Of a stretch of 64,000 bases of DNA, positions 1 to 64,000 are shown in pieces (position 1 is the stretch's first letter; each line of letters opens with the position of its first letter). Position numbers and translations under genes: made by a program. This DNA is from an uncultured Sphingomonadaceae bacterium. Its GTDB lineage: Bacteria > Pseudomonadota > Alphaproteobacteria > Sphingomonadales > Sphingomonadaceae. Location of the stretch: contig CANLSQ010000001.1 in NCBI GenBank assembly GCA_947493955.1, positions 186,001 to 250,000 on the forward strand, given 5' to 3'. The notes below the pieces were generated by a model that was given only the letters and a program-made list of their open reading frames with translations, had not been told where the DNA came from and ran no database searches.

Positions 1-426
1 GAAGCGACAGAGATTGTTTATGATCGCTGGCATGGCTACACTAAATTTGACCGTGAAGAAATCACGCCACGTTATCCTTTTGGGCACGGCCTCAGCTATA
101 CGAATTTCAGTTACCGCGCGTTGAACGTGCATATCTCTGGCGACATGCTCGAGCTATCGGTCACCGTTCGCAATGATGGCGATGTTGCAGGCGAAGAAAT
201 CATCATGGCTTATGTCCAACCACCGCAATCCGACGATGCTTGCCCGCACAAACTGCTCAAGAAATTCACGCGGGTTTCGCTAAAACCAAAGGAAAGCAAG
301 CGTATCTGCCTGTCTATCGAAAAAGATGATCTGCGCCGTTATGATGCTGAAAAGAGAGCATGGTATCTGGATCGGGGGGAATATGGGTTCATGATCGGGA
401 AATTGAGAATCAGAGCTGCACTATGA
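1..426 (+). CDS. GH3 family beta-glucosidase, C-terminal end (partial)
   Basis: The reading frame is open from the first base of the window to a TGA at 424-426, so this is the 3' end of a longer gene. About 40 codons before the first Met-like start encode a stretch with PFGHGLSYTNF, the well-known junction between the second catalytic-fold domain of glycoside hydrolase family 3 and its C-terminal fibronectin III-like domain. The remaining ~100 residues fit that FnIII-like domain (VTVRNDGDVAGEE, then LKPKESKRI). Family members remove terminal beta-glucose or beta-xylose from glycans, usually in the periplasm; the substrate cannot be told from this piece. It converges with the FGE gene, and the two stop codons overlap by a few bases. 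Adjacent sulfatases suggest a role in sulfated glycan use, which is inference. Confidence 0.9.
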   Translation, partial: EATEIVYDRWHGYTKFDREEITPRYPFGHGLSYTNFSYRALNVHISGDMLELSVTVRNDGDVAGEEIIMAYVQPPQSDDACPHKLLKKFTRVSLKPKESKRICLSIEKDDLRRYDAEKRAWYLDRGEYGFMIGKLRIRAAL

Positions 427-1440
427 CGGTGGTTGATCATAGGCGAGCCTGAAGCCCACATTGCTTGCCCCCATTCCAGGATCACGTCCCTGGCGCGCTT
501 CTGGTCGATAGCGCTGACAATAATTGGATGCGCATAGATAAGAACCGCCTTTCATCACCCGCGTAACCAGACCGGGATTGAGGGGATCATAGGCATTGGC
601 TTCGCTCGGTCCATCTGGATTGTCAGCATCGGCGGGATCATGGCCTGGTCGATAGATGTCAGCAGTCACCTCCCAGACATTACCTACCATATCATAGAGG
701 CCCATGGCATTGGGGGAGAAACATCCGACCGGCGCAAGGCCGTAAAAACCATCACTTTGCTCGTTGACGGCGGGGAACACACCCTGCCAGCTATTTGCGC
801 TACCTGGTTCTGGCTGCGCTGTTGATTTCTCCGCACCGCCTTGCGCCGCATATTCCCATTCCGCCTCAGTCGGCAGACGTCCGCCCTTCCATTTTGCATA
901 AGCAAGCATATCGTTATAGGAAAGGTGCACCACAGGATTGTCTTTTTCCGATGCGTCTCCACCTGGTCCATCGGGCCACCGCCAGTTTGCGCCGGGAATA
1001 TATTTCCACCAGTCCAGATAGCGCGTTGAGGGTGTGTCCGGCGGCATGAATACAGCAGATCCTGGTTGCAGCATTTCCGCTGGCACCAATGAAGCATCAA
1101 CACCGAAGACAGTCGGGTCGACCGGTTTTTCAGCCGTTGTCACATAGCCAGTGGCCTCAATGAATTCGGTAAATTGGCGATTGGTCACCTCATGGCGATC
1201 CATATAAAAATCATCGACGCGCGTCGTGCGCGCTGGGCCTTCCTCTGGATAGACAGCACTCGACCCCATTTCAAAATATCCACCAACAATTGCGACTGGT
1301 TTTGAAGATGGTTGCGCGCAAACACGGTTCTTTTCATTGGTATTCGTTGATGCTTCCTCTTCACCCTCTTCACCTGCGCAGGAGACAAGAAGAATGGCAC
1401 CGATAGCGAGTGTGCAATTTTTCAAAACATAGCAGGGCAA
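421..1440 (-). CDS. Formylglycine-generating enzyme (SUMF1/FGE family) lipoprotein
   Basis: FGE oxidises the active-site Cys of Cys-type sulfatases to formylglycine. The 339-aa product has a lipoprotein signal with lipobox LVSC (Cys21), an FGE-sulfatase domain starting around residue 50 (GGYFEMGS), GGRLPTEAEWEYAA in the middle, and the C-terminal block GGSYLCASNYCQRYR. In that block Cys303 and Cys308 match the copper-binding catalytic pair of true aerobic FGEs, which non-catalytic relatives (e.g. EgtB, PvdO) lack. It lies 13 bp downstream of a Cys-type sulfatase on the same strand and near a second one, a self-contained maturation unit. No in-frame ATG exists; TTG at 1440 follows AAAGAGA, and TTG at 1425 is an alternative giving a shorter signal. 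Lipidation implies periplasmic action on exported sulfatases, unlike the usual cytosolic picture. Confidence 0.9.
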   Translation of the reverse strand: MPCYVLKNCTLAIGAILLVSCAGEEGEEEASTNTNEKNRVCAQPSSKPVAIVGGYFEMGSSAVYPEEGPARTTRVDDFYMDRHEVTNRQFTEFIEATGYVTTAEKPVDPTVFGVDASLVPAEMLQPGSAVFMPPDTPSTRYLDWWKYIPGANWRWPDGPGGDASEKDNPVVHLSYNDMLAYAKWKGGRLPTEAEWEYAAQGGAEKSTAQPEPGSANSWQGVFPAVNEQSDGFYGLAPVGCFSPNAMGLYDMVGNVWEVTADIYRPGHDPADADNPDGPSEANAYDPLNPGLVTRVMKGGSYLCASNYCQRYRPEARQGRDPGMGASNVGFRLAYDQPPS

Positions 1441-1453
1441 AACAAATATCTCT

Positions 1454-3148
1454 TTATTTGGGCATCACCTTTCGGGCGATGGGACTGGAAGCATAACCAT
1501 AGCGGATTGCTTTTGCGGCGATAATTGAGCCTGCCGGAACGTTGACCGGACCGCTGTAGATTGCACCGGTGATCGGATCACCCCCGTCTAGCCTGTAGGC
1601 AATAGAGGCACCGGGCGTACCGCTACGCAAAATCAGCTTTCCGTTTTCAAGGATGATAGTGGGTTTGGCGGTTATGGGTTGCGTCATGTCGGGCCACATA
1701 TTTTCGATCATTTGAGCTTCTGGAACAGCGCTAAGGTCTCCCGTTTGCGCAATCCAATCGTCCATAGCCTTGCCAAGCCGAGCCAATGTCTGACGATGTT
1801 CCGTATTCTCGCTCAAGTTGTTGATTTCATGGGGATCCGCTTGCGTATCATAAAGCTCCTCCTCTCCTCGCGGTGTGGAGAGGAGATTAGACACATTTGC
1901 CGATAAAGCTTCCGCCGCCGCCAATCGCCAGATTTCTTGCATGGTTGGCAGCGCGTCGCGAAAGGCCAATGGTCTTAGTACCGCCAGTTCGGGACGATAA
2001 TTGCGGATATATTTCCAGCGTGCATCTCGCACTGCCTTCGTTCGGCCAGGGACCTGGTCATGACGGTCGGCTGCCGCAAAAATATAGTCTCTCCGGGCCT
2101 CAGATTGAATGGACTGCCCCTGTATCCAGGCCGGTCGCTCAATATCGGCCCATTGCAAAATTGTCGGCGCAAGATCGATAAAGCTGACCAGCCGGTCATC
2201 CACTGTTCCAGCCAATGATCCACCCGGATAGCGCACGAACATCGGAACATGAATGCCGCTATCGTAGACCGTGCGCTTCATCCGCGGGAAGCCATCACCA
2301 TGATCGGTGGTGACAATTACCACTGTGTTATCGAGCAATCCGTCTTCCTTCAGTCGGTCGATAATGTCCGTCACCTGTTGTTCTGCAAAGGCGATATTAT
2401 CGTAGTGCCGGGCAATATCCGCACGCACAACCGGTGTATCGGGCAAGTAGGGCGGCACAACAACATTGGCAGGATCGGTCACCTTTTTCTTGCTTGCGAG
2501 TTCTTTACGATTGCGCTGCGTTACGGCGTTCAATAGTGGGTTGGTGCTTTCGCGATCCTCTGGCCAGATATAGCTTTCATGGGTTTGCAAAATGTTGAAC
2601 ATCGCGAAAAACGGCTGCCCGGTCTGCCGACCACGCCAGTCCGCTTGCGGATCGTTCTTATCCCAAATGGTAAACGGGTCGCCAAATTGATAGTCGGTCT
2701 TGCCATTGTTCGACGTGTAATATCCGGCCCTTCGCAGCAATTCTGGGAAAGCTTTGATTTCTGGAGGGGGCACAGCTTCATATTCTATCAGCCCGCCGCC
2801 TGTCATTCCGGGTATCGGAGATTTGGTACGCATCTGGTGTGTGCCAAGAGTCTGTTGGTGCACGCCGGTAATAAGCGCTGATCGGCTCGGCGCGCATACA
2901 CCGGATGTTGTGAATGTATTGGGAAACCGCACCGATTGTTGAACGAGTTGATCCAGATACGGCGTGGTAGCGATGGGATCACCAAAAGCGCCAATTCGCA
3001 GCCCCATATCCTCAAATACGATCAGAACAATATTCGGCCGGTCGGGATCTGTTGGACGAGCATAGCTTTCTATCGTTTTGAAAGCGCAGGAGTTAAGCAT
3101 CAGGGCAACGACTACAATGGCCAGCAGCTTGGCAAATCCGACTTGCAT
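1454..3148 (-). CDS. Sulfatase (Cys-type, lipoprotein) with CHB_HEX-like C-terminal domain
   Basis: Hydrolyses a sulfate ester, probably on a glycan. The 564-aa product starts with a lipoprotein signal, lipobox LNSC (Cys21), followed by the alkaline-phosphatase-fold sulfatase domain. The modification motif CAPSR begins at Cys85, followed by SALITG. TTDHGD around residue 282 supplies metal ligands. The N-terminal metal motif reads FEDMG, with Glu where most sulfatases have the first Asp of DDxG. The last ~70 residues (IAYRLDGGDP, then GSIIAAKAIRYGY) resemble the chitobiase/hexosaminidase C-terminal domain, likely an accessory fold. The ATG at 3148 follows AAAGGGA. It probably forms an operon with the downstream FGE gene, and it diverges from the second sulfatase across 93 bp. 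Substrate unknown. Confidence 0.92.
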   Translation of the reverse strand: MQVGFAKLLAIVVVALMLNSCAFKTIESYARPTDPDRPNIVLIVFEDMGLRIGAFGDPIATTPYLDQLVQQSVRFPNTFTTSGVCAPSRSALITGVHQQTLGTHQMRTKSPIPGMTGGGLIEYEAVPPPEIKAFPELLRRAGYYTSNNGKTDYQFGDPFTIWDKNDPQADWRGRQTGQPFFAMFNILQTHESYIWPEDRESTNPLLNAVTQRNRKELASKKKVTDPANVVVPPYLPDTPVVRADIARHYDNIAFAEQQVTDIIDRLKEDGLLDNTVVIVTTDHGDGFPRMKRTVYDSGIHVPMFVRYPGGSLAGTVDDRLVSFIDLAPTILQWADIERPAWIQGQSIQSEARRDYIFAAADRHDQVPGRTKAVRDARWKYIRNYRPELAVLRPLAFRDALPTMQEIWRLAAAEALSANVSNLLSTPRGEEELYDTQADPHEINNLSENTEHRQTLARLGKAMDDWIAQTGDLSAVPEAQMIENMWPDMTQPITAKPTIILENGKLILRSGTPGASIAYRLDGGDPITGAIYSGPVNVPAGSIIAAKAIRYGYASSPIARKVMPK

Positions 3149-3241
3149 GCTTTTCCCTTTTGCATTTTTCCGCTAACCACTTGTATAACGTAATTTGTTC
3201 GAATCAAGAGAAACCTTGATACTGTGGGTGGGAGAAGGACA

Positions 3242-4591
3242 ATGACTGTCAGAGAAATTGGTTGTATCTTTCTAGCGCTTTTTGCTGCTGGAATGATTGC
3301 ATTTCCGGCCAACGCTGCACAGCGCCCCAATATCATTCTCTTCTTTGTCGATGATTTGGGTTGGGGAGATATCTCTCTGCACGGCAACCAGTTGATCAAG
3401 ACACCCAATATCGATCGCATCGGCACAGAAGGCGTCACTATGACTCAGTTCTACTCTGGATCAAACGTCTGCAGCCCTAGCCGCGCCGCGCTGCTCACCG
3501 GACGCTATCCGCCCCGAACGGGTGTCCAGTTTGTAACGTTTCCGCATTCTGACTGGGGCCTTCCATCCAACGAAATTACCATCGCGGAGGTCCTGAAAGA
3601 AAGTGGGTATACAACCGGTATGATCGGGAAATGGCATCTGGGCCATCGTGATGAATTCTGGCCAACCAATCAAGGTTTCGACAGCTTTTTGGGCGTGGCT
3701 TACTCCAATGACATGAAGCCATTTGACCTATATCGCGGAAAATCCAAAATAACCACTAGCATAGATCAGAAACAGCTTTCTGACAGATATGCCAATGAGG
3801 CTGTAAAGTTTATTGAGGCAAATCGTGAGAGCCCCTTCTTTTTGTTTTATGCGGACAATTTTCCTCATCGTCCGCTATTCTTTCCCGACAGCAGCGCAGG
3901 CCGCTCCCGCGCAGGGGACTATGGCGACACAGTGGAGACGCTGGACGATGCTGTGGGTAAAGTTCTGGACGTGCTTGAACGGCTGAAACTCACTGACAAT
4001 AGCATTGTGATTTTCACCAGCGACAACGGACCCTGGTTTCAGGGAAGCTCCGGTCCGTGGCGCGGTCGCAAGGGTGATACATATGACGGAGGATATCGTG
4101 TTCCGATGCTCGTCCGTTGGCCGGACGCCATAAGAGGAGGCTCGACAAATTCAGAAATGGCGATGGCCATCGACTTGTTTCCCACATTGGTAAACCTGGT
4201 CGGCGCATCCTTGCCAAAGGATCGCATCATTGACGGTCGCAATATCTTGAAAATGTGGACACAAAACGGCCAAACACCGCACGAATATCTCTACTTTTTC
4301 GATGGAAATGATTTGGCGGCAGTGCGAGACACACGCTTCAAGTTACAGCTGAAAGACTATTATCGCACCTTTGCGGTCCCGTTTCGTGCCTATGCCGGAC
4401 CGCGGTTGTTTGATCTCCGAACAGACCCCCAAGAGCAATATGATGTATCGATGCGTCGTCCCGCCGAAATGAAAAGACTCCTTGATCAAGTTAAGAAAAT
4501 GACCGCTCAGACAGACCCGCTGAAGAGCGACCCTGGCCCAACAATGCCGCCTGCAGGAGTGCCGCTAGGGCCAATATTGTCGGATAGATAG
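3242..4591 (+). CDS. Arylsulfatase (Cys-type, periplasmic)
   Basis: Sulfate-ester hydrolase of 449 aa with a Sec signal peptide (hydrophobic stretch ending ANAA at about residue 26). The sulfatase domain opens with IILFFVDDLGWGD (the two metal-binding Asp around 37-38), and the modification motif CSPSR begins at Cys77, followed by AALLTGRYP. GKWHLGH and the C-terminal-half FTSDNGPW complete the family signature. The upstream in-frame GTG at 3224 is rejected because ATG at 3242 has GGAGAAGG at 3231-3238. The neighbouring FGE gene could mature it. The stop codon TAG lies inside a GATA tetranucleotide tract, so slippage there would alter only the C-terminus. The closest assigned role would be an arylsulfatase A-like enzyme; substrate not determinable. 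Confidence 0.93.
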   Translation: MTVREIGCIFLALFAAGMIAFPANAAQRPNIILFFVDDLGWGDISLHGNQLIKTPNIDRIGTEGVTMTQFYSGSNVCSPSRAALLTGRYPPRTGVQFVTFPHSDWGLPSNEITIAEVLKESGYTTGMIGKWHLGHRDEFWPTNQGFDSFLGVAYSNDMKPFDLYRGKSKITTSIDQKQLSDRYANEAVKFIEANRESPFFLFYADNFPHRPLFFPDSSAGRSRAGDYGDTVETLDDAVGKVLDVLERLKLTDNSIVIFTSDNGPWFQGSSGPWRGRKGDTYDGGYRVPMLVRWPDAIRGGSTNSEMAMAIDLFPTLVNLVGASLPKDRIIDGRNILKMWTQNGQTPHEYLYFFDGNDLAAVRDTRFKLQLKDYYRTFAVPFRAYAGPRLFDLRTDPQEQYDVSMRRPAEMKRLLDQVKKMTAQTDPLKSDPGPTMPPAGVPLGPILSDR

Positions 4592-4602
4592 ATAGATAGA
4601 TA
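4583..4602. repeat. GATA x5 microsatellite over the sulfatase stop codon
   Basis: Five perfect tandem GATA units. The sulfatase stop TAG at 4589-4591 is part of the tract. Gain or loss of a unit would shift the frame only after the existing in-frame stop, so the product is expected to be stable unless a unit upstream of the stop is lost. Confidence 0.9.
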
Positions 4603-4677
4603 ATATTACCACTTAGGGGAAAGCATCAACGACAGAATTTAGCCCTGACTGATCGCAAAACAAGTTTACTCATCTTA

Positions 4678-5001
4678 TGTCCACTTTCGGGGGGAAGCGG
4701 ATCATCTCGGAACGTCTGAAATTGGGGCGCTTTGCTCTCGGTCCGCTTTGGGCGCAAAGCGGACTTTGGGAAACGGTTGGTAATTTATCTTATGTTGAAG
4801 GGCAGGGGACGGCCGCGTTCGCGCTGGCAAATTAAGCCCCGCCGAAGGGGATCTTCAAGCGGGGCATTGGAACAACGGGTCGCAATTATCGTTCCGACAT
4901 CTGAGTTAGACCGAATTATGAGGTTTGCATTGTACGAAATGGACTCACCGGTTCAATTGTTTCTGCCTAGTGTCCGCAATATCCCGAAAGCGGACACTAG
5001 G
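4678..5001. repeat. Cluster of dispersed inverted-repeat elements (TGTCCGCTTT family)
   Basis: This gene-free stretch holds three related pieces. 4678-4701 begins TGTCCACTTTCGG and continues into AAATTGGGGCGC, matching the left arm of the element at 33123. 4741-4764 is a hairpin with GTCCGCTTTG paired to CAAAGCGGAC around a GGCG loop. 4966-5001 is a hairpin with CCTAGTGTCCGC paired to GCGGACACTAGG. A short open frame across the region is encoded by the repeats and resembles no protein. A second phrase, CTTATGTTGAAGGGCAG near 4790, recurs near 5610. Confidence 0.75.
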
Positions 5002-5043
5002 AATTGCTTGTGATTCCGACATCGAATATTTTACCGGGAGTAA

Positions 5044-5380
5044 CTAACAAGGATGTTCCTCACCATCCCATGTCCAAAAACGTCCAGAATGACCTTCCGT
5101 CAAACCCTCAATTAGCTTGAATAGTCCTTCAGCGCTCTCCCTAACGGAAATGTCGGCGGAACTCCCACCCATGTCAGTTTGTACCCACCCAGGGTGAACT
5201 GGGCAGGCCATTATGCCATCTTGTTCTAACTCAAGCGATAGAACTTGCATGACCTTGTTCACTGCTGCTTTTGAACTACGGTAAGCCAGCGACCCCTTAC
5301 TTTTTCGATCCAAAGAGCCCATCTGGCTCGAAAGTGTGACCACACGGGGTCGAATCGCTGGCCCTAGTGTGGATATGTAA
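5044..5380 (-). pseudogene. Short-chain dehydrogenase fragment (N-terminal half missing)
   Basis: The frame encodes the second half of an SDR: VVTLSSQMGS with the catalytic Ser, then YRSSK giving the Y-x3-K pair, HPGWVQTDMGG, and the C-terminal end. The Rossmann nucleotide-binding half (TGxxxGIG) is absent; the frame runs back only to a TAG near 5381. Intact relatives are about 230-250 aa, so more than half is missing. It sits between two repeat clusters, suggesting that repeat-associated rearrangement removed the 5' part. It is probably not functional; an SDR missing its cofactor site could not work as an oxidoreductase. Confidence 0.8.
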
Positions 5381-5525
5381 ATCTATCTTACGCATGTGGT
5401 AAGTTACTTCAAGTAATGACAAATGTATTATTCTATAGAATATTGCGGAATTGACCAGCAGTTATTTTGGATTGCCGTTATAGGTTTGGCATAAATATGC
5501 CGCCAACTTGAAACCAATGGTTTCT

Positions 5526-5660
5526 TGTCCGCTATCAGCACGCATTCACCGGAGCGCCCGAGTCTGAATATGGGGCGCAAAGCAGTCATTGGAGGTGGTT
5601 GATAATTACTCTTATGTTGAAGGGCAGTGCGTTGAAGTCCGCTTTACCCCGAAAGCCGAG
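5526..5660. repeat. Degenerate copy of the dispersed TGTCCGC repeat
   Basis: Contains TTGTCCGCTATC at the left, a GGGGCGCAAAG core, the phrase CTTATGTTGAAGGGCAG shared with ~4790, and GTCCGCTTTACCCCGAAAG at the right, which runs into the end of the LacI-type gene. Together with 5381-5525, where I see no gene, this fills the gap between the SDR fragment and the regulator. Confidence 0.6.
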
Positions 5661-6669
5661 CTGAAGTCCCTTCCATCAAAATACCGGAAAACACTCTTTT
5701 CTCATTTGCGATTTCCGGGTTTTCAATACGTTCTATCAGCATGTTGACAGCGGCTTCAGTCATGCGCCCAACTGGTTGGCGCACAGTGCTGAGGTCAAAA
5801 CTTAGCCAATTTGCAGGGCCAACACCGTCAAATCCAACGACAGAAACATCATCCGGCACTTTCAGGTCATGCTCGAAACGCAGGGAATCAATCACGCCGA
5901 TCGCACTCATATCATTCACGCACATGATGGCATCGGGAATATTTCCATGTTTATCGAGTATTTTGTCAATTGCGGCAGCCCCGCATTCATAAGAAAAATC
6001 GCCATCAATTTTGACGATATCGGTCATTCCCAGCTCTCTAAGACGCGCTTCACTTGCTTGCTCTCGCTCTTGTCCGACGACAGAATCTGGCGGACCGCAA
6101 ATAATAGCTGCGCTGTTATGCCCGGATTCAACCAGACCAGTTGCAAGCGTTTCGGCACCCTCTGCTTGATCGCAGCATACCGCGCTTGCGCTGTGATCGT
6201 TGGAATGCCGGTTGTAGAAAACCAGAGGCTTTTTCCGGCGCGAAAATTCGGCGATTTGTTTTTCGGAAAGTTTGGCGGCAGCTATCACCCCGTCGACTTG
6301 ATATTGCCAGATCTGTTGCAACGCATCTTCCGCATCGCTCTCTGTTTCAAGCGCGAACAGCAACACACGAATACCGCGTTTTGAAAACCGCTGACCAAGT
6401 TGCGCCAGGACTTCAGGATAATATAGATTGGTCAGATTGGGAATAATCACGGCGACAGAATTTGAACGTTTGGTGATCAGACTTCTTGCAATCGCGTTGG
6501 GTTCGTATCCCAGCTCCTCTGCGGCTATCCTGACCTTTTCTCTCGTTTTTGCAGAAACTGACGCTCCGGCCTTGTAGCAACGAGAGACAGCAGATTGAGA
6601 CACTCCAGCCTTCTTTGCAACATCATAGGATGTGACGGGCTTACCTCTACGTTTCTCAATATCTGCCAT
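5644..6669 (-). CDS. LacI/GalR-family transcriptional regulator
   Basis: Binds DNA as a dimer and responds to a small-molecule ligand. The 341-aa product has the N-terminal HTH (SYDVAKKAGVSQSAVSRCYK, residues ~13-32), the hinge-helix region NAIARSL, and a periplasmic-binding-protein-like sensor domain (VAVIIPNLTN at the start; ICGPPDS, FDGVGPANW and STVRQP further on). ATG at 6669 is chosen with a weak GAGGGG upstream; an in-frame GTG at 6702 would add 11 residues. It is transcribed away from the TonB receptor gene. The intergenic region holds two copies of a palindrome that recurs before the neighbouring operons (6790, 6936, 10724, 10822, 16415, 17773, 22249). The central CG and TG...CA ends fit LacI-family operators, so this protein is the obvious candidate regulator; that link is inference. 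Confidence 0.93.
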   Translation of the reverse strand: MADIEKRRGKPVTSYDVAKKAGVSQSAVSRCYKAGASVSAKTREKVRIAAEELGYEPNAIARSLITKRSNSVAVIIPNLTNLYYPEVLAQLGQRFSKRGIRVLLFALETESDAEDALQQIWQYQVDGVIAAAKLSEKQIAEFSRRKKPLVFYNRHSNDHSASAVCCDQAEGAETLATGLVESGHNSAAIICGPPDSVVGQEREQASEARLRELGMTDIVKIDGDFSYECGAAAIDKILDKHGNIPDAIMCVNDMSAIGVIDSLRFEHDLKVPDDVSVVGFDGVGPANWLSFDLSTVRQPVGRMTEAAVNMLIERIENPEIANEKRVFSGILMEGTSARLSG

Positions 6670-6789
6670 GTCTTTGGTTACCCCTCGCCGCTGTACCGGC
6701 ACATCGTAGCTGTGACAGCCTTTCTATCAACAAAGCTACTGCCGATTGCAAGGCACCAGTGATATACCGATTAAGTGGTTCCAAAAAAA

Positions 6790-6803
6790 TGCATGCGCAT
6801 GCA
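6790..6803. promoter_or_regulatory. LacI-type operator candidate 1
   Basis: TGCATGCGCATGCA, a perfect 14-bp palindrome with central CG. It is 121 bp upstream of the regulator start and may serve autoregulation. It is the most divergent copy of the set, differing at the bases flanking the central CG. Confidence 0.6.
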
Positions 6804-6935
6804 CCAGTACATTCAATATTCAACCGGAACGTCTCCAGTGTATCAGATAGGCAGAAATTTATGTCTAATATATATTATTGATAATAAACAATAATATTCC
6901 AAATCTGGCAAATCAGCAACAGTATCTCAGCATTT

Positions 6936-6949
6936 TGCATTCGAAGTCA
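6936..6949. promoter_or_regulatory. LacI-type operator candidate 2 (TonB receptor)
   Basis: TGCATTCGAAGTCA, identical to the copy at 22249 and to the reverse complement of the copy at 10724. It lies 79 bp before the TonB-dependent receptor start. Confidence 0.75.
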
Positions 6950-7027
6950 TTATTTTATTGCCATATTGCACGGTTGTGGATATCAAAATTTCAAACAGCG
7001 TTTGCATAAATTTAGGGAGGGAGTCGT

Positions 7028-9493
7028 ATGGCTATATCAATTACAAAGAAATTAATGCTCGGTGCGTCAGGTAGTGCGTTGGCTATCGGAGGCTTTGCTC
7101 CGGCATATGCACAAGACGAGGCGGGTGCCGAAGATAGCAATGTAATCATTGTTACAGCGAACAAGAAAGAAGAGAGCATCCAGGATGTCAGCCTTTCTAT
7201 TCAGGCTTTTGATGCCGCAGCGCTCGACAAAGCAGGTATTACCGATGCGTCTCGGTTGGAACTTTTGGTATCAGGCGTTAACTACGCGTTTTCGGGCAAT
7301 GACGCGAAATTCAATGTTCGTGGCGCGAACTCGAACAATACTTTTGCAGACAACGGCTCAATCGTCGGCGCTTATGTGGACGGTGTTTACAAAGCACGGG
7401 CGTCGCAGCAAACACGGGCATTTTTTGACGTAGAGCGGGTTGAGTTCCTGAAAGGTCCGCAAGGAACTTTATATGGCCGTAATACATTTGCCGGTGCGCT
7501 AAACCTTCACACCACAAAGCCGGACCTCACAGACTTCTCAGCAGGGATAGAGGTCGGCTACGAGCGGTTCGATAGCGTCAAAGCCGAAGGATTTATCAAT
7601 GTTCCGCTCGGCGATACATTTGCTGTTCGTTATGCCGGCTATATCCAGAAAAGCGATGGCTTCATTAACAATCTTGCCGGTCCAGATATTGGTCAACAGG
7701 ATGATAAAGGTTTCCGGATCAGCGCGCTTTGGGAGCCCACCGACAATTTCAATCTGATCGCCAGGCTGCAACATACGGCTGAAGATGGGCGCGAAGCTGG
7801 CCTTTTTGGCTATACCTTCCTGTGCCGGAATGTGACTCCATCAGGCCATACTGATGCCTTTGGATCAGAGCGCGATTGTATCAATCCCAACCGCGGTTCT
7901 GCAGGCTTGGGGCCAGCAGCAAATAGTGGTGCTCCTGGTTCTGGCCCTCATACCATCGCGCAAGACTATGTGCCTGATGTGAATTTGGAAGAAACGGTTG
8001 TGTCGCTAGAGGCCAATCTTGACCTCGGTGCTGTCTCGATCAAGTCGATCAGCTCCTACACGGATTTCCAGAACCTGTTTGGGTTTGATTTTGATTTCGG
8101 GCCAAACCCACATGCCATTGGCGGCTTTGATGAAACACTGGAATCCTATAGCCAAGAATTCCAGTTCAACACCAATTTCGATGGGCCGTTTAACCTGACG
8201 GCAGGCGCTTATTATTCCAAAGAGGACACTTTTTATAGCTTCTCGATCTACAACCAGACGGTTCGCGATCCCGCTTTCCCGCGCGTAGTGGCTCCTGTTT
8301 TGGATAATGCGGGCAATCCGGTTCTGGATGGAATGGGCAATCCGTTGTCGCTGCCTGTTTTGACGGCAACGCCAACTGTTGGCTTGAACCGCAGTCTCAA
8401 TGGATTTTTTGCAGACAGTGCTTTTTTGGATATCGAAACATTCGGTATCTATGGACAAGCAGAGTTTGAACTCACCGATCAATTGCGTATCATCGGTGGT
8501 ATTCGGTACAGTTCAGAGAAGAAAGAACTGACCGGCGGCGGTAGTAATTTTACCGCTAACGGCCCTGTAACCGTCGTTCCAGGAGCTGCTGGTTCGTCTC
8601 CCGTCATCATTCCTGATAGCCGCGATGTATTTCTCATCAACGAAAACGCCGCTGGTGCCAATACGGCCAGCCGGACCTTCAACAATGTCGATTATAAAGT
8701 CGGCATTGAATTTGATGTAGCTGATGACGTTCTGCTTTATGCCAACACGGCAACAGGTTTTCTGTCTGGTGTTGTAAACAACAATGGTTCAACGACTGAT
8801 CAGCAAGATTCGCAAGTATATGAAATCGGCCTGAAGAGCATTTTGTTTGACGGCGATCTGACGTTCAACCTCGCAGGACATTATACCGAATATTCCAATC
8901 TTCTGTCGCAGTTCCAGGTCATTGATCCCAATACCGGAATTGGTGTTACATTTAGTGAAAACGGCGGTTCGATCGAAGCCTATGGTGTGGAATTGGAAGC
9001 GGTTTATCGACCAACGCAAGAGTTGACCCTGGCGATGAATGCCGCTTGGCAGGATGTGCAGTTTGGAACATTTGGTCAAACAAGTCCTTATCAATTGAAC
9101 AATGGCACCACGACTACCTTTGTGGATCTGTCAGGAGAAACACCAACATTCTCACCCGATCTGACCGTGTCCCTAACCGGCTCTTATGAATTTGATCTGG
9201 GCGAAGATTTTGGTTTCCTGACACCATATGTCCAGTTCTATTATAGTGACGGATTTGGAACATCGAATTTGTTCGCCATTGATCCAGCCGCGTTCCAGAG
9301 CAGTTATACCAAAACCGACATACGTTTGGTTTGGGACTCGCCTGATCGGAACTATTCTATCGAAGCCTTTATCGAGAATATTGAAGATGAAGCAGTTCTG
9401 TCGCGGAGTAACAATAATGGCGGGGACGACTTGCTACAGTCTTCCTACCTCTATCCGCAAAATTATGGACTGCGTCTGAAGGCGCGGTTCTGA
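7028..9493 (+). CDS. TonB-dependent receptor
   Basis: Outer-membrane gated channel for active, TonB/ExbBD-driven uptake of a substrate. The 821-aa product has a signal peptide (cut near AYAQ, residue ~29), a TonB-box-like stretch NVIIVTANKKEE, a plug domain (DVSLSIQAF to about residue 165, with NVRGANSNN and GPQGTLYGRNTFAGALN) and a 22-strand barrel ending in a terminal Phe (GLRLKARF). ATG at 7028 follows AGGGAGGGAG. It diverges from the LacI-type regulator and carries operator candidates upstream, and two hairpins follow its stop. As the only outer-membrane receptor in the regulon it should import the regulon's substrate. The sequence does not tell whether that is a glycan, aromatic or other compound. 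Confidence 0.95.
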   Translation: MAISITKKLMLGASGSALAIGGFAPAYAQDEAGAEDSNVIIVTANKKEESIQDVSLSIQAFDAAALDKAGITDASRLELLVSGVNYAFSGNDAKFNVRGANSNNTFADNGSIVGAYVDGVYKARASQQTRAFFDVERVEFLKGPQGTLYGRNTFAGALNLHTTKPDLTDFSAGIEVGYERFDSVKAEGFINVPLGDTFAVRYAGYIQKSDGFINNLAGPDIGQQDDKGFRISALWEPTDNFNLIARLQHTAEDGREAGLFGYTFLCRNVTPSGHTDAFGSERDCINPNRGSAGLGPAANSGAPGSGPHTIAQDYVPDVNLEETVVSLEANLDLGAVSIKSISSYTDFQNLFGFDFDFGPNPHAIGGFDETLESYSQEFQFNTNFDGPFNLTAGAYYSKEDTFYSFSIYNQTVRDPAFPRVVAPVLDNAGNPVLDGMGNPLSLPVLTATPTVGLNRSLNGFFADSAFLDIETFGIYGQAEFELTDQLRIIGGIRYSSEKKELTGGGSNFTANGPVTVVPGAAGSSPVIIPDSRDVFLINENAAGANTASRTFNNVDYKVGIEFDVADDVLLYANTATGFLSGVVNNNGSTTDQQDSQVYEIGLKSILFDGDLTFNLAGHYTEYSNLLSQFQVIDPNTGIGVTFSENGGSIEAYGVELEAVYRPTQELTLAMNAAWQDVQFGTFGQTSPYQLNNGTTTTFVDLSGETPTFSPDLTVSLTGSYEFDLGEDFGFLTPYVQFYYSDGFGTSNLFAIDPAAFQSSYTKTDIRLVWDSPDRNYSIEAFIENIEDEAVLSRSNNNGGDDLLQSSYLYPQNYGLRLKARF

Positions 9494-9540
9494 TAATCGC
9501 ACCCCGGTCCTCGACCGGGGGACTCAGTTAAACAGGGGGT

Positions 9541-9568
9541 GGAAGGATCAAAGGCAAGCGATCCTTCC
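9541..9568. other. Hairpin upstream of the receptor terminator
   Basis: GGAAGGATC and GATCCTTCC form a perfect 9-bp stem around a 10-base loop just before the terminator. A smaller GC-rich hairpin (CCCCGGT/ACCGGGG) lies at 9502-9520. Such stacked hairpins may protect the mRNA 3' end; this is inference. Confidence 0.6.
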
Positions 9569-9573
9569 AATTT

Positions 9574-9603
9574 GGGAGAGGTGTTTCACCTCTCCCTTTT
9601 TTT
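9574..9603 (+). terminator. Rho-independent terminator of the TonB receptor gene
   Basis: GGGAGAGGTG pairs perfectly with CACCTCTCCC around a TTT loop and is followed by a run of seven T. It separates the receptor from the convergent SnoaL-like gene. Confidence 0.9.
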
Positions 9604-9662
9604 GCCAATTGAACACATTCTGGGGTTTGGCCCGGTATAACTCCGTGCACCAACTATCGGAT

Positions 9663-10673
9663 TTATAGTCCCTGCATCAGGCGATTGCGCTCCAACAGGT
9701 CGAGACCTTGCACGAAGAAATAGTGTAATAGATCAATATATACCCAGTTCTCGGAGAGTCTGTCGCCGTCGCGGCGATAGATATCAACGACGCGCATTTC
9801 GCTGCCGCCAAGACCGACCGGCATGCCGAGAAAGCCACCTGACAGGCGGTTGTTCAGGTTGGGCCAGCCGAAGAATCCAGCATAATTTCCTTCGGCAAAT
9901 CTTGCCACATGACCGTTGTAGACCTTGTCAGTCAGGCCTTCTCGAAAAGGATATTGATGCTGCTGCTGATATCGCTCAATCGTGTAGGTTGAGCCAATAC
10001 CGGTTGGCCCATACCACGCCATATCTTCATGCCAGCTTTGGGCAAGATATTCCGGCGGACATCTATCATCACCTGACTTGTTGAGCTGATCAAGGTCCTC
10101 AATCATCTGGTTGAGTATCTGCATGGTGCGACTGGCCTCTGCAGGGACCACCGGTTCATTCTGGATGCCATCATTTGTTTTTGGACCAGGCTTGATAATG
10201 TCTGAACCCATTTGCGGCGGCAGCGGATACTGATCCGCCTGCTGCATAACGCTCAATATATCGCAGAAAAATGCTGTCTCTTTGATCTTGCCATCCACTA
10301 CGCAGTGAAATTCGGCATATGGCAGCATGGTCAGTTTGTGTTTCGGCCGAATGCCTAGCCATGGTTCATCAAACAATCCCATAAAATGTCCGCTGCTACA
10401 GACCCAGGTGGAGCTTCCGTCGTCAACGTCATTCTGTCCGGCAAAAAATATAGTCTCCCGGCGTTGCAAGGAATGAAAAGCGCTGTGCAGCGGGGTCCAG
10501 AACGCATCTACCGCATGTTTTGCATCATCTTTGTCGGAAAACGGATGCATTCCGCGCCACTGATATTCTGGCACGATATGGTCAGACAAAACATCGTGGA
10601 GGCCAGCCGATCCTGCCCGGTCAAATGCGTCCTGGTATTCTCTTACAATCTGTTTTGCCTTTTGTAATTCCAT
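9663..10673 (-). CDS. Paired-domain SnoaL/NTF2-like protein 1
   Basis: The 336-aa product consists of two NTF2/SnoaL-like cone-fold halves (about residues 1-150 and 175-336). The second half holds WYGPTGIG, EGNYAGFFGWPNL and ENWVYIDLL, clearly shared with the product of 22385-23428 (WYGPAGIG, EGNYVCETGWPNM, ENWVLVDLL). SnoaL relatives catalyse ring closure, hydration or isomerisation, but many have no known reaction, so I assign none. ATG at 10673 is preceded by GGGAGAG at a slightly long distance; a TTG two codons upstream is an alternative. It diverges from the cupin operon, with one operator candidate 51 bp upstream. Being one of three such proteins in one regulon is unusual. Confidence 0.85.
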   Translation of the reverse strand: MELQKAKQIVREYQDAFDRAGSAGLHDVLSDHIVPEYQWRGMHPFSDKDDAKHAVDAFWTPLHSAFHSLQRRETIFFAGQNDVDDGSSTWVCSSGHFMGLFDEPWLGIRPKHKLTMLPYAEFHCVVDGKIKETAFFCDILSVMQQADQYPLPPQMGSDIIKPGPKTNDGIQNEPVVPAEASRTMQILNQMIEDLDQLNKSGDDRCPPEYLAQSWHEDMAWYGPTGIGSTYTIERYQQQHQYPFREGLTDKVYNGHVARFAEGNYAGFFGWPNLNNRLSGGFLGMPVGLGGSEMRVVDIYRRDGDRLSENWVYIDLLHYFFVQGLDLLERNRLMQGL

Positions 10674-10723
10674 GCTCAACGCACTCTCCCATTAGCAACG
10701 ATATAGCTTATCTCATTGGAAAA

Positions 10724-10737
10724 TGACTTCGAATGCA
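10724..10737. promoter_or_regulatory. LacI-type operator candidate 3 (SnoaL-like 1)
   Basis: TGACTTCGAATGCA, the exact reverse complement of the copies at 6936 and 22249. It lies 51 bp upstream of the leftward SnoaL-like gene, and its centre is 98 bp from the next copy, a spacing that could allow looping between divergent promoters. Confidence 0.75.
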
Positions 10738-10821
10738 ATCATTTTTCAACTTTTAACTTAAGGCCAATCTCCGACTATCACAAACAACCTATTTCTTTGC
10801 AAAAATCTTTTCAATTTAAAT

Positions 10822-10835
10822 TGACTTCGGATGCA
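10822..10835. promoter_or_regulatory. LacI-type operator candidate 4 (cupin operon)
   Basis: TGACTTCGGATGCA, one base different from the copy at 10724. It ends 38 bases before the cupin start codon, placing it over the expected promoter or transcription start. Confidence 0.72.
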
Positions 10836-10873
10836 AAAAAGCCAATAAATCCTAGTCTCAATAAGGGTAAAGC

Positions 10874-11824
10874 ATGACAATCCGTTCTCAAAATGAATCA
10901 GGCTCAGAGAAGCGCTCACCGGTTCAGCTGGTTCGATATGATGAGCTGATTCCATGCTACAATGCTTTCATTGACACCCGCACACCTGGATCGGATCAGA
11001 AAGAGAATTTCACCATAATTGGCCCCGGCGTCTCGGAGAACCCTGACCAGCATGTCCATATCGCCGAACCACATGGCTTTAACATCGGCGCAGCGCGCCA
11101 ACCGCCTGGCTGTGTCAACTCACAGCACAGCCATGAAACCGAAGAAGTGTTTTTCGTGCACAAAGGGACCTGGTCCTTCGACCTTGGCGAGCATGGTGAC
11201 GATGCCCGGATCACTCTGAAGCCCGGTGATTTGATATCCATTCCGACCCACGTCTTTCGAGGTTTCGAAAATATCGGCGATGACATGGGTTTTTTGTGGG
11301 CCGTGCTTGGCAGAGATGATCCTGGTCATGTGCTCTGGGCTCCAGAAGTTTTCAAGATGGCCGAAAAATATGGGCTTGTTCTTCTCGAAGATGGCAGTCT
11401 GATTGATACCAATGAAGGTGATGTCGTTCCCGCCGACAAGAAGCCGATGCCGGTTACCACAGGTGAGCAAGTTGCTGAGCTGAAAATATTCGACAAAGCG
11501 CAATTGCGGGCCTGTTGTACATTCTCAAAACAATCAGCCAGCCGAAATCGCAAGTTAATCGCCGAAGACGGTGAATTGGATTGGCCACATGGTTTTGAGG
11601 TCACTCAAACCCGCCTTGGTGAACAAGAATCGGTTGATCGTTATGAGTTTGCGGGTTCCGAGGTGTTGTTTGTCCATGACGGTGAACTGACGATAGAAAC
11701 GGCTGGTGACGAGATAATTGTTCGGGCAGGGGACACTGCTACAATCGCACCAGGATCGATACGGTCTTTTGTCAACAAATCATCATCCGATGTCGTTTTT
11801 TTGATTGTTCGCGGCAAACTATAA
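10874..11824 (+). CDS. Double-cupin protein
   Basis: The 316-aa bicupin has a first barrel (about 65-145) that keeps a metal site: HSH with His85 and His87, Glu91, and His126 in PTHVFRGF. The second barrel (about 225-310) has lost these residues (EQESVDRYEF and GSIRSF), so only one metal centre is expected. Such proteins include dioxygenases, isomerases and binding proteins; the reaction here is not identifiable. ATG at 10874 follows AAGGG. It is the first gene of a rightward operon (cupin, SDR, SnoaL-like, lactonase-like, RraA-like) and has an operator candidate immediately upstream. Confidence 0.85.
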   Translation: MTIRSQNESGSEKRSPVQLVRYDELIPCYNAFIDTRTPGSDQKENFTIIGPGVSENPDQHVHIAEPHGFNIGAARQPPGCVNSQHSHETEEVFFVHKGTWSFDLGEHGDDARITLKPGDLISIPTHVFRGFENIGDDMGFLWAVLGRDDPGHVLWAPEVFKMAEKYGLVLLEDGSLIDTNEGDVVPADKKPMPVTTGEQVAELKIFDKAQLRACCTFSKQSASRNRKLIAEDGELDWPHGFEVTQTRLGEQESVDRYEFAGSEVLFVHDGELTIETAGDEIIVRAGDTATIAPGSIRSFVNKSSSDVVFLIVRGKL

Positions 11825-11838
11825 GCTGAAAGAAGGCT

Positions 11839-12561
11839 ATGACTGCTCTGGAAGGGAAAACCGCACTCGTCACCGGCGCGAGCAAAGGAATCGGCCGGGC
11901 TATTGCACTGTCACTTTGTCAGGCCGGAGCCCATGTGATTGCGGTGGCTCGTTCGTCAGAAGATCTGAACAGTCTAGGCGTACGACTAGGAGAGCTAGGG
12001 GCAATTTGGGCGGGAGATGCAACCAGCGATGTATTTCTTGAAAAAATTGCTGCGCTAGAATCGCTTGATATCCTGATCAATAACATTGGCACCAACCGGC
12101 CGCAGCCTTTTGTTGAGGTAAGCGATGAAAATCTGGATGTAATGCTTGATATGAATGTCCGCGCAACCTTCCGGATTGCAAGGGAGGCGGCAAAGAAAAT
12201 GGGGCAGGGTGGTTCTATCGTGAATATGACATCGCAAATGGGGCATGTCGGATCACCGGGCCGCACAGTCTATTGCATGACCAAACATGCGATAGAGGGG
12301 TTAACCAAGGCAATGGCGGTTGAACTGGCATCAAAGAGTATTCGCGTGAATTCCGTTGCACCAACATTCATCGAAACGCCAATGACTAAGCCAATGCTCG
12401 ATGATCCAAAGTTTGCAGATTTCGTTAAAAGCATGATCCCGCTTGGGAAAATTGGTCAACCGGAAGATGTTGCTGCAGCCGTGCTTTATCTTTGCAGCGA
12501 TGGTGCTTCGATGGTGACCGGGCATAGCTTGCTCGTCGACGGAGGATGGACCGCACAATGA
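11839..12561 (+). CDS. Short-chain dehydrogenase/reductase (SDR)
   Basis: NAD(P)-dependent oxidoreductase of 240 aa, the usual classical SDR length. TGASKGIG at 12-19 binds the cofactor, NNIG starts at 81, Ser132 and the Tyr145-x3-Lys149 pair form the catalytic triad, and the protein ends with VDGGW, all classical. NAD versus NADP preference is not certain. It is 14 bp after the cupin and its TGA overlaps the next start (ATGA), so translation is probably coupled. With the downstream COG3618 member, one possible role is oxidation of a cyclic hemiacetal or alcohol to a lactone, as in L-fucose dehydrogenase pathways; this is inference. Confidence 0.93.
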   Translation: MTALEGKTALVTGASKGIGRAIALSLCQAGAHVIAVARSSEDLNSLGVRLGELGAIWAGDATSDVFLEKIAALESLDILINNIGTNRPQPFVEVSDENLDVMLDMNVRATFRIAREAAKKMGQGGSIVNMTSQMGHVGSPGRTVYCMTKHAIEGLTKAMAVELASKSIRVNSVAPTFIETPMTKPMLDDPKFADFVKSMIPLGKIGQPEDVAAAVLYLCSDGASMVTGHSLLVDGGWTAQ

Positions 12562-13634
12562 GCAAATTTCCAATCACCCATGTCGCCACTACGGACATTT
12601 CCGAGATGCTTGACCCCGTTCCCGGGCGGCGGATGGATCTTCCCGGTTTTGACGACGAATTTGTCGACTTTCCCGATTATATTATCCGCATAACCGAACG
12701 GATATGGCATGATCGCAAGGTTGATCTGTGCCTGAAATATTATACTGAAAACTGTCTGATCCATACATTGTCGGGGGATATTGTGGGCGCACAAACTGTG
12801 GTCGATAATACCCATGCAACACTGGAGGCATTTCCGGACCGGAGGCTGGATGCAGACAATGTGATCTGGTCGGAAGACGGAGAAGCAGGGCTTTATTCCT
12901 CGCATCTCATTACCAGTAAGATGACCAATTTGGGGCCTTCTGAATTTGGTCCCGCGACTGGTAAAAAGGTCCGTGTGATGACCATTGCCGACTGCGCTTG
13001 CCGCGACAACCAGATTCATGAAGAATGGCTGGTGCGCGATTATTCAGCAGCGGTCATGCAACTGGGGTTTGATGTTGGTGAGACTGCACGTAAATTGGCG
13101 CAGCAAGACATCGCCGCCAACAATTCGCTGATCGACTTTCACAAAGCAGAGCATGAAGCTATTCAGCGCGCCGATACCGATCAATTGCCGGACAATTCAG
13201 CTTCGCAGGAAGCGCAAGATTTCGTAGCGCAATATTTCAGAGATATTTGGAATAGTCGCAATCAAGAAGCCTATGCGGAGCTGTATGATTATCGCGTTGG
13301 TGCCCGATATCCGGGACTAAGGGACTTTTATGGCCCGGACGAAGTGTCGCCCTATCATCAGAAAATTCTGGATACCTTTCCTGATGCCAAAATCCGCGTC
13401 GACCATATTGCAGACATTCCCTATCTGGAAGAGGCGCGTGATATAGCAGTACGCTGGACATTGGCCGGAACGCATAGTGGCGACGGGATTTATGGAGCGC
13501 CGACAAATGCCCCCGTCCTGATCTTGGCAGTCAGTCATTTTCGCGTGATAAATGGGCGTGTCCGAGAAGAAACTACCATCTGGGATGACGTTGCGGTCCA
13601 TCGGCAAATCGAGACCGTCCGGCTATCCACATGA
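12558..13634 (+). CDS. Paired-domain SnoaL/NTF2-like protein 2
   Basis: The 358-aa product contains two SnoaL-like halves: about 35-170 (ERIWHDRKVDLCLKYYTENCLIH to VRDYSAA) and about 215-355 (FRDIWNSRNQEAYAELYDY to TIWDDVAV). It differs more from the other two paired-domain proteins of the regulon than they do from each other. The start is ATG at 12558, overlapping the SDR stop as ATGA, with GGAGGA at 12541-12546; an earlier ATG at 12546 lies within that Shine-Dalgarno and is less likely. Its own stop overlaps the next start. Function unknown; cyclase, hydratase or isomerase are possible for the fold. Confidence 0.83.
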   Translation: MSKFPITHVATTDISEMLDPVPGRRMDLPGFDDEFVDFPDYIIRITERIWHDRKVDLCLKYYTENCLIHTLSGDIVGAQTVVDNTHATLEAFPDRRLDADNVIWSEDGEAGLYSSHLITSKMTNLGPSEFGPATGKKVRVMTIADCACRDNQIHEEWLVRDYSAAVMQLGFDVGETARKLAQQDIAANNSLIDFHKAEHEAIQRADTDQLPDNSASQEAQDFVAQYFRDIWNSRNQEAYAELYDYRVGARYPGLRDFYGPDEVSPYHQKILDTFPDAKIRVDHIADIPYLEEARDIAVRWTLAGTHSGDGIYGAPTNAPVLILAVSHFRVINGRVREETTIWDDVAVHRQIETVRLST

Positions 13635-14527
13635 CGGCACCGGCGCGGATCATTGATGCGCACCACCACCTCTGGGACCTTTCCCATTGCCACTATCCCT
13701 GGTTGATGGAACGCGGCGTGAAACGCTTTTTCGGTGATCCCGAACCAATTCAGAAAAATTATCTGACCTCTGATTTCACCTCTGATCACGGCGATCTACC
13801 CATAGTTAAATCGGTACACATCCAGGTTGGTGTGCAAGAAAAAGACGCGATCAAGGAAACGCTCTGGCTGCAAAGCATCGCAGATAAGCAGGGCTTTCCA
13901 CACGCAATTGTCGCATTTGCCGATTTGACTCACCCTGATCTCGATGCACGACTGGATGCGCATGGCAGAGCCGCAATTCTGCGCGGGGTTCGCCAGATTG
14001 TCGGGCGCAGTGCTGAAGAAGACGCAAAGACCGGCACTTCGGCTTTGCTATTGGATCCGGCCTTTGCCACTGGCTTAAGGCTGCTGGCCAAACGCAAATT
14101 ATCGTTTGACCTACAGCTTACTCCGCCGCTTATGGATGTGGCCGCCAAACTATTTTGTTCGATCCCCGAAACGCCGCTGGCTCTTTGTCACTGCGGCAGC
14201 CCAAGTGATTTTTCGGTCGAAGGTATCGAGCAATGGCGAAACGGTCTTGAAGCCTTTGCCAATCACGAGAATATGATATGCAAAATATCGGGATTTGGCA
14301 TGTTCGACCATGATTGGACTGTCGACACGATCCGGGGTCATGTGCTGCGCGTTATAGATGTTTTCGGGCCAAATCGTATAGCCTTTGGCAGCAATTTTCC
14401 GGTTGATAAATTATATGCGAGCTACAGCGACGTTATGGGGGCATACTTGAAAGTTACCGAAGACTTTTCAGATAGCGAACGTCAGTCCATGTTCCACGAC
14501 AACGCCGCACATTTTTATAGGATATGA
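13631..14527 (+). CDS. COG3618-type amidohydrolase (lactonase-like)
   Basis: TIM-barrel metal-dependent hydrolase of 298 aa. The family includes L-fucono-lactonase, L-rhamnono-lactonase and 2-pyrone-4,6-dicarboxylate lactonase LigI. The N-terminal metal motif is DAHHHLW (His11 and His13), and LALCHCGSP carries the later barrel histidine. The C-terminal block reads FGSNFPVDK, with Asn where the catalytic Asp usually stands (GSDFP/GSDWP); some subfamilies share this Asn. Its start overlaps the previous stop and its stop overlaps the RraA-like start (ATGA in both cases). A lactonase followed by an RraA-fold aldolase recalls the LigI/LigK pairing in gallate degradation, but no hydratase partner is visible here. 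Confidence 0.87.
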   Translation: MTAPARIIDAHHHLWDLSHCHYPWLMERGVKRFFGDPEPIQKNYLTSDFTSDHGDLPIVKSVHIQVGVQEKDAIKETLWLQSIADKQGFPHAIVAFADLTHPDLDARLDAHGRAAILRGVRQIVGRSAEEDAKTGTSALLLDPAFATGLRLLAKRKLSFDLQLTPPLMDVAAKLFCSIPETPLALCHCGSPSDFSVEGIEQWRNGLEAFANHENMICKISGFGMFDHDWTVDTIRGHVLRVIDVFGPNRIAFGSNFPVDKLYASYSDVMGAYLKVTEDFSDSERQSMFHDNAAHFYRI

Positions 14528-15231
14528 TGATGACGCCAGACGAAAATTTCATCCAATCACTCACTCGCTATGACACGCCAACGATATGCAATGCGATTGA
14601 GGTAGCGCAGGGCAAACGCGGTTTTGACGACTATACGCGGGGAACTTTTCAGACAGCGATGAACGGTGCGAAAGCGATGGTTGGCTATGCGAGAACGGCT
14701 AAGATTGCCGGGAAAAATCCATCGACAGAATCGCCGGAAATTATCAAGGCACGCCGACTGGATTATTTCCGATACATGGCGGACGGTCCCAGGCCCGCTC
14801 TCTGCATTATAGAAGATGTTGATGGCCCCAATTGCGTGTCAGCCTGGTGGGGAGAGGTTCATACGGTCGTGCACAAGGGTCTCAAATTGTCGGGTGCCGT
14901 TACTAACGGTGTAATGCGTGATCTCGACGATCATCAGGAGGGTTTTCCTGTCATCGCTGGTTCTGTCGGCCCCAGTCATGCCTTTGTCCGCGTTGAGGAA
15001 TTGGAATGTCCGGTGGAGATTTTCGGAATGAAAGTTAGGCCGGGCGATCTGGTTCATGCCGATCAGCATGGCGCGCTTGTCATCCCGCCAGAAATTATGC
15101 CGGAATTGCAGGCCGCCATCGAAAAGCTGCTAGCGACGGAACAGATCATCATTGCGCCGGCAAAACAGGACGGGTTTGATATCGAAACGCTGGAAACGGC
15201 CTGGCACGAATTTGAGCAATCCCGAACCTAG
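14524..15231 (+). CDS. RraA-family protein (aldolase/decarboxylase-like)
   Basis: The 235-aa product belongs to the RraA / 4-hydroxy-4-methyl-2-oxoglutarate aldolase family (also annotated as demethylmenaquinone methyltransferase-like). It shows the core WGEVHTVVHKGLKLSGAVTNG followed by MRDLD, with the Arg and Asp used for substrate and metal, and ADQHGALVIP. Active members cleave 4-hydroxy-2-oxo acids to pyruvate or decarboxylate oxaloacetate. The regulator RraA itself is shorter (~160 aa), so an enzymatic role is more likely. Three ATGs in a row (14524, 14527, 14530) are possible starts; the first overlaps the upstream stop. Last gene of the rightward operon; its stop overlaps that of the convergent MetE-like gene in a CTAG. 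Confidence 0.85.
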   Translation: MMMTPDENFIQSLTRYDTPTICNAIEVAQGKRGFDDYTRGTFQTAMNGAKAMVGYARTAKIAGKNPSTESPEIIKARRLDYFRYMADGPRPALCIIEDVDGPNCVSAWWGEVHTVVHKGLKLSGAVTNGVMRDLDDHQEGFPVIAGSVGPSHAFVRVEELECPVEIFGMKVRPGDLVHADQHGALVIPPEIMPELQAAIEKLLATEQIIIAPAKQDGFDIETLETAWHEFEQSRT

Positions 15232-16373
15232 TTCCAAAGCCGCCCGGTAGCGATCTCCGCGCCGTCCGCCATGCTTGCCAGCTTCGCATAGACAATATCC
15301 TCATCAACCGCACCAAATCCGGCGAAGGTTGAAAAGCCGCAGTCGGTGCCAGCGATTACACGCTCCCGACCCACGATATTGGCGAACCGCTCAATCCTTT
15401 GCGCAACCAATTCGGGATGCTCGATAAAGTTGGTGGTGCTATCGATCACGCCGGGGATCAGGATCTTGTCATCCGGGATATCCATTTCGGCAATCTCGGC
15501 CCATTCATGCCCGTGACGCGGATTGGAATTTTCAAATAACAACCCTTGTGGTTTGGCCTTCAGCGCAACCGGCATGACCATGCTCATCGGCGCATCGTGA
15601 TGATGTGGCCCTTCATAATTACCCCAACAGATATGCATCCGCACCCGGTCGGCAGGGACGTTGCGCAACGCATGGTTAAGCGCTTCTACATGGCGCATGG
15701 CCAGGCGTTCATAGTCTTCTTCTGGCTGATCCTTGAACATCATATGCTTCCCGAGACCCAGATCGGGCGTATCGAGTTGCAGGATATATCCGGCTTCCAC
15801 GATGGCCTCATATTCTGGCCGCATAGCTTCGGCGAGAGCCTCAAGATACTCCTCCTGCGTGGCATAGTGGCTGTTGGGCTGGAACAGAGCGATCACGCCC
15901 GGTGATGCCGCGTTCATAAAACCCTCAGCAACATCTGCATTCTCCAGAGCGGCGGTGAAATTATCAAGGTCATCCTGCAGCGGTTGCATGGATTTGACTG
16001 CCACAGGTCCGACACAACATGGGCGGGTATAGGTTGGTGTGCCACCGCTTGATGCCTGTCGCTCCAGAAATCCGGGAAATTCTTCCAGGTCTGAAGGCGG
16101 GGTACGCGGGCTGTCGCCTTCAAAACCGGTAATTCGGTCCTTTATGTAGGTCGCATAGGAGATTTTGCTCATCTCGCCATCGCTGACGATATCGACCCTA
16201 GCTTGGTCCTGTTTCTTCACAACATCAGCGACAGCATTACGGATCGTTTTGGCAAAAACTGCCTGATCCTGTTCTTCGCCATGTTCGTGGGCGAAGACAC
16301 AATCGGTCACCGGTTTGGAGCGTGGCAAGCTGCCGACATGGGTTGTCAAAATGCGATCGGTACTGGTTTTCAT
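15228..16373 (-). CDS. MetE C-terminal-domain-like (cobalamin-independent methionine synthase II family)
   Basis: The 381-aa protein corresponds only to the C-terminal catalytic barrel of MetE (~750 aa). It has the opening motif TTHVGSLPRS and zinc-site regions MHICWGN (around residue 248) and GTDCGFSTF (around 345). The same stand-alone family contains epoxyalkane:coenzyme M transferase and other thiol alkyltransferases. It lacks the N-terminal MetE half, and its operator-controlled catabolic setting argues against housekeeping methionine synthesis. A role in methyl or alkyl transfer from the substrate is inference. ATG at 16373 follows GAGGAG. It has its own operator candidate at 16415, so it is a separate transcription unit from the upstream HisD-like gene. 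Confidence 0.88.
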   Translation of the reverse strand: MKTSTDRILTTHVGSLPRSKPVTDCVFAHEHGEEQDQAVFAKTIRNAVADVVKKQDQARVDIVSDGEMSKISYATYIKDRITGFEGDSPRTPPSDLEEFPGFLERQASSGGTPTYTRPCCVGPVAVKSMQPLQDDLDNFTAALENADVAEGFMNAASPGVIALFQPNSHYATQEEYLEALAEAMRPEYEAIVEAGYILQLDTPDLGLGKHMMFKDQPEEDYERLAMRHVEALNHALRNVPADRVRMHICWGNYEGPHHHDAPMSMVMPVALKAKPQGLLFENSNPRHGHEWAEIAEMDIPDDKILIPGVIDSTTNFIEHPELVAQRIERFANIVGRERVIAGTDCGFSTFAGFGAVDEDIVYAKLASMADGAEIATGRLWN

Positions 16374-16414
16374 GCCTGCTCCTCGTTGGCTTTCGGGAAC
16401 GGCCTAAAGTGCAA

Positions 16415-16428
16415 TGACTGCGAATGCA
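16415..16428. promoter_or_regulatory. LacI-type operator candidate 5 (MetE-like gene)
   Basis: TGACTGCGAATGCA, 42 bp upstream of the MetE-like start. It matches the 10724 copy with one change beside the central CG. Confidence 0.7.
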
Positions 16429-16448
16429 AATAATTGCGTAAAAAACTG

Positions 16449-17732
16449 CTATCCCGGTGTCCCACCATAGCGGCGCAGCCGGATATCAGCTTGCTCCTTG
16501 TGGCCTGCAAATCCTTCCAGCGCACAGAGCCGCGAACAATATTCTCCAACCACAACCGAGGCCTCTTCGGTGACCCGCTGGAACGTACAAGTCTTGAGAT
16601 ATTTACCGACCCATAGCCCGCCTGTGTAGCGCGCCGCCTTGTTGGTCGGCAGCGTGTGATTGGTCCCGATCACCTTGTCGCCATAGGAAACATTCGTTTC
16701 CTTGCCGAGGAATAATGCACCGTAATTGGTCATATTGTTGAGGAAATAATCGGGATCTCTGGTCATCACCTGCACATGCTCCGAAGCGATATCATCGGCA
16801 ACGGCAACCATTTCATCATAGCTGTCACAGACAATTACCTGCCCATATTCTTCCCAGGCTTTTCCCGCGATTTCAGCCGTTGGCAATATCGTAAGCTGCC
16901 TCTTCACTTCTGCCATCGTGTCTTTGGCAAGTTGCTCGGAATTGGTCAGCAATACCGCCGGACTATTCGGACCGTGTTCCGCTTGACCTAGCAAGTCGGC
17001 TGCACAGAGCTCACCATCTACACTATCATCGGCGATGACCAGTGTCTCGGTTGGACCAGCGAACAGGTCAATGCCGACGCGTCCGAAAAGCTGGCGCTTG
17101 GCCTCCGCTACAAACGCATTTCCGGGGCCGACAAGTATGTCGACCGGATCAACAGTTTCTGTTCCTACGGCCATCATGGCCACGGCTTGAACACCGCCAA
17201 CAGTATAGATTTCATCAGCGCCGCCCATATCCATGGCAACAACAATTGATGGATGAGGCTTGCCTTCAAACGGTGGCGCCGTGGCAATAACGCGGGGAAC
17301 ACCAGCTACTTTTGCAGTCACCACGCTCATATGCGCAGATGCAATTAAAGGATATTTTCCGCCCGGGACATAGCAGCCCACGGCATTTACCGGGATATGC
17401 TTGTGCCCCAAAGTCACACCTGGAAGCGTCTCAACCTCAACATCTTTCATTGAGTCCCGTTGGATCTGCGCGAAATTGCGGACCTGTTCCTGCGCAAAGC
17501 GGATGTCATCCTGTGCTGATTGCGGTACCTGTTCATAGCAGGCGTCAATTTCCTCCCGGCTCAGCCGATAGGAATCGGGCGTCCAGCCGTCGAACTTTTC
17601 CGAATATTCGCGAACCGCAGCATCGCCGCGTTCTTCCAGGTCTGCAATAATGCCTTCGACAATTTCACGGACTTTGGCATCGGTTTGCATCTTGGTATCG
17701 GCATCAATGCCTTCTTTGAGCCAGCGGGGCAT
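16449..17732 (-). CDS. Histidinol-dehydrogenase-like NAD-dependent dehydrogenase (catabolic paralogue)
   Basis: The 427-aa product has the HisD fold and active-site landmarks: QAEHGPNS (zinc-binding Gln and His), ASEHVQVMT (the Glu-His pair), GTNHTLPT where HisD has GPSHVLPT, and EGFAGHKEQ near the C-terminus with the last His. HisD enzymes oxidise a primary alcohol to a carboxylate in two NAD-dependent steps. No his biosynthesis genes are nearby, and the context is catabolic. The GTNHTLP and [10 protein letters not shown] blocks are, as I recall, typical of HisD-like enzymes such as the sulfopropanediol 3-dehydrogenase HpsN, so another hydroxyl-bearing substrate is more likely than histidinol. 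ATG at 17732 follows AAGGAGAA; a longer reading to 17777 would run into the operator and is rejected. Confidence 0.9.
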
Positions 17733-17772
17733 AACATTCTCCTTGTCGATTTTGAGCGCACATAATCGATTT

Positions 17773-17786
17773 TGCATTCGAATGCA
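17773..17786. promoter_or_regulatory. LacI-type operator candidate 6 (HisD-like gene)
   Basis: TGCATTCGAATGCA, a perfect palindrome and the most symmetric copy besides 6790. It lies 41 bp before the HisD-like start, in the 87-bp gap after the symporter gene. Confidence 0.78.
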
Positions 17787-17819
17787 ATAATTGCCACCGA
17801 ACAGGTGCTAGTTTATGTC

Positions 17820-19454
17820 TTAAGCGAGCTTTCCGAACAGGTAGAGGAACAGCATGATCGCGATAAAAACGACAAGAAGTCCCCATAACGGACGGTCAAT
17901 TCGTCCCGGCACAAGATACCATCCATCCTGCTTTTCGGCTTTGCCACTTTCCCGGAAATGGCGGATCTGTCCCGGCACTGTTTGTTCATGCCAGTCTTTC
18001 TGAAAACCGTCGAGAAGCACACTCGCGATCCACGATACAATGATATTGATTCCGCCGCCGATCACGACATACCACGGCCAGGCGATCTCGGGATATAGGC
18101 CGTTGATACCCATTAATCCGCCCAGACCGACAATTACGATCAGCCCGATGGCCCCTGCAGCAACGCCAACCAGTAAACCGCGTTCTGTCGTATGTTTGGA
18201 GAAGAACCCCATGCCGAACATGGCGAGCTTGGCGCCGACAAAATAAGAACCGACTTTCGACAATGTTTCCAGAATCGACCCGCCGCTGGAGATGAAAGCA
18301 TAAGCCATCGGGATGACTAGCAGCGCCCAGATCAATGTAAATATCCGAGACATGAGAAGATAATGAACCTCACTGCCATCCGCTTTGATAAACGGCTTGT
18401 AGATATCAGCAACGCTCACCGTGGAAAGCGAATTGAAAGCCGAGGATAGGCTGGACATGGAAGCAGACAGGATAGCCGCTGCCAATATTCCCATTAGGCC
18501 GGGAATGGCCAGGGTATTGGCGAAGGTGAGGATGATCTCATTGGGTTGCTCAAATGGCTCTCCCTTGAAATGTACGAAGAGCAACGCGCCGACGAAGAAA
18601 AAGACGAAGTAGAGAATGAAGGCAACATAGCCCATCAACAGATAGGATTTTTTCGCGTCCCCAATATTCTTCGCTGCTAGTGCCCTCTGCACCATCATCT
18701 GGTTCGCTCCATAGACGGTGATATGGAAAAGCGTCATCGCAAACACACCTGCCCAGACAGTGGGCGCGACGGTGAAATCAAGATCGGTATTGAGGGGATC
18801 CAGTTTTCCATTCGCCGCCAGAAATGTTGTCGCATCGGATAGGGGAGAAACTGCACCGAGGAGACAGTAGAGAATGATACCGGCACCGAGAAACAGGATC
18901 GCGCCTTGCAATACATCGGTCCAGATCACTGCATTCATTCCGCCAAGCAAGGTATAAATCAGCACAATCGCCGTCATGATGATGATCGATATTTTGGGAT
19001 CAATGCCGGTGATGAAAGTGACCACAACCGCGGTTGCGGTTAGTATCGAAGCCGTGGTGATGCTCTGGGTCATCAGGAAGATGATGCTCATAACCGTACG
19101 AGAGGTCGGCCCAAACCGCTTCTCAAGATATTCATAGATTGAAGTGACGCCGCTGTTGAAGAAAAAGGGCAAGAACAGGACGATTACGGCAAAGATGACC
19201 AGCGGATAATTCACATGGATTGCAAGCGCAGCCATGCCATCGCCATAAGCCCATGCCGGACCGCCAAGGAAAGAGAGCGCGCTGACATAAGTCGCGATGA
19301 CCGAGATACCGATGGCCCACCATGGCGCAGAGCGGTCGCCAAAATTATAGTCCTGTGCGGTCTTTACCCTCCGGCTCATATACCAGCCGAGTAACAGGTT
19401 AGCGATCAGATAAACCCCTACTATGACCCAGTTCAGCAATCCAAATCCCTGCAT
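17820..19454 (-). CDS. Sodium/solute symporter (SSS family)
   Basis: Inner-membrane Na+-coupled uptake protein of 544 aa with about 13-14 membrane segments. The N-terminus (LNWVIVGVYLIANLLLGWYMS) and the block DYNFGDRSAPWWAIGISV followed by SFLGGPAWAYGDGM are typical of the family, as are SASMSSLSSAFNSLS and SVADIYKPF in the middle. Members carry sugars, proline, pantothenate or monocarboxylates; the substrate is not readable. ATG at 19454 follows GAGGGGG. It is the last gene of the leftward unit SnoaL-like, aldehyde dehydrogenase, hydrolase, symporter, 13 bp after the hydrolase. It is the likely inner-membrane partner of the TonB receptor. Confidence 0.93.
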   Translation of the reverse strand: MQGFGLLNWVIVGVYLIANLLLGWYMSRRVKTAQDYNFGDRSAPWWAIGISVIATYVSALSFLGGPAWAYGDGMAALAIHVNYPLVIFAVIVLFLPFFFNSGVTSIYEYLEKRFGPTSRTVMSIIFLMTQSITTASILTATAVVVTFITGIDPKISIIIMTAIVLIYTLLGGMNAVIWTDVLQGAILFLGAGIILYCLLGAVSPLSDATTFLAANGKLDPLNTDLDFTVAPTVWAGVFAMTLFHITVYGANQMMVQRALAAKNIGDAKKSYLLMGYVAFILYFVFFFVGALLFVHFKGEPFEQPNEIILTFANTLAIPGLMGILAAAILSASMSSLSSAFNSLSTVSVADIYKPFIKADGSEVHYLLMSRIFTLIWALLVIPMAYAFISSGGSILETLSKVGSYFVGAKLAMFGMGFFSKHTTERGLLVGVAAGAIGLIVIVGLGGLMGINGLYPEIAWPWYVVIGGGINIIVSWIASVLLDGFQKDWHEQTVPGQIRHFRESGKAEKQDGWYLVPGRIDRPLWGLLVVFIAIMLFLYLFGKLA

Positions 19455-19467
19455 AATGCCCCCTCTA

Positions 19468-20235
19468 TTAGCCTTTAACCAAGCGCAATCTGGCCGGTCC
19501 AGTGCTTGTCGATTGCGCCGTTGGAGCTGTCTGTTTCAACAGATCTAACAGAGCATTTGTTACGATTTGTGGCTGCTCCATCGTCGAAAGATGGCCGCAA
19601 TTTGCAATGATCGACAGGGCCGCATCAGGAATGGCATTCGCGAGCTCGACGTGAATCTTCGGAGTGCAGACTATATCATCGCGCCCGGTCATAACTATCG
19701 TCGGACAAGAAATGTTAGGCAATGTGTCATGTACCGAGCAACGGTTCATGAGCGCGATGGACTGCTGTGCGAAAACTTTTTCGCCAAGCTTCAAGCCCAT
19801 GTCTGCCAATAGATTCAGCCGTTCTGACGTCCGGTTGCATTTCGCCAAATAATTTGGCTTGAGCTCTTCTTGCATGACTAGGCTAAGCTTGCCTTCTGCG
19901 ACCTTACATATCTGTGATTTCCGTTGCTCCTGAACCTTATCTGCATGGGCGGTGGTGTTGAGCAGGGCAAGGTGCGTGATGCGATCTGGAGCCTGTCTAA
20001 CAATCTCCAATGCAACAATCCCGCCCATTGAGAGTCCCGCCAATGCAAATTTGTCTGGTGCATCCATCAATACATCTTGGGCAATGCTCTCAATACTCGC
20101 CGAGCGAGTGATATCGCCATCAAGGCAAAGATAGCCGTTTCGGAATAAGCTTGCTTTTTGTGCCTGAAACAGGCGCCCATCGCACATGAAACCTGGCAGA
20201 AAGACTATCGGATGTTGCGGCACGCTGGCTGGCAC
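19468..20235 (-). CDS. Alpha/beta-fold hydrolase
   Basis: Serine hydrolase of 255 aa without a signal peptide, so cytoplasmic. The oxyanion segment LPGFMCDGRL is followed by the nucleophile elbow GLSMGG with Ser69, the acid probably in MTGRDDIVC and the His in NCGHLST. It probably cleaves an ester or lactone. The start codon is GTG at 20235, directly abutting the aldehyde dehydrogenase stop, which implies translational coupling. Family members range from esterases to ring-cleavage hydrolases; the exact reaction is unknown. Within this operon it could release an alcohol or acid for the HisD-like or aldehyde dehydrogenase. Confidence 0.88.
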   Translation of the reverse strand: MPASVPQHPIVFLPGFMCDGRLFQAQKASLFRNGYLCLDGDITRSASIESIAQDVLMDAPDKFALAGLSMGGIVALEIVRQAPDRITHLALLNTTAHADKVQEQRKSQICKVAEGKLSLVMQEELKPNYLAKCNRTSERLNLLADMGLKLGEKVFAQQSIALMNRCSVHDTLPNISCPTIVMTGRDDIVCTPKIHVELANAIPDAALSIIANCGHLSTMEQPQIVTNALLDLLKQTAPTAQSTSTGPARLRLVKG

Positions 20236-21756
20236 CTAAAAGAAGCCGAGCGGATCGATGCCGTGGCTCACCAGCACATTTTTGGTCTGCTGATAGTGGT
20301 TCAGTGCCATTTTATGGGTTTCGCGGCCGATGCCTGATTTCTTGTATCCGCCAAAGGCTGCATGAGCGGGATAGGCGTGATAACAATTGACCCAGACGCG
20401 CCCGGCCTGAATGGCACGCGACATCCGAAAAGCACGGTTGCTGTCTCGCGTCCAGACACCGGCACCCAGTCCGTAGATTGTATGATTGGCGATACCAATA
20501 GCTTCCTCTTCGTCCTTGAAGGTCGTGATTGCCAGTGTTGGTCCGAAAATTTCTTCCTGAAAAACACGCATGTCATTGCGCCCTTTCAGAAGCGTCGGCT
20601 GAACATAATAGCCGCCCGCCAGATCGCCACCGACATCGGCTTTTCCCCCGCCCATCAGTATCTCCGCGCCATCCTGAGCTGCGATAGTCATGTAACTCAT
20701 GATTTTGTCATATTGTTCCTGAGATGCCTGCGCGCCCACCATCGTATCAGTATCGAGCGGATTGCCTTGCTTGATGCCCTTGGCACGCTCCATCACCTTT
20801 TCCATGAAAGGCTCGTAGATGCTTTCCTGCACGAGTGCGCGGGAGGGGCAGGTGCATACCTCGCCCTGATTGAAGAAGCCCAGCAACAAACCTTCAGCGC
20901 ATTTATCGATATAGTCGGCCTCTTGATCCATAATGTCTTCGAAATAGACATTGGGGGATTTGCCACCGAGTTCAACGGTCGAAGGAATCAACGATTTTGC
21001 CGCATTTTCCAGAATCTTGTGACCGACGGTGGTTGACCCGGTGAAGGCAATTTTTGCAATCCGGTCACTCGAAGCCAGCGCCCCGCCGATCTCCGAGCCA
21101 AAGCCATTTAATATGTTAACCACGCCAGAAGGCAAGATATCCGAAATCATCTCCATCAGAACAAGGACGGAAATCGGTGTTTGCTCAGCGGGTTTTAGGA
21201 TGACACAATTGCCGGCAGCTAGGGCCGGTCCCAATTTCCAAGCGGCCATCAGCAGCGGGAAATTCCAGGGAATAATCTGACCCACGACACCAAGCGGTTC
21301 GTGATAATGATAGGCAACGGTATCAGCATCAATATCGGCAGCCGAACCTTCCTGTGCACGAATGCAACCGGCGAAATAGCGAAAATGATCAATCGCCAAG
21401 GGTATATCTGCATTCAGCGTTTCGCGGATGGCTTTGCCATTGTCCCAACTGTCGACGTAGGCGAGCTGCTCTAGATTATCTTCCATCCTTTGCGCGATCC
21501 TGAGCAGCATATTGGAGCGCTCTGCAACCGCGGTTTTGCCCCATCCTGGCGCTGCTGCATGCGCTACATCAAGTGCCTTTGTAAGATCGGCTTCGGAAGA
21601 TCGGGCCACCTCGCAATAGACATTGCCGTCCACCGGTGATTTATTTTCAAAATAGCTTCCATTGGCAGGTGCGACCCAATCCCCACCAATGAAATTCTCG
21701 TACCGTTTCTTGAATGTGAAAATCGCGTTTTCACTTCCGGGTTTCGCGTAAATCAT
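20236..21756 (-). CDS. NAD-dependent aldehyde dehydrogenase (AldB/ExaC type)
   Basis: Oxidises a small aldehyde to the acid. The 506-aa product matches the length and ends of AldB/ExaC-type acetaldehyde dehydrogenases, including the C-terminal DPLGFF. Catalytic residues are Asn165 (PWNF), Glu262 (ELGGKSPN) and Cys301 (GEVCTCPSR); GSTTVGH lies in the cofactor region. The start is ATG at 21756 after GGAGAGGA; the longer reading to 21822 overlaps the upstream SnoaL-like gene and is rejected. It is the second gene of the leftward unit. AldB-type enzymes accept acetaldehyde, glycolaldehyde and chloroacetaldehyde, so a short-chain aldehyde from the regulon's substrate is plausible. Confidence 0.94.
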
Positions 21757-21784
21757 ATCTTCATCCTCTCCAGCCGGTTTTGGT

Positions 21785-22204
21785 CTACATCCAGCCCAGT
21801 TCCGTGAGTGCCCAAGGTGCATTCCAGATTTTTACCATGTCGCTGACCTTGTTTTCATCATTGATGGTGATCGCATAGACATAGTGAGATGATGTCTCTT
21901 TGCCCGTGGCATCCACTGGACCACCTTCTCCAATATGTTTACCGGTAAAAGTACCGAAGAACAGAGCTGTGCTGCTGTCCTCGTCAAAACTGCTGGTTAC
22001 AATTCTATAATTGCATCCTTTTAGCGGCCCTTGACCAAGGCCCTGCATCCAGTCGCAATAGTCGAGCACCGTCTCTATATCAGCAATCGGCTCGCTTTGC
22101 GCTTCGAAACGCGCGCCATCGGCCACATATTGCTGGCAACCGGATCGGCCTTCCAATCCTTCGCATGCATGAAAAAACTTAGTGGCGATGTCCATTTTTG
22201 ACAT
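21785..22204 (-). CDS. Small SnoaL/NTF2-like protein
   Basis: The 139-aa product is a single NTF2-like domain: [13 protein letters not shown] at the N-terminus, [11 protein letters not shown] in the middle and the strand pattern [19 protein letters not shown] towards the end. It is the first gene of the leftward unit ending with the symporter. ATG at 22204 follows a weak GGGAA; the longer frame to 22504 passes through the operator and overlaps the divergent gene, so it is rejected. Function unknown; the cone fold suggests binding or isomerising a small hydrophobic molecule. Confidence 0.8.
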
Positions 22205-22248
22205 GATTTGTTCCCAAAATGACTTTTCTTTTCCCTTGTGAAGTTTTT

Positions 22249-22262
22249 TGCATTCGAAGTCA
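22249..22262. promoter_or_regulatory. LacI-type operator candidate 7 (divergent promoter)
   Basis: TGCATTCGAAGTCA, identical to the copy at 6936. It is 45 bp upstream of the leftward SnoaL-like gene and 122 bp upstream of the rightward paired-domain SnoaL gene. Confidence 0.75.
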
Positions 22263-22384
22263 ATTTGAGTTATTGGCGCTTTTTGAGCAAGGAATGACGA
22301 TAAACCAATGTCAGGGTATTGGCATCTCATGGCAATTGGGTCTGGAAGCATGTCGACATTCAAAATCACCGGGAATCCATCATC

Positions 22385-23428
22385 ATGACACCAAAAGATT
22401 TGAAATCGATTCTGGAAAATTTTCGCAAAGCCGCCGAGAATTTCGATCCTACGGTGATACGCCCGATCATGAACAATCTGTTCGCAAGCGATGCGACCCT
22501 GCATTTATGCCATCCGTTTGGTACAGTTCGGGGAGCTGACGCGTTGCTTGATGACTGCCTGATTCCGCTGCATCAGGCGATGCCCGATCTCGAACGACGC
22601 GATATGATCCTGTTGGCTGGAACGACACCGGAGGGGCAAGAGTGGGTAGGTGCCATGGGGCAATATATGGGGACTTATCTGGCTCCCTTTCTCGATATTC
22701 CACCCACCGGCGGCCTGGCCCATATGCGCTACCACGAATTTTTCCGCATCGAAGGCAGGAAGATCGTCGAGATGCAAGCTATCTGGGACATTCCAGAATT
22801 GATGATGCAGGCAGGTGCCTGGCCAATGGCTCCGCAACTTGGTACCTATTTGTGCACGCCCGCTCCAATGAGCGGAGATGGCCTTCATCTTACAGGCGAT
22901 GGGCAAGCGACGATGGATCATGTCATCGCGATGCTCGAGGATTTGTGCCGCTATCCAGCAGATCCGGATCCCAAGGTCATGAACTTGGAAAAATACTGGC
23001 ATCCACGATTTAATTGGTACGGCCCCGCCGGTATCGGGACTGCGCGCGGCATTTCCGGATTTCGCAATTGGCACCAGATACCTTTTCTACGCGCCATGCC
23101 TGACCGAAAGCTCGACGCCATGGGCGATTTATTGTCGCACTGGGTGGCCGAAGGGAATTATGTCTGCGAGACCGGATGGCCCAATATGCGCCTGACTTTA
23201 TCCAATGACGGCTGGATGGGAATCGCTCCGGCTGGTAAGGAGGTTCTTCTACGCAGTCTCGATTTCTGGAGAATGGAAGACGGCCTTATCCGCGAGAATT
23301 GGGTGCTGGTCGACCTGCTCGATCTATATGCACAGGTTGGCATCGATGTGCTGGCGCGTATGGGTGAATTTAACAAGGCTAGGAACTTGGGTGCGATTAC
23401 CCTTCCAGACGGCCTTTCGAAAAACTAG
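22385..23428 (+). CDS. Paired-domain SnoaL/NTF2-like protein 3
   Basis: The 347-aa paralogue of the protein at 9663-10673 shares WYGPxGIG, EGNY, GWPN and ENWVxxDLL in the second half and a matching first half (DLERRDMILLAGT against LQRRETIFFAGQ). The two paralogues bracket the regulon, one at each side. ATG at 22385 is favoured by a GGGA upstream and because the longer frame from 22319 starts in unconserved sequence. Its reaction is unknown. The W, Y and GWPN residues kept between paralogues are candidates for a pocket. After its stop comes a dispersed repeat element. Confidence 0.85.
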   Translation: MTPKDLKSILENFRKAAENFDPTVIRPIMNNLFASDATLHLCHPFGTVRGADALLDDCLIPLHQAMPDLERRDMILLAGTTPEGQEWVGAMGQYMGTYLAPFLDIPPTGGLAHMRYHEFFRIEGRKIVEMQAIWDIPELMMQAGAWPMAPQLGTYLCTPAPMSGDGLHLTGDGQATMDHVIAMLEDLCRYPADPDPKVMNLEKYWHPRFNWYGPAGIGTARGISGFRNWHQIPFLRAMPDRKLDAMGDLLSHWVAEGNYVCETGWPNMRLTLSNDGWMGIAPAGKEVLLRSLDFWRMEDGLIRENWVLVDLLDLYAQVGIDVLARMGEFNKARNLGAITLPDGLSKN

Positions 23429-23462
23429 CTGTGATTTGGCTTCTGGAGGTTCCATCAGACCA

Positions 23463-23600
23463 ACGTCCGCTTTCAGGATAAGCCTTAGAGTCCGCTTTGG
23501 GCGCAAAAGCGGACATTAGACGAAGCACAATTCAATGTCGGCTTTGCGCCTCAAAATCGGACCTTCCGACGGTCTCCGCTTCATCCCTAAAGCAGACGTT
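23463..23600. repeat. Dispersed inverted-repeat element
   Basis: Outer arms AACGTCCGCTTTCAGGAT (from 23463) and ATCCCTAAAGCAGACGTT (to 23600) are imperfect inverted repeats. Inside is a near-perfect hairpin at 23490-23514 (GTCCGCTTT paired to AAAGCGGAC). Same family as 33123-33268 and 31061-31095. It fills most of the gap after the SnoaL-like gene; no coding frame with recognisable content lies here. Confidence 0.75.
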
Positions 23601-23723
23601 TCGACTAAAACAGTTCTGCACACATTTTAAGCTTCAATCCTTTTTCAAATTTTCAACTGGAGCGATTTCAATCCAGGACTTCTCCGCGCACCACTAAAGT
23701 AGCTAAGCACAGATATGACGATC

Positions 23724-24503
23724 TCATCGAAAAACTGCTGATTGATAGCTTGTGGCCAGCAATACCCCATCCATGCTAAATAAGCGCACTTGCTGGTTTG
23801 ATATTCCCGCTCTTATTGCCGCACTGTCTGTCTCAACGATAATGTAATTGTCGTCAGCATCGGAAATTTGCTTTTTAGAAGCATAAATATGCGTGCTCAG
23901 TGACAATGTTGACGCAAAGGTCAACTGTTCCGATGCGAAGAATATCCGCGGCATTGGCGTGTCGCAAATCATGGACAAGATTGCAGTATTCAGCTTCTGA
24001 TTGGAACGGGCTCGGAGTAATACTATGGACCGTGGTTGCTCATTGATCTTTCCAGGGCGCCCCTCCACCATATATTGGTCAAAACAAGCCAACCATTTTG
24101 GCGTCATTGCAGAGGCTTCGAGCTTGGAATAGTATTCTGGAGCTTTCACCTGCGGAGCAGTTGCATTAAAACTGATATCTGATGCGCTCCGGGGACCAGC
24201 AACCATATCTGCGGTGACCATCAACTTTCCGTCAGTATCAGAAATCATGACACGCCAGAAATCGATCCGGCTTCGTCGCACTTGTAATTCGACATCTACC
24301 ACAATCTCGGCCACGGTGACAGGTGCCATGAATTGCATCTGCTGCGTGAGTACTTCACCACGAAACTCGACATCAGCCTTGAGTGCTTCGACCGCTACCG
24401 CCGCCACCCAACCGCCAAATGCGCTGGTGAAATTCCAGAAAGATTGATCTGTCGCCAAACTATATTGTCGTTCGGAAAGTCTCCGAAAATCAAATGCCAG
24501 CAT
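23724..24503 (-). CDS. Acyl-CoA thioesterase-like (TesB-type double hotdog)
   Basis: The 259-aa product resembles thioesterase-like proteins with two hotdog domains: FGGWVAAVAVEA on the first central helix, then VELQVRRSRIDFWRV, and a second domain from about residue 135 ending ATSYQSAVFR. Members hydrolyse acyl-CoA thioesters in the cytoplasm. I cannot place the catalytic Asp-Gln-Thr set of TesB with confidence. ATG at 24503 follows AAAGGAAAG. It diverges from the TetR efflux operon, and near-identical 24-bp sites lie on both sides of the intergenic region, so TetR may control both directions. Confidence 0.75.
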   Translation of the reverse strand: MLAFDFRRLSERQYSLATDQSFWNFTSAFGGWVAAVAVEALKADVEFRGEVLTQQMQFMAPVTVAEIVVDVELQVRRSRIDFWRVMISDTDGKLMVTADMVAGPRSASDISFNATAPQVKAPEYYSKLEASAMTPKWLACFDQYMVEGRPGKINEQPRSIVLLRARSNQKLNTAILSMICDTPMPRIFFASEQLTFASTLSLSTHIYASKKQISDADDNYIIVETDSAAIRAGISNQQVRLFSMDGVLLATSYQSAVFR

Positions 24504-24540
24504 GAGGCTTTCCTTTTTTTGCAATTTCTCTAGACAATTA

Positions 24541-24564
24541 TGTTTACATCATATACAATGTTTA
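24541..24564. promoter_or_regulatory. Repeated TetR-site candidate, copy 1
   Basis: A 24-bp sequence beginning TGTTTACATCATATAC, nearly identical to the copy at 24772. It is close to the thioesterase start (38 bp upstream). Confidence 0.5.
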
Positions 24565-24578
24565 TTATGTATACATAA
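24565..24578. promoter_or_regulatory. Palindrome in the thioesterase/TetR divergent promoter
   Basis: TTATGTATACATAA is a perfect 14-bp palindrome directly following the first repeated site, a plausible operator core for the TetR-family protein. Confidence 0.5.
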
Positions 24579-24771
24579 AAGGATACCTTAAAACAATTTT
24601 CTTATCGTTGTGGCGATTTACGAAGAGCAATTTTGCTGGAGTCACGCTGTCTGCTCAAAACCCAATCTGAGCCTGCATTGACGACCAAAGCACTCATTGC
24701 ACTAGCTCTACCGTATTTTTGACATCCAACTTTTGCTGTCGCTCGTAGAGCTCATGTGTATCGTCCATAAA

Positions 24772-24795
24772 TGTTTACATTATATACTAAGTTTA
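24772..24795. promoter_or_regulatory. Repeated TetR-site candidate, copy 2
   Basis: A 24-bp sequence beginning TGTTTACATTATATAC, differing from copy 1 at only a few bases. It ends 23 bases before the TetR start, where repressor binding would block transcription. The 190 bp between the two copies shows no gene. Confidence 0.5.
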
Positions 24796-24818
24796 CGCTC
24801 TAACCATAGGAGCTCGAA

Positions 24819-25451
24819 TTGCAGGGTAAATCTTATCATCACGGAGACTTGAGAAGCGCTATTCTAAAAGAAGCGCTTCTTATTCTTGAATCTCATGGAG
24901 AGGATGCCATGACGATGCGCCGGATCGCCGAAAGCACTGGTGTCAGCGCAATGGCGGCATATAAACATTTTGCCAATCGCGATGCTATCCTTCAGGCGTT
25001 GGCAATTGAAGGGTTCAACAAGCTTGCCCGGGTAACGAAACGGGCCCGCAAGAAAAGCAACCTCGCTGCCGACGAGCAATTGATCGCGATCGGCGTGGCT
25101 TACATCATGCATGGCATCAGCCACCCTAAGGTTTACCGAGTCATGTTTGGTCAGCTCACTGCCGGTATCCCCGATGCGGCGACCAAATCAGCAGCAGACG
25201 AGGCCTACGGTGTCCTCTGTGACTGTTTGCGAGACAATGCAGAGACTTTTGGATTCGATAAGGCAGAAGCCGAAACACATGCATTTTCGGTTTGGTCGAT
25301 GGCGCATGGGATGACATCACTTTTTGTGGAAGGACATGCCAGGACCCGCAATATTCAGACAAAAGACCAACAACGAGATGTAGCGACTAGAGGAGCGGAA
25401 CTCGTTGCGCGCGGAATATCATTCCGGCGCGGGAGCGAGGCGATCCAATGA
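24819..25451 (+). CDS. TetR/AcrR-family transcriptional regulator
   Basis: A 210-aa repressor-type protein with an N-terminal HTH (AMTMRRIAESTGVSAMAAYKHFANRDAIL, given here in its key positions about 30-58) and a ligand-binding C-terminal half resembling the TetR_C WHG group (WSMAHGMTSL). It starts with TTG at 24819, spaced from AGGAG upstream; no better ATG exists before the HTH. Its TGA overlaps the MFP start as ATGA, so regulator, adaptor and pump form one operon. By family precedent it senses an efflux substrate and represses its own operon. Confidence 0.9.
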   Translation: MQGKSYHHGDLRSAILKEALLILESHGEDAMTMRRIAESTGVSAMAAYKHFANRDAILQALAIEGFNKLARVTKRARKKSNLAADEQLIAIGVAYIMHGISHPKVYRVMFGQLTAGIPDAATKSAADEAYGVLCDCLRDNAETFGFDKAEAETHAFSVWSMAHGMTSLFVEGHARTRNIQTKDQQRDVATRGAELVARGISFRRGSEAIQ

Positions 25452-26641
25452 TTGTTAGTTATCTGACTCAGCGAAAAAAAATCCTGCTTGTCGGGATCGC
25501 TCTTTCACTGCTCTTAGCAGCTCTATGGGCATATCTCGACATCGGAAGAGCAGTCGAGCCGGATCTGAAACCAGCAAAACCAGTTGCGGTGGACATTGTG
25601 CAGGAGCAGCCGGAATATATGGTGAAGAGATCATTTGCAGGTCGTCTGCTTTCCTCCAATGTAGTCGATCTTGGATTTGAGTTGCCGGGCAGGATTAGCC
25701 GGATATTTGTGGATGCCGGGGATACGGTTAAACGTGGAACACCGCTTGCGCGAATTGATACAGACGAACTCACTAGTCAGCAATCCGAGCTGTCTGCGGT
25801 GCTAAAAGAAGCCGAAGCACAGCTGACCCAGACTTCTGCTCGATACGATCGACTTGAAAAACTTGCACCGGATTTTGCTTCAGTCCAGCAATTAGATGAC
25901 GCGCGTGCGGCTCGAGACTCTGCCAGAGCGCGCGTTGGCCAAGCAGCTGGAGCATTAGCGAGGCTGAAAACAAACAAACAAAATTCTCTTCTTGTGGCTC
26001 CGTTTTCTGGGGAGATTGTCAACCGCAGTGCAGACAGGGGTACGGTTGTGAATGCGGGTCAGGCGGTTTTCCGCCTTAACGGCGGTGGATCTTTGGAAGC
26101 GGACGTAGGTATACCGACCAGATTTCGGGATCAGATTACCCTCGGCACCCAATATAAGGTCTCCAACGGCGAGCAGGAATCCGTGGCAGTCGCCGAACGA
26201 GTGATTGACGATGTTAACCCGCTTACCAATACAATTACGGTTCGGTTTGTTTTGCCTGAAAGCGGAGGATTTGTTGCCTCGGAAACAGTGCGGGTCTCAT
26301 TGACAGAAACTTTGCAGGCTAAGGGTATGTGGGTCAAAAACTCCGCCTTGGTCGAAAGCTTACGAGGGTTATGGGCTGTCTACGTCGTCAACCCAAAATC
26401 ACAGTCGGACAGAGAGGATTCTCAGCATGTGACCGGAATTGTGAAGCGCCAGGATGTCGAGGTGTTGCACAGCGAAGCTGATCGCAGCTTTGTTCGCGGC
26501 GCACTTTCCAGTGGCAGTTTGGTCATTCGCAACAGTCCGTTTCGCTTTGTTCCCGGACAGCGCGTTTCAGTAAAACAATCAACCGCAGTAAACCAATTAC
26601 CTAAACACCGGCTGGCGGATGCTGGGACTTCAATTCAATGA
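25448..26641 (+). CDS. RND efflux membrane fusion protein (HlyD/AcrA family)
   Basis: Periplasmic adaptor of a tripartite pump, 397 aa. It has one N-terminal membrane segment (residues ~12-30) without a lipobox, the lipoyl half FELPGRISRIFVDAGDTVKRG, a coiled-coil hairpin (about 105-180), the second lipoyl half LLVAPFSGEIVNRSADRGTVV and a beta-barrel domain. Start and stop overlap the neighbouring genes by 4 bp each. It should pair with the RND protein immediately downstream; no outer-membrane factor is encoded here, so the pump may borrow one, for example the NodT-type protein at 55517. Confidence 0.93.
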   Translation: MIVSYLTQRKKILLVGIALSLLLAALWAYLDIGRAVEPDLKPAKPVAVDIVQEQPEYMVKRSFAGRLLSSNVVDLGFELPGRISRIFVDAGDTVKRGTPLARIDTDELTSQQSELSAVLKEAEAQLTQTSARYDRLEKLAPDFASVQQLDDARAARDSARARVGQAAGALARLKTNKQNSLLVAPFSGEIVNRSADRGTVVNAGQAVFRLNGGGSLEADVGIPTRFRDQITLGTQYKVSNGEQESVAVAERVIDDVNPLTNTITVRFVLPESGGFVASETVRVSLTETLQAKGMWVKNSALVESLRGLWAVYVVNPKSQSDREDSQHVTGIVKRQDVEVLHSEADRSFVRGALSSGSLVIRNSPFRFVPGQRVSVKQSTAVNQLPKHRLADAGTSIQ

Positions 26642-29600
26642 CAACACTGTTCTTTGACGTGCGGCGATTGCTGGTACTTCTAGTTCTGCTCATTCTGGTT
26701 GGTGGCTTGGGTGCTTTGGGATCGATGGCTAATGAAGAAGACCCGCGCATTACCAATCGGGTGGCGACCGTGTTGACTTCTTTTCCAGGAGCCAGCGCTG
26801 CGCGTGTGGAACAATTGGTAACCGAGAAAATCGAGGCCCGTCTGAAACAATTGGACGAAGTTGACGAGTTGCGATCAGTTTCCACCAACGGAATTTCTTC
26901 GATAACCCTTGTTTTGAAAGATAGCATCACAGAACCAGACACGCCCTTTGGACTTGTTCGTGACGCATTGACGGACGTGACCCCTGATCTTCCCGCCGGA
27001 GCTGGCGTGCCGGTTTTCGATGATACCCGCGCCGGTGCCTATACGGTCCTTGTTGCGTTAACCTGGGAAGCGAAAAGCGATCTCAATCCTGTAGTATTGA
27101 GGCGATCGGCATTAGAGTTGCAAGACCGCATGCGAGCATTTCCGGGGACAGAACTGGTCACTTTGCATGGTGCATCGAAAGAGGAAATCAGCGTTTCTCT
27201 GGATCGATCGGCTTCGGCATCATTGGGACTTTCCAAAGCTCAAATAGCAAGAGCGGTTGAATTGGCCGATGCGAAAGTTTCTGCCGGACAGTTTAAGGGT
27301 AAGCAGACAGAACTCAACCTCGAGGTCCGGGGCGAGATAGACGGGTTGAGCCGATTACGAGAGACGATTGTCGGGCAATCCCCTCAGGGACTCTCCATAC
27401 GTCTTGGCGATATAGCGACCCTTTCACGGGGCATTGCGTCCCCGGTGACAGATCTTGCCTATCACAATGGAAAGCCGGCTGTCGTTGTGGCGACCCGGAT
27501 GCAAGCGGGATTGCGGGTGGCCGACTGGACAGCTGACGTGAGGCAGCTGGTCAATGAATTTGAGTTAGCCGTTTCAGACGGCGTAAAAGTGGAAATCATT
27601 TTTGATCAAGGTGTCTATGCCAGCGAACGGTTTCAAACACTCGTTGGCAATTTGCTTATCGGGGCCGGGTTGGTGGTCCTGGTGCTGTTTGTTACACTTG
27701 GATGGCGATCCGCCCTGATAGTTTCCGCCGCCATACCGTTGACCGGATTGGCCTCACTGATCATCCTCAATCTGCTTGGTAGACCAATTAACCAAATATC
27801 TATTACAGGTTTGATTGTCGCGCTTGGCCTGCTTGTCGATGCGGCCATTGTCATGACGGACGCTGTCCGTCGACATTTATTGGATGGTAGCTCACCGAGA
27901 GAGTCTGTGCGTCTATCTGTACAACGATTGTGGCTTCCGTTGTTCAGTTCCACGCTGACCACGGTTCTAGCATTTTTGCCATTGGTTATTCTGCCTGGCG
28001 GAGCGGGGGAATTTGTTGGAGGAATCGGCAGCAGTGTAATCGTAGCCCTGGTCGCATCCTTTGCGCTGGCCATGACAGTCATTGCAACACTGGCGGGAAT
28101 ATTTTTAAAATCCTCCTCTCACAAAACCGAAGAACAAGGCCGATTTGGATTTTTGCAATCAGGTGTTCAGGCGACTGCTTTGGGTGAGCGTTTTCAAGCG
28201 CTGTTTCTTAAAAGTTTGACGATGCCGAAGAGGTCGATCGCAATCGCATGCTTACTACCGCTAATCGGCTTTTACGGGGTAACAACATTGCCGACATCCT
28301 TTTTTCCAGAAGCAGATCGCAATCAATTTTATGTTGAGCTACGTCTGCCAAGCCAAAGTTCAATAGAAGAGACCGCAAATGCCGTTAGAGCAGCCCAGCA
28401 ATATCTGGAAACAAACGAGGAGATTGTTCAGGTTTCGTGGTTTGTCGGACGATCTGCTCCAAGTTTCTATTACAACATAGCAAACAATCAGGATGGCAAT
28501 GCCAGCTATGCGCAGGCGATGATTACCACTCGATCTGTAGGCCAAGTAAAACCGACACTAAATGCAGTAGGTGAAGCGCTTCAAGAAAAGCTGCCGGATA
28601 TTCAAGTGATCAGCCGACAACTTTCCCAAGGTCCCCCGACATTTTCGCCGATCGAGCTTCGGATCTTCGGCAATGACATGAAGATATTACAAGATTTGGG
28701 CGAGAAATCGCGCTTGATCTTCGCAGAGATTGACGAGGTGACAGCAACCAATCCATCCTTTGCCGGAGGCGAACCCAAGTTGTGGCTGGATCTGGATCCT
28801 GATCGTGCGCGCCAGTTTGGTCTTGGCATCGGAGAGGCATCGGAGCTGATTAGGGCAGAACTCGATGGTGTAGTTAGCGGCTCGATTATCGAAGGAACCG
28901 AAAATCTGGATATTCGGATCTGGACAGTAGAAGAAGACCGCGATCAGCTAGCGGATCTTGCTTCGATTGAGTTTGTGAGAGCGGATCAGCCTGGAGAGTC
29001 TGTGCCAGTACTTGCGCTCGGCGAGCTTGAGCTTTTGCCTGCTCCGGCAACTTTACGTCGCTTCCAAGGCAATCGTGTTAACATCATATCCGGATATGTA
29101 GCCGCCGGTGAGATTCCTTCCACAGCTATAGAAAAGTTCAAACTGGCATGGGACGAAGCCGGTCATGAAATACCTCCGGGATACAGTTTTCAATTTGGTG
29201 GTGACGAGGAAGCACGATCGGATAACTTTGGCGCGCTCATCAGCATATTTGGCATAATTTCGGTCATTATGCTGGCGACGGTTGTGTTAACATTTAACTC
29301 TTTTCGGCTGGCAGCCATCGTGTTCATCGTCGCAATCCTTTCAACCGGACTTGGGATGCTTTCACTAACCATCTTCCAATTTCCATTCGGCTTTCAACCC
29401 ATTGTAGCACTCATTGGGCTGATTGGCGTGGCGATCAATGCAGCAATTATCATCCTTTCCGGTCTCAAATCAAATGCACGTGCAAAACAAGGAAACCATC
29501 AAGCCATAACGGATGAGGTCATGGCCACATCGCGACACATCTGGTCCACGACAATTACAACTTTTGGTGGTTTCCTGCCGCTGATATTGTCCGAAGGAGG

Positions 29601-29754
29601 ATTTTGGCCACCCTTTGCTACAGCCATTGCCGGCGGAGTATTGCTCTCCACCATCATCTCTTTCTTTCTTGTTCCACAGATGTTTTTGCTTCTGAACCGG
29701 TTTGAGAATAGCCCGCGAACCAGCTTCAGAAAAATCGCTATATTCAGGCCTTAG
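26638..29754 (+). CDS. RND-family efflux transporter (inner-membrane pump)
   Basis: Proton-driven multidrug-type exporter of 1038 aa, the standard length. One N-terminal helix, two large periplasmic loops and two groups of helices are visible. In TM4 the motif is GLLVDAAIVMTDAV, with one of the two AcrB Asp residues replaced by Ala, as in several RND subfamilies. It starts at ATG 26638 overlapping the MFP stop. Expression is probably governed by the co-encoded TetR protein. Substrates cannot be read from the sequence. Confidence 0.95.
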   Translation: MTTLFFDVRRLLVLLVLLILVGGLGALGSMANEEDPRITNRVATVLTSFPGASAARVEQLVTEKIEARLKQLDEVDELRSVSTNGISSITLVLKDSITEPDTPFGLVRDALTDVTPDLPAGAGVPVFDDTRAGAYTVLVALTWEAKSDLNPVVLRRSALELQDRMRAFPGTELVTLHGASKEEISVSLDRSASASLGLSKAQIARAVELADAKVSAGQFKGKQTELNLEVRGEIDGLSRLRETIVGQSPQGLSIRLGDIATLSRGIASPVTDLAYHNGKPAVVVATRMQAGLRVADWTADVRQLVNEFELAVSDGVKVEIIFDQGVYASERFQTLVGNLLIGAGLVVLVLFVTLGWRSALIVSAAIPLTGLASLIILNLLGRPINQISITGLIVALGLLVDAAIVMTDAVRRHLLDGSSPRESVRLSVQRLWLPLFSSTLTTVLAFLPLVILPGGAGEFVGGIGSSVIVALVASFALAMTVIATLAGIFLKSSSHKTEEQGRFGFLQSGVQATALGERFQALFLKSLTMPKRSIAIACLLPLIGFYGVTTLPTSFFPEADRNQFYVELRLPSQSSIEETANAVRAAQQYLETNEEIVQVSWFVGRSAPSFYYNIANNQDGNASYAQAMITTRSVGQVKPTLNAVGEALQEKLPDIQVISRQLSQGPPTFSPIELRIFGNDMKILQDLGEKSRLIFAEIDEVTATNPSFAGGEPKLWLDLDPDRARQFGLGIGEASELIRAELDGVVSGSIIEGTENLDIRIWTVEEDRDQLADLASIEFVRADQPGESVPVLALGELELLPAPATLRRFQGNRVNIISGYVAAGEIPSTAIEKFKLAWDEAGHEIPPGYSFQFGGDEEARSDNFGALISIFGIISVIMLATVVLTFNSFRLAAIVFIVAILSTGLGMLSLTIFQFPFGFQPIVALIGLIGVAINAAIIILSGLKSNARAKQGNHQAITDEVMATSRHIWSTTITTFGGFLPLILSEGGFWPPFATAIAGGVLLSTIISFFLVPQMFLLLNRFENSPRTSFRKIAIFRP

Positions 29755-29890
29755 GTCGGGAGACCCTTTTCTGCAGTTCAACTGAGCTTTTCAGCACTGT
29801 AGATAGAGAAAGAGCACACTTTGCACTCATAGCAGCCACAACCAGACATTCCGCAATCGGCCCAATAGCTGTCGTTAAAAACAACCTAAG

Positions 29891-29918
29891 CTAGTGTCCG
29901 CTTTCGGGATGAAGCAGC
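29891..29918. repeat. Partial dispersed repeat arm
   Basis: GCTAGTGTCCGCTTTCGGGA followed by TGAAGCAG, a single left arm of the repeat family, in the gap after the RND gene. Confidence 0.55.
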
Positions 29919-29957
29919 CTTTGTCCAAATTACCAATCCTGTCAAAGGTGAAAGGAT

Positions 29958-30998
29958 TTAATTCTCGTCCTTTTCGACATTCTCCTTAACGCGCATTATT
30001 GCAGCGGCAATCTCGCTTGGTACTTCTTCCTGCAAGAAATGTCCGGCCTCAGTCTCGGTCACCGGTGCATCAGGGAAACTGGCTTTCATGGGCGCCAGTC
30101 CCTGCGCCAAGATAGGATCTTTCATGCCCCAGACCAGCTCCACCGGGATATCCAATGTGCCAACATAGCTTTCGATCATCCGCATTTGCTCTGCGCTGGG
30201 ATGGTCTGGGCCATCGGGGACCATGCGCATTTGGGCCAACGGGGCCTTGGCATTGCCGCTTTCTAGAACCGGCCGCCCATATAGTTGTCGCACTTCTTCG
30301 GGCATGGAATTCGGATCGCCTTGCACTTGGTCAATACGGTCGAATACCGATGTAAAGACCTCCAGAATTAGTTCACCCACTACCGGCGTTTTAACCGTCG
30401 CATGGGCCGCGGACAAATCTCGCTTTTCGGTAGGCGCGCTGAAGCCGGTGTTCATCACTACCACGCCTTTTAACAGGCCGGGTGACTTTGCCAGCGCACC
30501 CATTCCGACTGGACCGCCCCAGTCCTGCCCGACATAGATCAACTGCTTCAACTGCAATCGTTTCAAGGCTTCCTTCATCCAGCGAATATGATTGTCGAGT
30601 GTTTGTTCGCTCGCTGGTACTTTGGAGGAAAAGCCAAGTCCAACCAGCGTCGGCATAATTACACGCACGCGATCCAGCGGCAGTTCAGCGGCGACTTTGC
30701 GATACAGGAAACCGGAGGTAGGATTGCCATGCTGCAAGTAGATGGGATAGCCTGACCCTGTCTCCAAGACATGAATTTTGATACCTGACTCTACTTCAAT
30801 GAAGTAACTTTTATAGCCTTCATCGACAAATTTTCTCGCATAGTCTGGTAATGGGAAGGCTTCAAAGCTTCCGCTATCCAGTTCAACAGTTCCGCTTCCC
30901 GCCGGTGTCTTCAACTCTCCGTCGCGAGTTAAAACCAAAGCCAAGATGATCGCGGTAAAAGCGATCACTCCAAATGACGTCAGCAATATCCTCTTCAC
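29958..30998 (-). CDS. Haloalkane-dehalogenase-like alpha/beta hydrolase, membrane-anchored
   Basis: The 346-aa protein has an N-terminal membrane segment (residues ~3-22) and an alpha/beta hydrolase domain with HGNPTSGFLYRK, the nucleophile elbow GQDWGGP (Asp as nucleophile, followed by the Trp that helps halide binding in dehalogenases), an acid probably in GMKDPIL and the catalytic His in AGHFLQEE. An Asp nucleophile means haloalkane dehalogenase or epoxide hydrolase rather than esterase. The start is taken as GTG at 30998 behind GGGAGG. ATG at 31028 is possible; the still longer frame to 31082 is encoded by a dispersed repeat and is rejected. Anchoring toward the periplasm is unusual for this family. 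Confidence 0.82.
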   Translation of the reverse strand: MKRILLTSFGVIAFTAIILALVLTRDGELKTPAGSGTVELDSGSFEAFPLPDYARKFVDEGYKSYFIEVESGIKIHVLETGSGYPIYLQHGNPTSGFLYRKVAAELPLDRVRVIMPTLVGLGFSSKVPASEQTLDNHIRWMKEALKRLQLKQLIYVGQDWGGPVGMGALAKSPGLLKGVVVMNTGFSAPTEKRDLSAAHATVKTPVVGELILEVFTSVFDRIDQVQGDPNSMPEEVRQLYGRPVLESGNAKAPLAQMRMVPDGPDHPSAEQMRMIESYVGTLDIPVELVWGMKDPILAQGLAPMKASFPDAPVTETEAGHFLQEEVPSEIAAAIMRVKENVEKDEN

Positions 30999-31060
30999 AA
31001 TTGGCCTCCCAGCCTTTGTTCTGACCATTTCTAGCAGAACTGAAGCAGCTAAAGAAACTG

Positions 31061-31095
31061 CTAATGTCCGCTTTGGGCGCAAAAGCGGACATTAG
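31061..31095. repeat. Dispersed hairpin repeat (perfect 14-bp arms)
   Basis: CTAATGTCCGCTTT pairs perfectly with AAAGCGGACATTAG around GGGCGCA. The hairpin is immediately upstream of the dehalogenase-like gene and would create a false N-terminal extension in its frame. Confidence 0.85.
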
Positions 31096-31140
31096 GAACA
31101 GCGGTATTTTAATCGTAAGGCCTCCGGGGACAACGTGAGC

Positions 31141-31875
31141 CTAAGTTGATGCCTGTGATGGGCTAAGGCCGAATAGGTTTTTGAAAGTACGTGAGAAGTG
31201 AGGTGCGTCGTAGAATCCGCTATCAAAAGCGGCATCCTGGATGGATTGTCCAGCTTCAACAAGCCGAATAGCGTGCTTTGTGGCCACCCAAGATTTGTAG
31301 CCTCTGAATGTCATGCCTGTCTTTCTTTTAAAGCGCCTCAGCATGGTGGTTCTTTCAAGATGAGATATCGCGCAGGCCTCTTTCTGGGACATTCGTAAAC
31401 AGGGCGCAGCTCCAATTGCGCTGACAATTCGATCAATCTTTTCATCACTCCGGCGGGCTATCGCCGATGCGTGCTGAAGCCGCGACAAAAGTTCAACAGA
31501 AGCAGCTTCTGTCCAATTGTCACCATGATCTTGTACAACTTTCACAATCTCACGAGGCAATGGTTTGCCGCAATGTCGACCCGCGTTGAGTGATGATAGA
31601 TGAGGCGCTTCAACATAGATCACGAAACACTGCCCACCATCAAAGCGGACTGAATGTTCGATGGCAGACTCGACAATAAATCCATCGCCTTTTGAACTAT
31701 GTCCTTTGGTCTCCACAGCGACAGGCTTTTCTCGGCCCACCAGCAGGCAGATTGAGGGGTTCCTGTGTAAGCCAGTATCCGGAAAGGCGCCTCTTAAAAG
31801 CGTGCAACCACCCGCAGAAACCACTTTTGAAATAGGGTTAGCTGCCGCTTTATAGATGTCAGGCTGCACGTTCAT
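31141..31875 (-). CDS. AraC-family transcriptional regulator
   Basis: The 244-aa product carries a C-terminal pair of helix-turn-helix motifs (about 160-240): SQKEACAISHLERTTMLRRF and then the signature IQDAAFDSGFYDAPHFSRTF with NLFGLSPSQ. The N-terminal ~130 residues are a cupin-like sensor. It diverges from the nitrilase-family gene across 63 bp, which could be its target. No clear ribosome binding site is seen at ATG 31875. Confidence 0.9.
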   Translation of the reverse strand: MNVQPDIYKAAANPISKVVSAGGCTLLRGAFPDTGLHRNPSICLLVGREKPVAVETKGHSSKGDGFIVESAIEHSVRFDGGQCFVIYVEAPHLSSLNAGRHCGKPLPREIVKVVQDHGDNWTEAASVELLSRLQHASAIARRSDEKIDRIVSAIGAAPCLRMSQKEACAISHLERTTMLRRFKRKTGMTFRGYKSWVATKHAIRLVEAGQSIQDAAFDSGFYDAPHFSRTFKNLFGLSPSQAST

Positions 31876-31938
31876 ACAAGGCGGATTAGCACGAAGCTGG
31901 TAGCTATCAACAGCAAGAGATGAATGGTGGGAAGTTTC

Positions 31939-32679
31939 ATGAAAATTAGGTTAGTGCAATTAGTCGTAGAACGGCACATTGAGCGAAATCTTCAAAAGAT
32001 ATTACGGCATATCAAGGATGCCTCGGTTGGCGAGTGGCTAATCTTTCCGGAGGCAATGCTCTGTGGCTATGCACCAGAAGACAACGCTTATCTCTCTTCG
32101 CTCCAGAAGGGAGTTATCGATGAAGCGATACATGTCATCGGTGAGGCTGCTTACCAACAAAGCTGCATTGTGGTCATAGGGTCTGCCACTTCTGTTAGCA
32201 AAAACTGGTTCAACTCGGTTATTATGATTGGAGGGCCTGACAAGAACGGAGCGTTGGTAGTTCACAACAAGCGAGAGTTGTCGCAACTTGATAAGCACCA
32301 CTTTACGCCCGGATCTCAGGCAAAGAAACATCAGTCAGGGGCAGTAACTTTCGGCGTTCAGACATGCCGTGAATTGCTATTTGCAGATACATGGAACCGC
32401 CTCCGCCGCGAAGGCGCAAACATTGTTTTTCATCTCAACAATGCACTCAAATCAAAGGACGCGATTTGGGAGCATATCCTGATAACTCGGGCGGTTGAGA
32501 ATGCCATGTATGTTTGTAGCGTCAATAATGCAGCAGAACCTCAAAGCCTTGGTTCTTATATGATCGCACCTAACGGTAGTCTGTTGGTTAGTATGACGCC
32601 TCAGCAAGAATATTCCGAATGTATTGAGATCGACTTATCTCACGTCGCGCCATGGGGAAAAGAGTGCAAAGATTTTTGA
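31939..32679 (+). CDS. Carbon-nitrogen hydrolase (nitrilase superfamily)
   Basis: The 246-aa enzyme has the catalytic triad of the family: Glu in IFPEAMLCGY, Lys in HNKREL, and Cys in QTCRELLF. Members hydrolyse amides, nitriles or carbamoyl groups. It is somewhat short compared with typical 260-300 aa members, and the block after the Lys (LSQLDKHHFTPG) resembles amidase-type relatives. ATG at 31939 follows GGGAAG; ATG at 31924 is an alternative. It is followed 15 bp later by a small membrane protein. Confidence 0.87.
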   Translation: MKIRLVQLVVERHIERNLQKILRHIKDASVGEWLIFPEAMLCGYAPEDNAYLSSLQKGVIDEAIHVIGEAAYQQSCIVVIGSATSVSKNWFNSVIMIGGPDKNGALVVHNKRELSQLDKHHFTPGSQAKKHQSGAVTFGVQTCRELLFADTWNRLRREGANIVFHLNNALKSKDAIWEHILITRAVENAMYVCSVNNAAEPQSLGSYMIAPNGSLLVSMTPQQEYSECIEIDLSHVAPWGKECKDF

Positions 32680-32694
32680 AGTGGAGTGCGATAT

Positions 32695-33081
32695 ATGAAA
32701 ATACTCAGAATAGTGGCAGTGCAGCTTTCCTTGTCCCTGATGATTGGAGAGCTTTGGAGAAGTTGGGGTGTTGGGCGGCCAATAGCATTTGTTCTCGATG
32801 ATCAGATTATGGGGGGTATGCTTCTGATATCAGCTTGGCTTGTTGGTTCTCCAACACCAGGGCGATGTGCGTTCTTTGCAGCCAGCTGGGGTGTCGTCGC
32901 GGGGATGCTCTATGGAAGTTTCTTCAACAAGGTTTTCGCACCAACCTCTCAGCAGGCGGGCAATTGGGACATGAGTATCTTGACGGTGCTAATCGGGGTT
33001 GCATTCGTAACCTCGATATTCGGGATGATCTATTCCATCTGGATTATATCCAAGTTAATAAAGTCGGTGCGCGTCGACTGA
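32695..33081 (+). CDS. Small membrane protein of unknown function
   Basis: I do not recognise this 128-aa product. Four hydrophobic segments are visible (about 3-20, 35-53, 58-75 and 95-120), with a Lys/Arg-rich C-terminus (KLIKSVRVD). ATG at 32695 is preceded by GTGGAG; an in-frame GTG lies nine bases earlier. Tight spacing suggests co-transcription with the nitrilase-family gene. Confidence 0.7.
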   Translation: MKILRIVAVQLSLSLMIGELWRSWGVGRPIAFVLDDQIMGGMLLISAWLVGSPTPGRCAFFAASWGVVAGMLYGSFFNKVFAPTSQQAGNWDMSILTVLIGVAFVTSIFGMIYSIWIISKLIKSVRVD

Positions 33082-33122
33082 TTTTCAACGTGAATATCGC
33101 CTACTGGACTGGCAGTTTCTTA

Positions 33123-33268
33123 TGTCCGCTTTCGGGATAAAGCGGATACCATCAGAAGGTCCGAAATTGGGGCGCTAATCCGACCAACAACTTCCGCAAT
33201 CATAGGTTCCGCTTTGCACCCCAATCTCGGACGTCAAGATTGACTCCGTTGTATCCCGAAAGCGGACA
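33123..33268. repeat. Complete ~146-bp inverted-repeat element
   Basis: The best-preserved member of the dispersed family. The outer arms TGTCCGCTTTCGGGATA and TATCCCGAAAGCGGACA are perfect inverted repeats. Further inward GGTCCGAAATTGGGGCGC pairs imperfectly with GCACCCCAATCTCGGAC. It has no coding content and could fold into a long hairpin, like a REP/MITE-type non-autonomous element. The rest of 33082-33395 shows nothing else. Confidence 0.8.
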
Positions 33269-33395
33269 TTTTTGTTATCCAGTTTGGCAGTCAGAAATAT
33301 GCAACTAGCGGAAGCTCAAGGCATGGCAGCCGTTCCCAAAAAACAATTCTGGAGTACTACCATCATCTCCCGCAAAAAAACCGTTTGAAGGGGAT

Positions 33396-35030
33396 TCACT
33401 GGCTGCTTGGCCCGAAGGTCTCGAAATGGATTTGATCGCCAGGTACCCCGCCTTCTTCTAGCCCTGATTGAATCTTAGCGAGAAATGCCGCGGGGCCGCA
33501 TAGCATGTAGTGTGCGTCGGGGCCTGCGCCTAACCCAATCAACCCTTCTGGCATGATCCGTCCGGGAAGATCGAAATCGATACCCTTGTTGTCGCTTTTC
33601 AACGGCTGACTGTAGTGGATCACCTTTCGCAGATTCTGATGCGCATCGATAAGCTTATCCACCTCGTTGCGCAGCGCATGATGATCGCTATCGCGCGCGC
33701 CGTGCACGAACCAGACCGGCCGATCGGATTGGTCCGCCGCAACAGCATGCAACATGGAGAGCATGGGCGTTATACCGACTCCGGCACTGATCAAGACAAG
33801 GGGACAGGCTGCGCATGGTATGACGAAATCCCCAGATGGGCGACCTGCCTCGACAATATCACCCACTTCGAGCGTGTCGTGAACATGACGCGAGGCCAGT
33901 CCGTGGCTTTCCCGTTTTATACTGAGCCGGTAAAAATCATCGGTTGGAGAACCCGAAAGCGAGTAACTGCGCCTTACCCTGTGAGGCGTGCCAGGGATAT
34001 TCATCTCGACCGGCAGATGCTGCCCGGCCTCGAAATTGTCTCTGGGCAGGCGATCTGCCGGATAGAGATGCAAGGAGGTGATGTCGGCGGATTCGACGGT
34101 CTTTTTAGCCACGACAAGCGAGCGCGTCCCTACGGTCTGCGATTGCCAGCGCAGTGCAAGCGCGCTGGGCCGTTCGACGACTGCATCGATGGTGACATCG
34201 ATCATCCGCCGGGCTGCTGGATCGAGCGCGTTTTCAGGTTCCCAGTCAATCACTGCTGTGCCGGTAATGTGCAACATGCTGCCAGACTCGAAATCGATGA
34301 ACAATAAGCCGAGACGCGGGTTTTCAATCAGATTTCCGATCGTGTTAAAAAAATTGTTTCCGGCATAATCGGGGATGCGCAAATGCAGCTCATCCACGAT
34401 CTGGACAAAGCCACGCTCACCGCCGCGGTGAGAAGCGTCATAGCCGCTTGACGCTTCGCCGGCATTGGCCTGTTGCCCGGTACCAATGAACATTGTGTCG
34501 GCCGATTGAATCTGAGCGATCTGGCCTTGTGAGAGGCGATCACCGATGATCGGATCACCATGCGTGTTGTCAGTTACCCGGTGCCATTCACGCTCTCGAA
34601 TATATTGCGGGCAATTGCCAAAGGTCTGGCGGATATCAATCGCCAGCCCCTTGCCATCGGGGTGAATGAACCCGCTCAGGCGGTTACGCCGCCGGGTTGC
34701 CAGCTCAATCCCGAGCATGCCGATATCAGTTCCCCCGTTTATCGCCGAGGCCAGCGGATCTGCCGGTGATATCTCGGTAGCCAGAGCGAGCGTGCGTTCA
34801 TCGGGTGAGGTAACAAAGCCTTCGGCTCCTTCAAGAAAGGTAACCCAAGGGCGGCCTTCCTCATCCGCTGCCGAAATCACCAGGAACGGCAGCGAGCTAT
34901 GAAAGTCGCGGTGTTGCTGCGGCATATAGTCGCGGATGAAACCTGCCACTAGGGAAGCCATATCACCTGCACCGGCACGTTTCTGTGCGGCGAGTTCTCC
35001 GGCATGAAAGATATCTTGCTGTTTGATCAT
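33396..35030 (-). CDS. PNPOx-like / flavodoxin-reductase-like fusion protein
   Basis: The 544-aa fusion has an N-terminal pyridoxamine-5'-phosphate-oxidase-like flavin domain (about 1-300: GYDASHRGGERGFV, DYAGNNFFNTIGNL, LLFIDFESG) joined to a ferredoxin-NADP+-reductase module (about 310-544) with FAD motif RRSYSLSG, an NAD(P) motif LISAGVGITPMLSML and LCGPAAF. Related proteins continue into a 2Fe-2S domain after ETFGP; this one stops at GPSSQ, so the iron-sulfur domain is absent. ATG at 35030 follows AAGAGGAG. It is the last gene of an operon with GST, NTF2-like and AhpD-like genes. A redox or detoxification role is likely. Confidence 0.88.
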   Translation of the reverse strand: MIKQQDIFHAGELAAQKRAGAGDMASLVAGFIRDYMPQQHRDFHSSLPFLVISAADEEGRPWVTFLEGAEGFVTSPDERTLALATEISPADPLASAINGGTDIGMLGIELATRRRNRLSGFIHPDGKGLAIDIRQTFGNCPQYIREREWHRVTDNTHGDPIIGDRLSQGQIAQIQSADTMFIGTGQQANAGEASSGYDASHRGGERGFVQIVDELHLRIPDYAGNNFFNTIGNLIENPRLGLLFIDFESGSMLHITGTAVIDWEPENALDPAARRMIDVTIDAVVERPSALALRWQSQTVGTRSLVVAKKTVESADITSLHLYPADRLPRDNFEAGQHLPVEMNIPGTPHRVRRSYSLSGSPTDDFYRLSIKRESHGLASRHVHDTLEVGDIVEAGRPSGDFVIPCAACPLVLISAGVGITPMLSMLHAVAADQSDRPVWFVHGARDSDHHALRNEVDKLIDAHQNLRKVIHYSQPLKSDNKGIDFDLPGRIMPEGLIGLGAGPDAHYMLCGPAAFLAKIQSGLEEGGVPGDQIHFETFGPSSQ

Positions 35031-35052
35031 GATATGGCTCCTCTTGGATGAT

Positions 35053-35700
35053 TTAGACTGCGGTTGGAATGGGCGACTTTGCCATACCGACAAAGCGATC
35101 CTGGGCTTCGATCCTGCCAAGCCAGGCGCGGATATTGGGATATGCATCCAGACTTACGCCTCCTTCCGGAGCATGGGCAATATAGCTGTATCCGGCCACG
35201 TCAGCCAAGGTCAGCCGCTCGGCGACGAGGAAGTTCTTGCCTTCAAGATGCTTCTCCATGACTTCAAACAGAGCGTGGGATTTTGCGACGCAAGCGGCGT
35301 GATCAAAGGGCGCGCCAAAAACTGTAACGAGACGGGCTGAACATGGCCCCGCAAAGATTTCGCCTGCAGCGACCGAAAGCCAGCGCTGAATCTGAGCCTT
35401 TTCGACCGGATCGCGGCCTGCCCACTCGGCGGTGTCGCCGTAACGGTCAGCCAGATAAGCTATGATGCCATTGGAATCGGACAGGGTCACACCGTTGTCG
35501 TCAATCGCCGGAACCTGTCCAAAAGGGCTGATCTTCAGATAATCGGGCGCCTTGTGAGCGCCATTGGCCATGTCGACTTCGACTGTCTCATAAGGCAGAT
35601 CCAGCAGAGCGAGCATCAGTTCAGCTCGGTGGCTGTGGCCCGATTTGGCAACGCGAAAGAGCTTGATAGGCTCTGCATTGGTGGGGAAGTTGGTATTCAT
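35053..35700 (-). CDS. Glutathione S-transferase family protein
   Basis: The 215-aa product has a thioredoxin-fold N-domain (LFRVAKSGHSHRAELML, then FGQVPAIDDNG and LSDSNGIIAYLADRYG, the last corresponding to the gamma-glutamyl-binding site) and an alpha-helical C-domain (LTLADVAGYSYIAHAP with the conserved Asp). It conjugates or reduces electrophiles with glutathione in the cytoplasm. ATG at 35700 follows AAGGAA. Co-oriented with the PNPOx-reductase fusion 22 bp downstream. Confidence 0.93.
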   Translation of the reverse strand: MNTNFPTNAEPIKLFRVAKSGHSHRAELMLALLDLPYETVEVDMANGAHKAPDYLKISPFGQVPAIDDNGVTLSDSNGIIAYLADRYGDTAEWAGRDPVEKAQIQRWLSVAAGEIFAGPCSARLVTVFGAPFDHAACVAKSHALFEVMEKHLEGKNFLVAERLTLADVAGYSYIAHAPEGGVSLDAYPNIRAWLGRIEAQDRFVGMAKSPIPTAV

Positions 35701-35743
35701 GAATAATTCCTTTGCTTGCTTTCGAGGTTAAGTGGGGGGGTAT

Positions 35744-36223
35744 TCAAAGGCCGAGATCGGACAAGCCCGGATGATCGTCCGGGCGTCGGCCAAGCGGCCA
35801 GTGAAGCTTGCGATCTTCTTCGGCAATCGGGTGTTCGTTGATGCTGGCATGGCGCGCGGCCATGTATCCATCGGCATCGAACTCCCAGTTCTCGTTACCA
35901 TAGGCACGGAACCAGTTGCCGCTGTCGTCGTGATATTCATAGGCGTAGCGAACCGCGATACGGTTGCCGTCGAACGCCCACAATTCCTTGATAAGGCGAT
36001 AGTCGAGTTCTTTCGTCCATTTGCGGGTCAGGAATTCTTCGATCTGTGCACGGCCCTGCGGAAATTCGGCGCGGTTACGCCATTTGCTGTCGGGCGTATA
36101 GGCGAGTGCAACTATGGCAGGATCGCGCGAGTTCCAGCCATCTTCTGCCAAGCGAACTTTTTTAATTGCACTTTCGCGGGTGAATGGCGGCAATGGCGCG
36201 CGAGGGGTTTCTAACTGGTCCAT
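35744..36223 (-). CDS. DUF1348/NTF2-like protein
   Basis: The 159-aa single-domain NTF2-like protein resembles the DUF1348 group: [34 protein letters not shown], REYxYE-like [14 protein letters not shown] and a conserved [15 protein letters not shown] end. The function of the group is not established. It lies in the middle of the AhpD-like, NTF2-like, GST, PNPOx-reductase operon that diverges from a LysR regulator. Confidence 0.88.
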
Positions 36224-36313
36224 GAAGTCATACCTTTGAGCTTTGCGGGATGGGCGCGGGTGGGTCTGCGATGCATAATAAAGGTAAAGAGAGCGCCGCA
36301 GACCCGCGAGGTA

Positions 36314-36865
36314 TCAGGCCGCACGATCTGCCTCGACAAGAGGAAAATCGACCTCAACATCCAGGGCTTCACCAACATAGTTGGTTAAAATGTTGAGTGC
36401 GACGTGACCAATAATCTCGACCACTTCCGCATCCGAATAGCCAGCCTGTTTGACAGCCAAAACATCAGCGTCACCGACGCGCCCGCGCTCTTTTGCAACT
36501 GACAGTGCGAAGCTGACAGCAGCATCTGCTTTTGCATCGGTCGAGCGGCCTTGACGGTTTGCATCAATCTCGGCTTCATCCAGTTTTGCAACATTTTTGG
36601 CGACCATCGTATGCGCGCTGTTGCAATAGTTACAGCCATTATAGTTGGCAATGGCAAGCGCGATCCGCTCACGCGTTGCGGCGTTTAGCTCGCCCTTGCC
36701 AAGTGCGCCCATCAAACCAAGCATTCCTTCAAGTGCTGCAGGGCTGTTGCCGACTGTTCGGGTAAGATTAGGGGCCCGTCCCATAGATGCTTCCATCTGT
36801 TTGAGGAATGGCTGCGATGCCTCGGGGGCGTCGGCGATGGTGGCGGGAATAGCGATACGTGACAT
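36314..36865 (-). CDS. Carboxymuconolactone decarboxylase / AhpD-like protein
   Basis: The 183-aa protein has the redox motif CNYCNSAH typical of AhpD-like alkylhydroperoxidases. The helical pattern RERIALAIANYNGCNYCN with EVVEIIGHVALNILTNYVG supports the family. It probably takes part in peroxide or thiol redox chemistry. The start is ATG at 36865 after AAGGAG; an open frame running to 37213 overlaps the LysR gene and is rejected. It is the first gene of the leftward operon and diverges from LysR across 123 bp. Confidence 0.9.
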   Translation of the reverse strand: MSRIAIPATIADAPEASQPFLKQMEASMGRAPNLTRTVGNSPAALEGMLGLMGALGKGELNAATRERIALAIANYNGCNYCNSAHTMVAKNVAKLDEAEIDANRQGRSTDAKADAAVSFALSVAKERGRVGDADVLAVKQAGYSDAEVVEIIGHVALNILTNYVGEALDVEVDFPLVEADRAA

Positions 36866-36948
36866 TGGTTTTCTCCTTGCATGAGCAGATTGCCTGCTGA
36901 CGACACAGAGATAGATAACTTCAATACACAAAAGAATATTGCTTTTAT

Positions 36949-36963
36949 GGAATAGACTATTCC
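36949..36963. promoter_or_regulatory. Palindrome in the AhpD-like/LysR divergent promoter
   Basis: GGAATAGACTATTCC is an odd-length palindrome, symmetric around a central A, between the divergent genes. This fits a LysR-type binding site. Confidence 0.5.
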
Positions 36964-36988
36964 GTATGATAATGATAATCAGATCTAT

Positions 36989-37885
36989 ATGGATCGAATT
37001 CAAGCTTTGGAAGTGTTTGTGGCGGTGGCTGAAGCACAGAGCTTTGCCGGTGGCGCTCGAATAACTGGTCTCAGCCCGCCTTCGGTCACGCGCGGGATAA
37101 ATTCTCTCGAAGAACGTCTTGGAGCGAGACTGTTTACCCGGACCACGCGGCGCGTACGGTTGACTGACGTCGGGCGGGCTTATCTGGAAGATGTCCGGCA
37201 GATTTTGGAACACCTGCGGGGTGCGAATGACGCTGTGGCGGGTGCCGCGACAAATCCGGTTGGTCGGTTAAGGCTTACTTGTTCGAACGAATTTGGGCGC
37301 ATCTACGTGACGCCCATCCTAACCGAATTTCTCGACCTCTATCCGGATGTTTCTGTTGAAGTGATGATGCTTGATCGCATCGCAAATCTGGTAGAGGAAG
37401 GATTCGATATCGCAGTTCGTATCGGGCATCTGCCCTCGTCCGATCTATCCGCAGTCAAAGTTGGCCGCGTGCGCTGGGCTGTGTGCGGCTCACCCGATTA
37501 CTTCGCTCGTCACGGGATACCGCGCGCGCCGAAAGATTTAGCGAATCATAAGACTGTTGCGATCAGTCCGGTCAGTCCGTCTCTTGAATGGAAGTTCGGT
37601 TTTGCGATGGACCAATCAGTCCGGATCAATTCTCGCTTGGTCGTGAGCAGTGTGGCAGCAGGCATCGAAGTCGCGCGGAAGGGCTGGGGTCTCACGCGCG
37701 TCCTATCCTATCAGATCGGACCTGATCTGGAACGTGGAACTATGCAAACCGTTCTCGAGGATTTCGAGCCTGAACCCCTGCCTATTCATCTGGTGCATGT
37801 CGAGGGGCGCCGTGCAGCCGCAAAGGTACGAGCGTTCATCGATCTGGCATCTAAACGGCTTCGCGATATTGCCGTCTTGAACTAA
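36989..37885 (+). CDS. LysR-family transcriptional regulator 1
   Basis: The 298-aa product has an N-terminal winged HTH (about 1-60: ALEVFVAVAEAQSFAGGARI and SVTRGINSLEERLGARLF) and a C-terminal effector domain (PVGRLRLTCSNEFG onward). It is divergent from the AhpD-like operon and probably controls it, via the palindrome between them. Confidence 0.92.
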   Translation: MDRIQALEVFVAVAEAQSFAGGARITGLSPPSVTRGINSLEERLGARLFTRTTRRVRLTDVGRAYLEDVRQILEHLRGANDAVAGAATNPVGRLRLTCSNEFGRIYVTPILTEFLDLYPDVSVEVMMLDRIANLVEEGFDIAVRIGHLPSSDLSAVKVGRVRWAVCGSPDYFARHGIPRAPKDLANHKTVAISPVSPSLEWKFGFAMDQSVRINSRLVVSSVAAGIEVARKGWGLTRVLSYQIGPDLERGTMQTVLEDFEPEPLPIHLVHVEGRRAAAKVRAFIDLASKRLRDIAVLN

Positions 37886-37946
37886 ACGAGTTCCTGCGTT
37901 CGACTTCAGCTTCGCAGACGCCCAACCGGATAAGACTGCACGCAGA

Positions 37947-38858
37947 TTATTCGGCTTTTTGATCGGCAGACATTTGTTTGGCGAAATCAATGAAAGCCCG
38001 CAAGCGGAGAGGCATGTGGCGCTTCGTTCGATAGTTTAGCGAGTAGCGAGGGAGTTCAGGGACTTCGCCCTCAAACAGGCTTACCAACTTTCCCTGTTCG
38101 ATCGCTTCCTTGGCAGCCTCTTCATACAGATAGGCTAGCCCAAGACCGTTCGCGGCGAGTTCGACCATGGATCGGAGGTTATTGATGATGACTCGCTGAT
38201 TGGCATTGATCACACGTGGGCCACCCTCGCCGCGAAATGTCCAGGGTGCGACATTCCCAGAATTGCCGAATGCAAAGAATATACCGTCGTGATCGAGAAG
38301 ATCGTCGGGCTTTTTGGGCATGCCCTTTTCCGAAAGATAATCGGGTGATGCTACCAATGCCATTTTGAGGTCAGGACCGATGGGGACGGCATGCGTGTCT
38401 TGTTCAAGAAGCGTATGTGATCTGATTGCTGCATCGATACCGCTCGTCACCAAATCAACCTTCGTATCATCATAGATCAGCTCGACCTGAACGTCTGGAT
38501 GGACTTGGGCAAACTTCATAATAAGTCGATCCAGAAAAAAGGGGCCAGCGCTATAAGGCGCGCTCAATTTCAGAGTACCGGCAATTACATCTTTGGCTCC
38601 ATCCAGTTCCTGTATGGCGACCTCGAGGTCGGACAAAGCCGGTAGGCTTCGCGAATAGAGCCTTTCGCCCGCGGCCGTGAGTGCGACCGATCGTGTCGAT
38701 CGTTCAAATAACCGAACGCCAAGCCGATCTTCGAAGCGCTGGACGGCTTCACTGATTGAGCCTGCCTGAAGATTCAGGCGTGAGGCCGCGGCACGAAAGC
38801 CCTTTGCACGAGCGACCTCGGCGAAGATTGTAAGGTCGCTTAACTGCTGCCGCTCCAT
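37947..38858 (-). CDS. LysR-family transcriptional regulator 2
   Basis: The 303-aa product has an HTH with FRAAASRLNLQAGSISEAVQ and FEDRLGVRLFERSTRSV, followed by the effector domain. It diverges from the NTF2-like/PNPOx unit that begins at 38964, the likely target, with 105 bp between. Confidence 0.92.
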   Translation of the reverse strand: MERQQLSDLTIFAEVARAKGFRAAASRLNLQAGSISEAVQRFEDRLGVRLFERSTRSVALTAAGERLYSRSLPALSDLEVAIQELDGAKDVIAGTLKLSAPYSAGPFFLDRLIMKFAQVHPDVQVELIYDDTKVDLVTSGIDAAIRSHTLLEQDTHAVPIGPDLKMALVASPDYLSEKGMPKKPDDLLDHDGIFFAFGNSGNVAPWTFRGEGGPRVINANQRVIINNLRSMVELAANGLGLAYLYEEAAKEAIEQGKLVSLFEGEVPELPRYSLNYRTKRHMPLRLRAFIDFAKQMSADQKAE

Positions 38859-38963
38859 TGTTCGGTATACCTTACACTGTGTTCATTAAAATACGGATTA
38901 TCGGATCAATCTAAGTAACCTATCTGTCTTTGCAAGTTGAAACTGCAACAGAGGAGAAGCAAC

Positions 38964-39353
38964 ATGACAGAACGTGAAGAAATCGAAGCCGTCGTCAACG
39001 CCTGGAACAATGGCCTGGATGCTGGCGACATCGAAGCAATGGTCGCAACCTGCCACCCTGACACCATGACCGTGAACGAACGCCAGCCCGTAACGATCGG
39101 GACGCAGGGCATCCGCGATAAATATAACCCCCGTATCGCGGCGGCGGCCGAAATCACATCGGGATATGATATCGAACACTTGCAATTTTTCGGTGACGTC
39201 GCCGTCATATCGGGTCGTTTTTACGGCACAATGAAGATGCGCGACACCGGAGAGACGCGTAGCCCTGAAGGTCGCTTGGTTTTGGTCTACCAACGCGATG
39301 AGACAGGCGCCTGGAAGATGATCCTGGACATCGACAATAACGGTCCGGGCTAA
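38964..39353 (+). CDS. SnoaL/DUF4440-like NTF2 protein
   Basis: The 129-aa single NTF2-like domain starts EREEIEAVVNAWNNGLDAGDIEAMV and ends KMILDIDNNGPG, a pattern common in SgcJ/DUF4440-type proteins. ATG at 38964 follows GAGGAG; a TTG at 38937 is rejected. It is first in a unit of two NTF2-like proteins and a PNPOx-like protein. Reaction unknown. Confidence 0.87.
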   Translation: MTEREEIEAVVNAWNNGLDAGDIEAMVATCHPDTMTVNERQPVTIGTQGIRDKYNPRIAAAAEITSGYDIEHLQFFGDVAVISGRFYGTMKMRDTGETRSPEGRLVLVYQRDETGAWKMILDIDNNGPG

Positions 39354-39383
39354 ACCGGCTCGTTGAAATCTGAGGGATTGCAA

Positions 39384-39791
39384 ATGAGCAACAAGACGCA
39401 ACACATAGCTAACCAGCCACGCGAGATTGCCGACTGCGTCAGCGCTTATCTTCAGGAAGGCAACCTTGATGGAATTGTCTCCATGTTCCACCCCGATTGC
39501 CTGGTCTTCTTCCCACCCAATGCTCCTCCAAGCGAGGGCCTGGAAGGCGCGCGAAAAGCTTTTGAAGGCTTTCTAGACGTGCGTCCGAAAATAGAGAGCA
39601 GCGTTTTTAGTGAAATCATCACTGGCGACATTGCCATGCTCCGCGCAAATTGGCGGGTCATCGCGCCCAACGGATCGGTTATGGCGGAAGGCCAGTCGAC
39701 TGAAGTGGCTAAGAAGCTGGACAATGGCGGCTGGGGCTATTTAATTGATTGTCCCAATGGTCCGCCGAATCTTGAGCGAGAGACATCATGA
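39384..39791 (+). CDS. NTF2-like protein
   Basis: The 135-aa domain includes DCVSAYLQEGNLDGIVSMFHPD, MLRANWRVIAPNGSVMAEGQSTEV and a C-terminal LIDCPNGPP. It is related to the preceding gene in fold but not closely in sequence. ATG at 39384 follows GAGGG. The stop overlaps the PNPOx start as ATGA. Confidence 0.85.
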   Translation: MSNKTQHIANQPREIADCVSAYLQEGNLDGIVSMFHPDCLVFFPPNAPPSEGLEGARKAFEGFLDVRPKIESSVFSEIITGDIAMLRANWRVIAPNGSVMAEGQSTEVAKKLDNGGWGYLIDCPNGPPNLERETS

Positions 39792-40717
39792 CCGATCAAA
39801 ATTTCCACGAACATGAGTTAAGCCTGCAGAACAAAATGGGCATGCGAGAACAAATCGACATGCTCACGGAACGATTGATGCATGATGAGATGCCCGATCA
39901 GCATCGCGCTTTCTTTGCCGGTCTTGAATATTTATTTTTGGGCACGGTGGGCGAAAATGGGAAGCCATATGCCTCGGTGCTGACCGGATCGGCTGGATTT
40001 GTCTCATCAGCTGATGCAAAAACGCTGACGATCATGAAGCGGGCGGATGATCGAAATCCTGCCTTTGCGTCATTGGCGGTTGGTTCGCCGGTTAGCGTGT
40101 TGGGCATTGATCTCAGCAATCGTCGCCGCAACCGCATGCATGGACGGATTGCCCGTATCGACCAGAAAGGTTTCGATATCACCGTCAGCCAAAGCTACGG
40201 CAATTGCCCCAAATATATCAGCACGCGGGCGATTGCTGATCGTATCCAAAGCCCAGAAGGTGCTGAGGCTACGGAACGGGACGAGCTATCCACAGAGGAC
40301 ATCGATCTGATCACCAAATCCGACACGTTCTTTATCGCCAGCCATCATCTTGATGGAAGCGGCCAGCCGTACGAGGGCAGTGATATCTCACATCGTGGCG
40401 GCAACCCCGGCTTCATTCATGTTGAAGGACTAGGCCGGTTCATTGTTCCTGATTACAAGGGCAATAACCTGTTCAACACGATCGGCAATCTGGTCTCAAA
40501 CTCGGCTGCTGCTTTACTCTTTGTCGATTTTGAAACTGGCGACCTGCTTCACATCAATGCGGCCGCGGCAATCATCGAAGATGATGTTGCGATTGCCGCT
40601 TATCCTGGTGCAAAACGCCTAATCAGCTTCAATGTATTGCATGTTCGCCGAACCGAGGCCGGCATTGGCCTCAGATGGCAATTGCTCAAGCCCTCGCCAG
40701 TCAATCCCGAATTGTAG
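39788..40717 (+). CDS. Stand-alone PNPOx-like flavin-binding protein
   Basis: The 309-aa protein is homologous to the N-terminal domain of the fusion at 33396-35030: both share RRRNR, SYGNCPKYI versus TFGNCPQYI, SHRGG, GNNxFNTIGNL and LLFVDFETG versus LLFIDFESG. It lacks the reductase module. The family binds FMN or F420-like cofactors; the substrate is unknown. Translation is coupled to the upstream NTF2-like gene. Confidence 0.87.
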   Translation: MTDQNFHEHELSLQNKMGMREQIDMLTERLMHDEMPDQHRAFFAGLEYLFLGTVGENGKPYASVLTGSAGFVSSADAKTLTIMKRADDRNPAFASLAVGSPVSVLGIDLSNRRRNRMHGRIARIDQKGFDITVSQSYGNCPKYISTRAIADRIQSPEGAEATERDELSTEDIDLITKSDTFFIASHHLDGSGQPYEGSDISHRGGNPGFIHVEGLGRFIVPDYKGNNLFNTIGNLVSNSAAALLFVDFETGDLLHINAAAAIIEDDVAIAAYPGAKRLISFNVLHVRRTEAGIGLRWQLLKPSPVNPEL

Positions 40718-40736
40718 AGTCACAGCTCCCCAAAGT

Positions 40737-41627
40737 TTACACCAGCAGTTCCCGATCGGCCATTTCCAGAAATCGCTGCAAGGCGTTGGAACGAACGCGG
40801 TTTGGGGGCGTCATCGCGTAAATCCCGCCGCTACGCAGCGACCAGTCGGGGAAAAGCTGGACTAGGCTGCGATCCTTCAATTCATTCCTGACCAGAAAAT
40901 CTGGCAGAACAGTAAAGCAAAAGCCCGCCATCACATAAGCGCGGATCGCGAGGGTGATATTTGCCTCCGACACGATTTTCGGGGCTATCACTCGTTGATC
41001 GCTTCCCTTCTCGAACATCCATTCGGTTTTGTTGGCAAATGCGTGGCTGCGGACGAACGGGGCACCATCCAAGTTGCTCGGACATTCAGACTGGAACCGG
41101 GCGGCGCTGGTCGGCGAGCAAACAGCAATTTCCTCGAAGCTCATAAGCTTGCGCGCCCGGTTGCTGGAATCGCTAAGCTGGCCAATCCTGAAAGCCAGGT
41201 CATATCGATCCTCAATGATATCGATCAGGCTATCGGCAAGGCGCATGTTCACGGTCACGTCCGGATGGGCTTCTTGAAACCGGGCCGCAAAAGGGGCGAC
41301 GTAGGAAACGCCAAAATCAACCGGCGCCGTGATTCGCAGAACGCCGCGCGGTTTTCTGTCGCGCTCTTGAACACGCTCATATGCGTTGTTCGCCTGAGTC
41401 AGGGCCGATTTCGCATCCTCGTAAAAAACGCGACCTGCTTCGGTCGGTTGTAAATGCCGGGTGTTACGCAGCAGGAGCGGCGTCCCAATATCAGCTTCCA
41501 GCAATTGCAACTGCTTGCTGACGACAGCCTTACTGATACCAAGAGCCGCAGCCGCGCCTGTAATCGTCCCGGCATCAACCGTCGCTACGAAGTGAGCTAG
41601 CCTGTTCAGGTTATTGCGCCGGGTCAT
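40737..41627 (-). CDS. LysR-family transcriptional regulator 3
   Basis: The 296-aa product has an HTH with ATVDAGTITGAAAALGISKAV and KQLQLLEADIGTPLL, then the effector domain beginning GVLRITAPVDFG. ATG at 41627 follows GAGG; a GTG at 41636 is an alternative. It diverges from the DsbA-like and NmrA-like genes, its likely targets, across 126 bp. Confidence 0.92.
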   Translation of the reverse strand: MTRRNNLNRLAHFVATVDAGTITGAAAALGISKAVVSKQLQLLEADIGTPLLLRNTRHLQPTEAGRVFYEDAKSALTQANNAYERVQERDRKPRGVLRITAPVDFGVSYVAPFAARFQEAHPDVTVNMRLADSLIDIIEDRYDLAFRIGQLSDSSNRARKLMSFEEIAVCSPTSAARFQSECPSNLDGAPFVRSHAFANKTEWMFEKGSDQRVIAPKIVSEANITLAIRAYVMAGFCFTVLPDFLVRNELKDRSLVQLFPDWSLRSGGIYAMTPPNRVRSNALQRFLEMADRELLV

Positions 41628-41753
41628 GGCAAACACCTCAATCTGAATGAGTGACTATTGTTAGCTAAATGCTGACAGTCTATCACGATCATATATCTTT
41701 TGCTGACGAAATCAATTGACTAATTCGGTTTCGAACACAGCAGGAGAAAGATA

Positions 41754-42398
41754 ATGTCCGACGAAAAAACAGTCATAGTCTACGATACATTTTGTGGCTG
41801 GTGCTATGGTGCCGCACCCGTTTTCGATGCGATCGTGGATGCCGGTGAAAATGTAGAGGTGCTCCATCGGCACCTGTTCGAAGGCGCTGCAGCCCCTCGC
41901 ATGAACGAAGGCAAGGGCGCCCAGATCCTGAGAACCATTCCTCAGGTCGAAGCTCTTACCGGCCAGTCCTTTTCCGAAGCGTTCAAGGCCAGAATCGCAC
42001 GTTCGCAAACCGAGATTCTCGAGTCCGGTCTTTCGGCCCAGGCGGCAGCGCTGGTGCATGATCAGGGCCCCGAAAGGGAGTTCGCCCTGCGTCACCGACT
42101 GGAGACACTGCATTTCGGTGAAGGTGTGTCGTCAACTGACCGCCAGGCCATCATCGAAGCCCTGATCGCCGAAGGTGTCGCACCAGAGGAAGCCGAACGC
42201 ATCGGCACACCCGAACTTGAAGCCAAGGCCGCCGCTCTTGCTGATCGGGCGAAGGCGCTGATGGAAGAAGTCCAGTCAAGAGGTGTTCCCACCGTCCTCA
42301 AGATCAATGGGGATAGGAAGATACAGCTCGACCATCAAGCCTTTTACGGCCGCCCCGAAGCCATCGAAGAAATCTTCAAACTTACCACCACTGCCTAA
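41754..42398 (+). CDS. DsbA-family (FrnE-like) thioredoxin-fold protein
   Basis: The 214-aa product has a thioredoxin fold with redox motif TFCGWCYG (Cys14 and Cys17) near the N-terminus, no signal peptide, and a cis-Pro loop in GVPTVLKING. FrnE-like cytosolic members act as thiol-disulfide oxidoreductases or isomerases. ATG at 41754 follows AGGAGA. It is followed by the NmrA-like gene on the same strand. Confidence 0.9.
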   Translation: MSDEKTVIVYDTFCGWCYGAAPVFDAIVDAGENVEVLHRHLFEGAAAPRMNEGKGAQILRTIPQVEALTGQSFSEAFKARIARSQTEILESGLSAQAAALVHDQGPEREFALRHRLETLHFGEGVSSTDRQAIIEALIAEGVAPEEAERIGTPELEAKAAALADRAKALMEEVQSRGVPTVLKINGDRKIQLDHQAFYGRPEAIEEIFKLTTTA

Positions 42399-42422
42399 AC
42401 TCACATCAAAAAGGAGAATATC

Positions 42423-43319
42423 ATGAACAACAATACCAAAACCGTAACCATCTTCGGTGCAACCGGCGCTCAGGGTGCCCCCGTTGTCCGCGAAGCGCTC
42501 GCCCAAGGCTACAAGGTTCGCGCCGTTGCCCGCGACACGCAGAAAATCCGCGCGTTGCACCCCGAAGCGGAAGCAATCGCCGCAGATCTGTCGGATGAAG
42601 CCGCACTTGCCGCTGCACTCGAAGGCGCGGACGCTGCCTTCCTGCATTTTCCCCGGCCCGAGGGCCCGGACGATAGCCAAAACTGGGCGGCGGCCTTCTT
42701 CGGCGCAGCACACAAGGCGCAATTGCCTCTGCTGGTCTTCGTGACAGGTGGCCCTTCTGGCGATCGATTCCCTTCATCGGTAATCGTCGATGCAACAACG
42801 CATGGCATGAACGCCGTGCTCAATTCAGGTATTCCGTCGATTGTCCTGCAATCAGCAATATATTTGGAAAACCTGCAACCGGAACTGTTCTTGCCTGGTC
42901 TCCGCTCTGAAGGCAGGCTAGATTATCCGCCGACCCCGCGCGATTTGAAAGTGCAGTGGACGTCACATATCGATCAGGCAACGCTGGCGGTGGCCGCACT
43001 TTCACGTCCTGATCTTGCCGGAAAAGCCTTTGAGATTGGAACACCTGACCCGCTGACCGGTGATGAACTTGCCGATCTGATGAGCGGTTGGGTCGAACAG
43101 GAAGTCACATTCGATCCGATGAGCCCAGAGGATTTCGGCAAGCGTATCGGCGATGCGTTCAATAGCCCCGGAGCCGCTTTCGCCCTTGGTGATCTTTATG
43201 GCTCCATCGCGAAACTCAACGGTGATGCAATGGCCATCAAGACCGATGAGTTAGAAGCCACCTTCAACGTGAAGCTGACTTCGGTTGCTGACCATATCAA
43301 GGCTTGGCCAAAAGGTTGA
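42423..43319 (+). CDS. NmrA-family NAD(P)-binding protein
   Basis: An atypical SDR of 298 aa with an N-terminal nucleotide-binding motif GATGAQG (12-18) and VRAVARDTQKIRAL after strand 2, no classical Tyr-Lys pair, and a C-terminal domain (LTGDELADLMSGW). Members act as redox sensors or quinone/ether reductases. ATG at 42423 follows AAGGAGAA. A strong hairpin follows its stop. Confidence 0.9.
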   Translation: MNNNTKTVTIFGATGAQGAPVVREALAQGYKVRAVARDTQKIRALHPEAEAIAADLSDEAALAAALEGADAAFLHFPRPEGPDDSQNWAAAFFGAAHKAQLPLLVFVTGGPSGDRFPSSVIVDATTHGMNAVLNSGIPSIVLQSAIYLENLQPELFLPGLRSEGRLDYPPTPRDLKVQWTSHIDQATLAVAALSRPDLAGKAFEIGTPDPLTGDELADLMSGWVEQEVTFDPMSPEDFGKRIGDAFNSPGAAFALGDLYGSIAKLNGDAMAIKTDELEATFNVKLTSVADHIKAWPKG

Positions 43320-43330
43320 CCGTAATGTGA

Positions 43331-43361
43331 AGGCCGCGCGGAAACTCGTTCCGCGCGGCCT
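43331..43361 (+). terminator. Hairpin terminator after the NmrA-like gene
   Basis: AGGCCGCGCGGAA pairs perfectly with TTCCGCGCGGCCT around ACTCG (13-bp stem), 12 bp after the stop. No strong T run follows, so termination may be imperfect. Confidence 0.65.
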
Positions 43362-43396
43362 GATTAACAAGACATCCAAAACGAAAGGCTGGGACA

Positions 43397-43549
43397 ATGT
43401 ACTTCATGGACGAATACCAGTTCTACAATAATATAAGTTGCTGGAACCCTGGGGAAAAATGGATCGCCAAGTTCCTCGAGAACTGGAGAAAAAAATCAGG
43501 CAAGTCTTTGCGGAACCGCAAGCGCATGGCAGTTTCCAACCAAGACTGA
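43397..43549 (+). CDS. Small ORF, 50 aa, unknown
   Basis: ATG at 43397 is preceded by AGGCTGGGA. The product begins MYFMDEYQFYNNISC and has a basic, Trp-containing middle (WIAKFLENWRKKSGKSLRNRK). I do not recognise it. It could be a small expressed protein or a remnant, because the next frame downstream is a pseudogene. Coding status is unproven. Confidence 0.35.
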   Translation: MYFMDEYQFYNNISCWNPGEKWIAKFLENWRKKSGKSLRNRKRMAVSNQD

Positions 43550-43624
43550 GGCCACACCTCCATCTTATCAAAAGAGATCGACGGTCTTCTAATTTGATCT
43601 AAACTACAAAGGAGCATTTTAGTC

Positions 43625-44164
43625 ATGCGTTTGAACGACAATTTTGCTGAACATATTGTTATCAACACAACTCGGATGCCTTGGGAGGACTCTCCCATGA
43701 CCGGTGTTCAGAGAAGAAAGTTGGATCGCATTGGCGATGAGGTTGCCCGTGCAACATCGCTCGTAAAATATGAGCCAGGATCACATTTCCCAGACATGCT
43801 CACGGCGGCGGTGAAGAGTTTTTGGTCCTTGAAAGCGTATTTTCTGATGAGCATGGCGACTATCCAGCCGGAACATATGTCTGAAATCTCATCGGTACAG
43901 ATCACAAACCTCACAGTGACAATAGTTGTATCATATTCGTTAAACTTCATCAGTTCAGTGAGAATGACATCTGACAGTTTTCCATCGACACAAATACAGC
44001 AGAATTCCGCGAGACCGAAATAGCTGGGGTTTGGCAACTACCTCTCCACAGCTCTGAGCAAGAGCATTGTGCTCTGATTCGACTAAATCCGGGTGCAATT
44101 CTTGATCCAGATACCGGCTTTCCGGTTAATAAGTTACTGGTGCTGAATATCGCGACTTTAGTCA
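43625..44164 (+). pseudogene. ChrR-type cupin (anti-sigma-like), decayed
   Basis: The frame starts well ([27 protein letters not shown]), as in ChrR-type cupins. At about 43790 one base appears to be missing, because the family continuation [14 protein letters not shown] with [15 protein letters not shown] is found in another frame. That frame is then broken by TGA at 43882-43884 and TGA at 43972-43974, while homologous-looking sequence continues (NSCIIFVKLHQFSEND, PGAILDPDTGFPVNK) up to the convergent CoA-transferase gene, which abuts it. The metal-binding HxH and Glu are recognisable but separated from the start. This is a clear pseudogene with a frameshift, two stops and probably a lost 3' end. 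Confidence 0.85.
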
Positions 44165-45466
44165 TTAGCGTATCGTGTCCGCCAATTGCGCGCGGAATTT
44201 CGGATGCGCCAATTCGATCAATGCCTCCGCTCGCTGGGTCAATGATTTGCCTTTGAGATCGGCAAAGCCAAATTCGGTGACGACAATATGCGTGTCGTTG
44301 CGCGGTGTGGTGACCGGGCCATCCAGCGTTGGCACAATACGCGATACGGTCCCGTTCTTTGCCGTGGATCGGCAGGCGATGATGGATTTTCCGCGTTTGG
44401 AAGCCGTGGCACCGCGGACGAAATCCAGTTGCCCGCCCGCGCCGCTATATTGCCGGCCCATAAGATGTTCTGAATTGCAGGCACCACCAAGGTTGACTTG
44501 CAGCGTCGCATTCACCGACACGACATTGTCATTCTTGGAAATATGGCGCGGGTCATTGACAATATCGACCGGCGCGCTGTGCATGGCGGGATTATCGTCC
44601 AGAAAATCATAAAAGGCGCGATCTCCCATCGCGAAGGTAAAGACACTACGGCCATGATAAGTGGTCTTTGCTTGATTGGTTACCGCTCCGCATTCTGCCA
44701 AACGCGCCAGGGCCGGAGTCATCAATTCGGTATGTATACCAAGGTCCTTGCGATCCTCCAGCAGGGCACAAACCGCACTGGGCAAGGTGCCGATCCCCAT
44801 TTGCAGGCAGGCGCGGTCGTCAATCATGTCCGCAATGATGGATGCGATCATTTGTTCCTCGGCGCTGATCGGCGGACAGGTCTCCTCCGCGAGCGGGGCA
44901 TTATTTTCTACTATCGCATCAACCTCGGAAATATGGAGCAGTGACTCTCCAAAAACCCGGGGCATGTTCTCATTGACCTCAACAATCAGGCTTTTCGCGC
45001 TTCGGGCTGCGGTTGAGGAATAGTCGTTGCTGGTACCAAAGGTGAACCAGCCATGCCGGTCCATGGGTGATACGGTTGTGATAAAACTGTCGAGCAGGAC
45101 TTTGTCTCTCAGCAATTGCGGTGAATCGCTGAACGCGACGGGGACGAATTCAACCGGCGGGATGCCTTTGCCGGAAGCATCTTTAAGCAGCGCCCGTTCT
45201 ATGGAACTGAGGAACATGCAATGCGGGCGGACATGGGCCACTAGATCGGGCCGCAGCACGGTTTTTCCGGCATGGGCCATGGAGTGAAAATACCACAGTT
45301 TGAGATCGCTCAGATCGCCTGCCTCCGCGCGTGCCGCCAAAGCGGACAGCAAAGCAGGCGGTTCGGCAACCGCCATGCCCATGGCGATATGGGACCCTGA
45401 TGGAATGCCAGATACGGCTTTGGCGGCACTAGTCAGCTTGGCCGCATATTGCTCTTTGAAAGTCAT
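44165..45466 (-). CDS. Acetyl-CoA hydrolase/CoA-transferase family protein
   Basis: The 433-aa product belongs to the Cat1/4-hydroxybutyrate CoA-transferase family. MGIGTLPSAV marks the CoA/nucleotide loop, and SEHLMGRQYSGAGGQLDFVRGA includes the region around the catalytic Glu and the conserved Gly-rich block. It hydrolyses or exchanges CoA thioesters of short acids. The start is taken as ATG 45466; a GTG at 45493 overlaps the upstream dehydrogenase, and neither has a good ribosome binding site. It probably forms an operon with the alcohol dehydrogenase upstream, consistent with short alcohol or hydroxy-acid metabolism. Confidence 0.9.
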   Translation of the reverse strand: MTFKEQYAAKLTSAAKAVSGIPSGSHIAMGMAVAEPPALLSALAARAEAGDLSDLKLWYFHSMAHAGKTVLRPDLVAHVRPHCMFLSSIERALLKDASGKGIPPVEFVPVAFSDSPQLLRDKVLLDSFITTVSPMDRHGWFTFGTSNDYSSTAARSAKSLIVEVNENMPRVFGESLLHISEVDAIVENNAPLAEETCPPISAEEQMIASIIADMIDDRACLQMGIGTLPSAVCALLEDRKDLGIHTELMTPALARLAECGAVTNQAKTTYHGRSVFTFAMGDRAFYDFLDDNPAMHSAPVDIVNDPRHISKNDNVVSVNATLQVNLGGACNSEHLMGRQYSGAGGQLDFVRGATASKRGKSIIACRSTAKNGTVSRIVPTLDGPVTTPRNDTHIVVTEFGFADLKGKSLTQRAEALIELAHPKFRAQLADTIR

Positions 45467-45476
45467 TGACGGGTGA

Positions 45477-46553
45477 TCACGGCTGCACGGCAATTTTCAG
45501 CACGCCGTCGCGCTGATTGGCAAACAGGTCATAGGCTGTTTCGATATCATCAAGTGCAAAATGATGGGTGACCAGCGGGCTCGCATCCACTCGGCCAGAC
45601 CCGATCACATCCATCAACCGGCGCATGCGTTCCTTGCCGCCGGGGCAAAGCGTACTGACAATGGTGTTGTCTCCCAGACCGGCCGAAAAGGCATCCAGCG
45701 GTATCGTCAGATCTTCGGAATAAACGCCCAACGAAGACAGTGTTCCGCCCGGCCGTAATACCCGGAGCGCTCCTTCAAATGTCTGTGTCTTACCCAAGGC
45801 CTCTATCGACACGTCGACCCCGCGACCATCCGTGATCCGCATGATTTCATCGACCGGATCGACCTTGCTGAAATCGACAACATGATCCGCACCCATGCTG
45901 CGCGACATTTCCATCCGTTCGGGAATCGATTCGATCGCGATGATGGTGGTGGCGCCCATTATTTTTGCGCCAGCCGTTGCACAAAGGCCGATTGGGCCTT
46001 GCGCGAACACTGCAACCGTATCGCCAATCTGGATCTTGCCCGATTCCGCCCCGCTAAACCCGGTCGACAGGATATCTGGACACATCAGCACCTGTTCGTC
46101 AGTCAACCCATCCGGCACCGGCGCAAGATTGGCCATCGCGTCTGGTACTTTGAGATATTCGGCCTGTGCGCCGTCAATTGTATTGCCAAACCGCCAGCCA
46201 CCTATGGCTTTCCAGCCATGATGATCCTGACCACCGCATTGAGAATGAAAACCGCACATAGAGGCATAGGAAGTTCCGGTTGGCGTTATAGCCCCGGCTA
46301 TCACCCGCTGACCTTCGGTAAATCCTTCAACTGCTGAACCCAGTTTTTCAATGATTCCAACCGGCTCGTGGCCAATGGTGAGGCCGCTTTCCACTGGATA
46401 TTCACCCTTCAATATATGGATATCCGTTCCGCAAATGGTGGTTGTTGTGATCCGGATCAACGCGTCAAGTGTACCAATGCCGGGAATCGGCTTTTCACCC
46501 AATATGATCCTGCCGGGCTCAATAAAAATCGCCGCTTTCATATGGTTTTCCAT
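45477..46553 (-). CDS. Zinc-type NAD(P)-dependent alcohol dehydrogenase
   Basis: Medium-chain dehydrogenase of 358 aa. CGTDIHILKGEYPV provides the catalytic zinc Cys, GHEPVGIIEKLG its conserved Glu region, and the Rossmann part starts near GDTVAVFAQGPIGL. The structural-zinc lobe with four closely spaced Cys is not evident; CGFHSQCGGQDH stands near that position, as in secondary-alcohol dehydrogenases of the thermophilic-anaerobe type. ATG at 46553 follows GGAG. The CoA-transferase follows 10 bp after its stop. Confidence 0.92.
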   Translation of the reverse strand: MENHMKAAIFIEPGRIILGEKPIPGIGTLDALIRITTTTICGTDIHILKGEYPVESGLTIGHEPVGIIEKLGSAVEGFTEGQRVIAGAITPTGTSYASMCGFHSQCGGQDHHGWKAIGGWRFGNTIDGAQAEYLKVPDAMANLAPVPDGLTDEQVLMCPDILSTGFSGAESGKIQIGDTVAVFAQGPIGLCATAGAKIMGATTIIAIESIPERMEMSRSMGADHVVDFSKVDPVDEIMRITDGRGVDVSIEALGKTQTFEGALRVLRPGGTLSSLGVYSEDLTIPLDAFSAGLGDNTIVSTLCPGGKERMRRLMDVIGSGRVDASPLVTHHFALDDIETAYDLFANQRDGVLKIAVQP

Positions 46554-46817
46554 GGGGGCTCCATAGCACTGTAAGATGTAGGCCGAAAATTAAGGAAAAT
46601 GACTGAAAGCGTCTCTACGCAATTGCGCGTAGTTTTGGTGTTGAGAGTCGCCGCCATTCCGTAACAATACCTATCGCCCGCCCGGCACCCGCGGCCTAAA
46701 TTCCCTATTCTCACAGTCAATTGTCGGCAATTACGGGAAGATCGGCGTGCTAAAACATGAGGACAATTTAAAGGTTGTCAGTGTCGGCACAAAAAAGCTG
46801 ACCCGTTTCTGCGCCTA

Positions 46818-47555
46818 ATGTCCCAGCCTTTGAAATCTGCGACGGGCGTGCGCGACAGCCTTTATTCCATCCGTAGCCTGACAAAAATCTATGGCGAAGG
46901 ACCGACAGCGGTGTCGGCCCTGCGTGGGGTTGATCTGGACCTGCCCAAATCCGCCATGGTCGTACTGCTTGGGGCAAGTGGATCCGGAAAATCGACTTTT
47001 CTCAACATCATCGGCGGGTTGGACGAAGCAACATCTGGAACGGTGATGTTTGAGGGCGAGGAACTCACCGCGCTCGACCCGTCTGCACTGACTGAATACC
47101 GGCGCAATTCGGTCAGCTTCGTGTTTCAATTCTACAATCTGGTAGCTTCCCTGACCGCGAGGGAGAATGTTGCGCTGATCACGGAGATTGCCGAAGACCC
47201 GATGAGGCCAGAAGAAGCACTGGCCATGGTGGGGCTGGAAAGCCGTATCGATCATTTTCCGTCCCAGCTTTCCGGTGGTGAGCAGCAACGCGTTGCCATC
47301 GCCCGCGCCATTGCCAAGCGGCCCAAAGTCATGCTCTGCGATGAACCAACAGGAGCGCTTGATAGCGAAACCGGGGTTAGGGTTCTGGAGGCGCTGGATC
47401 AAGTCAACCGGGAGCTTGGCACCACGACGCTGCTCATCACCCATAATGTCGTCATTGCCGATATGGCCGACAGGCTGCTGCGCTTTGCCGACGGCGCGCT
47501 GGTCGAAGATCGCGACAACCCAAAGCGCGTCGCACCTTCGGCGATGCAATGGTAA
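46818..47555 (+). CDS. ABC transporter ATP-binding protein (LolD/MacB type)
   Basis: ATPase of 245 aa with Walker [10 protein letters not shown] (52-60), signature [14 protein letters not shown], Walker B VMLCDEP and the H-loop in LLITHN. The MacB/LolD group powers FtsX-type permeases, which act by mechanotransmission rather than classic transport. The stop overlaps the permease start. No clear ribosome binding site precedes ATG 46818. First gene of a three-gene exporter unit. Confidence 0.93.
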
Positions 47556-49933
47556 GCCTGCCAGCCTGGCTGGGGTCGCTGGACCGGAAACTCTTGCGCG
47601 ATATTTGGCGCCTGCGATCGCAGGCACTGGCCATCGCACTGGTCATTGCCGCCGGGATCGGAATGGTGGTGATGTCGTTCGGCATGCTCCGTTCTCTCGA
47701 GGCCAGCCGCGATACCTATTATGACCGCTACCGCTTCGCCGACATTTTCGCATCTGCCGTCCGTGTGCCCGATAGCCTGCTGGATGACATTCGCGCGATT
47801 GATGGCGTCAGCGTCGTCGAGGGCCGCCTGACCAGCGGCGCAACGCTTGACATTCCGGGGATATCCGAACCGATAACCGCGCGCATACATTCTTTGCCTG
47901 TGTCCGGCATGCCGGCTGTTAATGCCTTGGTCCTGCGTAGCGGCCGGTTGCCGGACCCTGACCGCCCGGACGAAGTACTTGCCAGTGAAAAGTTTGCCGA
48001 GGCCGCCCGCATAGGAATTGGTGATGATATTGACGGGCTGCTCTACGGGACCAGGCAAAAATTTCGTATCGTCGGCACCGTGCTCTCCCCCGAATATGTC
48101 TATGCCATCGGCCCGGGCCAGATATTCCCGGACAATCGCCGCTTTGGCATATTGTGGATGGGACAGGAGCATCTCTCCGCCGCGCTGGATTCGACCAACA
48201 GCTTCAATGAAGCCCTGATCCGGCTGGAACGCGGCGGCAATGTGCAGGACGTGATCGACCGGGTGGACGTCATCCTCGAACGCTATGGCGGACGCGGCGC
48301 CACACCGCGGAAAGACCAGCTTTCTGACCGTTTTCTGGAGAATGAACTGACTCAGCTCAGCAGCATGACCGCCATTCTTCCGCCGATATTTCTTGGCGTC
48401 GCGGCCTTCCTGATAAATATGGTCCTGTCACGACTGGTGGAATCCGAACGGGAGATTATCGGCCTGCTGACTGCCTTCGGTTATCGCAGCCGGACGATCA
48501 TGTTTCACTATGCCAAACTGGCGCTGGTGCTGTCTCTCCCCGGGCTTGTGCTCGGCCTCCTGTTAGGTTCATGGATGGGTCGGGGACTGGCCGGCCTGTA
48601 CCAGGATTTTTTCGTCTTCCCGTTCCTCACCTACCGTGCGGGCTTTGACGTGTTTTTCATCTCCTGCATGGTTGCAATTTTCGTTGTGTTGCTGGGTGCT
48701 GCGCAAACCGTCCGACGGATTGGAAAGCTGACCGCTGCCGAGGCCATGCGTCCGCCGGTGCCGCCCAATTATTCCGGCGGGTTTGCCCGATTGGTTGGAC
48801 GGATTAAAGGGCTGGATGAACCGACGCGAATCATCCTGCGAGGGGTGGCGCGCCGCCCCTTGCGATCCATGCTGGGATCGGTCGGCATCGCGGGTGCGCT
48901 GGGTCTGTATATCACATCTGCTGGATCGACCGACAATGTCCGCATGATGTTTGACCTGATGTTTAATCAGGCCAATCGAGCGGACGTTAATGTGGTCTTT
49001 TCTGAAGATCGCGATGATCGCGCTCTTTTTGAACTCGCGCGGCTGCCCGGTGTGATGCGGGTCGAACCGGTGCGCTATGTCGGTGCCAAACTGAGCGCAG
49101 GTCATCGTTCCAAATCCGAAACGATCACGGGGATGAAACCGGCTAGCGATCTTAACCGCTTGGTCGATTTGGACAATGGCGTTGTCGAACCGCCGATGCA
49201 GGGTCTGATGATATCCTATAGCTTGTCGAACGAGCTAAATGTCGGACCAGGGGATCTGGTGGACATTCAAATCACTGACGGACGCCGACCCTATGTCACC
49301 ATGCCGGTGACCAGTATACTCAGCAGTCCGGTGAGCAGTCCAGCCTATGTCGATTTCAAGCATCTGGGCCCGATCATGCGGGAAGGAGCATTGTCTTCCG
49401 GCGCCTATCTGAGCGTGGACGCGACCGAGACCGACAAGCTGTACCGGCGGCTGAAAGATATGCCAATGATTGCCGGCTTCTCACAGCGAGCCGCGGCTCT
49501 GCGCGGTAGTGAGGAAACGATTGCCGAAACTAGGGGTATCGTCCAACTGTTCAACGTCGCTTTCTCCGGCCTTATCGTCTTTGGTGTGGTCTATAATAAC
49601 GCCCGGATCAGCCTCGCCGAGCGCGCCCGTGATCTCGTTTCGCTCCGCGTGCTCGGCTATCGTCGGTCCGAAGTTTCTTATATATTGTTGGGCGAGCTGG
49701 CGCTCATCGTATTGGCCGGACTGCCACTCGGCATGATGTTCGGATATTATCTGTCGAAGCAAATCAGCGAAGCTGTCAGTGGGGATCTCTTTATTATCCC
49801 CTTTGCCCTTTCGGCTGCCACGGTCGCTTTTGCCATATTGGTTGTCCTGGCAACCGCCGTATTATCAGCCATATTCGTCAAGGGACGGCTGGACCGGCTT
49901 AATCTTGTCAGCGTATTGAAAACGAGGGAATGA
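47549..49933 (+). CDS. FtsX-family ABC permease
   Basis: The 794-aa inner-membrane protein has two FtsX units: an N-terminal helix (about 25-45), a periplasmic domain, a three-helix group at about 265-400 ([20 protein letters not shown]), another helix near 440-455, a second periplasmic region, and a final three-helix group ([13 protein letters not shown] onward). This LolE/MacB-like duplication fits a lipoprotein, peptide or small-molecule exporter. ATG at 47549 lies inside the ATPase stop region (ATGGTAA). The next gene starts 5 bp after its stop. Confidence 0.92.
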
Positions 49934-49937
49934 AATA

Positions 49938-51164
49938 ATGGCTAGCAAACAATTCAGCCGTCCCGGGCCAAAAATCCTGATTGGAGCGATCATATTGCTG
50001 ACATTGGTCGCGATTTTCTTTGCCGTCCGCACGCCGCCAATAGATGTCGATACTGCAGAGGTGGTTGAGGGTCCACTGCTGGTGACGATTGATGATGAAG
50101 GCGAAACACGAGTCCGCGACATGTTTGTTGTTGCCGCACCAATTAACGGCCGCTTGCTGCGGGTCGAGCTGGAGGCGGGGGACAAGGTGGTGGCCAGTCA
50201 AACCGTGGTCGCGCGCATGATGCCAGCGCAACCCGATTTTCAGAACCCGCGCACCGAAGCTGAAATCCGAGCGCAGATAAGCGCGCTGCAGGCCACTGTG
50301 CGATCAACAGCCGCCAGGATCAACCAAGCGAAAGCAGATCGGGAATTGGCAGCCGCGAATTTTGTGCGCACCGATGCCATATTCAAACGCGGCTTTGCGA
50401 CGAAGACGGAGCATGATGTAGCCAAGGCAGCGCGCGACAGCAGCGTCGCGCACGTGACAGAAATTCTGCAAGCCCACGAAACCGCTCAATTCGAGCTTAA
50501 AGCCGCTCAGGCCAGTCTGATGGGTCCATCCTTTGGTAATGGCCGGGACAACGCACTCAACATTACGTCGCCCGAAAGCGGATCGGTGTTGCGGGTAACG
50601 CAGGAGAGTGAAACACTGCTGACAGCGGGGGCAACGATCATGGAACTGGGTAACCCAGCTGATATCGAGATTGTCACCGATCTTTTATCCAGCGATGCGG
50701 TTAAAATAAAGCCGGGTAACGATGTGCTGATCGACAATTGGGGTGGTGAGCGTCCGCTCAAAGGCAAGGTTCAGCGGATAGAACCGTTCGGCTTCACCAA
50801 AATTTCGGCCCTCGGCGTTGAGGAACAGCGGGTGAATGTCATCATAGACTTTGTCGATCCTCAGACAGCAAGGGAGCGCCTGGGCCATGGCTATCGGGTG
50901 ATTGTCCGGGCGGTCGAATGGTCTGGAGATGATGTCATTCAAGTACCGATTAGCGCATTGTTTCGTGATGCTGGAGACTGGTCTGCTTTTGTCATGGACA
51001 ATGGCAAAGCAAGACTGGTTCGGGTGAAGGTTGGCCGAATGAATGATGAGCGCGCACAGATCACAGAAGGCTTGAAAGAAGGAGAAACCGTATTACTGCA
51101 TCCGAGTGAAAAGATTGAGGACGGAACAAGGATCAGACTAAGAAAGGGCGCTGACGGCGGATAA
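49938..51164 (+). CDS. HlyD-family periplasmic adaptor of the ABC exporter
   Basis: The 408-aa adaptor has one N-terminal membrane segment (about 13-33), a lipoyl half (NGRLLRVELEAGDKVVAS), a long coiled-coil region (about 100-195), and a second lipoyl half followed by a beta-barrel (ISALGVEEQRVNVIIDF). ATG at 49938 is placed behind GAGGGA. With the two preceding genes it forms a tripartite-type exporter that needs an outer-membrane factor from elsewhere. Confidence 0.92.
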   Translation: MASKQFSRPGPKILIGAIILLTLVAIFFAVRTPPIDVDTAEVVEGPLLVTIDDEGETRVRDMFVVAAPINGRLLRVELEAGDKVVASQTVVARMMPAQPDFQNPRTEAEIRAQISALQATVRSTAARINQAKADRELAAANFVRTDAIFKRGFATKTEHDVAKAARDSSVAHVTEILQAHETAQFELKAAQASLMGPSFGNGRDNALNITSPESGSVLRVTQESETLLTAGATIMELGNPADIEIVTDLLSSDAVKIKPGNDVLIDNWGGERPLKGKVQRIEPFGFTKISALGVEEQRVNVIIDFVDPQTARERLGHGYRVIVRAVEWSGDDVIQVPISALFRDAGDWSAFVMDNGKARLVRVKVGRMNDERAQITEGLKEGETVLLHPSEKIEDGTRIRLRKGADGG

Positions 51165-51207
51165 AATAGGAACGGCTTTTCCAAGTGGAGCAACGGCTTC
51201 ATCGTTT

Positions 51208-52299
51208 TTAGTAAACAAAAGTATCGCGGCGGTAGATATCAGGGTGAAAAATCAAACCTGCATCGTCGGTCCCTTCCACCGTAAAATAAGCGATATAAAT
51301 CGGTATGGATTGAGTCATGTTAAGCGCTTCGGTGTGACCTGCCTCCAGTATTTCGTCTATGTCTTCGCTGGAATGATCCTTTGCCAAAAGTGATTTTGCA
51401 AAATCCAAAGCATTACCCACTCTGACACATCCGTGACTATAGGTTCTGACTTCCTTAGCGAATAGCATCTTGTTTGGTGTGTCGTGTAGATAGACCGAAT
51501 AAGCGTTCGGCATGATCAGTTTCATCAGTCCTAGCGCATTTGCCGATCCCGGCCGCTGGCGGTACCGACCATTTTGAAAGACATAGCCCTTCCGGCGGGC
51601 AGTTGCTGGACTATTGCGCACCATCGCGCCAATCCCCTCAGCCACGATCGAAGAAGGGATTTCCCACCAGGGATTGAAAATGACACCGCTGACTCTGGCA
51701 TCAAATACCGGTGTCGGTGTCTTTGTCTTGCCCACAATAACAGGCCACGAGCGTATTTTTCTATGATTTTCCCATAATGTGACTTCAAAGCTGGCGGCAT
51801 TGACGATCAGATAGGTTTCACCGAGAGAGTGCGGCATCCAGCGCCATCGTTCCATATTCAGAGCTATTCGCGCATGCTTCTGTGAATCGGTTTCCGTTCT
51901 CAATGCTTTTTTAAGCGCCTGATAATGCGGGTTTTGCGGTTTGTACGCATCGTATAATGGCCCAAGTTCGTTCCTGCGTAATGCCAGAGCTATCAACTTC
52001 TCGTTGTCAATCAGATGGTCGCGGCTTTTGATATGCCACTGTGCGCGGCTCAAGTCCTTAAGGCATCCATCCAGATATGTTCGTGCGAGCTGTTTGGCGG
52101 CAGCAGTTGCGGCACTTCCATCTTCAAGAGGAAAATTACTTGATATCTGGCAATCGCCAAGGCCTTCCGTCGGCATATCGTTGATCAGCGCCTTCAAATG
52201 AACGACTTGAGCAGGAGTCCATTGCATCCGATTTTGTGGCTCAGCCGAAGCTGTTTCAACCGAGAATAGAACAGCGATGAAAATAAGCAGTTTTCTCAT
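51208..52299 (-). CDS. L,D-transpeptidase (YcbB/YkuD type)
   Basis: Makes 3-3 cross-links or attaches proteins to peptidoglycan in the periplasm. The 363-aa product has a signal peptide (cut near SAEP), a helical scaffold region and the YkuD domain with the catalytic motif YSHGCVRVG (Cys291). IRSWPVIVGKTKTPTPVF opens the domain. ATG at 52299 follows AGGGGAG, and the longer frame is rejected. It diverges from a second, unrelated L,D-transpeptidase 86 bp away. Confidence 0.92.
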   Translation of the reverse strand: MRKLLIFIAVLFSVETASAEPQNRMQWTPAQVVHLKALINDMPTEGLGDCQISSNFPLEDGSAATAAAKQLARTYLDGCLKDLSRAQWHIKSRDHLIDNEKLIALALRRNELGPLYDAYKPQNPHYQALKKALRTETDSQKHARIALNMERWRWMPHSLGETYLIVNAASFEVTLWENHRKIRSWPVIVGKTKTPTPVFDARVSGVIFNPWWEIPSSIVAEGIGAMVRNSPATARRKGYVFQNGRYRQRPGSANALGLMKLIMPNAYSVYLHDTPNKMLFAKEVRTYSHGCVRVGNALDFAKSLLAKDHSSEDIDEILEAGHTEALNMTQSIPIYIAYFTVEGTDDAGLIFHPDIYRRDTFVY

Positions 52300-52385
52300 T
52301 CTCCCCTTGTTTCGGGCGCGCTTCCTCCCCACAATCAGTATATCTACCTAATCCCAAGCATACCGGATTTTGTTAGAATTTTACG

Positions 52386-53012
52386 ATGAAACGCAGAACA
52401 TTACTGAAAACAGGCCTGTTGGGATTTGGTGCTTTGGTAGCGCCTACACCGCCAGCTATCGCCAAAACGCCGTCGCTGCTTGATCCCAATTTGCTGAAAA
52501 AGGCCAAGGCGGCCCTGGACACTCATCATCTGCCGATCAAACACACTGATGTGATCGGGATTGCGGATTATGCATTGCATTCGGCCAAACCCCGCTTTCA
52601 TCTGGTCGACCTGATGAACGGTCGTACGACATCATTTCTGGTCGCGCATGGTAGGGGATCGGACAAAAGACATACTGGCTGGCTACAAAGATTTTCCAAC
52701 ATACCTGGTTCAGAGGCTTCTTCGGGTGGGAGCTATGTAACCGGGCAGGCTTATATTGGCAAACACGGCCGGTCCCGCCGTTTGGCCGGACTGGACCCAA
52801 GCAATGACTTGGCTTATCAGCGCGCCATCGTGATCCACGGCGCGTGGTATGTCGATAGCAAGATGGTGAAACAATACGGAAAAGTAGGGCGCAGCCAAGG
52901 TTGTTTCGCTTTTTCAGAAACCGATTTGGACCATATTCTGCAGCGGCTTGGCACCGGGCGAATGCTTTTCGCTGACAAGGGCTCAAACGAAATCGGTACT
53001 GCACTGATTTAG
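52386..53012 (+). CDS. Murein L,D-transpeptidase catalytic-domain protein
   Basis: The 208-aa product starts with a twin-Arg-containing signal (KRRTLLKTGLLGFGALVA, cleaved near AIAK). The catalytic region carries HGAWYVDSKMV and VGRSQGCFAFSET with Cys173. This is the second YkuD-like family (murein L,D-transpeptidase catalytic domain), distinct from the YcbB-like protein next door. KRRTLL is followed by a hydrophobic stretch, so Tat export is possible but a Sec route cannot be excluded. Confidence 0.87.
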   Translation: MKRRTLLKTGLLGFGALVAPTPPAIAKTPSLLDPNLLKKAKAALDTHHLPIKHTDVIGIADYALHSAKPRFHLVDLMNGRTTSFLVAHGRGSDKRHTGWLQRFSNIPGSEASSGGSYVTGQAYIGKHGRSRRLAGLDPSNDLAYQRAIVIHGAWYVDSKMVKQYGKVGRSQGCFAFSETDLDHILQRLGTGRMLFADKGSNEIGTALI

Positions 53013-53078
53013 GTATATCTGCGGATAGCATCCTTGAGCACGGCAGATGAATTTGGTCTTAGTCTCAAAGGAATTGTC

Positions 53079-53267
53079 ATGGCCCAAATAGTGCAACAAA
53101 ACCCGGGGCGCCCGAACGAATTGCCGACCTCGCCGCCATCCGAAACCCCGCCACTGGAACCGGACCGGATCGACGATCCGGGATCACCCGAAACACCGCC
53201 CCTCAAACCCGAACAACCGCCCCAGCGGCCACCGGAATATCCTGTGCCTGACGAACTGTCCGATTAA
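53079..53267 (+). CDS. Proline-rich small protein
   Basis: The 62-aa product, MAQIVQQNPGRPNELP then Pro/Glu-rich repeats (SETPPLEPDRIDDPGSPETPPL), has no recognised domain. ATG at 53079 follows AAAGGA; a TTG at 53034 is rejected. It is probably disordered. Function unknown. Confidence 0.65.
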   Translation: MAQIVQQNPGRPNELPTSPPSETPPLEPDRIDDPGSPETPPLKPEQPPQRPPEYPVPDELSD

Positions 53268-53313
53268 TCTAAAGCCCGATGATAGCGATGAAACGATCAG
53301 TCCAACCGATCGA

Positions 53314-53676
53314 CTAGGGTTTGGCCCCATTTTGCGCCCACATGGCCAAAGCACCTATGGCGAGACCTGCGCCCGTTGCGGCCACTATGCTTGCAAAGGG
53401 ATGTTGCTGCACTTCACTGGTAATTGCGTCTTTCCTCTGTTCTCCAGCCTCGCGGAGCTGTTCACTGCGTTCCCGCAACAACTCGCCTTTTTCCTTGAGC
53501 GTTTCTGCTGCCTTTTCGGTCCATTGCTGCATTCGTTCGGATGCATCGTCGGCGAGATCGTCCTTCAAACCGCGAATGTCTTCTTGCAAGCGTTCCAGAT
53601 CGCTGCGGATGACAGCAATCTGGCTGCCATAGTCGTGATCATGTTGGGGATGGCTTACCATTGCTTCTTCATTCAT
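53314..53676 (-). CDS. DUF883/ElaB-like membrane-anchored protein
   Basis: The 120-aa product has a long charged helical region with heptad spacing (IRSDLERLQEDIRGLKDDL and on to EAGEQRKDAI) and a C-terminal hydrophobic segment (ASIVAATGAGLAIGALAMW). This matches the ElaB/YqjD/DUF883 group, tail-anchored inner-membrane proteins linked to ribosome binding and stress. ATG at 53676 follows AAGGAACGAC; the longer frame to 53805 overlaps the neighbouring lipoprotein's end and is rejected. Confidence 0.85.
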   Translation of the reverse strand: MNEEAMVSHPQHDHDYGSQIAVIRSDLERLQEDIRGLKDDLADDASERMQQWTEKAAETLKEKGELLRERSEQLREAGEQRKDAITSEVQQHPFASIVAATGAGLAIGALAMWAQNGAKP

Positions 53677-53785
53677 GGTTGTCGTTCCTTCTTGCTTGTT
53701 TGATTTGTAACACCTGCGGTGCAAACTATGCCCCCGGGATGGCCTGGTCATTACGTAATAGCCACTAGGTTGGCTGATCCGGTTG

Positions 53786-54379
53786 TCAGCGTTTCGGCCA
53801 TTCAATCGTCGGCCCCAGATCGACTAGGACCTGCCGGGCATTGAAAACCTTCGGCCCATCTTGCGGCATTGGCCCCTTGCCCATCTTTATCTCCGCATGC
53901 GCTTCGAATTTCTCGACTGTCCGGACATCAACATCATAGGTCCAAAACCGGCTTCCGACATGAGGATGCCAGGTGGTCCAACCTCCTCCGCGATAATAGC
54001 GCCAATGCGGCTGCCAATAGAGATAGCCCGAACCATACCAGGGGTCATAGCGCGGCGACCGATCAACATAGGTCCGCCGGTCCCGTTCGGTCCGATGGTC
54101 GATCAGCATGAACCATTCATAACCATTTTGGTCGGTAATCTCTGCGGCACGGTAGAGCAGATAGCCCTCGACGCGATCGCGCGAGGTGAATATATTTCCG
54201 GCGAAACCGACGCGATATCGGTCTTCAGCCAACCGTTTGTCTGAATAGCCGCCAGAAATTTTCTGGCCAAAGAGATTGGGCTGATAGGGCGTTGCACTAG
54301 CGCACGCGACCAGCACTAGCGTTAGCATCACGGTCAGGATCGTCCAGGCGCGCGCGCCAAGGAAGCGGAGTAAGGGCAT
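53786..54379 (-). CDS. CC0125/CC1285-like lipoprotein
   Basis: The 197-aa lipoprotein has a signal with lipobox LVAC followed by ASATPYQP, then GGYSDKRLAEDRYRVGFAGN, EGYLLYRAAEIT and GYEWFML, which I recognise as the pattern of the Caulobacter CC0125/CC1285 family. Function is unknown in the family. A Tyr/Trp/Arg-rich stretch around 110-150 is notable. ATG at 54379 follows GGAGATTT. Confidence 0.82.
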   Translation of the reverse strand: MPLLRFLGARAWTILTVMLTLVLVACASATPYQPNLFGQKISGGYSDKRLAEDRYRVGFAGNIFTSRDRVEGYLLYRAAEITDQNGYEWFMLIDHRTERDRRTYVDRSPRYDPWYGSGYLYWQPHWRYYRGGGWTTWHPHVGSRFWTYDVDVRTVEKFEAHAEIKMGKGPMPQDGPKVFNARQVLVDLGPTIEWPKR

Positions 54380-54497
54380 GGCAAATCTCCCATAAGTTTG
54401 CACTTCTGGTTGGAACCAGAGCACCACAGTTTCCACCGGCAGGTCCTTCCTGTCTTTACGTACTTATTCGGAGCCGTGGTTTTCGCGGATAAGGCCC

Positions 54498-54584
54498 TTA
54501 TTTCGGAGCGGGTTGCTGAACCAAATCTATAACAACATCCATCAAAACTATAGCTCCGGCGATCATGATTTCTTGGTTGGACAT
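54498..54584 (-). CDS. Possible 28-aa hydrophobic peptide
   Basis: ATG at 54584 preceded by AAGGAT opens a 28-codon frame: MSNQEIMIAGAIVLMDVV followed by a short tail ending QQPAPK. The middle could span a membrane. This is the only thing I see in the otherwise gene-free 54380-54714. It may be a small membrane protein or chance; no homologue is recognised. Confidence 0.3.
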   Translation of the reverse strand: MSNQEIMIAGAIVLMDVVIDLVQQPAPK

Positions 54585-54714
54585 CTATCCTTGCAGTCAG
54601 GGGTATTTTAGCTGGATCGAATGAAATTCCTTTTCGACTATATGAGCCCCCTTTCCCGCCATATATCTTCACCATTATCAGCAGCGTCCTGATGATTGCT
54701 CGCTTCGATAAGTT

Positions 54715-55023
54715 TCTTGTATGCGGTGTTTTGGGCCAGTCGCCTCGGTGATCAAGGTCTCGGACCTTGATGAGGCGATGCATGACGCTAATGATACCCA
54801 GTTCGGACTGTCGGCCGGCATTTGCACATCGTCATTGCGCTCGGCCGCGCGTTTCAAACAAGAAAGCCAGGCGGGCATGGTCATGGTCAATGCGCCGACG
54901 GCCGGTGTTGATTACCACGTACCGTTCGGCGGAACAAAAGGGTCCAGCTTCGGGCCGCGCGAGCAAGGTGGTTACGCACGCGATTTCTACACGACCGTGA
55001 AAACAGCATACACCCAAACATGA
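54715..55023 (+). pseudogene. Aldehyde dehydrogenase C-terminal fragment
   Basis: About 100 codons encode only the last fifth of an aldehyde dehydrogenase: CFGPVASVIKVSDLDEAM (intact genes read EVFGPV), QFGLSAGICT, AGMVMVNAPTAGVDYHVPFGG and the C-terminal end. The catalytic Cys, Glu and cofactor domain are missing and no upstream part is found, so it cannot be an active enzyme. HVPFGGTKGSSFGPREQG resembles the alpha-ketoglutaric-semialdehyde dehydrogenase type. It lies next to an integrase remnant. Confidence 0.85.
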
Positions 55024-55143
55024 AAATTGCTTTCAACGAGATGTGAGATGGTTTGTGATCGAAAATTCTAAGCTTGGGTAAGAGGTCTGTTTCCCATCCC
55101 AATAGCAGATGCCAGCCGAAAACGGGCCGGCATCCAGCATCGG

Positions 55144-55365
55144 TCAAATCTCGGTCTTCTCAGCTAGGGTAAGCGCGTCCTCCATATCGAGGCCCAGGTA
55201 GCGAACAGCATTCTCTAGCTTGGAGTGGCAAAGCAGGACCCGAATCGCTCCAAGGTTTCCTGTAGCCTCGCAGATGATCAAGGCTTTCGCCTGACAAAGC
55301 GAATGCGCCCCGTATTCCTCAACCCACTGATCAACTAGCCTCGCATATTGGCGTGTGCTTAAATG
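55144..55365 (-). pseudogene. Tyrosine-type integrase C-terminal fragment
   Basis: The reverse strand from a TGA (55366-55368 complement) to the stop at 55144-55146 reads YGAHSLCQAKALIICEATGN, then LLCHSKLENAVRYLGLDM, and ends EKTEI. Active tyrosine recombinases of this type read HSLRRTKA, GHTKIENTVRYLG. Here the catalytic Arg of box II is replaced (HSLC), while the late His region and Tyr remain, and the N-terminal two thirds are missing. It marks the past presence of a mobile element. Confidence 0.82.
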
Positions 55366-55516
55366 TCATGAGTGATTGGCACGGCTTGGAAAAACATAGT
55401 CTTCTAACGACCTGCCTTCGCGTTCCAATCAAGCGAACAGGCTTCTACGTGCAGCCGATGCAACAAATTGAACGGGCCGCGCTGTCTTGCGCTGCATGAT
55501 CGTGCTGGGTCGCTTC

Positions 55517-56929
55517 TCATTCTGATTCCTGCACGTCAGTATCCGTGATTTTCCAGCCCCCGCCCAAGGCGAGGTTGAGAGCGACCCATTGTTCAACACG
55601 CGCGCGTCTGATTGTGACCAGACCGCGTTCGGCGTTGAACAGACGTTGCTGGATATTCAGTACATCGATCAGGTCTGTTTCGCCTTCCTTATACTGCAAC
55701 TGAGACAGCCGATAGGCTCGTGCCGAGGCCCTGGCCGCATTGTCCAGCGCTTTTTCGCGCCTTTTCAGAACAATTGCCTGATCGAGATTCGTTTCCGCTT
55801 CGTTGAGTGCGCTGAGCGCAGTATCCGCATAGGCCGCTATAGCGGCGCGCTGATCCGCATCGGCCTGATCAACCTGAGCTCCCCGCAAACCGCCATCAAA
55901 AATGGGTTGCAGGACTCCTCCGATGATCGACCATATGAGATTAGGGCCGTCGAGAATATCTCCAAGGTCAGAGGAAGACCCGCCAATACTGCCGGTCAGT
56001 GAAACCAGCGGCAGTCGCGCTGCCTTTGCCTGATCAAGATTTGCAAAAGCTGCTGCTACCCGCCGTTCCGCCGCGACAACATCCGGACGGCGCTCAAGCA
56101 GTCCGGACGGAATTCCTGCCGGAGGGCTCGCAGGCGTCACTGGCAAGTCGTTGGCATGTGTGAGCTGATCCGCCGGATAGCGGCCCAGAAGCAGTTCCAG
56201 CGCCCGATTGGTACTCCGTGCCGCGCCGCGGGCATTTTCCAGACTGTCAATCGCGGTCGCGAGATCCGATGCCGTGATCGCCGTGTCCTGTGCGGACGCA
56301 AACCCCTCGCGATAGCGGACCTGAACGATACGATCTATTTCCGCCAACGCGGTTACCGTCCGTTCTGCAACACCTATCTGCAATTGTGCTTCAATGGCGG
56401 TGAAATAGGCACTGGCAACTGCGCTGGCCAAGGAATATTGAGCGAAGCGAAAATCCGCTTCCACGGCCTGCGCACTCGCATAAGCCGCATTCCGTCCCGC
56501 TCTTACACGCCCCCAGATATCAACTTCCCATTGCGCCTGTGCATTCAGATCAAACTGGCTGACATCGGGAATGGGGCCTTCAAACCGTCCGGTCCGGGTT
56601 GCGTTGAAATTCCCATTTATGGCTGGAAACAAGGCCGCGCGCGCCTGCCTAACCAATGCCCAAGACGACTCAACACTGGCCGCCGCTGCCTGAATATTGC
56701 GGTTGTTGAGTTGCGCCTCCCGAACCAGATCGGAAAGCACCGGATCACCAATACGGTCAATCCAGCCGATCTGAACCTCTCCGGGTTCCGCGCCGTCAAC
56801 CTGCCACTGATCCGGAAGCTCGGGAAGGCTTTGCTCCGTTGCTTGGCGCACATCCGTATCCGTGCTCAGCGACACACAGGCTGTGAGCAAGGGAACAAGC
56901 GATAGCGGAATGACCAGATGCCAGTTCAT
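55517..56929 (-). CDS. NodT/OprM-family outer-membrane efflux lipoprotein
   Basis: Outer-membrane channel of an RND pump, 470 aa, with lipobox LLTAC (Cys18) and the duplicated outer-membrane-efflux architecture: first repeat with LSDLVREAQLNNRNIQAA, GFASAQDTAI, second repeat with GLLERRPDVVAAERRVAAAFA and GETDLIDVLNIQQ. Trimeric beta-barrel and periplasmic alpha-tunnel are expected. The start overlaps the RND stop as ATGA, so the order is MFP, RND, OMF in one operon. Confidence 0.94.
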   Translation of the reverse strand: MNWHLVIPLSLVPLLTACVSLSTDTDVRQATEQSLPELPDQWQVDGAEPGEVQIGWIDRIGDPVLSDLVREAQLNNRNIQAAAASVESSWALVRQARAALFPAINGNFNATRTGRFEGPIPDVSQFDLNAQAQWEVDIWGRVRAGRNAAYASAQAVEADFRFAQYSLASAVASAYFTAIEAQLQIGVAERTVTALAEIDRIVQVRYREGFASAQDTAITASDLATAIDSLENARGAARSTNRALELLLGRYPADQLTHANDLPVTPASPPAGIPSGLLERRPDVVAAERRVAAAFANLDQAKAARLPLVSLTGSIGGSSSDLGDILDGPNLIWSIIGGVLQPIFDGGLRGAQVDQADADQRAAIAAYADTALSALNEAETNLDQAIVLKRREKALDNAARASARAYRLSQLQYKEGETDLIDVLNIQQRLFNAERGLVTIRRARVEQWVALNLALGGGWKITDTDVQESE

Positions 56930-59900
56930 GCCGTGACTCCTTCTGACGAGGAATCCGGATTTTCAGACTTCACGAACCCAGCCGATTCATCCTCGGTAAC
57001 CTTGAACAAGGTTGCATATATAACGGGTACCAAGATCAGGGTCAGCACAGTCGCAAAACTCAGGCCGAAAACAAGCACCACCGCCATCGACTGGAAAAAC
57101 GCATCAAAAAACAGCGGGATTACGCCCAGCACGGTGGTTCCCGATCCCAAGAGGACTGGCCGGACGCGGCTGGCCGCGCTGTCGATAATCGCATCAAAGC
57201 GCGGTTTGTTTTCAGCTATCTCCAGATCGATCTGGTCCACAAGGACGATTGCGTTCTTGATGAGCAGACCAGCGAGCGAAAGGACGCCCAGTATTGCCAT
57301 AAACTCAAAGGGAACGCCCATGACGATCAGTCCGAACACCACTCCTACGAGCGCCAGCGGTACCACCGACCATATCACCAGCGGCTGACGCAAAGCATTG
57401 AACAGGATAATGACGACCAATATCATTGCGCCAAAGCCGAACGGTATGGCCCCCATCAACTGACTGTTGGCTTCCGCGCTATTCCCCGATTCCCCATCCC
57501 ATTTCAGTGTATAGCCGGGCGGCAATTCGATATCCTCCACTTGCGGCTGCACGCGTGCCTGGAGTTCACCGGCCAGAAGTCCTGGGACGGGGTCGGCCTG
57601 TGCCTTGATACTCCAGATCTTGTCCGTCCGGCGCAGGCGGCCATCCCGCCATACGGTGCGGACCCCGTCTGTCACCTGTTCGAGAGGCACGGAACGACCC
57701 GACGCTCCTACGAGTTGAATCCCTCCGATACCCGAAACGTCAGCCCGCTCGTTTTCAGGGGCTCGCGACAATATCGGAATCAGGTCATCATTTTCCCGGT
57801 ACACGCCGACCCGTTGCCCGGAATAGTTTCGGGCCAGTGCATTGCCAAGATCGGTCCTGCTGACGCCGGCCCGGCGCCCCTTCACTTCGGAGTAGACGGC
57901 ATCCACCGCCGGGACCTGTTGCCGCCAGTTATCCTTGATCGACAGGGCTCCGCCATCTTCCGCAAAAATCGTTTTGGCTTCCTCGGCAAGTTCCCGCAGC
58001 CTTTCGGGTTCGGGACCCGAGAAGGTTGCCTCGATTTTTGAACCACCTCCGGGACCAAGAACAAAGCGCCATACCTTGCCCTGCGCCTGCGTGAAGTTTG
58101 CATCGATATGGTTCTGAACTTCGGGGATCAGTTGGTCGAGCCGCTCATAGTCGTCCAGCTTCACCAGTATCTGGCCATAAGCGCTGTTTTGCGATTCAAA
58201 CTGGTAAACCAGCATGTATCGAAGCGTTCCGCCCCCTACCAGCGTATGTACATCTTCGACACCTTCCTGCTTCGCGATAAACTTCTCTAGCTCGCGCATG
58301 TCAGCATCGGTCTTTGATATATCAGTGCCTTCCGGCAGCCAGTAATCGACAACCATTTGGGGTGTGGTCGATGCCGGAAAGAATCCGGGCGTAACAAAAT
58401 TGAACCCGATGACGGAAATCAGAAACAGTCCCACGGCTCCCGCGATTGTTAGTGCCCTGAACCTGATCAGTCGGGCGATCAGTTCCTTGAACATCTGCAT
58501 GTATCGGCTATCTGTCTGCTCTTCGGGCGGGTCTTCGGCCGTCCCTGCTTCCGTGAACAGCAAGCTGCAGAAAAATGGCGTCAGCGTGATCGCAAAGACC
58601 CAGCTGTAGAGCAGGGATATCAGGATAACCCAGAACAAGTCGCCGGTGAACTCGGCCGTATCCCCGGGAGCCAGACCAATTGGCGCAAAAGCAAGGATGC
58701 CGACAAGGGTTCCGCCTAATAAGGGCCATATCGACTTGCGTACCGTCTCACCCGCAATTTCAATAATCTTGCGGCCTTTCTGAGTGCCAACCAATATGCC
58801 GTCAGTAACCACAATGGCATTGTCCACCAGCATACCCAGCGCAATGATCAGGGCGCCCAGGGAAATGCGGTGCATGGGGACGTTGATCATGTACATGGTA
58901 CCCAGCGTCGCCGCGATGGTGAGCAAAAGCCCCAAGCCAATGACAAGACCTGAACGCGGCCCCATGAAGATGAACAGGGTACCGATCACGATCACCAGGG
59001 CAATGATCACATTGATCACAAAGTCTACGACGGATCTTTCGACCACTTCGCCCTGATGATAAAATTTGTGCAGTTCCATGCCTAGCGGACGCTGGCCTTC
59101 TACTTCTGTCAATTTGGCCGATATATCTTCGCCAATGGCGACCACATTGGAACCTGATACCGCTGCCACGCCAAGTGCGAGTGCGGGTTTGCCATTATAA
59201 TACATCTGAAACGATGCGGGATCCTTATAGCCGCGGGTTACCCGGGCAATATCTCCCAATTGCGTGATCCGGCCCTCTGACGACGACACCAGCAAGTTCT
59301 TGATTGCATCCACCGAGTCAATATCACCTGTTGGCGTGATAATCAGGCGTTGGTCATCTATTTTCACCGACCCACCGGAAACAACGGCATTCTGTGTCGA
59401 GAGCTGGTCAAAGATTGTATTGACCGTGGCACCCAGGGCCGCGGCATTCTGCCGTGCTATCTCGACATAGATAACTTCCTCTTGCTCTCCGCTTATATTG
59501 ACCTTGCCGACACCTTTTACGGAAAGCAGATCCTGTTGCAGTACTTTCGCATATTCGCGCAGTTCGGCCATTTCGAAGCCGTCACCGGTCAAAATATAAT
59601 AGATCCCGAATACATCGCCAAATTCATCGAAAACGGTTGATGGTCCTGCGCCGGGCGGCAGATCACCGGCCGCATCCGCCACCTTGTTACGGAGCTTTGT
59701 CCAGATGATCTGCAAATCACCCTTTGTGGGCGAAGCCTCAAATTTCATTTCGACCGAGATTTCGGAAAAGCCGTCCGAAGACACCGAGTTAATCTCTTTG
59801 ACTTCCGCCATGTCCTGCAGCGCCGTTTCCAGCGGCGCGGTTACCTCTCTTGCCACTTCCTCGGGGCTGCCGCCAGGATAGGGTGTCAAAACCTGCGCCG

Positions 59901-60030
59901 TGCGGATCGTGAACTCCGGGTCTTCGAAGCGCGGCATGTTCTGATAGGCGTACCATCCGGCAAATAGTGACAACAGGATTACGATTCCCATCATCAACCG
60001 GTTCCTGATGCTATATTCGGCGATCTGCAT
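56926..60030 (-). CDS. RND-family efflux transporter
   Basis: Pump of 1034 aa with the usual two groups of membrane helices and two large periplasmic loops. TM4 carries ALGMLVDNAIVVTDGI, with one Asp of the AcrB pair replaced by Asn. LAGLLIKNAIVLVDQI in TM10 supplies the Lys. ATG at 60030 is 11 bp after the MFP stop. The co-encoded adaptor and outer-membrane partner complete a tripartite pump. No local regulator is seen. Confidence 0.95.
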   Translation of the reverse strand: MQIAEYSIRNRLMMGIVILLSLFAGWYAYQNMPRFEDPEFTIRTAQVLTPYPGGSPEEVAREVTAPLETALQDMAEVKEINSVSSDGFSEISVEMKFEASPTKGDLQIIWTKLRNKVADAAGDLPPGAGPSTVFDEFGDVFGIYYILTGDGFEMAELREYAKVLQQDLLSVKGVGKVNISGEQEEVIYVEIARQNAAALGATVNTIFDQLSTQNAVVSGGSVKIDDQRLIITPTGDIDSVDAIKNLLVSSSEGRITQLGDIARVTRGYKDPASFQMYYNGKPALALGVAAVSGSNVVAIGEDISAKLTEVEGQRPLGMELHKFYHQGEVVERSVVDFVINVIIALVIVIGTLFIFMGPRSGLVIGLGLLLTIAATLGTMYMINVPMHRISLGALIIALGMLVDNAIVVTDGILVGTQKGRKIIEIAGETVRKSIWPLLGGTLVGILAFAPIGLAPGDTAEFTGDLFWVILISLLYSWVFAITLTPFFCSLLFTEAGTAEDPPEEQTDSRYMQMFKELIARLIRFRALTIAGAVGLFLISVIGFNFVTPGFFPASTTPQMVVDYWLPEGTDISKTDADMRELEKFIAKQEGVEDVHTLVGGGTLRYMLVYQFESQNSAYGQILVKLDDYERLDQLIPEVQNHIDANFTQAQGKVWRFVLGPGGGSKIEATFSGPEPERLRELAEEAKTIFAEDGGALSIKDNWRQQVPAVDAVYSEVKGRRAGVSRTDLGNALARNYSGQRVGVYRENDDLIPILSRAPENERADVSGIGGIQLVGASGRSVPLEQVTDGVRTVWRDGRLRRTDKIWSIKAQADPVPGLLAGELQARVQPQVEDIELPPGYTLKWDGESGNSAEANSQLMGAIPFGFGAMILVVIILFNALRQPLVIWSVVPLALVGVVFGLIVMGVPFEFMAILGVLSLAGLLIKNAIVLVDQIDLEIAENKPRFDAIIDSAASRVRPVLLGSGTTVLGVIPLFFDAFFQSMAVVLVFGLSFATVLTLILVPVIYATLFKVTEDESAGFVKSENPDSSSEGVTA

Positions 60031-60041
60031 ATCCCGTCAGC

Positions 60042-61106
60042 CTATCGCTTCCAGGAGCGAACACGGTCGCCCGGCCGCAGATAGGCGCCGCCCGATGCGA
60101 CAATCGTTTCCCCAACCTTCAATCCCTTGGTGGCAATGACATTCTGCCCAACCTGATCAGCAAGCTGAACTTCTCGCCGTGCGACTGATCGTTCCACCGG
60201 CTTCACCACCCAGACATATTTTTTGCTGCCTTCGGTCACAACAGACGCCAGTGGAATGGATATCCCGGCAATGCCATCGGCGCCGCGTCCATCCAGATCA
60301 TAATCGAAAGACAATGTTGCAGTCATGCCGGTCAGCACAAGCAGATCCGCGGGCGGCTGAAAGGTAAAGCGCCCTTCAAAAGTTTGCGTGGATTGATCCG
60401 CCTGACCGGTCGCCTCTCTGAAAACAGCCGGGAAGCGACGTCCCGGTGCGGCGTCCAGCTCGACGAAGGTATTGTAGTAATTGATCTTGTTGGAATTGAG
60501 CACGAAACTGCCAGGGACGTTCACAATTGCTTCGACCGCACTGCTCTGCATCGTTACCACCGGAGCCTGTGGTTGCACGTTCTGGAACTGTTCGACATAG
60601 GTTTTGCCAATAAATCCGGAAAATGGCGCCCGCAGGACGGTGTCGGCCAGACTTTTCCGCGCATCATCCAGTGTCGCCTGTGCCACCTGTCGCTGCGCCA
60701 GTCTGCTTTCGACCACACTTCGCGATATGGCATCTTCCTTGATCAGCCGCAGCGCGCGCTGATATTCGCTGTCTGCATTGCGGTACTGGGCTTCTGCCTG
60801 CGTAACGGCATTGCGAAAACTGCGGGGGTCAAGCCCGGCAATGACGGAACCTTTTCGATAGAATTCCCCTCCCAATGCCTTCCAGGTGGTGATCTGCCCC
60901 CCAACCTGGAACGCCAGATCTGTGGACCTTACTGACCGGATCACCGCCGGGAAGCTGTTGCTGGCCTGCTCTGCCTGTTCATTCAACTTCAGCAGTTTGG
61001 CGGGGCGCGGTTCAGTAACCGTGTCTGTTTGTGCCGGTACATCACAAGCTTGCAGCAAAAAGGTGAAGCCGAGAACAAACCCGGCGGGCCATGAGAATCG
61101 TTTCAC
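60042..61106 (-). CDS. RND efflux membrane fusion protein (lipoprotein)
   Basis: The 354-aa adaptor has lipobox LLQACD (Cys21), the lipoyl half VGGQITTWKALGGEFYRKG, a coiled-coil region (about 95-140), LRAPFSGFIGKTYVEQFQNVQ and a beta-barrel domain. It begins with GTG at 61106 behind AAGGAG. First gene of the pump operon. Confidence 0.93.
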   Translation of the reverse strand: MKRFSWPAGFVLGFTFLLQACDVPAQTDTVTEPRPAKLLKLNEQAEQASNSFPAVIRSVRSTDLAFQVGGQITTWKALGGEFYRKGSVIAGLDPRSFRNAVTQAEAQYRNADSEYQRALRLIKEDAISRSVVESRLAQRQVAQATLDDARKSLADTVLRAPFSGFIGKTYVEQFQNVQPQAPVVTMQSSAVEAIVNVPGSFVLNSNKINYYNTFVELDAAPGRRFPAVFREATGQADQSTQTFEGRFTFQPPADLLVLTGMTATLSFDYDLDGRGADGIAGISIPLASVVTEGSKKYVWVVKPVERSVARREVQLADQVGQNVIATKGLKVGETIVASGGAYLRPGDRVRSWKR

Positions 61107-61437
61107 ACGAGAACTCCTTCCAAAATCTCGATGTTGCAGACGAGGCGGGGAAGGCAGATGCTAGTGCGCGCGATAGCTCTCGACAACAGGTTTCTTCTAT
61201 CCACGTTTAGATTTACTGAATTATCCGCTTTTGGGATGGAGCTGACACTCACAAATCGGGGTGAGATCAATTTTGAATGCCCAACTTTCAGTGCCATCGC
61301 CAGTTCATCGATGGTTACAACTATTGGATTACGTTTACCGCGTTTCTTGAAATCTGATATTTTGTACCGATTTCCCAGCACGTGTCTGAAGCGGGTCTCG
61401 AAACAGATACTCGAAATTGCCAACCTGTCCCCGGTTC
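61107..61437. other. Intergenic region with a degenerate repeat
   Basis: Upstream region of the RND operon. TTATCCGCTTTTGGGATGGAG near 61219 resembles one arm of the dispersed repeat family. A frame on the reverse strand crosses that repeat and matches no protein I recognise, so I do not call a gene. Confidence 0.5.
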
Positions 61438-61971
61438 CTAAAGCCTGCTGACTGAATTCAGTGCAGGGATATAGTCAGGCAAAGATCGTAATGGGGCATT
61501 GTTCTGGTTTGCCAATATGGCTGCAATCGGGCCACCATGAGTGATAACGGCGACAGTCTTTTCGGTCGGCAATTCTCGCCATGCGGAGAGCACCCGCGCC
61601 ACCAGTTCCGTCGTCGTTTCTCCACCACCTGGTCGAAATCCGTCCGGGTTGTCCAACATCCCGTCCATCGCATTGCCGGTTTCGCGATAGATGGCATCCC
61701 AGCTGCGGCCTTCCCAGCTACCAAAATCCCGTTCCCGCCAACGGCTGTCGGCACTCGCCTTGATCGACAGGCTGCTCGCCACTTGTTCCGCAATATGTCG
61801 GGTTCGGCGCATGTCGGAATGCACGATAACGTCCGGTGACAATCCAACCAGATCGGAAACAAGCTGCTTGGCGAAGCGAGCGCCTTCGCGGCTCAAACCC
61901 ATGTCGCTGACGCCGTAGCAACGGTTTTGCCAGTGCAGGGCCACCTGCGGATGCCGAACCAGCCAGATCAC
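61438..61971 (-). CDS. cobC: Alpha-ribazole phosphatase-like histidine phosphatase
   Basis: The 177-aa histidine phosphatase has WLVRHPQVA (catalytic His7 in RHP), FGSWEGRSW and AVITHGGPIAA with the second His. In the cobalamin lower-ligand pathway it removes phosphate from alpha-ribazole phosphate or from adenosylcobalamin phosphate. It begins with GTG overlapping the cobS stop (GTGA). The operon context, not the sequence alone, supports cobC. Confidence 0.85.
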   Translation of the reverse strand: MIWLVRHPQVALHWQNRCYGVSDMGLSREGARFAKQLVSDLVGLSPDVIVHSDMRRTRHIAEQVASSLSIKASADSRWRERDFGSWEGRSWDAIYRETGNAMDGMLDNPDGFRPGGGETTTELVARVLSAWRELPTEKTVAVITHGGPIAAILANQNNAPLRSLPDYIPALNSVSRL

Positions 61972-62765
61972 AGATCAGCAAACCCCAGTGCGGCGAGTAG
62001 CAAGATCAATTGTCCGGCATAGGCCGCAAAACCAAGACAGTCTCCCGTAGTTCCCTCTATTCGTCGCAGTAACAGAGAGCGAAACCAAATCAGGAACAGG
62101 GCTGCTCCCAATATGGTCAGCATGGCCGCGAAAACATGAAACCAGGCAAAAAAACCGATGAAAGGTGATGCCACGATCATAGCCAAAAACAGGTCGCGCA
62201 ATCCGGTGCGTGCACCGACATCCTTGGCCAGTCCTTCTTCGCTGGCGGTATTAGCCGGAGCAACAAGCGCCATGACCATAACCGCGAGCAACCGGCCAAA
62301 GCAGGCGGAGGCTATGAGTGCAACAATGACCATGTTCTGCGGCAGTGCAATCAAAAGCGCAGCACGTAGGCCAACCGTAAGCAGAAGCCCAAGAGCGCCA
62401 TAGCTGCCAATGCGGCTGTCTTTCATGATCCGCAGCGTCGATTCCCGATCATGGCCGCCACCGAAAGCGTCGCAGAAATCCGCCACGGCATCTTCGTGAA
62501 AAGCACCTGTCAAGCGTGCTTCAAACAGCAGCGCGATGATCACAGCAATCGCGCGCGGCCAGATATGAGCGGTGCCCACCAGCACGGCGGCAGTCAGTGC
62601 ACCGACCAGAGCGCCCACCAGTGGAAACCAGACCACCGACCGGGTCAGGCCGTATCGTGCCTGTTCCGCAGTCAGCCGGTTCAATCCCGGTACGGGAATC
62701 CGCGTCAGAAACTGCACGGCCAGCATTGGCGGCATCCACCAGCTGATGGACGGTTTGTCAGTCAT
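61968..62765 (-). CDS. cobS: Adenosylcobinamide-GDP ribazoletransferase
   Basis: Joins adenosylcobinamide-GDP with alpha-ribazole (or its phosphate) to finish cobalamin at the membrane. The 265-aa product has several membrane segments and the family block GAFHEDAVADFCDAFGGGHDRE, rich in metal-binding acids, followed by MKDSRIGSYG. The start overlaps the cobT stop and the stop overlaps cobC. Confidence 0.95.
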   Translation of the reverse strand: MTDKPSISWWMPPMLAVQFLTRIPVPGLNRLTAEQARYGLTRSVVWFPLVGALVGALTAAVLVGTAHIWPRAIAVIIALLFEARLTGAFHEDAVADFCDAFGGGHDRESTLRIMKDSRIGSYGALGLLLTVGLRAALLIALPQNMVIVALIASACFGRLLAVMVMALVAPANTASEEGLAKDVGARTGLRDLFLAMIVASPFIGFFAWFHVFAAMLTILGAALFLIWFRSLLLRRIEGTTGDCLGFAAYAGQLILLLAALGFADL

Positions 62766-63775
62766 GGCATGATATCCGAAAGCTTAGCGACGTCATTTAG
62801 CAAGGCCGCAGCACTGTCGAGCAAGGGCAGGGCAGTCAGCGCCCCTGTCCCTTCGCCAAGACGCATATCCCATTCGAGCAAAGGCTGCAGATCAAGATGA
62901 TCAAGAGCTACTCTATGCCCCGGTTCTGCTGAAAGATGCGCCGCGATCATACGCCTGGAAGTCCCCGGTTGGAGACGTTCGGCGATGAGGGCCGCTGCAG
63001 TAGTGACATAACCGTCGAGCAATATTGTTGAACCTTGATCGGCTGCTTGTGCATAATATCCCGCGATTGCGGCTATCTCGAAGCCGGCAATACCGGCTAT
63101 CGCGGCTACCGGATCAACGGCCAGCAACCCCACCGATCTTTCCGTGGCACCCGCGACAATATCCCGCTTTTTTACCAACACTGCGTCACCTGCACCGGCA
63201 CCGCGCCCCACAGCGTTACCGGCATCAGCGCTCGCCAGCAACATGGTCAGGCAGGCCGCTGGCGTCGTGTTTCCGATGCCCATCTCGCCAGCCATTAGCA
63301 GAACAGAACCTTCGTCCAATGCAAGCCGCGCCTCTGCCTTTCCGATATCCCAGGCTGCGTGAAACTGATCTTTCGTCATTGCCGGACCCTTTGACAGATC
63401 AGCTGTTCCGGCAGCGATACGTGCATCGCTAAACGTTGGTGAATCTTTGCCATTGGTCGCTGGGTTTATGCTGCCCGTATCAACCAGTCGCAAGTCCACC
63501 GATTGTGTGGTCGCCAGCGCACTGCTGGTTGCCTTTTTTGCCAGAATGGTTTCAATCATCGCGGTCGTGACCACCGAAGGCCATGCTGATACCCCGCTTT
63601 CGACCACTCCGTGATCGCCGGCAAACAGGACGAGGCGACGGGGTTTGGTTTGCGGTCGGAGGTTTTGTTGCGCGACCGCCAGCGCGACTGCCAGTTCCTC
63701 CAGTCGTCCCATACTACCTTGCGGTTTGGCCAGTGCATCAAGATGATCGGCCACCTGTTTTGCCGTTACAGTCAT
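62762..63775 (-). CDS. cobT: Nicotinate-nucleotide-dimethylbenzimidazole phosphoribosyltransferase
   Basis: Activates the lower ligand 5,6-dimethylbenzimidazole to alpha-ribazole phosphate. The 337-aa product includes RLVLFAGDHGVVESGVSAWP, MGIGNTTPAA and the catalytic-Glu loop RLGEGTGALTALPLLDSAA near the C-terminus. The start overlaps the bluB-like stop (ATGA). Confidence 0.95.
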   Translation of the reverse strand: MTVTAKQVADHLDALAKPQGSMGRLEELAVALAVAQQNLRPQTKPRRLVLFAGDHGVVESGVSAWPSVVTTAMIETILAKKATSSALATTQSVDLRLVDTGSINPATNGKDSPTFSDARIAAGTADLSKGPAMTKDQFHAAWDIGKAEARLALDEGSVLLMAGEMGIGNTTPAACLTMLLASADAGNAVGRGAGAGDAVLVKKRDIVAGATERSVGLLAVDPVAAIAGIAGFEIAAIAGYYAQAADQGSTILLDGYVTTAAALIAERLQPGTSRRMIAAHLSAEPGHRVALDHLDLQPLLEWDMRLGEGTGALTALPLLDSAAALLNDVAKLSDIMP

Positions 63776-64000
63776 CGCATAAATCTCGTCTTCGACCGAT
63801 CAATTCTATCCTGCCAGCCCAGTGTAGACAGCTCCGGCTCGTCGCTCTCCTGCTGCGGATAGCCCAGACACAGATAGGCAATCAGCCGCCAATCATCCGG
63901 CACATCAAGAATGCGGTTGATTTCTTCGGGTTGCAGAATCGAAACCCAGCCCAGTCCGATATTCTGCGTGCGGGCAGACAGCCACAAATTATGGATTGCC
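63772..64000 (-). CDS. bluB: 5,6-dimethylbenzimidazole synthase, C-terminal part
   Basis: The frame continues past the end of the window. The visible ~75 C-terminal residues (IHNLWLSARTQNIGLGWVS, LDVPDDWRLIAYLCLGYP) match BluB, which fragments FMN with oxygen to give the lower ligand. It is the first visible gene of the bluB-cobT-cobS-cobC operon. Only the C-terminal part can be assessed. Confidence 0.92.
   Translation of the reverse strand, partial: AIHNLWLSARTQNIGLGWVSILQPEEINRILDVPDDWRLIAYLCLGYPQQESDEPELSTLGWQDRIDRSKTRFMR

Follow-up and report, generated by a model that had tools for sequence, protein, structure and literature searches.

A LacI-type regulator and its seven candidate operators in a putative local catabolic regulon

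Within a 64-kb window, the whole stretch of DNA analysed here, seven palindromes very probably serve as operators of the repressor whose gene lies at 5644-6669; all units between 5644 and 23428 would then form one autoregulated, local catabolic regulon controlled by occlusion at the gene-distal half of the site. The sequence-only reading, in which the regulator binds these sites and the units are co-regulated, is well supported by the computation, as a prediction from DNA. The switch is real, yet of an ordinary kind: the regulon is new and local, and its type is well known. The genes and candidate operators are, in order:

5644-6669, minus strand, LacI-family regulator, with a helix-turn-helix (SYDVAKKAGVSQSAVSR) and a periplasmic-binding-like effector domain (longest ORF to 6702, GTG)
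6790-6803, candidate operator 1, TGCATGCGCATGCA, preceding the regulator gene, 120 bp from its start at 6669; predicted autoregulation
6936-6949, candidate operator 2, TGCATTCGAAGTCA, 78 bp ahead of the gene for the TonB receptor
7028-9493, plus strand, TonB-dependent receptor (Pfam)
9663-10679, minus strand, SnoaL-like protein A (Pfam SnoaL)
10724-10737, candidate operator 3, TGACTTCGAATGCA, preceding SnoaL-like A
10822-10835, candidate operator 4, TGACTTCGGATGCA, preceding the bicupin operon
10874-15231, plus strand, probable bicupin operon (co-transcription inferred from spacing), with the next five genes
10874-11824, plus strand, bicupin, first gene of the probable operon
11839-12561, plus strand, SDR
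12546-13634, plus strand, SnoaL-like B
13631-14527, plus strand, Amidohydro_2
14524-15231, plus strand, RraA-like aldolase
15228-16373, minus strand, MetE C-domain-like (Meth_synt_2) protein
16415-16428, candidate operator 5, TGACTGCGAATGCA, 41 bp upstream of the MetE-like gene
16449-17732, minus strand, histidinol-dehydrogenase-like (HDH-like) enzyme (Pfam, 480 bits; motif G-K-Y-P-L)
17773-17786, candidate operator 6, the perfect palindrome TGCATTCGAATGCA, 40 bp upstream of the HDH-like gene
17820-19454, minus strand, sodium:solute symporter
19468-20235, minus strand, alpha/beta hydrolase
20236-21756, minus strand, aldehyde dehydrogenase (likely start; longest ORF to 21822)
21785-22204, minus strand, small conserved ORF of 139 aa (no Pfam hit at E 0.001)
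22249-22262, candidate operator 7, TGCATTCGAAGTCA, flanked by the small ORF and SnoaL-like C
22385-23428, plus strand, SnoaL-like protein C (longest ORF from TTG 22319)

The regulator scores 49.8 bits against Pfam LacI and 90.5 bits against Peripla_BP_3, and PF00356, PF13377 and PF00532 are all above cut-off. Among the proteins of the genome, it alone gave a PF00356 match; since no other LacI-type helix-turn-helix was found there, the assignment of the sites to this regulator is close to unique. Its relatives with like clusters are 45-69% identical to it. The DNA-contact residues are invariant in all nine aligned regulators, the window's included, as are hinge residues A53 and L56 (L027 was omitted from the LacI alignment, A1).

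The seven copies of TGNNTNCGNANNCA reported from the letters alone begin at exactly the positions claimed (6790, 6936, 10724, 10822, 16415, 17773 and 22249), and the window holds no further copy, as had been judged by eye. By comparison, 100 dinucleotide shuffles of the window gave a mean of 1.34 copies (sd 1.04, maximum 4). Exact TGCATTCGAAGTCA is indeed found at 6936 and 22249, with its reverse complement at 10724, and all seven sites are even palindromes with a central CG. Weight-matrix scores range from 18.5 to 25.5 for the seven sites, against 9.0 for the runner-up in the window, the matrix having been built on sites of other genomes that were themselves selected by means of a pattern derived from those of the window. 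At the scale of the 3.4-Mb genome, the loose pattern has 44 matches versus 21 for the reversed control, and the tighter form TGMMTKCGNAKKCA has eight at zero mismatch. The genome scan proposed earlier as a check on the background rate thus places the motif above background, with seven of the eight tight matches inside the 17.8-kb cluster. The eighth (C2:256907) lies inside a DoxX-like ORF and was rejected as a regulon member elsewhere. Among the 29 one-mismatch places listed genome-wide, one is situated 46 bp before putA (C1:281120); putA was also rejected, because the same site, with near-identical flanks, is present in two sister genomes lacking the regulator (G320 and G321) and is therefore no evidence of membership.

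The location of all copies in intergenic gaps holds after correction of two start codons: the mechanical HDH ORF has its first in-frame ATG inside the site at 17773, but its likely start is 17732, and the site at 22249 falls within a mechanically extended ORF with a likely start at 22204. According to the coordinates, all seven sites are 38-120 bp upstream of start codons. The five said to lie 38-51 bp before a start (10724, 10822, 16415, 17773 and 22249) do so, at 38-44 bp with the re-chosen starts.

Phylogenetic footprints, another check proposed with the original observation, gave a concordant picture: the same site precedes the same genes in other genera and classes, in rearranged clusters of both alphaproteobacteria and gammaproteobacteria, and persists in many genera with diverged flanks. 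The motif outnumbered its reversed control by 26 to 1 in loci L027-L035, by 129 to 8 in a further 57 loci and by 15 to 2 in the remaining 23, and of 179 word-sites, 169 are followed within 300 bp by the aligned 5' part of a cluster gene, compared with 3415 of 22400 random positions (15%) under the identical rule; these site counts are not independent, because many loci come from related organisms. The regulator is present in 2 of the 32 genomes of the genus. Close motif matches number 10 in one of them and 9 in the other, versus 68 summed over the 30 remaining genomes, and in sister genomes lacking the regulator the numbers of matches are only at background. In five Janthinobacterium/Rugamonas loci a relative of the regulator occurs with neither the rest of the cluster nor any site in its vicinity. 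Of the 64 loci that encode a close regulator, 10 contain no exact word-site, and word-sites are likewise missing around several more distant LacI proteins whose helix is similar. L030 was omitted from the site, family-clustering, promoter and word analyses, as it is on the same contig as L065; L095-L119 (except L102 and L104) encode more distant LacI proteins and were placed outside the site statistics, their motif-versus-control count being kept apart. Family clustering excluded ORFs with internal stops.

The comparison with relatives also refines the description of the site. The copies had been described correctly from the window, but the non-equivalence of the two halves and a third half-site word in relatives had been missed. 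One half is nearly always TGCAT, and its partner is mostly TGCAT, TGACT, GTACT or TGAAT. Six of the 85 oriented sites were removed as near-duplicates, orientation counts excluded sites with cluster genes starting on both sides, and clades were grouped by hand for the collapsed polarity count. The AC word alone (18 proximal versus 9 distal) showed no significant bias (p 0.12), nor did T at position -1, distal versus proximal (p 0.09). In the relatives, the gene-distal half coincides with the -35 box, with a -10-like signal 17 bp further on; the peak at spacer 17 has a p value of 0.0036, corrected over 31 offsets. This arrangement suggests promoter occlusion as the mode of repression. At most window sites the -10 boxes are weak; a consensus promoter scan yielded no excess (17 found versus 20.0 expected), and a broader test taking the best -10 at spacers 15-19, forward versus reverse, was not significant (p 0.11).

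Taken jointly, these data raise the possibility, to which we give slightly less than even weight, that the sites follow a polar grammar, with TGCAT fixed, the partner variable and the deviant half gene-proximal, and that the family marks an uncharacterised catabolic pathway. The deviant partner would be gene-proximal because the distal half must also be a -35 box, and GTACT, the chief deviant partner, would drop the G normally read by Arg22. A search for residues explaining GTACT use found none, the recognition helix being common to 19 user and 35 non-user loci (L094, whose regulator is cut by a contig end, was also omitted here); other differences in the DNA-binding domain between users and non-users are confounded with phylogeny. 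Half-site degeneracy has already been described for LacI regulators (PMC2978694), and the literature available on LacI-type regulators yielded no description of the GTACT word and the polarity.

We propose that a homodimer would bind TTGCATTCGAATGCAA-like sites: TG(CA/AC)T would be read by Q17, S18 and R22 of the recognition helix (E. coli LacI numbering), and the hinge leucine would insert at the central CG. As the gene-distal half would double as the -35 hexamer (TTGCAT or TTGACT), followed 17 bp further by a -10-like signal, the bound repressor would keep RNA polymerase away. The signal for release of the repressor would be a small molecule, probably either the substrate taken up by the cell or an intermediate, and receptor, transporter and enzymes would thereby be switched on together.

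Some LacI-family proteins activate, and the sites could be operators of an activator or a dual regulator rather than of a simple repressor. Such a role would fit the spacing, in which five sites are 38-44 bp ahead of start codons and two are farther away; activators, however, usually sit further upstream, and the promoter arrangement seen in the relatives fits occlusion, so that we regard activation as unlikely. Binding by another regulator is more improbable still. A TetR-family gene (24819-25451) lies 1.4 kb past the cluster, and a factor encoded elsewhere could equally be imagined, but the TetR-RND genes have no preceding site, the motif tracks the LacI gene across genera, and a central CG in an even palindrome is a LacI-type feature in the available text of PMC4052901. 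The patchiness of the regulator in the genus, a sign that the cluster was probably acquired horizontally, might also suit a mobile or compositional repeat lodged in gaps; the conservation of the sites despite diverged flanks, their word grammar and their bias to positions before start codons make such a non-regulatory origin the least credible of the three.

The closest known systems resemble the proposed regulon in part, as far as the sources consulted describe them. Local LacI-family catabolic regulons have even palindromes with a central CG, most sites lie 30-140 bp before starts, and autoregulation is common (Ravcheev et al. 2014, PMC4052901). As in those regulons, the regulator is beside the controlled genes, but the genes themselves differ and match no recognised sugar pathway; a word search of the main text of PMC4052901 did not find 'Sphingo'. 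According to Camas et al. 2010 (PMC2978694), the central CG is where hinge leucine and alanine insert. In the code of that paper, as available to us, R at AA-20 pairs with G at NT-6, as here; the CA/AC variation falls on NT-5/NT-4, read by AA-15/AA-16; and mixed sites with one preferred half fit the asymmetric intrinsic degeneracy. However, that code was made for TVSR regulators, whereas the window regulator is QS-AVSR, and a half in which the word is GTACT lacks the G at NT-6. An orientation bias relative to the gene was not found in the available text of PMC2978694.

The nearest solved relatives of the HDH-like enzyme by sequence are DHPS 3-dehydrogenases. Like HpsN (PMC11382572, as far as available), it keeps the catalytic Glu-His pair and Asp-Lys, with Glu318-His319 and Asp352 conserved in the alignment. 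In contrast, the sulfonate-recognising His126 motif of HpsN, G-R-Y-A/S-H, is replaced by G-K-Y-P-L and occurs in none of the 38 family members, the window's included; DHPS degradation was ruled out as the pathway on this ground. The literature searched for the gene set gave no matching pathway, and matches to the operator sequences were unrelated by title (poultry virus, yeast, strawberry), the operator letters in a Streptococcus paper being part of a small ORF.

Altogether, the cluster offers a clean candidate regulator-operator pair, in a genome where no competing LacI protein was found. By joining an unassigned pathway's receptor, transporter and enzymes into one unit, it helps the search for the substrate. 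QS-AVSR, as a recognition class that tolerates several half-site words, may be useful for the LacI recognition code, and if the polar grammar and the pathway assignment are true, the pathway would span alpha- and gammaproteobacteria and its promoters could be found from DNA alone.

Seven copies of TGNNTNCGNANNCA are present in the 64-kb window, with 1.34 expected and a maximum of 4 in 100 shuffles. A pattern scan of the window confirmed that the positions listed in the sequence-only reading (6790, 6936, 10724, 10822, 16415, 17773 and 22249) are exact, and it returned no further copies. The five copies which that reading had placed close to a start codon do lie 38-44 bp upstream of corrected start codons in window coordinates; site 6936 lies 78 bp upstream of a TonB receptor and site 6790 lies 120 bp upstream of the regulator gene. 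A weight matrix built on sites from other genomes, which were themselves chosen by a pattern modelled on the window's sites, ranked these seven at the top (18.5-25.5 bits), the next-best place in the window scoring 9.0. Over the whole genome (3.4 Mb), a loose pattern matched 44 places versus 21 for its reversed control, and the tighter TGMMTKCGNAKKCA with zero mismatches matched eight, of which seven are the window's sites and the eighth falls within a DoxX-like ORF. TGCATTCGAATGTA is also found on another stretch of the genome (C1:281120-281133, equal to L038:5121), 46 bp upstream of putA; two regulator-less sister genomes have it too. Adjoining the cluster, a formylglycine-generating-enzyme-like gene and two sulfatases (421-4591) contain no operator copy; the genes for a TetR regulator and, next in order, a membrane-fusion protein and RND pump (24819-29754) lie outside the regulon.

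The protein encoded at 5644-6669 (minus strand) carries a LacI helix-turn-helix (HTH) and a periplasmic-binding-like domain. It was the sole find of a LacI HTH family search of the genome (28 candidates scored), so the pairing of this regulator with the LacI-type operator is close to unique. Helix residues S16-Q17-S18 and V20-S21-R22 and hinge residues A53 and L56 are invariant in 9/9 aligned sequences, the window's included. SYDVAxxAGVSQSAVSR is present in five remoter LacI proteins (33-43% identical; L096, L097, L099, L101, L108), with operator-like sites at most about 210 bp from the LacI gene. None was found in the five loci of LacI proteins with a TIYDVA helix (L107, L115, L116, L117, L119). 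Counter-examples are L106 and L111 (SYDVARRAGVSQSTVSR), which have no such sites in their loci, and several SQSAVSR proteins in which the tyrosine is replaced, whose short loci have none either (L013-L016, L021, L022, L024). Four remoter paralogs (36-41%; L018, L011, L012, L029) have sites with an A adjoining the centre (TGCATACGTATTCA, TGCATACGCATGCA), perhaps a sister specificity.

At family level (E <= 1e-40), a regulator match was found in 17/298 genomes, the window's own counted. All nine regions around regulators of 48-55% identity contain cluster-gene homologues, with the gene order rearranged. Eight of the nine contain word-sites, that is, operator-like sites built from half-site words around a central CG; the ninth, L035, has looser sites only. 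Among the matches listed, a search of named genomes gave regulators in Kordiimonadaceae, Parvularcula, Hyphomonadaceae, Woeseia, SAR92, Halieaceae, Alteromonas, Glaciecola, Brevundimonas, Sphingomonas and Novosphingobium. Of the best 80 loci of those matches, 57 have the closest regulators (L040-L094, L102, L104); the motif was counted 129 times in these, versus 8 for the reversed control, and 15 versus 2 in the other 23. Loci L027-L035 gave 26 versus 1. When ORFs were called mechanically, with a crude caller whose starts were uncorrected, 48/170 motif matches were located within an ORF. The comparison with relatives proposed by the earlier reading found the same sites upstream of cluster-gene homologues: 169/179 word-sites have the aligned 5' part of a recurrent cluster-family gene at most 300 bp downstream, and by the same rule so did 3415/22400 random positions.

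Recurrent gene families, by similarity grouping of window genes and ORFs of 64 loci; counts are loci among the matches listed, the window being one locus where the gene is present
Bicupin, 40
HpcH/HpaI aldolase, absent from the window, 36
MetE-like protein, 35
HDH-like enzyme, 35
SnoaL-like B, 34
TonB-receptor-sized family, 33 (the window's own receptor is in a smaller family)
SDR, 32
Alpha/beta hydrolase, 32
SnoaL-like A/C, 30
Symporter, 20
MFS transporter, 17
Amidohydrolase, 13

A conserved 139-aa ORF at 21785-22204 has no Pfam match and belongs to a similarity family of three loci, including the window.

The operator halves obey a grammar. Wherever a perfect TGCAT half adjoins a central CG, the partner was tallied: it was TGCAT in 60 sites (both strands counted for each), TGACT in 59 and GTACT in 37, followed by TGAAT (14), CGCAT (9) and remaining words at 7 or fewer; for six control halves the top partner word reached at most 14. 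In 66 sequences, TGCAT was present in 171/182 sites built from six test words, TGACT/TGACT in four sites and GTACT/GTACT in none. CA and AC act as units at positions 3-4, CC being observed 3 times versus 51 expected. Sections 6 and 8 of Camas et al. (PMC2978694) describe an asymmetric intrinsic degeneracy of this kind at the two bases read by AA-15/AA-16, so TGACT is a variant of a type already described. Their analysis is limited to TVSR regulators, whereas the window's regulator reads QS-AVSR. GTACT, which has no site in the window, also alters the arginine-linked G at NT-6, in a way not foreseen by the code given in those sections.

The halves are also polarized relative to the gene. At sites with one possible gene direction, the GTACT half was proximal in 21 cases versus 1 distal (19 versus 1 after near-duplicate removal). 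At mixed sites with one TGCAT half, near-duplicates removed, TGCAT was distal in 41 and proximal in 11 (p 3.6e-5), and 31 versus 8 after collapsing by hand-set clade and by gene (p 2.9e-4); for the TGACT word alone polarity was not significant (18 and 9, p 0.12). The -10-like score is highest at offset 22. That is exactly 17 bp past a presumptive -35 box in which the distal half is preceded by the T at -1 (TTGCAT or TTGACT), and the forward-minus-reverse difference has a p of 0.0036 corrected over 31 offsets. A looser -10 test with spacers of 15-19 (p 0.11) and the distal-side excess of T at -1 (p 0.09) were not significant, and a generic promoter scan gave no promoter excess (17 found versus 20.0 expected). 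In the window a passable -10 at the 17-bp spacing is found only at 17773 (TATGTG), 10822 (AATAAA) and 22249 toward SnoaL-like C (TATTGG). The simplest model would be repression by occlusion, in which the distal half would have to remain a word compatible with a -35 box, while variation would be tolerated in the proximal half.

Among the matches listed, 10/64 close-regulator loci have no exact word-site. Of these, L043 has CGCATTCGAATGCA and five belong to Janthinobacterium or Rugamonas, in which tblastn (E <= 1e-15) found no other cluster genes. Three of these five genomes, when searched, had one TGACTGCGAATGCA apiece. Its flanks have diverged, and it precedes the same ORF in each; this ORF begins MNLAKMKVGTRLGLGFALV, and Pfam identifies it as a methyl-accepting chemotaxis protein in the 2/2 tested (L132, L134).

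Positions of TGACTGCGAATGCA relative to the downstream ORF
L130:1501, 172 bp upstream
L132:1501, 110 bp upstream
L134:1501, 166 bp upstream

This is consistent with an unchanged DNA specificity and a different target; the regulator may have been re-used at a chemoreceptor-type ORF.

Within the genus, the regulator (E <= 1e-60) is present in 2/32 genomes, the window's and G312, whose protein is 99% identical. The two have 10 and 9 matches of TGMMTNCGNAKKCA, and the 30 regulator-less genomes have 68 in total (0-6 each, mean 2.3). All seven sites recur in G312 with almost identical spacing, so that it is not an independent footprint. The patchy occurrence suggests horizontal acquisition.

With an outer-membrane receptor, a sodium symporter, dehydrogenases, lactonase- and aldolase-like enzymes and several SnoaL-like proteins, the gene set looks catabolic. 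The closest solved structure to the HDH-like enzyme (16449-17732) is the DHPS 3-dehydrogenase HpsN. A DHPS cluster was rejected because the enzyme reads G-K-Y-P-L, unlike HpsN (G-R-Y-A/S-H) and HisD (G-S-A-P-L), and the HpsN motif is found in 0/38 family members. Those of the window and L027-L102 read GG[KR]YP[LM] in 32/38 and GGRFPL in 6/38; judged by its sequences, the group is a branch apart from both HpsN and HisD. Novelty of the regulon was judged by a literature search, RegPrecise and paper supplements being outside its scope. The proposal that the regulator at 5644-6669 acts on the predicted operators and co-regulates these units is supported at the sequence level, and the cluster is a predicted local LacI-type regulon, of a known kind, with an informative operator grammar.
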